24,040 nt of DNA from Candidatus Hydrogenedentes bacterium CG07_land_8_20_14_0_80_42_17 (GTDB lineage Bacteria > UBA8481), in the NCBI GenBank assembly GCA_002780065.1, contig PEWQ01000095.1, positions 1-24,040 on the forward strand. The letters are read 5' to 3'. Positions within the stretch are counted from its first letter, which is position 1. The number at the start of each line of letters is the position of its first letter. Positions 1 to 24,040 of this stretch are shown here, one piece after another. The notes below the pieces were generated by a model. The model was not told the origin of the DNA, did no database searches, and saw nothing but the letters and a program-made list of their open reading frames with translations. A program made the translations under genes and the position numbers.

Positions 1-785
1 CAATTGGAGCCAATCGAGACGGAACTGTTTCCACAAAGATAGGCGGAGAACATTTTTCTGTCATTGCGGGTCCGTGTTCGGTTGAAAGTGAAGAGCAAAT
101 AATCGCAACGGCAATCGCAGTGAAAAAAGCGGGAGCTACAGCCTTGCGAGGCGGAGCGTTCAAGCCGAGAACTTCGCCTTACAGTTTTCAGGGACATGGT
201 CTCGAAGGGCTTAAAATGCTGTCTGCGGCTCGAACGGCTACAGGGCTTCCTGTTGTCACTGAGGTGATGGATACGCGCGATGTCGAGCTTGTGAGCGAAT
301 GGGCGGATGTAATTCAAGTTGGAGCAAGAAACATGCAGAACTTTAATCTTCTGCGTGAGGTCGGCATATCAAGAAAACCTGTGCTTCTTAAACGCGGCCT
401 AGCCGCGACAATTGAAGACCTTTTGCTTTCTGCTGAATACATTCTCGCCGGAGGAAATGAAGAGGTTATTCTTTGCGAACGCGGAATACGCACGTTTGAA
501 AAGGCATACAGGAATACTGCGGATCTTGCCGCTATTCCAATTATTCATGAGCTGTCGCATTTGCCGATCATATTTGATCCGTCCCATTCGCTTGGAAAAA
601 GAACTCACGTAACTACTCTATCTTGCGCCGCCATTGGAGCGGGTTGCGACGGTCTTATGATCGAAGTACATTTGAATCCTGAAGTTGCATTATCTGACGG
701 TCCGCAATGTCTTACTGCAAATCAATTCGAAAAGTGCATGATGAAATTGAAACCATTTGTGGAACTGACAGGAAAAAAACTTTAA
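1..785 (+). CDS. aroF: 3-deoxy-7-phosphoheptulonate (DAHP) synthase, 5' end outside window
   Basis: Catalyses condensation of phosphoenolpyruvate with erythrose 4-phosphate, the first step of the shikimate pathway, in the cytoplasm. The frame is open from base 3 through the window edge, so about 260 C-terminal residues are present; a GTG at 120 is internal and is not the start. Family hallmarks are [63 protein letters not shown] and SDGPQ, typical of the short class I beta (Thermotoga/Bacillus-like) enzymes. Whether it carries the N-terminal ACT-like regulatory domain seen in some relatives cannot be judged because that part is missing. Its TAA stop abuts the ATG of the prephenate dehydrogenase gene with no spacer, so the two are surely co-transcribed and probably translationally coupled. 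Confidence 0.95.
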
Positions 786-1886
786 ATGAAACGAATTGCT
801 ATCGGCGGCTGCGGGCTCATGGGAGGCTCGATAGGGCTTCGGCTAAAGCAGTTGAACGCGCCGCCGGAAATTGTTGGTTTTGGCCGAACTGAAGCAACTC
901 TTAAAAAAGCTCTTGAAAGAAACGCGATCGATAGATATGAATTGAATCCCGCAGACGCGGTTTGCGGTGCGGACTTTGTTCTTCTCTGCGCACCGGTCAA
1001 GAGCATTCCACAGCAGATGTCGGATATTGCTGATAATCTTCTTTCAAACGCTATCGTGACTGATGTTGGCTCAACAAAATCGTGGATAGTTGCAGAGGCC
1101 GAAAAGCGGCTTCCTAAAAGATGCAGGTTTGCAGGATCGCATCCTATGACCGGTTCCGAACGCGACGGCATCGATTCGGCAGATGCGACTTTATATGAAC
1201 AATCGGTTGTGGTAATTACTCCGTCGGCGCTTTCGGACGAAAAAACTATTTTGACCATAAAAGATTTTTGGAGAATGTTAGGAGCGATTCCGATTGTTCT
1301 TCCGCCTCAGCTCCATGATAAAATTGTAGCGTCTGTCAGTCATCTTCCTCATGTTCTTGCGGCACTGCTTGTTGAAGTGGCAGCCAAACGAAGTTCTTCC
1401 ACGCCGAGAATATGGGAGCTTGCGGCTGGAGGCTTCCGTGATACGACCAGAATCTCTTCCTCGAATCCTCTGCTCTGGCGCGACATTTGTCTTACAAATA
1501 AAAATGCTCTGCTCGAAGCGATTGATTTGGCCTTGAATGAGCTCGCTGAATTTAAGAATGCACTAATGAAAGATGATTCCAAAGCGATCGAAAACTTTTT
1601 TTACAGAGCGAAAGAGGCTCGCGCTAAAATACCTGCGAAAGGAACAGGACTCCTTCCGTCATTATTCGATCTCTCAGTTGAAGCTCCGGATAAACCCGGA
1701 ATTATTGCCGACATTACGGGTTCGCTTGCTACTGCCGGAATCAACATCATCGATATCGAAGTGGCGCGTCTGCGTGAGGCTCCTGACTCTGCTCCGATAA
1801 GGATCTTCTTCGAATCGGAACAGTCCCGAACATCAGCGATATCTATCTTGAAGTCCGCAGGCTATTCTGTAGTTGGGATTGCATGA
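786..1886 (+). CDS. tyrA: Prephenate dehydrogenase with C-terminal ACT domain
   Basis: Oxidatively decarboxylates prephenate to 4-hydroxyphenylpyruvate for tyrosine synthesis. The 366-residue protein has an N-terminal Rossmann motif GGCGLMGGSIG (7-17), VGSTK (94-98), the catalytic region GSHPMTGSE (117-125, His119), a second conserved stretch SHLPH (185-189), GGFRDTTRI (215-223) and WRDICLTNK (231-239). Residues about 292-362 read as an ACT domain (DKPGIIADITGSLATAGINI), a usual site for tyrosine feedback control; that regulatory role is inferred from the family. The gene begins directly after the DAHP synthase stop and ends in an ATGA overlap with cmk. In many bacteria aroA lies between tyrA and cmk; here it does not. 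Confidence 0.95.
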   Translation: MKRIAIGGCGLMGGSIGLRLKQLNAPPEIVGFGRTEATLKKALERNAIDRYELNPADAVCGADFVLLCAPVKSIPQQMSDIADNLLSNAIVTDVGSTKSWIVAEAEKRLPKRCRFAGSHPMTGSERDGIDSADATLYEQSVVVITPSALSDEKTILTIKDFWRMLGAIPIVLPPQLHDKIVASVSHLPHVLAALLVEVAAKRSSSTPRIWELAAGGFRDTTRISSSNPLLWRDICLTNKNALLEAIDLALNELAEFKNALMKDDSKAIENFFYRAKEARAKIPAKGTGLLPSLFDLSVEAPDKPGIIADITGSLATAGINIIDIEVARLREAPDSAPIRIFFESEQSRTSAISILKSAGYSVVGIA

Positions 1887-2560
1887 TGAGAAACGTGGTC
1901 GCAATAGATGGACCTGCCGGCAGTGGAAAGAGTACTGTTTCTCGAATTGCCGCAGAGCGGCTCGGCTTCACTTATCTTGACACTGGAGCAATGTATCGTG
2001 CATTGACATTGCGCGCCATTAAGAGCGGGATTTCGCTCGAGGATGAAAAACGAGTTGAACAAGTTGTTGCGTCCGCAAATTTGGAATTTGAAAATGGTTT
2101 TGTATTGCTCGATGGAACTGATGTCACAAAAGAGATTCGGTCAAATCAGGTAACAAGACATGTTCCAACTGTTGCAGCGTATCCTTCGGTGAGAGCTGTG
2201 ATGCTCGTGAAGCAAAGACTTCTCGCTGACAATTCGGCCGGCATTGTAATGGAAGGCAGAGACATCGGCACTGTTGTCTTTCCTGATGCGCGATGGAAGT
2301 TTTATCTCGATGCGAAACCTGAAGTTAGAGCGAAGCGGAGACAGAAGGAACTGGAGCTTCAGGGTAAAGAACGTGAATTTGGAGCAGTGCTCGAAGATAT
2401 TTTGAAACGAGATAAAGAAGATTCCGAACGGCAGACAGCGCCGCTCAGAAGAGCTTCGGATGCGATTCTCATCGATACTTCGGAGCTTTCAATAAATGAA
2501 ACCGTGGAAAAAATAATTACAGAAATCGAAAGTAAAAAACCTTACGCCGTATCATGGTGA
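1883..2560 (+). CDS. cmk: Cytidylate kinase
   Basis: Phosphorylates CMP and dCMP with ATP in pyrimidine nucleotide salvage. The 225-residue length is normal. Visible motifs are the P-loop GPAGSGKST (10-18), the nucleotide-monophosphate site YLDTGAMYR (31-39), EGRDIGT (124-130) and the lid segment RDKEDSERQTAPL (176-188). The ATG at 1883 overlaps the tyrA stop (ATGA); a second ATG follows at 1886, so the exact start is ambiguous by one codon. The 3' end overlaps plsC by 7 bases. Association of cmk with plsC downstream is common in bacteria and supports the call. Confidence 0.96.
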   Translation: MMRNVVAIDGPAGSGKSTVSRIAAERLGFTYLDTGAMYRALTLRAIKSGISLEDEKRVEQVVASANLEFENGFVLLDGTDVTKEIRSNQVTRHVPTVAAYPSVRAVMLVKQRLLADNSAGIVMEGRDIGTVVFPDARWKFYLDAKPEVRAKRRQKELELQGKEREFGAVLEDILKRDKEDSERQTAPLRRASDAILIDTSELSINETVEKIITEIESKKPYAVSW

Positions 2561-3216
2561 CTCAAAATAATTTCGTTCCGGTCTCTTCCGAAAAGCCTTC
2601 AGGATTTTATCGGCTTTGTCTTTATTTGGTCAGACTGATCGCATGGCTGCTCTTGAGATTATCTAAAAATAAAATATCAGGAAGAGAAAATATTCCGAAG
2701 ACAGGAGGTTTTATCTTTGCTTCAAACCATGCATCGCATCTTGACCCGCCTGTTTTGGCAGTTGCTTCTCCGCGCCAGTTGACTTATTTAGCAAAGATTG
2801 AACTTTTTAAAAATCCAGTTTTTGCAAGATTGATTAAATCTTTGGGAGCTTTTCCTATTCAAAGAGGCAAGGGCGATATGAAAGCTATAGAGACTGCCGC
2901 ATCATTTTTGAAAGCGGGACATGCTCTAGTTGTCTTTCCGGAGGGCACGAGAACATTGACAGGGAAAATAGGAAGAATTCGTTTCGGCGCCGCAAGGCTT
3001 GCGATTCTTGCGAATGCCCCGATTGTTCCGGCGTACATATCCGGAACATACAAAGCATGGCCAAAACACGGCAAAATCAAATCCGGAAATGTGACAGTCA
3101 AAATCGGAAATCCAATTCAACCCGAGAGCAGTGAAGATACTCCGTCCTCATGCGCGAAATTAACAAAGCGGATTGAAGAGATTTTTAAAAAATTCGAAGA
3201 GGAAGAGATATTGTAA
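2554..3216 (+). CDS. plsC: 1-acyl-sn-glycerol-3-phosphate acyltransferase (PlsC family)
   Basis: Transfers an acyl group to lysophosphatidic acid to make phosphatidic acid at the inner face of the cytoplasmic membrane. The 220-residue protein has a hydrophobic N-terminal stretch (about 20-37), the catalytic HX4D box NHASHLD (58-64), the substrate-binding FPEGTR block (128-133) and IVPAYISGT (157-165). The start at 2554 lies inside cmk, so translation is coupled; a weak GTATC precedes it rather than a strong ribosome binding site. The last 100 bases are overlapped on the other strand by the 3' end of hicA, a tail-to-tail arrangement. The charged C-terminus (KKFEEEEIL) ends at the TAA, exactly where the core of the opposing toxin gene also ends. 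Confidence 0.93.
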   Translation: MVTQNNFVPVSSEKPSGFYRLCLYLVRLIAWLLLRLSKNKISGRENIPKTGGFIFASNHASHLDPPVLAVASPRQLTYLAKIELFKNPVFARLIKSLGAFPIQRGKGDMKAIETAASFLKAGHALVVFPEGTRTLTGKIGRIRFGAARLAILANAPIVPAYISGTYKAWPKHGKIKSGNVTVKIGNPIQPESSEDTPSSCAKLTKRIEEIFKKFEEEEIL

Positions 3217-3422
3217 TCATCAATAGTAATTTCTATTTCTTGTAAAATTTCTCTAATTAAAGGACGAGCCAAAACTCTACCTTTGTGATGCGGCACAGTA
3301 GTAGTTCTTCCATCAGGATGTTTATAAAATGCGTGACTTCCTTTTTGACGAATCTTTTCAAACTTTAATAGGAATAATAAATTTTCCATTTTTTTAGCAT
3401 CAATAATCTGAAGTTTACTCAG
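3117..3422 (-). CDS. hicA: HicA-type mRNA interferase toxin, probable CTG start, extended C-terminus
   Basis: HicA toxins are small double-stranded-RNA-binding-fold ribonucleases that cleave mRNA and are neutralised by HicB. The core reads FEKIRQKGSHAFYKHPDGRT followed by TTVPHHKG and LIREILQEIEI; the His in GSH is the family's catalytic residue. The first ATG (3389) would remove the first helix. The same frame continues upstream as LSKLQIIDAKK, which matches the usual HicA N-terminus, and begins at CTG 3422-3420, overlapping the hicB TGA by four bases with a GAGGT six bases upstream. I therefore favour CTG, giving 101 residues. HicA proteins are usually shorter: about the last 33 residues here are read antisense through plsC, suggesting the native stop was lost. 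Activity is uncertain. Confidence 0.85.
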   Translation of the reverse strand: MSKLQIIDAKKMENLLFLLKFEKIRQKGSHAFYKHPDGRTTTVPHHKGRVLARPLIREILQEIEITIDDYNISSSSNFLKISSIRFVNFAHEDGVSSLLSG

Positions 3423-3640
3423 CTTGCTACCTCGATTTGTTGAATTCCCACAAATTCAGGCAATTGTTTTTTTGCTTCCGAGTCCATTTCCTCTAAGCAT
3501 AATTCGACTACTTCTTTAAGATTTTTTTGAAGTTCATCTAGAGTTTCAGCTTGGGTATGAGCACCGTGAATTCCTGGGACAACTGCTACATACAATCCAG
3601 TATCGGAGTCTTTTTCAACATAACCTGTTATTCTATACAT
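3419..3640 (-). CDS. hicB: HicB-type antitoxin, short form
   Basis: A 73-residue HicB-like protein, which binds and blocks the adjacent HicA. The sequence MYRITGYVEKD..TGLYVAVVPGIHGAHTQAETLDELQKNL..VVELCLEEM is the typical single-domain HicB fold (partially degraded RNase H-like), with the G-h-HTQAETLDEL block characteristic of the family. No additional DNA-binding domain follows, so any autoregulation would need another factor. A strong ribosome binding site AGGAGG (3650-3655) sits nine bases before ATG 3640. A possible -10 TATAAG lies at 3678-3683 but a convincing -35 is not seen. hicB precedes hicA and the two overlap by four bases, so antitoxin is made first. Confidence 0.93.
   Translation of the reverse strand: MYRITGYVEKDSDTGLYVAVVPGIHGAHTQAETLDELQKNLKEVVELCLEEMDSEAKKQLPEFVGIQQIEVAS
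3429..3433 (-). promoter_or_regulatory. Ribosome binding site supporting the CTG start of hicA
   Basis: On the reverse strand GAGGT lies inside the last codons of hicB, six bases before CTG 3422-3420. Its spacing is ideal for that CTG and too far (about 39 bases) from the first ATG at 3389, so it argues for a non-ATG start coupled to hicB termination. Confidence 0.6.
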
Positions 3641-3787
3641 TTTAAATGACCTCCTAATTTAGTGTCTTTAGATAACTCTTATAGTTTATTACATTGCTGT
3701 TATTTAAGGGATATTTAATTTTACTTAGTCTTGGTAGAAAATTATAAAGTTGTTGGCGCCGATGATGCAATGGCGTTCCTCTGCCCA

Positions 3788-3840
3788 GCACGTGCGAGGC
3801 GTCCATTGACGCGTAGCGCACGTGCCTCCTGATGAGATGC
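3788..3840 (+). repeat. Dispersed repeat, copy A (one 17-base unit)
   Basis: GCACGTGC (3788-3795), one 17-base unit GAGGCGTCCATTGACGC (3796-3812), then GTAGCGCACGTGCCTCC (3813-3829) and a GATGAGATGC tail. The unit contains the inverted repeat GCGTC-CATT-GACGC, and the unit is bracketed by two GCACGTGC palindromes. Copy B at 14003 has the same order with two units. Confidence 0.85.
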
Positions 3841-3900
3841 GATTTTCATTTTGTTGGCAAGCAACTTTATTTTTTCGGGAAACTCCAAGAAAATTTGCGC

Positions 3901-3929
3901 TTGACATCCAAAACTAAATTGTCAATATT
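3901..3929 (+). promoter_or_regulatory. Promoter for the ABC transporter, leaderless geometry
   Basis: Perfect -35 TTGACA (3901-3906), 17 bases, then AATATT (3924-3929) as a 4/6 -10, then six bases to ATG 3936. Predicted transcription start falls on or next to the ATG, and no Shine-Dalgarno is present. TTGACA (3901-3906) and TGTCAA (3920-3925) also form a 6-base inverted repeat that could be an operator; this is speculative. Confidence 0.55.
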
Positions 3930-3935
3930 TATGCG

Positions 3936-6212
3936 ATGAAAGCGTTTTCATTATCTATTCTAAATAAATATTGTGCGCGAATTTTATTCGGTTTCGCGTT
4001 CGCAATAGCTTTTTTTGCCACATCCTCGTCGGCTCAGCCTGAAAGAGTATTAAGAATTTGGGCGATGGGAGAAGAAGGAAAAAAGCTCGAAACTTTGATT
4101 AAACTTTTTGAAGCGGAGAATCCCGGAGTCAGAGTCGAAGCTCAATCAATTCCATGGGGTGCGGCTCATGCAAAACTTATTACTGCCGTTGTAGGAAAAA
4201 TTCCGCCGGATATTTCTCAAATGGGTACGACTTGGATGCCTGAATTTCGAGCAATGGACGCGCTCGAAAATCTGAATCCTTATATTGAAGCAGGAAAATT
4301 GTCCCGCGCAGATTTTTTCCCTGGCGCATGGGAGACTGTCAGTTATGACGAAGGAGTTTTAGGACTTCCTTGGTATGTCGAGACGAGATGCCTTTATTAT
4401 CGAAAGGACATTCTTGCATCTGTGGGCTTTGATCATGCTCCGAAAGATTGGAATGAATTAGTTGCGGTCGGAAAGGCTCTTGCCGGCAGACCGAATTCGT
4501 TCGGAATTAATCTGTCATTCTCTGATGAAGGATTATTTTCGATCTTTACATGGCAGGCCGGCGGGGAATTGCTGGAAATCAAAGATGGAAAAGTGAGCTC
4601 AAAGGTTCGAGAGGAACCTGTAAAACGCGGTCTGACTTTTTACGCAGATTTATTTAAAGAAAAGATTGCGCCGCTCGGAGAAGCAAAGGATATTTCTGTT
4701 GAACAAGGTTTTGATCTTGGAACAATGCCTATGTTCATATCAGGGCCATGGTCGATACATGTGCTCGATGAAGTGGCGCTGAATTCGAAAGGCAAATGGG
4801 CTATAGCGCCTCTGCCTAAAGGAGAAAAGTCCGCATCTTTTCTCGGAGGATGTAATCTCGTAATCTACAAGGATTCTCTAAACAAAGACCTCGCGTGGAA
4901 ATTTCTGGAGTTTGCTCTATCAACAAAAAATCAAATCGAGTGGTACAAAGCGAGCGACTGTCTGCCGCCAGGTCCGAAAGCATGGGAGGACACTCTGCTC
5001 GCCGCTAACCCGATGCTTTCTGCTTTTCGAATCCAGCTTCAATCTGCGCGGCCTACTCCGATGATTCCCGAGTGGGAACAGATTGGAGACGCAATTCGGC
5101 GCGAGATGGAAAAGGCTGTGAGAGGAACTAAAAGCCCTGACGATGCTCTTAAAGATTTGGATGCAGAGATTACTGAAATACTTAGCGCGCGCCCGGAAAA
5201 TCAGTCTGCATTCAATAAGTTATTGATACTCGGCGGCGCCGCCGTAATTTTACTCTTTGCTTTGCTTTACTATATGCTAAGACCTTTCAAAAAATCCGAG
5301 ATTGTCACGACTGGCGGATTGGATCTTAACGAGCACAAAGGTTACGGAAAATGGGTGGTGATATTTTTCGGACCTACTGCGGTTCTTCTTACAGTCTTTT
5401 TGATTCTGCCTGTTTTGGCCGCGTTTCTTATGAGCCTTACAAATTGGGATATCTATTCTGTTACAGACTGGCGAAAAGTCAGCGTTGTGGGATTTGACAA
5501 TTACGTGAAGATATTAAAGGACCCGCTCTTTTGGAAATCAGTGAAGAACACGCTGATATTTGCCGGTATCGGAGGACCATTGACAATAATAGTTTCGCTT
5601 TCGATGGCGCTTCTTTTGGAACGATTGACGCGCGCAAAGGCAATCTTCAGAACTGGTTTCTTTTTGCCGGTTGTCACTACGATGGTCGCTGTTGCCGTTG
5701 TGTGGCGTTGGATTTATCATCCTAAGTTTGGACTCCTAAATGCTCTATTGTATTATTTTGGATTTAGCGGAAAGGAGTGGCTTGGCGATCCAACGCTTGC
5801 GCTAGGATGTCTTATTGGAATGGCAGTCTGGAAGAACTTCGGCTACAACATGATAATCTTCATTGCGGGCTTGCAGAATATTCCGCATGTGTATTATGAA
5901 GCTGCGGAATTGGACGGCGCCGGGCGAGTCGAAAAATTTACAGACATTACTCTGCCGCTTCTCTTTCCGACTTTTATTCTCGTGACTATATTGACAACAA
6001 TAGGCTATCTGCAATTCTTTGCCGAGCCTTACATCATGACCGATGGAGGCCCGCTGGATTCGACTCTATCCGTTTCACTCTATCTTTATAGAAAAGGATT
6101 TAAGTTTTTCAAAATGGGTGAAGCCGCCGCCATGTCTTACATACTCTTCGTTATTATATTTATTTTCTCAATAGGACAGATGCTTTTAGCAAAAAAGAGA
6201 GAGACAAGATGA
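3936..6212 (+). CDS. ABC sugar importer: solute-binding protein fused to MalF-type permease
   Basis: One 758-residue protein joins two parts that are normally separate. Residues 1-33 are a signal peptide (cleavage likely SSSA|Q). Residues 35-420 are a type 1 extracellular solute-binding domain (IWAMGEEGKKLETLIKLFEAENPGV, DISQMGTTWMPEF, LPWYVETRCLYYRKD, FISGPW, FLGG). A membrane segment at about 428-448 follows, then a short basic linker and a six-helix permease (about 472-752) with the EAA loop EAAELDGAGRVEKFTDITLP (655-674) that contacts the ATPase. The extra helix brings the chain back to the cytoplasm so that the permease starts on the correct side. Substrate is unknown; the family carries mono- and oligosaccharides or glycerol phosphate. 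It overlaps the next permease by ATGA. No ATP-binding subunit or sugar hydrolase is encoded nearby. Confidence 0.93.
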   Translation: MKAFSLSILNKYCARILFGFAFAIAFFATSSSAQPERVLRIWAMGEEGKKLETLIKLFEAENPGVRVEAQSIPWGAAHAKLITAVVGKIPPDISQMGTTWMPEFRAMDALENLNPYIEAGKLSRADFFPGAWETVSYDEGVLGLPWYVETRCLYYRKDILASVGFDHAPKDWNELVAVGKALAGRPNSFGINLSFSDEGLFSIFTWQAGGELLEIKDGKVSSKVREEPVKRGLTFYADLFKEKIAPLGEAKDISVEQGFDLGTMPMFISGPWSIHVLDEVALNSKGKWAIAPLPKGEKSASFLGGCNLVIYKDSLNKDLAWKFLEFALSTKNQIEWYKASDCLPPGPKAWEDTLLAANPMLSAFRIQLQSARPTPMIPEWEQIGDAIRREMEKAVRGTKSPDDALKDLDAEITEILSARPENQSAFNKLLILGGAAVILLFALLYYMLRPFKKSEIVTTGGLDLNEHKGYGKWVVIFFGPTAVLLTVFLILPVLAAFLMSLTNWDIYSVTDWRKVSVVGFDNYVKILKDPLFWKSVKNTLIFAGIGGPLTIIVSLSMALLLERLTRAKAIFRTGFFLPVVTTMVAVAVVWRWIYHPKFGLLNALLYYFGFSGKEWLGDPTLALGCLIGMAVWKNFGYNMIIFIAGLQNIPHVYYEAAELDGAGRVEKFTDITLPLLFPTFILVTILTTIGYLQFFAEPYIMTDGGPLDSTLSVSLYLYRKGFKFFKMGEAAAMSYILFVIIFIFSIGQMLLAKKRETR

Positions 6213-7045
6213 AGAGCGAAAAAAATAATTTAGATCAATCTTCATTATTGATTTATGTTATAGCAATAATTATTCTGATTATCACTATCGCTCCGTTTCT
6301 TTGGATGGCTTTGTCTTCGATAAAACCTGAATCTGAAATCTTGCAGTTCCCGCCCAAATGGCTTCCGAGCCGCATTGATGTGTCTCATTACCGTGAACTT
6401 TTTGAGAAAGTAAACTTTCTTCAAAATTTCTGGAATTCTTTTATTGTGGCGATAAGCATTTCATTCATAACAATCTTAATAAACTCGATGGCAGGCTTTG
6501 TATTTGCGAAGTACAGATTCAAGGGAAGAGAACGACTCTTTACTTTAATGGTTGCGACAATGATGATTCCGGGACAAGTGACGATGATTCCGTCATTTAT
6601 GCTCTTGAAGTGGCTTGGACTTTTAAATAGTTATCTCGGACTTATCATTCCAGGTTCAGCATCGATATTCGCGATCTTTTTGATGAGGCAGTTCATGATG
6701 TCGATTCCTGATTCGCTTCTGGAGGCGGCGCGAATTGACGGCTGTTCTGAATGGAGAATATTCTGGCAGATCATGCTGCCGCTTTGCATGCCTGCTATAG
6801 CTACTCTGACTATTTTTACATTTATGAATTCATGGAACGACTTCTTCGGAGCATTGATCATTATGCTTGAAGAGTCTAAATACACTCTTCCTGTAGCCTT
6901 GGCGAATTTGAACGGCCAGCATGGAACAGAGTGGGGTATTCTTATGGCCGGTTCTCTGGTCACAATCGCTCCGGTACTTTTTGTTTTTCTCTTGATGCAG
7001 AGGCATTACATCCGCGGAATCGCGATGACCGGTCAGAAGAGCTAG
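6209..7045 (+). CDS. ABC sugar importer permease, MalG type
   Basis: The second transmembrane subunit of the importer, in the cytoplasmic membrane. The 278-residue length is standard. It has an N-terminal helix (about 14-35), PPKWLPSRIDVSHYRELF typical of the MalG/CUT1 family, NSMAGFVFAKYRFKGR, MIPGQVTMIPSF and the EAA loop EAARIDGCSEWRIFWQIMLP (172-191) for docking the ATPase. Start ATG 6209 overlaps the fusion gene stop, implying coupled synthesis of both membrane halves. The ATPase must come from elsewhere in the genome; shared MsmK/UgpC-like ATPases serving several importers are known. The gene ends 10 bases from the convergent LolA-like gene, leaving almost no room for a terminator. Confidence 0.94.
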   Translation: MKSEKNNLDQSSLLIYVIAIIILIITIAPFLWMALSSIKPESEILQFPPKWLPSRIDVSHYRELFEKVNFLQNFWNSFIVAISISFITILINSMAGFVFAKYRFKGRERLFTLMVATMMIPGQVTMIPSFMLLKWLGLLNSYLGLIIPGSASIFAIFLMRQFMMSIPDSLLEAARIDGCSEWRIFWQIMLPLCMPAIATLTIFTFMNSWNDFFGALIIMLEESKYTLPVALANLNGQHGTEWGILMAGSLVTIAPVLFVFLLMQRHYIRGIAMTGQKS

Positions 7046-7055
7046 TTACAACTAC

Positions 7056-7712
7056 TTACCTCAATTCATTTATTCTGATGCCGCGCGGAGGTTCGAATAC
7101 AAAAAGAGAATTCGATAGCTGAGGATTTTTAATGTAGTTAGTAAATGTGATTTTTGCTGTGAGGATATTTTTCTTCCATACTGTTGCTTGAACTGGTTTC
7201 TTTCCGTTATCTTCGATGATTAATTCAATTCTATCGTAACTCCCGACATTTTTTTTAGGCGTCAGAATTAATTTTCTTTCGCTGTTTCGCATCGGCAAAG
7301 AAGACTTCAGTTCAAAAAGTTCTGAGAGCGAGATATCCGGCGCAGAAAAAGCTGTGATTGGGTCGAAAGGTCCGAATAACTTAAAATTTTCAATGAGTTT
7401 ATTTCGAGCTTGCCTGTAGAGTTTTTTCGTTCGATTCTGCCATGACCATATAAAAGTTCCGTCGCTTACTGTCAATAAATTTCCTTCTATTCCCATCTTC
7501 AATTCTGAACGAAATTTATTTGGAGAAAGATAATAATATTTCATTTCCATTTTGCTCATGCGGCCGTTCGGCTTGGGAGTTTCTATCGTAGCCGTGAAGG
7601 ACAAAGAGCGAAGGGATGCTCTTTCAATATCGAGCGATGAAAGGGAATCGGCATTTGCAGGGGAGATAAAGAAGAATAGAGAAAAAAGAAATGCATAACT
7701 TATTTTTTTCAT
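7056..7712 (-). CDS. LolA-like secreted protein (outer-membrane lipoprotein carrier fold)
   Basis: A 218-residue protein with a clean signal peptide (MKKISYAFLFSLFFFISPANA, cleavage about ANA|D). The body matches the LolA/LolB-like pattern: YYYLSPNKFRSEL, LLTVSDGTFIWSW, KKLYRQ, and the end LFVFEPPRGIRI resembling the FxPPxG of LolA. LolA chaperones lipoproteins across the periplasm; whether this divergent member does so is inference. A longer open frame begins at 7874, but its first 54 codons lie out of frame over the upstream small gene and do not look like protein, whereas ATG 7712 gives the signal peptide at once. The start is one base after the stop of the small membrane gene, implying translational coupling. 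Confidence 0.82.
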   Translation of the reverse strand: MKKISYAFLFSLFFFISPANADSLSSLDIERASLRSLSFTATIETPKPNGRMSKMEMKYYYLSPNKFRSELKMGIEGNLLTVSDGTFIWSWQNRTKKLYRQARNKLIENFKLFGPFDPITAFSAPDISLSELFELKSSLPMRNSERKLILTPKKNVGSYDRIELIIEDNGKKPVQATVWKKNILTAKITFTNYIKNPQLSNSLFVFEPPRGIRINELR

Positions 7713-7713
7713 A

Positions 7714-7893
7714 TCATCGAAGATAGAAGAACCAGAAGACTGCACCCGCTGCGGCGGCAGATAGGAGGACAAAACCGTAAAAAATAAATTTGAAGAACGT
7801 GATAACACCTTTGATAAAAAGCCTCGTGATTGCATAAAGAAAAATAACAGCAAGAATAATGCCGCCTGAGGCAATGAGCTTTTCAGTCATCAT
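7714..7893 (-). CDS. Small two-helix membrane protein, 59 residues
   Basis: A short open frame, ATG 7893-7891 to TGA 7716-7714. The protein begins MMTEKLIASGGIILAVIFLY, then AITRLFIKGVITFFK and ends FIFYGFVLLSAAAAGAVFWF before FYLR. It has two strongly hydrophobic segments (about 9-22 and 37-56) separated by a basic loop (R24, K28, K35), a credible membrane hairpin. It lies between the DUF1015 gene (49 bases upstream) and the LolA-like gene (stop and next ATG separated by one base) in the same direction, which fits an operon. No strong ribosome binding site is visible; a second ATG follows immediately. Function unknown; I recognise no family. Confidence 0.7.
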   Translation of the reverse strand: MMTEKLIASGGIILAVIFLYAITRLFIKGVITFFKFIFYGFVLLSAAAAGAVFWFFYLR

Positions 7894-7942
7894 GAACCGT
7901 CGATACTGAAAATAGCTGACCGGAAAAGTTGTTTGCTGACAT

Positions 7943-9319
7943 TTACTTCTTCAATTTATTTTTGCCGCTTGAAGAGAACAAATTGTCTTCTACAAGTGTA
8001 TTGGGGGCTATTCGAGCTAGTATTGGACCTACAAGAGGCTTTGGCGTCAGATAGATACATTTTGACGAAATAGTTTCTCCTGACTCCGCAATCTCGATGA
8101 TATGTTCAGGAAGAGGATCATTGAGTAGAAACGTTGCATCTGCAAATCCTTCATCGACAAGTGAGACTGCTCTCTGCGGTGAAATTGACATCGAAAACTT
8201 TTCTAGATTTTCAGGCTTGTTCCATCCGATTCCAAGAATTCCGTCGAATACGATTGAATTGAGTACGCAGTAATCCAGCCTCTTCCATCTCCGCGACTTT
8301 TTTACATTCGACAGCCGCTCATAGCTCTCGGCATTTTTTAAGTACATTGCATAATACGCCTTGTCGCCGACATATAGTCCGTAGGTGTGATTTAGTTTTC
8401 CAACGTATTCTATTTCATCGAGAAGGTTAATAAGTTCTGCATCTTTGGAGCCTGGCTTCAAAAATTTATATCTCTCTATTTCAAAAAAATCTTCCAGTTT
8501 TATCAGAAGATTTTGACCGTCAATTCCGGGTGCTATTCCCGATTTCAATGACCAGTGCCGCGCCTTGAAAGAAAACTGCGAATGTTCAATATCGATCATC
8601 CAAGCAAAAATAAAGTTTGTGGAATCGAATTGCGAAATATTTTTATTTTCTTTTTTAATTTTATTGCTGTGCTTCACAGCGGCAAGATACCGCCCTGTTC
8701 CATCTAAGAGCGTCATCTTCTTTTTTGAAAGAAGCGGTTCTATAGCTTCATTGCGCGGAACCTTCCATATCGTATTTGAAGAACCGGCAGGATATTCGAA
8801 TTCATAGATAGGCTTGTTTTTTCTAATGCGAGCGATTGTGTCGTCGATAATTTCAGCGCTTTGCTCATCCGTTCTATAACCGATAGTGATTGGAGCAGTT
8901 TGGATTTGAAGCGATTCAAGCTGTTGCAATCGGTCATTTACAATCGCATCGTCGGTGAACTCGAAGATATCAGGTTTGTTAGGAGTGTTTAGCTCGAGCA
9001 TACCCATGAATCCTGTGACTGTTTTGCCGTCGCAAACTATTTCGAGAAGATAATAAGTCGAATCGACGATTGAAATAATTTTTTCTTTCAAAAAATTATC
9101 AAGAGTATTTTTTGCGCGGACATCCAGATCATCGTCAAATTTTTCGCCCGGCAATTCTCTAGAACTTTCAAATCTAACGAAGTTATTTATACTTTTAGAT
9201 GCGCGTTCCTGTCTCAATGCAAGATGCAGATCGTCGAACGGCGGAGTTACGATATTGGAAATTTCGTCAACTTTTTTTGGTAAAGACACGTATGATGTTA
9301 CTGGTAAAAATCTTGGCAT
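7943..9319 (-). CDS. DUF1015-family protein with altered DGHHR motif
   Basis: A 458-residue protein of the uncharacterised DUF1015 family. Supporting signs: the N-terminus MPRFLPVTSY..VDEISNIVTPPFDD (normally VxAPPYDV), NNFVRFE, the middle block APITIGYRTDEQSAEI (family: L.PIFGLY.D), and the C-terminal region with ISPQRAVSLVDEGFADATFLL and ECIYLTPKP-like end (family: STYFYPK). The usual signature ADGHHRYE is replaced by LDGTGRY (205-211), so both histidines are missing. The reaction of the family is not established to my knowledge; neighbours do not reveal it. It is the first gene of a reverse operon and has a promoter with leaderless geometry directly before ATG 9319. Base composition is like that of its neighbours. 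Confidence 0.78.
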   Translation of the reverse strand: MPRFLPVTSYVSLPKKVDEISNIVTPPFDDLHLALRQERASKSINNFVRFESSRELPGEKFDDDLDVRAKNTLDNFLKEKIISIVDSTYYLLEIVCDGKTVTGFMGMLELNTPNKPDIFEFTDDAIVNDRLQQLESLQIQTAPITIGYRTDEQSAEIIDDTIARIRKNKPIYEFEYPAGSSNTIWKVPRNEAIEPLLSKKKMTLLDGTGRYLAAVKHSNKIKKENKNISQFDSTNFIFAWMIDIEHSQFSFKARHWSLKSGIAPGIDGQNLLIKLEDFFEIERYKFLKPGSKDAELINLLDEIEYVGKLNHTYGLYVGDKAYYAMYLKNAESYERLSNVKKSRRWKRLDYCVLNSIVFDGILGIGWNKPENLEKFSMSISPQRAVSLVDEGFADATFLLNDPLPEHIIEIAESGETISSKCIYLTPKPLVGPILARIAPNTLVEDNLFSSSGKNKLKK

Positions 9320-9325
9320 ACGTCT

Positions 9326-9354
9326 TTTATATCAATTGAAAACCTTATTGGCAA
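9326..9354 (-). promoter_or_regulatory. Promoter for the DUF1015 operon, leaderless geometry
   Basis: On the reverse strand: TTGCCA (9354-9349, 5/6), exactly 17 bases, TATAAA (9331-9326, 5/6), six bases, ATG 9319. The predicted start of transcription is at the ATG and no Shine-Dalgarno is present. Confidence 0.7.
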
Positions 9355-9377
9355 TAACAAGTGCAAAAATTTAAAAT

Positions 9378-9453
9378 CGGAGTCATGCAAGTCGATATGT
9401 AATACAGCCCATGAGATTCTCCGTGGTTTAAAAATGCGACTTGCACGAGTCCG
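9378..9453. repeat. Long imperfect inverted repeat in a divergent spacer
   Basis: Arms 9378-9394 (CGGAGTCATGCAAGTCG) and 9437-9453 (CGACTTGCACGAGTCCG) pair at 15 of 17 positions across a 42-base loop. It sits between the divergent DUF1015 and PEGA lipoprotein genes, upstream of the DUF1015 promoter. It may be a regulator site or a remnant of a small repeat element. Confidence 0.6.
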
Positions 9454-9558
9454 GTTAAAAATAACATTGCGAACTTTGCGAGAAAATTTTCTCTGTAAGA
9501 TTCCCTGCTTTTTCTTGCTTGACTATTATTTAATTTGGATTACTTTTATTTTACGAAA

Positions 9559-10947
9559 ATGAATAGATATATCTCAGTAATAGCGGCGCTCATCGTCGTT
9601 CAATTATTTTCGGCATGCGGCAATGAACTCGTCATTACATCTACTCCAACAGCTTCGCTTGTAAAAATAAATAGCGAAGATTATGGTCGAACTCCTTTGA
9701 CACTGAAAGATCTGAAAACCGGAGTTTATCGCGTTGAGGTTAATTCGAACGGATATGAACCTTGGAGCGCTGAAGTTGAATTAAGAAACAGTCAGTCTGT
9801 AAATGCTATCCTGAAGCAAAGTGCGCCTCCACCTATTCAACCGCCTGTTGTGACTCGTCAGATCAGTCAGACTTCATTGACGGTTTTTGCAGAACCTTCA
9901 GGCGCAATTGTGAAAGTGGATGGAAAGGAACGCGGAACCTCAAAGACGGGTGAAGGCATTTCAGTAAATTATTCGCAGATTCCGACGCTTGTCGAAGTCG
10001 CGGTTACTAAGCCCGGGTTTGAGCGTTGGATTCGGTCAGTTGCGATGGAGAGTCAGAGAGACAACAGAGTTTTTGTAAAGTTGAATCCTGCTTCTGATTG
10101 GTTTGACTATGTGACTGATGGAGAATTTCTGCGTAAGACGGTTCAGCAGGTTGTTTCAGCAACTTCGAATTTACCTACTTTGAGAAGAGCATCGTCGATT
10201 GCAGTTCTTTCAATTACGCATGCGGAGGGCTCTGATGAGCCTTTGCAGGCTCTTGTCGAGGATGCATTAATTTCAAATCTTGTGCAGGCGGGATTTACTC
10301 CGGTTGAGCGTGACGATCAGATGCTGATTCAACTTGCGCATTCGACGTCGGGTGATTCCATTCCGTATCGAGTTCTCACCGAGCACGAAAGTTTAGACGC
10401 TCCGTTTCTTTATGACGCTGAGATAGCAAATTCGAATACAGAAATTGTCCGTGAGAATTATCCGATAATCAATCGGACTCAAACGACAACTACATCGAAA
10501 GAAAATTGCGTGAGCAGTACTGAAGAAACTGTGTCAACTCGTGAGGAAGAGGGAACTAGAGCTTATCCTCAGACCTCATATCTGACAGGATATATTCCGA
10601 CAGCAGACCAATTTCTTGCATACCGAATTCTTGAGTGCGGCTTGTCAAAGACTCCGGTTATTGAAGGCGAACTTGTACCGGAGCCTATGTTGCATCGCTA
10701 TGCCAGCGTGAGAGTTCATCTCAGAGTAATAGACGCAAAGAACGGCAGAGTGACATGGGCGGGTTATTTGGTCGGCGAATCGAAGGACGAGATTCCGGAG
10801 CGCGTATCCGAGGAGCTTTCCAATCCGCCGAACAGATTAGCATCAGAGCCTTTACCTGATTCATGGCAGAGATTGAGGCATAGACCTCAAAGACATTTAA
10901 ATTCAGAAGGCATGGTCATCCCATCACCTCAAGTGCGCGACAGATAG
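9559..10947 (+). CDS. PEGA-domain lipoprotein with CsgG/FlgO-like C-terminal domain
   Basis: A 462-residue envelope lipoprotein. The start is taken at ATG 9559 because it places the signal peptide MNRYISVIAALIVVQLFSAC at the N-terminus; an ATG at 9535 adds eight residues. Cys20 is the lipidated residue, and +2 Gly is compatible with outer-membrane sorting. Two PEGA repeats follow (about 24-86 with TPTASLVKINSEDYGRTPLTL, and about 107-175 with AEPSGAIVKVDGKERG). A proline-rich hinge (PPPIQPPV) separates them. The region from about 213 (IAVLSITHAEG, ALVEDALISNLVQAGFTPVE) resembles the CsgG/FlgO/LpoB nucleotide-independent fold where SIAV starts a sheet and the E.D..M pattern follows. PEGA domains are thought to bind surface polymers; the function here is unknown. 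Confidence 0.85.
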   Translation: MNRYISVIAALIVVQLFSACGNELVITSTPTASLVKINSEDYGRTPLTLKDLKTGVYRVEVNSNGYEPWSAEVELRNSQSVNAILKQSAPPPIQPPVVTRQISQTSLTVFAEPSGAIVKVDGKERGTSKTGEGISVNYSQIPTLVEVAVTKPGFERWIRSVAMESQRDNRVFVKLNPASDWFDYVTDGEFLRKTVQQVVSATSNLPTLRRASSIAVLSITHAEGSDEPLQALVEDALISNLVQAGFTPVERDDQMLIQLAHSTSGDSIPYRVLTEHESLDAPFLYDAEIANSNTEIVRENYPIINRTQTTTTSKENCVSSTEETVSTREEEGTRAYPQTSYLTGYIPTADQFLAYRILECGLSKTPVIEGELVPEPMLHRYASVRVHLRVIDAKNGRVTWAGYLVGESKDEIPERVSEELSNPPNRLASEPLPDSWQRLRHRPQRHLNSEGMVIPSPQVRDR

Positions 10948-10970
10948 TTCGGAAGCGTGAATAGCGACGG

Positions 10971-10993
10971 CAATTCAATACGAATGGTTAGCC
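10971..10993 (+). repeat. Short dispersed repeat before purN
   Basis: A 23-base segment starting CAATTCAATACGAA and ending GGTTAGCC. A 22-base version with three differences lies at 23073-23094 before the lipoate-ligase-like gene, where it continues into a perfect palindrome. In both places a TGTGATGA or CGTGATGA start region follows within 45 bases. Confidence 0.7.
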
Positions 10994-11009
10994 TCGTGTC
11001 AATCAATGC

Positions 11010-11642
11010 GTGATGAGCGGTTTTAAGAAAAAAATCTTTGCAGTTTTTGTTTCCGGCATTGGAAGCAATCTTCAAGCAATTATTGATGCAGTAGAAAACG
11101 GCATAATTAAAGGTAAGATTGGAATAGTTGTCTCTGATAAACCGAACTGCAAAGCATTAGAATGCTCGCGGCTGGCAAATATTAAAACATTTGCTTTTGA
11201 ACCAAAAAAATTCAGCTCTCGAAAAGAGTATGAAATATTAATTGCTGATGAGTGTGAAAAAGCCGGATGTGAATTCATTGTGCTTGCCGGTTATATGCGG
11301 CTCCTTTCTCCATGGTTTGTAGCTCAATACAAAAATAGGATTATTAATATTCATCCATCTCTGCTTCCAAATTTTCCCGGCACTCATGCAATTCAAGATG
11401 CGATCGAGGCTGGGGCTAAGATGACAGGCTGTACTGTTCATTTTGTAGATGAGGGAATTGATACAGGTTCGATTATTGCTCAACGTGAAGTTGTAATCAG
11501 CAATGACGATGATTTAGATTCGTTGACGGAAAAAATTCATCTAGCCGAGCATGAACTTTATCCTAAAATTGTGAATTTGTTATGCTGTAATAAAATCGAA
11601 AAGAGGCAGCTGCAGACTTTAGCCTGTGTTCGAAAATTTTGA
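11010..11642 (+). CDS. purN: Phosphoribosylglycinamide formyltransferase
   Basis: Transfers a formyl group from 10-formyltetrahydrofolate to GAR, the third step of purine synthesis. The 210-residue length is normal. Motifs: VSGIGSNLQAII (phosphate-binding), SDKPNCKAL, AGYMRLLSPWFV, the catalytic NIHPSLLPNFPGTHA (Asn and His) and the FVDEGIDTGSIIAQ signature with the catalytic Asp. The start is either GTG 11010 or the adjoining ATG 11013; neither has a clear ribosome binding site. The gene stands alone rather than in a pur operon. Its last ten or so codons (QLQTLACVRKF) are written by a degenerate copy of a repeat (11606-11631), so the C-terminus may have been replaced, but the fold is complete before it. 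Confidence 0.95.
   Translation: MMSGFKKKIFAVFVSGIGSNLQAIIDAVENGIIKGKIGIVVSDKPNCKALECSRLANIKTFAFEPKKFSSRKEYEILIADECEKAGCEFIVLAGYMRLLSPWFVAQYKNRIINIHPSLLPNFPGTHAIQDAIEAGAKMTGCTVHFVDEGIDTGSIIAQREVVISNDDDLDSLTEKIHLAEHELYPKIVNLLCCNKIEKRQLQTLACVRKF
11606..11631 (+). repeat. Degenerate dispersed repeat forming the purN 3' end
   Basis: This 26-base segment matches 23089-23114 at about 21 of 26 positions, including the core CTTTAGCCTG. It lies in frame within purN and supplies residues AAUG-independent tail QLQTLACV, that is, the last part of the protein. Similar GCAGGCTTTAGCCTGC palindromes are widespread intergenic repeats in bacteria. Confidence 0.5.
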
Positions 11643-11682
11643 TTAGTTTGAAAAACTCCGAACGATTAAATAAAAATTTTGC

Positions 11683-11711
11683 TTGGAGTTTAGAAAAGTT
11701 TTGAATATAGT
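11683..11711 (+). promoter_or_regulatory. Promoter for rex, leaderless geometry
   Basis: TTGGAG (11683-11688), 17 bases, TATAGT (11706-11711, 5/6), six bases, ATG 11718. No Shine-Dalgarno precedes the ATG. No Rex-type operator (TTGTGA..TCACAA) is seen here. Confidence 0.6.
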
Positions 11712-11717
11712 TTTCCA

Positions 11718-12353
11718 ATGAACAAAATATCAAATGCAACAATTCGAAGATTATCGATTTATCTTCGACAACTGGAAGAAATTATAGATGAGAAGATTGA
11801 AACTGTTTCGTCTGCTGAAATTGCTAAAATGTCTGCTATCAAAGACACTCAAGTCAGAAAAGATTTAAGCTTTTTCGGTTCGTTTGGAGTGCGAGGAAGA
11901 GGTTATTCTGCCAAGGAACTTGCTGAAAAACTGAAGATAATTCTCGGATTGAATAAAGAATGGAAAGCCGTGCTGATTGGCGTCGGTTCGCTTGGAAAAG
12001 CGCTTTCAGGATACAAAGGTTTTGCAAAACACAACATTAATTTTATAGCTGTATTAGATTCCGACCCCGCGAAAATCGGAGCGCATATCGGAGACAAAGT
12101 CATAGAACGCTATTCTGCCGCGGCTCTGAAGGAGTGCTGTGAAAAATCAGGTGCGCAAATTGCTGTGATAGCTGTTCCCGCGAGTGAAGCTAAGAAAGTT
12201 TGCGAAGAGGTTATACAGGCAGGCTTCAAAGGAATCGTGAACTTTGCGCCCGTCAGATTGCATCTTCCTGAAGAGATAGCTCTTTATTCAGTCGATCTCG
12301 CAATTTCATTTGAGCACATTACCTTCAAGCTGAACCGCAATTCGGACGAGTGA
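11718..12353 (+). CDS. rex: Redox-sensing transcriptional repressor Rex
   Basis: Rex senses the NADH/NAD+ ratio and represses fermentative and respiratory genes when NADH is low. The 211-residue protein has the N-terminal winged helix (about 5-65: SNATIRRLSIYLRQLEEI, SSAEIAK, QVRKDLSFFGSFGVRGRGY), a Rossmann motif GVGSLGKAL (88-96), the VLDSDPAKIG block (112-121) and the C-terminal dimer region GIVNFAPVRLHLPEEIALYSVDL. All are standard. It follows purN by 75 bases but has its own promoter. A natural target would be genes such as the lactate/glycolate dehydrogenase, but I find no Rex operator in the window. Confidence 0.95.
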   Translation: MNKISNATIRRLSIYLRQLEEIIDEKIETVSSAEIAKMSAIKDTQVRKDLSFFGSFGVRGRGYSAKELAEKLKIILGLNKEWKAVLIGVGSLGKALSGYKGFAKHNINFIAVLDSDPAKIGAHIGDKVIERYSAAALKECCEKSGAQIAVIAVPASEAKKVCEEVIQAGFKGIVNFAPVRLHLPEEIALYSVDLAISFEHITFKLNRNSDE

Positions 12354-12379
12354 CAAATGGGGCTTAGCCTGAGCCTGAT

Positions 12380-12784
12380 ATGATCGACCCTGATGAGTAT
12401 GTAATAGTTCCGGCACTTCTTATCGGAAAGCGTGATTCTTCCGTTCAGTTCGAGGTTGTGGTTGTTGGCTTTTCCGACAATGGATTAGGTTTCAGATCTC
12501 GAGATACAAGGCTTGGGCTTTCTTCTGTTGAGTCTCTACTTCGTCAGCCATTCGAGTGCAAATTTAATGTTCAAAATTTAAATACAGATGAAATCATTGT
12601 GAGAATAATTCGAATTGAAGCATGCCGAAAAGATCCGGCTTATTTATATTTTGGCGCGGCGGATTTTTTAAAAATTTCAGATCTGGATCAGTTGATGTTT
12701 CAATCAGGAATAAAGAAATACGAAAAGAAGATTCATCCTCAGCCGATGATTGCTACTCCTCTTCCGCCTCCTACTAAGAAATGA
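12380..12784 (+). CDS. Small protein of unknown function, possibly PilZ-like
   Basis: A 134-residue soluble protein that I do not recognise with confidence. The pattern VPALLIGKRDSSVQFEVVVVGFSDNGLGFRSRD resembles the beta-barrel core of PilZ domains (a small residue-Ser-x-x-Gly-hydrophobic turn), with a later LYFGAADFL strand, but the arginine RxxxR element that binds cyclic di-GMP in PilZ is not evident. The C-terminus is rich in Pro and Lys (PQPMIATPLPPPTKK). It follows rex by 26 bases in the same direction with no separate promoter, so it is probably co-transcribed. Its last 11 bases overlap the 3' end of the convergent phosphoribosyltransferase-like gene. The upstream gap contains GGCTTAGCCTGAGCC, a trace of the GC-rich repeats seen elsewhere. 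Confidence 0.7.
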   Translation: MIDPDEYVIVPALLIGKRDSSVQFEVVVVGFSDNGLGFRSRDTRLGLSSVESLLRQPFECKFNVQNLNTDEIIVRIIRIEACRKDPAYLYFGAADFLKISDLDQLMFQSGIKKYEKKIHPQPMIATPLPPPTKK

Positions 12785-13931
12785 GGCTCTTAAGGTAATT
12801 TATTTTTTTTCTGCAAACGGGCTTAAAACTGCCTGGCTCAAGTGCAAATTTAATTCTTTCATCGCTCCAGAGCCATTTGAATCGAGAATAAAGAGTATTG
12901 CTTTCTTCAATAGTTATTCCGTCCCAGTAATTATTTTTATTAGCCATAAGAAGTTCAGGCGAGCCTTTTTTTAGTTCTGAAATATTTTCAAAATACATCT
13001 CAAGAGAAAATCGTGAGTTATATTCTTCCCAGAGTGAAAGATTTTTTTCGACTGCTATCTTCATCTGTTTCTCCCAGAAATTTAGAATGTCACGAATATG
13101 GTTGATAGGCTCAAATCCCTTTTTACCTCCGTCATAAATCACACAGCCTTCCAGAGCAGTAGGCATCTTTTCAAATTGAGAATGTTCGAACTCCGGCGCG
13201 AGCAATGCTCCAAATTTGTAATTCTTAAGTAGATCTGTGTCGGGGGAAGAGTTGTGAAGCGGAGTATTTTTATTTGCCAGAGCAAAACGTCCTTCCAGAT
13301 AAATCAGTATTGTTCGATCGTATTCAGGAAACTTATTCCTGAATATTGAATCCCATTTAGAGAGAATTTTTTCCGCTTCGATACAGCCTATTGTAATGAA
13401 AATAAAATTCTTGATAGTGATTTTATTGGATTCGAGAAAATGCATTACATATTCGATTGCATCATTCAGAGATATTCCTGACGCTACTATGTCTGCGGTA
13501 TAGATTGTTGCATTTTGAGGGATCTGAAATTTCCGATAAGAATTATCGCTGGTCTCGTATTTGCCGTTTTGAAGCACACGTTGACTTGATACGTAGGAAC
13601 TTGAGTGCCACTTGTAACCGAACGCATTGTTCAATGCTCTTCCAATTTGAAAATTCAGACTGCCTCTCAATATGTGATAGACATTGACCGTCTTTGAATC
13701 GATGCAACTTAGTCGTTCGAGTATATTCAACCCTTTAAGCGCGTTAATGATTCCGTTCGACATGAGTTTTGTGAAGTCGCAGTTAATGATTTCAGGATAG
13801 TTCATTAAATTTCTAGTATCGCGAGTAGAGACTATGTAACGCTTCAGCCTTTGCGAGAAATTTCCGCCTTCTATGGAATAGACAGAGACTGCTTCATCTT
13901 TGAATCTTCTTACTAGTTTTTCCGATTGCAT
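12774..13931 (-). CDS. Uncharacterised phosphoribosyltransferase-like protein
   Basis: A 385-residue cytoplasmic protein. Two segments look like a type I phosphoribosyltransferase: HILRGSLNFQIGRAL (86-100), comparable with the R-G-G/S-x-x loop that binds pyrophosphate, and IYTADIVASGISLNDAIEY (143-161), comparable with the PRPP signature (hydrophobics, D-D, hydrophobics, A/T-S/T-G-x-S/T). Only one acidic residue (Asp147) is present where most enzymes have two. The remaining C-terminal half (about 240-385: LLAPEFEHSQ, GCVIYDGGKKGFEPINHIRDIL, WSDERIKFALEPG) is not recognised. Substrate unknown; no obvious metabolic neighbour. It is a single-gene unit with its own promoter and converges on the 12380 gene with an 11-base overlap. 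Confidence 0.8.
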   Translation of the reverse strand: MQSEKLVRRFKDEAVSVYSIEGGNFSQRLKRYIVSTRDTRNLMNYPEIINCDFTKLMSNGIINALKGLNILERLSCIDSKTVNVYHILRGSLNFQIGRALNNAFGYKWHSSSYVSSQRVLQNGKYETSDNSYRKFQIPQNATIYTADIVASGISLNDAIEYVMHFLESNKITIKNFIFITIGCIEAEKILSKWDSIFRNKFPEYDRTILIYLEGRFALANKNTPLHNSSPDTDLLKNYKFGALLAPEFEHSQFEKMPTALEGCVIYDGGKKGFEPINHIRDILNFWEKQMKIAVEKNLSLWEEYNSRFSLEMYFENISELKKGSPELLMANKNNYWDGITIEESNTLYSRFKWLWSDERIKFALEPGSFKPVCRKKINYLKSLIS

Positions 13932-13939
13932 ATCAAAAA

Positions 13940-13968
13940 AGTTTACGCTTGAATTCGGTAGAGGTCAA
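13940..13968 (-). promoter_or_regulatory. Promoter for the phosphoribosyltransferase-like gene
   Basis: On the reverse strand: TTGACC (13968-13963, 5/6), 17 bases, TAAACT (13945-13940), eight bases, ATG 13931. No Shine-Dalgarno is present, so the transcript would have almost no leader. Confidence 0.6.
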
Positions 13969-14002
13969 AATGAAAAAGGTGCTTGAGACGCATGCCTATG
14001 CT

Positions 14003-14200
14003 GCACGTGCGGGGCGTCCATTGACGCGGGGCGTCCATTGACGCGTAGCGCACGTGCCTCCAGATGAGATGTAATATTCCATCTCGCAAAGAACGTGTGA
14101 AATAATTGAAAAATGGAAATTGGAAAAATCAAATTTCCAATTTGCACTTTCCAATTTGCACTTTCCAATTTGCAATTTCAAATATAACGAGAGACGTTAT
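14003..14200 (+). repeat. Dispersed repeat, copy B (two 17-base units plus AT-rich module)
   Basis: Order: GCACGTGC (14003-14010); two identical 17-base units GGGGCGTCCATTGACGC (14011-14027, 14028-14044); GTAGCGCACGTGCCTCC (14045-14061); a GATGAGATG link; then an AT-rich module. In the latter, AAATTGGAAA (14117-14126) and TTTCCAATTT (14134-14143) form a perfect 10-base hairpin, and a 14-base word CCAATTTGCACTTT is repeated at 14137 and 14151 with a variant at 14165. ATAACG/CGTTAT (14184-14200) is a further small hairpin at the edge. Bases 14011-14187 match the reverse complement of 23880-24040 closely. The whole 13932-14271 spacer otherwise holds only promoters. Confidence 0.9.
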
Positions 14201-14235
14201 GGAGGCTCAGGTACCTTTTCAAATCACTAATTGGG

Positions 14236-14265
14236 TTGCGCTTATTGCCTCTAAAAGAATAGAAT
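14236..14265 (+). promoter_or_regulatory. Promoter for the D-lactate/glycolate dehydrogenase, leaderless geometry
   Basis: TTGCGC (14236-14241), 18 bases, TAGAAT (14260-14265, 5/6), six bases, ATG 14272, with no Shine-Dalgarno. Confidence 0.6.
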
Positions 14266-14271
14266 TTTTAC

Positions 14272-16884
14272 ATGTACGAAAAATTATTCAGGAATTTATT
14301 GTTTCGATCAGACATTGCAACTCGTATTGTTTATGCAACTGATTCATCATTGTTCAGATGCATGCCCGCCGGAGTTATATTTCCACGTTGCGAAGAAGAC
14401 ATTTTAGAGTCAGTTCGCATTGCTGGAGTGAACGGAATAAACGTTCTTGCGCGTGGAGCAGGAACGTCGCTTGCGGGGCAAGCTCTAACTTCAGGAATTA
14501 TTATTGACCTTTCGCGTTTTAATGAAATTGTCATAAACCCTGATAAAAAAACTGCATGTGTGAAACCATGCGCGGTGATTGATGAGATAGATCGCTTCTC
14601 GTCTCCATTTTCATTGTGCGTAGGACCGTCGCCTGCCTCGTCGAACAGAGCCACCATAGGAGGGCTTTTATCGAACAATGGTACGGGCGCGAGGTCGATT
14701 GTTTACGGTATGGCGTCGGACATTTTGCTTTCGGCTCGCGTTTTGTTATCTACCGGAGAGATTAGAACTTTTAGTCGCAACGATCTGGATCTCTCGAATC
14801 CTTTCGATTTATCTGTTGCAGAAGTTTTGAACTCTGTTCGAAATTCAAGCAGATGGCCGGCAACATGGCGCTCTGCTTCAGGACTAAATTTCAAAGCCGT
14901 TGATAAGTATAACTCATTGCTTCAGCTCTTCTGCGGCGCGGAAGGAAGCCTAGGAATAATTTTGGACGCAGAGATTGCTCTGGCCGAAAAGAAAGATAAA
15001 ACCTCGATTGCAATCTTTACTTTTGACGATCTTATTTCTGCGATGAAAATGGTCGAGCCGCTTCTTGAAACAAAACCGCTCGCGATTGAATTGATGGATA
15101 AAAAACTTATTGAGTTGGCGAAAAATAGTTCGAACTTTACTCCTGCATTTATCGACAAAATTCCTACCGCTCTGCTTGCTGTGGAATTTGAAGGCGAAAA
15201 AACAAAAGATTATATTGCAATGGGCGCGGAAAAGATTTTGCTCGACTCAAAAAGTCAGTTGGATCTTTGGCGGACAAGAAAAGAAGGACTGGGAATTTTG
15301 ATGTCATCGAGAAGTAAACGGAAGCCCGTGCCGTTTATTGAGGACTGCAGTGTGCCGGTTCGAGCTCTACCTGAATATGTTCAACGTCTTGATGAAATCA
15401 TAAAACGAAATGGAACCGAGAGCGCGTATTATGCTCACGCGTCGGCGGGATGCCTTCATATCAGGCCTATGCTCAATTTGCGAGATGAAGCAGACAGAAA
15501 ACGAATGAAAAATATAATGGCTGAAACGGTTGAACTGCTTATTGATTTGCGCGGTTCTTTGACAGGAGAGCACGGTGACGGCCGTTCAAAAAGTCCGTAT
15601 ATTGAACGCCTTTTCGGGAAAGAGATCACCGAGTCGTTTAAAAAAGTTAAACGTATTTTCGATCCAAACGGAACTTTTTCCGCTGCCGGCGAAGCAGGAA
15701 TGCGCATTGATTTACCATCAAAGAGTTTTAAAACTTTTCTTCGTTGGCCGGGCGAATTTTTTGAAGAAGTCGAGCGATGCAATGGAGAGGCCGCTTGTAA
15801 GAAGCTCGATGGGCTCATGTGCCCGTCTTATCAGGCTTCGAAAGATGAACGGTTATCGACTAGAGGCAGAGCAAATCTTTTACGCTCATGGCTTGCGGGC
15901 GAGAATGTCGAAGATGAATTGAAAGAGACTTTGTCGAAATGCCTTGCGTGTAGAGGCTGTTCATTTGAATGCCCTTCTCAAGTAGATATGGCTAGATTGA
16001 AGGCAGAGTTCCTCAATCATAGAGGTGCTGGAATTCGAGATATTTTCTTTTCGAATTTTGATACTCTTTCCAAAATCGGAAATGCTTTTGGAATTCCATT
16101 TCAGGGGATTGTGAAATCAGTTATCGGAATTCATGAAAAGATAAAGTTGACAGCTCCGGTTCAAAAAAGATTTTCCGATATCGTCCCATTGAAATATTCA
16201 GAAGACTGCGATGCGGTACTCTTCGTCGATACTCATATAGAATTTTACGAACCGAAAATAGGTGTTGCCTTAATGAAAATTGCGAAGATCCTGGGAATAA
16301 AAATTTCTCCTTTGCGCAGCGGATGCTGCGGCAGACCCGCTTTTTCAAGAGGAATGCTCGAAAAGGCAAAGAAACAGGCTGAAGGTATAAACCTTCCGGG
16401 CACACAGCCAATTATAGTTGTGGAGCCTTCATGCTTTTCTATGATGAAGGAAGATGCTCCAATGCTTTCCAAAAAGTGTGAGGAGATTTCAAAGCGGGTT
16501 ATATCTGTCGAAAGTTTTCTTATGCGATATTCCGATCGCATTGTAAAAAAGAGATTGAAGAATCGAATCAGTATTCTTTTTCATTCTCATTGCCATCAGA
16601 AAGCTTTGAAAGAAGAGGCTGGAAAAGAGCTTTTAAAGATTGCCGGCGATGTTGAGGAACTAGCTTGCGGGTGCTGTGGAATGGCAGGAACATTCGGCTA
16701 TGAAAAAGAAAATTACAATCTATCGCTTGCGATAGCGGAGAAAACTTTTTTACCTTCGATACGAAATTGGAGCGGAGATTACGTAGCAATATCAGGACGT
16801 TCATGCAGAGAGATGGCGCAGAGGACTGGGAAAGTCATTAAACATCCGATCGAGATTTTATTGGAAATGATGAGGGAGGAATAG
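14272..16884 (+). CDS. FAD-linked D-lactate/glycolate-type dehydrogenase with Fe-S and CCG domains
   Basis: An 870-residue membrane-associated oxidoreductase that unites a GlcD-like and a GlcF/GlpC-like half and oxidises a 2-hydroxyacid, most likely D-lactate. FAD-binding (PCMH) domain about 30-240: P..VIFPRCEEDI, RGAGTSLAGQ (61-70), TIGGLLSNNGTGARSIVYG (128-146). FAD-oxidase C-terminal domain to about 475: HASAGCLHIRP, GEHGDGRSK (432-440), FDPNG. Iron-sulfur region: C503, C509, MCPSY (C517), STRGRANLLR, then CLACRGCSFECP (C557, C560, C563, C567). Two cysteine-rich CCG motifs: GCCGRPAF (684-691) and HCHQK...CGCCGMAGTFGYE (773-811). Length is slightly below the 950 or so common in this family, mainly at the N-terminus. 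An aspartase remnant follows after three bases. Confidence 0.93.
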   Translation: MYEKLFRNLLFRSDIATRIVYATDSSLFRCMPAGVIFPRCEEDILESVRIAGVNGINVLARGAGTSLAGQALTSGIIIDLSRFNEIVINPDKKTACVKPCAVIDEIDRFSSPFSLCVGPSPASSNRATIGGLLSNNGTGARSIVYGMASDILLSARVLLSTGEIRTFSRNDLDLSNPFDLSVAEVLNSVRNSSRWPATWRSASGLNFKAVDKYNSLLQLFCGAEGSLGIILDAEIALAEKKDKTSIAIFTFDDLISAMKMVEPLLETKPLAIELMDKKLIELAKNSSNFTPAFIDKIPTALLAVEFEGEKTKDYIAMGAEKILLDSKSQLDLWRTRKEGLGILMSSRSKRKPVPFIEDCSVPVRALPEYVQRLDEIIKRNGTESAYYAHASAGCLHIRPMLNLRDEADRKRMKNIMAETVELLIDLRGSLTGEHGDGRSKSPYIERLFGKEITESFKKVKRIFDPNGTFSAAGEAGMRIDLPSKSFKTFLRWPGEFFEEVERCNGEAACKKLDGLMCPSYQASKDERLSTRGRANLLRSWLAGENVEDELKETLSKCLACRGCSFECPSQVDMARLKAEFLNHRGAGIRDIFFSNFDTLSKIGNAFGIPFQGIVKSVIGIHEKIKLTAPVQKRFSDIVPLKYSEDCDAVLFVDTHIEFYEPKIGVALMKIAKILGIKISPLRSGCCGRPAFSRGMLEKAKKQAEGINLPGTQPIIVVEPSCFSMMKEDAPMLSKKCEEISKRVISVESFLMRYSDRIVKKRLKNRISILFHSHCHQKALKEEAGKELLKIAGDVEELACGCCGMAGTFGYEKENYNLSLAIAEKTFLPSIRNWSGDYVAISGRSCREMAQRTGKVIKHPIEILLEMMREE

Positions 16885-16887
16885 AAA

Positions 16888-17236
16888 ATGAAGACTCGAA
16901 TTGAAAAAGATTTTTTGGGCGAAGTAGAGGTTCCATTCGAAAAATATTATTGAAGAGATAGAACTGTTGAGCTCTGCGTGTGAAAGTTTCGCTAAGTTTT
17001 GCGTAATGGGTTTGGAAGCAAGAAAAGATAATATAAAACGTCATTTGGAAGATTCGTTGATGACAGTCACAGCATTGACTCCGAAGCTAGGTTATGACCG
17101 CGCAGTTCAAGTTGCTATGACTGCTTTTGAAAAGAATATATCTTTGCGCGAAGCAGTTATTATTCTTGGTTTACTATCTGCTGAAGAATTCGATGATGCA
17201 GTTAAGTTTGAAAGAATGCTTGGCTATAAAAGATGA
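16888..17236 (+). pseudogene. aspA: Aspartate ammonia-lyase remnant with large internal deletion
   Basis: Aspartase converts aspartate to fumarate and ammonia. ATG 16888 with a GGGAGG ribosome binding site (16873-16878 region) starts MKTRIEKDFLGEVEVPFEKY, the exact N-terminal pattern of the aspartase/fumarase family, then stops at TGA 16951. A different frame continues from about 16943 as IIEEIELLSSACESFAKF, then CVMGLEARKDNIKRHLEDSL, VTALTPKLGYDRAVQVA and ISLREAVIILGLLSAEEFDD to TGA 17236, the normal C-terminus of the same family. Roughly 360 central residues, including the GSS catalytic loop, are gone and the junction is out of frame. The C-terminal piece has only a TTG (16967) as a possible start. 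The gene lay three bases behind the lactate dehydrogenase, so it was probably in its operon. Confidence 0.87.
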
Positions 17237-17386
17237 TTTTCAAAGATATTTTAGGATTATGTATCCTGCAAAAAGAAGAACTAGTGCAGGAGCAACTGCA
17301 TACTTATACCTTTTTGCTCTTCTGACATAATGCTGAAGATTTATAGCTACAATCACGATCTTGTTATCGGTTCGAAAAGAAAAAAC

Positions 17387-17441
17387 TTAACTTCTTTAAA
17401 AAAATTATGTAGTATCATCCGAAGTCGATCGTAACGGTCGA
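17387..17441 (+). promoter_or_regulatory. Promoter and 5' leader hairpin of the ytxH gene
   Basis: TTAACT (17387-17392), 17 bases, TAGTAT (17410-17415, 5/6); transcription would start near 17422. The leader holds TCGATCG-TAA-CGGTCGA (17425-17441), a 7-base stem with one G-U pair, then a strong GAGGAGG (17455-17461) six bases before ATG 17468. This is a leadered transcript, unlike several others here. Confidence 0.6.
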
Positions 17442-17467
17442 ATAACTCGAATCGAGGAGGCAGGAAA

Positions 17468-17797
17468 ATGGCAGAGAAGAAGAGCGGCATAGGCAGTGTC
17501 ATAAAAGATACTTTGCTTGTTGCTGGAGGAGCAGTTGCAGGAATAGTTGGCGGGCTTCTGTTCGCACCGCAGTCAGGTGAAAAGACGAGGCGTCAGATTG
17601 CAAGAAAAATCGAAGATACAAAGGATCAGGTTGTAGAACTTGGCGATGATATGAAGGAAAAAGCTATAGATGTTTCCAGAGACGTAAAGAAGAAGATTGA
17701 GTCGGGAACCGATTATGTTGTAGAGAAGAAGGATGCGCTAGTAGATACATTCTCCGGCAAGATTGGCGATCTGAAGAAAAAGTTTACAGGCAAATAA
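17468..17797 (+). CDS. YtxH-domain protein
   Basis: A 109-residue protein of the YtxH family, often general-stress related and membrane-anchored; exact function is not known. A single hydrophobic segment (about 14-32, DTLLVAGGAVAGIVGGLLFA) is followed by the family hallmark APQSGEKTRRQI and a long charged helix with heptad-like Lys/Asp/Val spacing (about 45-105), probably coiled coil. The ribosome binding site is strong and a sigma70-type promoter lies upstream. It precedes the secreted unknown gene by 16 bases, so both may be one unit. The 17237-17386 stretch before the promoter holds no gene. Confidence 0.9.
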   Translation: MAEKKSGIGSVIKDTLLVAGGAVAGIVGGLLFAPQSGEKTRRQIARKIEDTKDQVVELGDDMKEKAIDVSRDVKKKIESGTDYVVEKKDALVDTFSGKIGDLKKKFTGK

Positions 17798-17813
17798 ATT
17801 TAGCTTTTGGAGT

Positions 17814-18722
17814 GTGAATCGCTCTACGAATATTAATACGCGTTTTATTGTTGTTTTTTTTCTGAGTTTGTATTTTTTGTCTGCTGCTCCAGTGTGGAGC
17901 GATATTGAGATACGAAAAAGAGTTGAACGACCTGGCGAATTGCAGATTCTTCTTCCATACTCTAGAGAAAAGCGGGCAGTGAGATTGGAACTCAGTTTAT
18001 TTGCAGGGACTTGTGTTTCAGCGATTGCATCATGGAATCCTGGTGATAGAAATTTATCAGCTCGAATTTTGTCGCGTGTTAAAAATGACCGAGAGCTTTC
18101 AAATATTTACGGACAGAGTCCTATTGCAATGGGCGCGGCTGTTGATTCCGACGGCCTCCATGAAATAGTTCTGGAAGATGCGCGCGGCGGCGATACAGTT
18201 CTTCTCACAATACAAATTTCGTGGTCAGAAGCTTTGAAAGAAACGGCGCGGAAAATTAGAAATGTTCGGGAAGAAGCCGAACGCATTTTTTATTCATCGG
18301 ATACAACTCAGCAAAATCATTTAAATCGTATCGAATGGATTTCGTGGCCCGAAGGAGGAACGATATCTCGTAATGAACTCTTCGGAAAGGGATTGACGAT
18401 TCGTTTCGAACATGAACTTTCGGCTCTGCAATTCAGTCAGGGAATAAGACTTGAAATAGGTCTGACAGGGACTCAGCACGGTCTTACGCGATACGAAGAA
18501 GTTTTATTTACTCTTAAGCAGTCGGGCAAAGAATTATCTTTAAAACCGTCGACAACGCTGTTTGTTCCGAAGAACGTGCCTTTGAGAATCTATATCGACA
18601 GCGAGCTCATTCGGGATTTTGAGAGAGCTGGCTTAGACCTTGAAGGTTCGGGATTTAAACTCCCGAGCGGAGACGGAAGAGCCGGCGGAATTTTCAGATC
18701 TCAATTTTTTTTGAAGAATTAA
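17814..18722 (+). CDS. Secreted protein of unknown function
   Basis: A 302-residue protein that starts at GTG 17814. Residues 1-29 (FIVVFFLSLYFLSAAPVWS) form a signal peptide with probable cleavage after VWS or near it. The mature part is rich in beta-type segments (ELQILLPYSREKRAVRLELSL, TVLLTIQISW, GIRLEIGLTG, LRIYIDSELI) and has one helical stretch around 140-162 (EALKETARKIRNVREEAERI). I recognise no family. GGAG at 17807-17810 is too close to GTG to be a normal ribosome binding site, so the start is not certain. It is co-oriented with ytxH and ends in a four-base overlap with the convergent lipoprotein gene. Confidence 0.8.
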   Translation: MNRSTNINTRFIVVFFLSLYFLSAAPVWSDIEIRKRVERPGELQILLPYSREKRAVRLELSLFAGTCVSAIASWNPGDRNLSARILSRVKNDRELSNIYGQSPIAMGAAVDSDGLHEIVLEDARGGDTVLLTIQISWSEALKETARKIRNVREEAERIFYSSDTTQQNHLNRIEWISWPEGGTISRNELFGKGLTIRFEHELSALQFSQGIRLEIGLTGTQHGLTRYEEVLFTLKQSGKELSLKPSTTLFVPKNVPLRIYIDSELIRDFERAGLDLEGSGFKLPSGDGRAGGIFRSQFFLKN

Positions 18723-19222
18723 AAAAGCTCATCGCCGTTTTGCTGAATAAGTTTCCAATTGCCGTTTTCAAGAGTAAATTTAAGTTCTGTAATACCATCA
18801 GTCATTTCGTGTTCGCCACTGCTTCGATTTGCTCTTCCTCGCCGCCAATTTATGACTATTACACCTTCTTCATTTTCTACATTTATTCTCTGTGATAGCA
18901 AAGTATAAGAGTAGCCGTAAAATTCATTCAGACCGTTATCTATATTCATCTTCATCATATCGCGGGAAGGAACATATCGGTCGGAAACAAAATCTAAAAA
19001 AGAGAAAGAGTCTTCACGTTCGATGCATTGAGTCATAGAAAAAAATGTGTTCATTAAATTAGCCTCTGGGTTTTGAGTCTCTTGAATTGTCTTCGAGTTT
19101 GAATCAGAGCAGGCAGAGAGCAGAAACCCTAATAAGAAAATTGAGAGAAAAATAAATCTATTAATAAAGTTCTTAAATTGCTCGAAAGTGTCGATATGAC
19201 ACCTTTTTAAATCTCGACCCAT
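18719..19222 (-). CDS. Small lipoprotein of unknown function
   Basis: A 167-residue lipoprotein. The signal region FINRFIFLSIFLLGFLLSAC gives lipobox LSAC with Cys38. The mature domain (PEANLMNTFFSMTQCIEREDSFSFLDFVSDRYVPSR... to LEFKFTLENGNWKLIQ-like end) has the helix-helix-sheet order of NTF2/SnoaL-like folds, with the usual W-K-L-I ending; that fold is an inference from pattern only. ATG 19222 lies inside the Gfo/Idh gene, overlapping it by 16 bases, and is the only standard start before the signal peptide. Residues 5-12 (LKRCHIDT) are encoded by a dispersed repeat, so the N-terminus may have been created by insertion of that repeat. Confidence 0.8.
   Translation of the reverse strand: MGRDLKRCHIDTFEQFKNFINRFIFLSIFLLGFLLSACSDSNSKTIQETQNPEANLMNTFFSMTQCIEREDSFSFLDFVSDRYVPSRDMMKMNIDNGLNEFYGYSYTLLSQRINVENEEGVIVINWRRGRANRSSGEHEMTDGITELKFTLENGNWKLIQQNGDELF
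19185..19208 (-). repeat. Dispersed hairpin repeat at the 3' end of the Gfo/Idh gene
   Basis: Reading on the reverse strand: AAAAAGGTGTCATATCGACACTTT, here cited by position since only its halves need stating: AAAAAGGTGTC and GACACTTT pair as a stem with a bulged G and loop ATATC. A 24-base copy with two differences lies at 23686-23709. On the forward strand the stem is followed by CCTTTTT, so it could also work as a terminator in that direction. Confidence 0.65.
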
Positions 19223-20214
19223 CCGCCTTTACCTTTCAACGATTCAGTTAATGCATTAAGAATCTTGATAACTTTTGCACCGGAAAAACCGTCTGAAAGC
19301 GGTTTCTTGCGATCTCTGACGCATTCTATGAAATGCTTTGCCTCGTTCTTTAGAGGCTCAGCCGAGGGCAAGCGCGGAAGAAGAATGTCTCCAGTTTGAA
19401 TTGAAAGAAATTGGCCGTAGGTCGTGAACTGCTGGCGTTGAGTCTCAATCTTTCGGTCAAATATTTTCAGCTTTTCCGTTGCGGCTGTGTCGTCGATGAC
19501 TGCCATCTTTTCCGTTCCAATTACAGATAGCTCACGCACTTTTTGCGGGTCGAGCCATGAGACGTGTCCGTGAAAAATAATTCCATCCTGATACTTGATG
19601 GTATAGAAGACAACATCTTCGATCTCTTTTTGAAGAAAGGAAAAACCGACGGCTTGCACTGCTTCCGCATTCTTTCCAACGAGCCAGTTGCTGACGGCAA
19701 TATCATGCGGTGCGAGCGACCAGAGCGCATTTTCGCAGGAACGGACTATTCCGAGATTTACTCTTCTTGCGTAAAGATATCTGAGCGCGCCGAGCCCGCC
19801 TTCTCTGAGTCTTCGTTCGGTTTCAATGTAAGCCGGATGATACAGAAGAAGATGTCCGACCATTAAAACTCTTTCGTTTTTTTTCGCAAACTCGGAAAGC
19901 TGAATTGCCTCATCGTAATTTAGAGTGATAGGTTTTTCTACGAAGAGGTCTTTACCCGACTCTAGGACTTTCATTCCGAGTTCGAAGTGTGTCTCAGCCG
20001 GAGTTGCAAGAACAACTGCGTTTAAGTCTTCTCCAAGCATATTTTCGATAGAAGTGAAACGCTTTGCGTGAGGAGCAATTTTGCCTGCAAATTCCAAACG
20101 ATTAGCATCAGCATCCACGAGAGCGCTTACGCCTATTTCAGAAACCTCATTGAATGCTCTGACTAGATTAGGTCCCCAATATCCCAGTCCTACTACGGCA
20201 AGTTTTATAGTCAT
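19207..20214 (-). CDS. Gfo/Idh/MocA-family sugar oxidoreductase
   Basis: A 335-residue NAD(P)-dependent dehydrogenase acting on a sugar or nucleotide sugar. The Rossmann motif GLGYWGPNLVR (9-19), ATPAETHFELG (70-80), the catalytic EKP (93-95) and GHLLLYHPA (120-128) are standard; APHDIAV (168-174) carries the conserved His-Asp pair. The WlbA/WbpB-like sequence near the end (LPRLPSAEPLKNEAKHFIECV) is typical of UDP-sugar 3-dehydrogenases and related enzymes, so a role in surface-sugar synthesis is likely but the substrate is not shown. It is divergent from the phosphohexomutase gene across a 116-base spacer and overlaps the downstream lipoprotein gene. Confidence 0.93.
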   Translation of the reverse strand: MTIKLAVVGLGYWGPNLVRAFNEVSEIGVSALVDADANRLEFAGKIAPHAKRFTSIENMLGEDLNAVVLATPAETHFELGMKVLESGKDLFVEKPITLNYDEAIQLSEFAKKNERVLMVGHLLLYHPAYIETERRLREGGLGALRYLYARRVNLGIVRSCENALWSLAPHDIAVSNWLVGKNAEAVQAVGFSFLQKEIEDVVFYTIKYQDGIIFHGHVSWLDPQKVRELSVIGTEKMAVIDDTAATEKLKIFDRKIETQRQQFTTYGQFLSIQTGDILLPRLPSAEPLKNEAKHFIECVRDRKKPLSDGFSGAKVIKILNALTESLKGKGGWVEI

Positions 20215-20220
20215 ATAAAG

Positions 20221-20249
20221 AAATTAGTTTTTTATTTTGATTTGAGCAA
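20221..20249 (-). promoter_or_regulatory. Promoter for the Gfo/Idh gene, leaderless geometry
   Basis: On the reverse strand: TTGCTC (20249-20244), 17 bases, TAATTT (20226-20221), six bases, ATG 20214. The hexamers are weaker than in the other cases, but the spacing is identical. Confidence 0.45.
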
Positions 20250-20274
20250 GAGAAAAATCGTTGAAGGCTGAACA

Positions 20275-20303
20275 TTGAACGCAAAACACTTTCGGCATAG
20301 AAT
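20275..20303 (+). promoter_or_regulatory. Promoter for the phosphohexomutase gene
   Basis: TTGAAC (20275-20280), 17 bases, TAGAAT (20298-20303, 5/6). The start of transcription would be near 20310, and TTGGAG (20318-20323) provides a Shine-Dalgarno before ATG 20331. Confidence 0.65.
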
Positions 20304-20330
20304 CTGCATAAAAATAAATTGGAGTGAGAA

Positions 20331-21689
20331 ATGATTCCTAAGCATCCAAAACTTAAATTTTCTGAAGCCGGTCTTCGTGGAGTTGTAGGTGAAACGTTAT
20401 TGCCGCCGCTTGTTGCAGGCATTACCGGCGCATTTGCTAGAATGCTACCGGAAGGCGAAATAGCGGTTTGTAGAGATACAAGACTTTCAGGACCTGCACT
20501 TCTCGAACTTGTCGTATCGTCTTTACGATTGGCTGGACGAAATGTAATCAATTTAGGCGTATGCCCGGTTCCAACAATCGAATACTTTGTGAAGATTTCG
20601 AAACTTGCGGGTGGTATAGATGTGACTGCTTCCCACAATCCTGCCGAATGGAATGCTCTGAAGTTTATCGGCTCGGGAGGATATTTTTTGGATCGCGATG
20701 ATGCGAAGAAACTTGCTGAAATATTCGAGACAGGTTTTGAATGGACGAGCTATGATAAAGTTGGAACACGGAGAATTGAAGACTCGGCTATTGAGCTTCA
20801 TATTGAAAAGATTCTCGAAGCGGTTGATGTTGATTTAATTTCTTCTCGTAGATTTAAAGTTGCACTCGATTGCGTAAACGGCTCTGCGTCGAAAATGACT
20901 CCATTGCTTCTTAAAAAATTAGGATGCGAAGTGGTTTCAATTTATACCGAGTTGGATAAACCTTTTCCGCATCCTCCGGAACCGCGGCCTCAAAATCTTT
21001 CGGATCTCATAAAGCTTACAAAAGAATCCGGAGCCGACATCGGCTTTGCACAGGACCCTGATGCCGACAGGCTTGCTTTGGTGGCAAAGGACGGAGTTCC
21101 ACTTTCCGAAGAGTATACGCTTGCGCTTGCGACAGAGCATGTACTTTCAAAAAAACCGGGACGCCCGGTTGCAGTGAATCTTTCTACTTCGCGTATGATC
21201 GACGATATTGCAAAGCGGCACGGCTCCAAGGTTTATCGAACTGAGATTGGAGAGATAAATGTCTCTAAGTGTCTTCGCAGTATCGACGGAGCGATTGGCG
21301 GCGAAGGCAACGGCGGCGTGATGCTGCCGGAGGTTCACACTGCGAGGGATTCGTTTACCGGAATCGCATTGATACTCGAATTGATGGCAGAACGCAATCT
21401 GCCGATAAAAACCATAGCCGATGAAATTCCGGTTTATTGTATGGTGAAAGATAAAATCGATATTGCGCCGGAAAAAATTTCATCTGCAGTTCAAGCTGTC
21501 GAAGAAAATATTTCGAATGGCGCCGAGGCGAACAAGCGCGACGGAATAAAATTAAGCTGGAGCGACAGATGGCTCCACGTGCGAGGTTCGAATACCGAAC
21601 CGATTATTCGGATAATGGCTGAGGCTCCGACAGAATCTGATGCAAATGATTTAGTTATGCAAGCTCGCACTGTGATGAAGTTGAGATGA
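20331..21689 (+). CDS. Phosphohexomutase, phosphoglucosamine/phosphomannomutase type
   Basis: Interconverts hexose or hexosamine 6-phosphate and 1-phosphate for cell-envelope precursors. The 452-residue enzyme shows all four active-site elements: the phosphoserine loop TASHNP (99-104), the metal loop DPDADR (242-247), the sugar-specificity loop GGEGNGG (323-329) and the phosphate loop RGSNTEPIIR (418-427). The EGNGG specificity loop is seen in GlmM-like and bifunctional mutases; standard bacterial GlmM usually has GEQSGH, so substrate cannot be fixed. The start ATG has a good GGAG ribosome binding site. The last codons overlap the next gene by ATGA. Divergence from a sugar oxidoreductase supports a role in sugar biosynthesis. 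Confidence 0.93.
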   Translation: MIPKHPKLKFSEAGLRGVVGETLLPPLVAGITGAFARMLPEGEIAVCRDTRLSGPALLELVVSSLRLAGRNVINLGVCPVPTIEYFVKISKLAGGIDVTASHNPAEWNALKFIGSGGYFLDRDDAKKLAEIFETGFEWTSYDKVGTRRIEDSAIELHIEKILEAVDVDLISSRRFKVALDCVNGSASKMTPLLLKKLGCEVVSIYTELDKPFPHPPEPRPQNLSDLIKLTKESGADIGFAQDPDADRLALVAKDGVPLSEEYTLALATEHVLSKKPGRPVAVNLSTSRMIDDIAKRHGSKVYRTEIGEINVSKCLRSIDGAIGGEGNGGVMLPEVHTARDSFTGIALILELMAERNLPIKTIADEIPVYCMVKDKIDIAPEKISSAVQAVEENISNGAEANKRDGIKLSWSDRWLHVRGSNTEPIIRIMAEAPTESDANDLVMQARTVMKLR

Positions 21690-23053
21690 TACCTCTTCTT
21701 CTTTCAGCTATGCTTTTATCAGCGCCTTCAGCTTCAACGCTCGAGACTGCGCGCGGTTACGCGGCTGTGCAGAATTTTGATTCTGCAATTCCGCTCTTCG
21801 AAGCATATATTGCGGATTTCCCCGAGACTGTTGAAGGGCGCGAACTGCTGGTAAGTTCGCTTAGACTTCGCGCGGGCAGAGCCTTTACTGCAGGCAATAT
21901 TACAAGCGCAATTAGAGATATAACTCGAGCCATGCAGGTTGAACCGAATTTGGAAATACTGAAAAAAGATTTTGCTGTTCTTAATGCTGTGACCGGTCAA
22001 AAACTTTTAGAGAGCGGAGACACTGAAGGCGCGAGAGACCTTTTTAAAAAAGCAATTACTTTTGATTCGACAAATTTGTCTATTCGCCGCATTGCATCGA
22101 ATCTCGAGGTTAAAGTTGGAGACGCGTATATGTCGGAGAACAGACCGATGAACGCTATATTTGCTTACAGAAGCGCGCTTGAGAATGACTCGACAAATAT
22201 TCAGGCGCATCTTGCGCTCGGACAGATTTATTATTCGCGAGAGGAGTTCGAACTTGCCAAGCACCATCTGCGAAGCGCGCGAGAACTTTCTTCAAGCGCA
22301 ATACGCGGGCTCGATGAACTCATGCTGAAGATTGAGAAGGAGGAATCGGTCTCGAAGAATTATCAGACGATCGAAGCGTCTAATTTTGTCGTGAGATTTG
22401 AAGGAGCGTGGAAGCCTGAACTTTTTTATCAGGCTCTTCCGATTCTTGAAGAAGCCAGAGAGCGCGCAGGACGACTATTCGAGAGAACTTCTCGAAAGCA
22501 GATAACTATAATCATATATTCCGGCGACGGCTATCAGCGGTCGTCTGAGGCTCCGGATTGGTCGGCGGGAATTTATGACGGAAAGATTCGATTGCGTGAG
22601 GGGGAGCTTCTGCGCGATCCGAGATATTTGACAAAGATAATTCGTCATGAGGTTACTCATGCCATGATTGAGGAGCTTGCGCCGGAGAAGATTCCAGCGT
22701 GGTTGCATGAAGGTTTTTCGAGATATTTGGAAGGCGAAAGATGGGACCCTTTGACTGACGCTTCGTATCTTGTAAATGCGATAAAAGATCGACGCACGAT
22801 TTTGTTTTCGGATCTTGCTAAACCTTTTGCTTCTCTGCCTGGAAATACTGATATCAGGCTGGCTTATGTTGAGGCCGGCGCGGCAGTGAAATTTCTTGCT
22901 GAAAATTTTGGAGAGCATTCGCTTGCGGATATGATGACACTTTTTTCTGCAGGAAGAAATACGGAACAAGTTATCGATTCAATAACTTTTTGCGATTTGA
23001 ATTTGTTTCAGAAAAGGGTAGAGGATTGGGTGATCTGGGAATACGCAAGATGA
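21686..23053 (+). CDS. Secreted TPR protein with peptidase MA-type metalloprotease domain
   Basis: A 455-residue protein with a short signal peptide (1-16, MIPLLLSAMLLSAPSA), a tetratricopeptide array from about 18 to 205 (for example AAVQNFDSAIPLFEAYIADF and LALGQIYYSREEFELAKHHL) and a C-terminal zinc-peptidase domain. The zinc motif HEVTH is at 321-325 and the third ligand is probably Glu342 in WLHEGFSRYLEG, the pattern of gluzincins of the peptidase MA family. The domain ends with AYVEAGAAVKFLAENFG, also typical. It is probably exported; target unknown. ATG 21686 overlaps the mutase stop, so the two are translationally coupled, an arrangement that does not reveal an obvious joint function. 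Confidence 0.9.
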   Translation: MIPLLLSAMLLSAPSASTLETARGYAAVQNFDSAIPLFEAYIADFPETVEGRELLVSSLRLRAGRAFTAGNITSAIRDITRAMQVEPNLEILKKDFAVLNAVTGQKLLESGDTEGARDLFKKAITFDSTNLSIRRIASNLEVKVGDAYMSENRPMNAIFAYRSALENDSTNIQAHLALGQIYYSREEFELAKHHLRSARELSSSAIRGLDELMLKIEKEESVSKNYQTIEASNFVVRFEGAWKPELFYQALPILEEARERAGRLFERTSRKQITIIIYSGDGYQRSSEAPDWSAGIYDGKIRLREGELLRDPRYLTKIIRHEVTHAMIEELAPEKIPAWLHEGFSRYLEGERWDPLTDASYLVNAIKDRRTILFSDLAKPFASLPGNTDIRLAYVEAGAAVKFLAENFGEHSLADMMTLFSAGRNTEQVIDSITFCDLNLFQKRVEDWVIWEYAR

Positions 23054-23072
23054 GTGGCGCGGCGCGCTACAG

Positions 23073-23110
23073 CAATTCAACACGAACGGTAGCCGCAGGC
23101 TTTAGCCTGC
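23073..23110 (+). repeat. Dispersed repeat with GCAGGCT palindrome before the lipoate-ligase-like gene
   Basis: Bases 23073-23094 match 10971-10993. They run into GCAGGCTTTAGCCTGC (23095-23110), a 7-base stem with a TT loop. GCAGGCTTTAGCCTGC is a common intergenic repeat in many genomes. It lies in the 72-base gap between the protease gene and the next start. Confidence 0.75.
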
Positions 23111-23125
23111 GTACTTTAGTGCTGT

Positions 23126-23743
23126 GTGATGAACGATTTTGATATTCTTCCCGCTTCCGAATTGATGGAACGTGATTTTAGAAATCTTGAATCCGTGATA
23201 AAAGACGGAAAGACTCGAGTGGAGATATATCAGTTTGCAAATCCTTCCATCACTGCAGGAAGGTTTGCGAAGGTTGAGGAAGAAACGATAGAGAGATGGA
23301 AATCGTTAGGACATGATTTTGCGAGAAGACCGACCGGCGGCGGGATTTTGAGGCACGAAAAAGATTTATGTTTTGGAGTTGCATTTATTTCGAAAGAAAT
23401 CGGAATGGAAAAATCTTATCGAATAGTTTCAAATGCTGTTCAAGACGCGCTGAAAGAGCAAGGAGTGGCGACGGCTCCGGCAGAGAAGAAGATCGGCAGA
23501 GACATTCCTTCGAGATGCTTTGACGGAGCATTGGGCTTCGAACTTCTTTTTCAAGGAAAGAAGATATTAGGTCTTGCAGGCAGAAGGATTCGAAACGCTG
23601 TGCTTATTCAAGGCTCTCTAATAATAGAGAGAGATTACGACAAGGATATAAAAATACTTGGCACAGGTCCTGAGATCGATCTCAGAAAAAGGTGTCATAT
23701 TGATACTTTGACACTTTCGTTGCGTAACTTATTCTGCATGTGA
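23126..23743 (+). CDS. Lipoate-protein ligase A-like (BPL/LplA/LipB family)
   Basis: Enzymes of this family attach or transfer lipoyl, octanoyl or biotinyl groups to carrier proteins. The 205-residue protein has the RRPTGGG motif (67-73) followed by HEKDLCFG, a mid-protein helix and the lysine-bearing segment QGKKILGLAGRRI (143-155) with VLIQGSL (159-165), all in family order. It lacks the C-terminal accessory domain of full LplA, and it is shorter than octanoyltransferase LipM. The GTG 23126 and the following ATG 23129 are both possible starts; no ribosome binding site is clear. The last 18 residues (RCHIDTLTLSLRNLFCM) are encoded by a dispersed repeat and probably replaced the natural C-terminus. 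No E2 or H-protein target is adjacent. Confidence 0.87.
   Translation: MMNDFDILPASELMERDFRNLESVIKDGKTRVEIYQFANPSITAGRFAKVEEETIERWKSLGHDFARRPTGGGILRHEKDLCFGVAFISKEIGMEKSYRIVSNAVQDALKEQGVATAPAEKKIGRDIPSRCFDGALGFELLFQGKKILGLAGRRIRNAVLIQGSLIIERDYDKDIKILGTGPEIDLRKRCHIDTLTLSLRNLFCM
23686..23714 (+). repeat. Dispersed hairpin repeat forming the lipoate-ligase-like 3' end
   Basis: AAAAAGGTGTCATAT starts a 24-base match (22 identical) to the reverse-strand copy at 19208-19185. GTGTCA (23692-23697) pairs with TGACAC (23709-23714). It is read in frame as KRCHIDTLT. Confidence 0.65.
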
Positions 23744-23746
23744 GAG

Positions 23747-23797
23747 GCATCAATGGACGCTACGCGTTAATGGACGCCCCGCATCAATGGACGCCCC
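23747..23797 (+). repeat. Tandem array of three 17-base units (block C, left side)
   Basis: Three units at 23747-23763, 23764-23780 and 23781-23797 in exact 17-base register, of the form GCATCAATGGACGCCCC with small changes. This is the reverse complement of the units in copies A and B. The array starts four bases after the stop codon of the lipoate-ligase-like gene. Confidence 0.85.
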
Positions 23798-23880
23798 GCT
23801 CCACGCAATTTCCTGCTGTCATTGCGAGCACCGAAAGTGCGAAGCAATCTCTTAATGCTAACAGATTGCTGGTATGTTAT
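23798..23880. repeat. Repeat of the TCATTGCGAG..GAAGCAATCT type
   Basis: The core GTCATTGCGAGCACCGAAAG then TGCGAAGCAATCTC belongs to a widespread class of bacterial intergenic repeats. GCAC (23828-23831) pairs with GTGC (23837-23840) and flanking TTGC with GCAA. AGCAATCT (23843-23850) pairs exactly with AGATTGCT (23863-23870). I see no open frame. Confidence 0.65.
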
Positions 23881-24040
23881 TATATTTGAAATTGCAAATT
23901 GGAAAGTGCAAATTGAAAATTTGATTTTTCCAATTTTCATTTTTCAATTATTTCGCACGTTCTTTGGAAGAGGAAAAATTGCATCTCATCTGGAGGCACA
24001 GGCGCCCCGCGTCAATGGACGCCCCGCGTCAATGGACGCC
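23881..24040 (-). repeat. Dispersed repeat, copy C, inverted relative to copy B and running off the window
   Basis: Reverse-complemented, this segment follows copy B in order: 17-base units (24009-24025 and 24026-24040 onward), GTGCCTCCAGATGAGATG link, CAAAGAACGTGCGAAATAATTG, then the AT-rich hairpin module with CCAATTTGCA words. It has one 14-base word fewer than B. The match is strong across about 160 bases, with a few small substitutions. The end of the repeat lies beyond the window. Confidence 0.88.

Follow-up and report, generated by a model that had tools for sequence, protein, structure and literature searches.

Promoters and intergenic features of the window

The window, that is, the whole stretch of 24,040 nucleotides analyzed, is one complete contig of a draft genome of 2.39 Mb (207 contigs, estimated 87% complete). 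Six of its genes have a sigma70-like pair of -35 and -10 elements that leaves only 6–8 nt to the ATG, and rereading of the sequence gave for the six pairs the same places, strands and spacings as the original prediction. On the forward strand, TTGACA-17-AATATT-6-ATG (3901–3929; ATG at 3936) is the promoter of a sugar ABC gene, a predicted leaderless coding sequence (3936–6212) for a fusion of a solute-binding protein with an ABC permease (SBP_bac_1 + BPD_transp_1); TTGGAG-17-TATAGT-6-ATG (11683–11711; ATG at 11718) stands before the predicted leaderless gene of a Rex-type redox repressor (Put_DNA-bind_N + CoA_binding; 11718–12353); and TTGCGC-18-TAGAAT-6-ATG (14236–14265; ATG at 14272) before that of an FAD-linked oxidase with Fe-S/CCG domains (14272–16884), also predicted to be leaderless. 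On the reverse strand, TTGCCA-17-TATAAA-6-ATG (9326–9354; ATG at 9319) and TTGCTC-17-TAATTT-6-ATG (20221–20249; ATG at 20214) precede predicted leaderless genes for a DUF1015 protein (7943–9319) and a GFO/IDH/MocA oxidoreductase (19207–20214), while TTGACC-17-TAAACT-8-ATG (13940–13968; ATG at 13931) precedes a coding sequence (12774–13931) predicted to be leaderless or to have a leader of 1–3 nt, for which no Pfam family and no match in the relative genome G001 were found.

The promoters were scored by a sigma70-type scheme of fixed, E. coli-like weights. In all six cases, the best sigma70-like promoter within 0–29 nt before the ATG was the one at 6–8 nt, with P values against dinucleotide-shuffled sequence of 0.001 (3936), 0.003 (9319, reverse), 0.008 (11718), 0.001 (13931, reverse), 0.006 (14272) and 0.026 (20214, reverse). 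The last of these is the weakest of the six promoters, the -10 element of 3936 is imperfect (AATATT, not TANNNT), and that of 9319 (reverse) reads TATAAA. Of the six genes proposed to open transcription units, 11718 is likely, but not certain, to do so, as purN ends on the same strand 75 nt upstream.

Three genes of the window, hicB (3640, reverse), ytxH (17468) and the phosphohexomutase gene (20331), had been cited as carrying Shine-Dalgarno (SD) sites. They do carry them, and none has a promoter at 6–8 nt. Upstream of the phosphohexomutase gene (20275–20330, forward strand), the best-scoring promoter, TTGAAC-17-TAGAAT (20275–20303), lies 27 nt before the ATG and is followed by the SD site GGAG (20321–20324). 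The gene at 9559–10947 is intermediate between leaderless and leadered. Its upstream region (9519–9558, forward strand) holds TTGACT-16-TACTTT-12-ATG, a possible near-leaderless arrangement from whose position a short leader of 5–6 nt is predicted, and a second element, TATTTT, at -12 without a -35. As a candidate for a seventh leaderless gene it was dropped, because the ATG is 12 nt away from its best promoter.

Other features of the window are recorded here in their own right. The union of solute-binding protein and ABC permease in a single polypeptide (3936–6212) is a less usual arrangement; the G001 relative is fused in the same way and is 57% identical to it over residues 31–757. After the FAD oxidase gene, a short frame (ATG at 16889) stops at about 16953 and reading resumes in another frame at 17006–17236; the whole, 16889–17236, is possibly a small gene that has suffered a frameshift or has decayed. 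A dispersed intergenic repeat (GCGTCCATTGACGCG...GCACGTGCCTCC...GATGAGATG) occupies 3794–3847, 13993–14187 and 23741–24040; it consists partly of 17-nt tandem units (TCAATGGACGCCCCGCG), and one 157-nt pair is 90% inverted-complementary. It has more than 35 further matches in the genome and probably breaks the assembly, since many of them are close to contig ends. Similar short intergenic remnants (CAATTCAA(T/C)ACGAA(T/C)GGT..., GGCTT(T)AGCCTG) are located at 10963–11012, 12354–12379 and 23055–23128, directly before the gene starts 11013, 12380 and 23129. Neither an SD site nor a near promoter was seen by eye before these three starts, nor by promoter scoring before 11013 and 12380. No Rfam family matched in the window.

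Position of the promoter across the genome

The genome-wide analysis covered 81 stretches amounting to 914 kb, window included, i.e., 38% of the genome. Genes were called by a simple finder of our own, based on a Markov coding score, that picks starts blind to upstream motifs, and E. coli was run through the same pipeline as a control. The original prediction had proposed looking for a TANNNT peak at -12 to -7 before first-in-operon genes. Such a peak was found: TANNNT begins at exactly -12 in 25 of 201 first-of-unit genes, against 6.3 per offset elsewhere (maximum 13; p = 1.6e-8). The signal is restricted to genes likely to begin a unit, being still present at intermediate gaps (11/104 versus 2.7 expected) and without significant enrichment in in-operon genes (6/257 versus 3.6 expected). 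In E. coli it was absent (0/74).

The element at -12 is linked in phase to a sigma70-type -35 (TTG...) lying 16–18 nt before it. Of the 36 genes that show TANNNT at -12 (first-of-unit and intermediate together), 11 have a TTG starting at -35 and 5 have one starting at -34 (16/36), versus 10 and 8, respectively, of the other 269 genes (18/269); no comparable TTG excess between these two sets was present at any other offset. The composite TTGNNN-N16..18-TANNNT was also searched before all ATGs that are preceded by non-coding DNA and begin a frame of 100 codons or more. Distances of 6, 7, 8 and 9 nt from composite to ATG occurred in 27, 11, 8 and 7 cases, and each other distance between 0 and 25 nt in 0–4, while control ATGs of frames of at most 30 codons gave a flat profile (13–24 per distance). 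E. coli yielded one composite at 6 nt and otherwise about none, and no peak was seen in samples of about 100 kb from each of four other bacteria.

Expressed per gene, 42 of 293 unit-first genes have the composite at 6–9 nt, versus 6, 5, 10, 7 and 3 in five decoy distance classes (mean about 6; Poisson p = 3e-21, or 6e-18 on the 38 genes that remain after subtracting the window's four). With TANNNT alone, there were 91 genes over a background of about 50, an excess of some 41 genes (14%). At least about 14% of the unit-first genes are thus predicted to be leaderless; this minimum is conservative, since many genuine -10 elements do not conform to TANNNT. As 6 of the approximately 10–12 unit-first genes of the window have the leaderless geometry, the window overstates its frequency.

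Concerning SD sites, they are nearly absent from the genes with a near promoter (3/42, versus 99/251 of the remaining unit-first genes; p = 1.6e-5). The composite promoter itself takes different distances in the two classes: in genes with an SD site it lies at 20–39 nt in 17 and at 0–9 nt in 3, and in genes without one at 0–9 nt in 34 and at 20–39 nt in 7 (Fisher p = 4.5e-7, or 2.4e-6 without the window). The anti-SD sequence at the 3′ end of 16S rRNA is intact (GGATCACCTCCTTTC), which indicates that SD use is real and that both modes coexist. Since the SD site is nearly absent where the promoter is near, and the same promoter is found 20–39 nt back in SD genes, the genome combines a leaderless and a leadered architecture, and the two are coupled.

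Interpretation, alternatives and conservation

In sigma70 promoters, transcription normally starts 7 nt after the -10 element. We regard it as very probable that the genes in question have a housekeeping promoter of this type placed so that the start site would coincide with the A of the ATG, or precede it by 1–3 nt. The resulting mRNA would have neither leader nor SD site, and ribosomes would presumably bind its 5′-terminal AUG directly, as with other bacterial leaderless mRNAs; the ordinary SD-dependent genes of the same genome would use the same promoter some 20–40 nt upstream. The sharp left edge of the distance distribution at 6 nt would be expected if no start site may lie beyond the A of the ATG. 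It is from the position of the promoter that we infer both the 5′ end of the RNA and translation from a 5′-terminal AUG. To that extent, the -12 peak, the phase link to the -35, the anticorrelation with SD sites and the mirror image in leadered genes support the earlier view that this lineage commonly makes leaderless mRNAs.

Start calling is always uncertain, and it might be argued that the called ATGs are false and the true starts are further downstream, so that the promoters would drive normal mRNAs with short leaders. This is very improbable, given that domain profiles begin almost at the called starts: position 1 of the profile falls on residue 3 in the Rex DNA-binding domain and in GFO/IDH/MocA, and elsewhere in the genome the alignments begin at residue 2 (Pyr_redox_2 in the lpd-like protein) or 3 (glycyl-tRNA synthetase alpha, glyQ). 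The G001 homologue of the DUF1015 protein (9319, reverse) aligned from residue 1, so that among the six window genes at least three (Rex, GFO/IDH/MocA and 9319) have a start fixed by homology. Besides, a downstream SD site plus start within 30 codons was found in just 1 of 34 composite genes versus 22 of 259 others, and the distance peak is sharp to one base.

It is equally improbable that the TA-rich element at -12 is not a promoter but a non-canonical ribosome-binding or translation-enhancing signal, like the AT-rich elements of Bacteroidetes. A fixed distance to the start codon, in genes where the element stands in for an SD site, would suit such a role. Against it stand the phase link to TTG 16–18 nt upstream, the occurrence of the element with the same -35 at 20–39 nt before SD genes, and the lack of significant enrichment in in-operon genes. 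Finally, a choice by eye of chance matches in AT-rich intergenic DNA, where TANNNT has a high background (some 3% of genes at each offset), can practically be dismissed, in line with the original argument from the constancy of the spacings, as the position-resolved counts, the decoy distances, the ATGs of short frames and E. coli all reject it.

The leaderless-promoter reading was followed in G001, a genome of the same phylum and order but another family (576 kb sampled, GC 57%). There the composite lies at 6–9 nt in 9 genes, none of them with an SD site, versus 0–2 at decoy distances; TANNNT at -12 without a -35 gave a weak signal (4 versus 1.0, p = 0.02). Clear retention of the geometry was observed in two of the five window genes compared, rex (57% identical; TTGACA-18-TACTAT-6-ATG) and the homologue of the solute-binding protein-permease gene (TTGACG-18-TATACC-6-ATG). 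It was ambiguous in the DUF1015 relative and not kept in the GFO and FAD-oxidase relatives. Over the sampled loci, the ortholog test of geometry was not significant (3/6 versus 4/22, p = 0.14, with few pairs), so that conservation across this wider sample is suggestive only. Expression of this kind, with full -35 and -10 elements, could be an ancestral trait of the whole phylum, kept at rex and the sugar ABC gene across families and having two states, the promoter on the ATG without an SD site or about 30 nt back with one; we consider this conceivable, but slightly short of an even chance.

A Pfam scan of the predicted leaderless genes alone gave a mixture of housekeeping, metabolic and regulatory functions (lexA, glyQ, CTP_transf_like, lpd, aconitase, mutB and others), with no obvious regulon among them. 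A poorly sampled phylum would join the users of leaderless mRNA, which bears on the age and spread of this mode of initiation. Annotation programs that rely on SD sites will place many starts of the lineage wrongly. The clean pattern of two distances would make leaderless genes recognizable from a partial metagenome assembly without RNA data.

Comparison with known leaderless systems

The leaderless mode is already known in kind, including the Deinococcus and actinobacteria with which it had been compared at the outset, and others; what is new is the lineage, which is not known to have been looked at for it before. Zheng et al. 2011 (PMC3160421) described that TANNNT about 12 nt before starts marks bacterial leaderless genes, in 207 of 953 genomes from many phyla, the leaderless character being inferred there, too, from promoter position. 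According to the citing text in PMC9581028, 21.6% of bacterial species are predicted by GeneMarkS-2 to transcribe genes without a leader. The genes reported here share with these TA-led leaderless genes the TANNNT near -12, the lack of SD sites and the mixture with SD-led genes; they differ in lineage, the phylum being represented here by two genomes, and in the frequent -35.

In Mycobacterium tuberculosis (Cortes et al. 2013, PMC3898074), leaderless and SD-led transcripts are described as coexisting, as they appear to do here, with the difference that in that account the 5′ ends were mapped experimentally, while here they are predicted from promoters.

The closest likeness in placement is to the "-10 region adjacent to ORF" of Deinococcus-Thermus, with the -10 set 6–7 nt before the ATG. 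Zhong et al. 2025 (PMC12340547) demonstrated experimentally that such a near-ATG -10 drives leaderless mRNA in Deinococcus, mostly without a -35. For D. deserti, the positive control run with our own gene finder was small and noisy, but an ATG-anchored scan of a plasmid sample showed the same peak at 6–7 nt and a single composite match, at 5 nt. The present promoters are not of this -35-less type: TTG is found at -35/-34 in 16 of the 36 genes, an enrichment unlike the D. deserti sample, and the frequency of leaderless genes is lower than the approximately 30–40% reported for Deinococcus. In the same study, a -35 set 17 bp upstream boosted the Deinococcus leaderless promoter, and it is this boosted form that the present genome, with its frequent -35, resembles.
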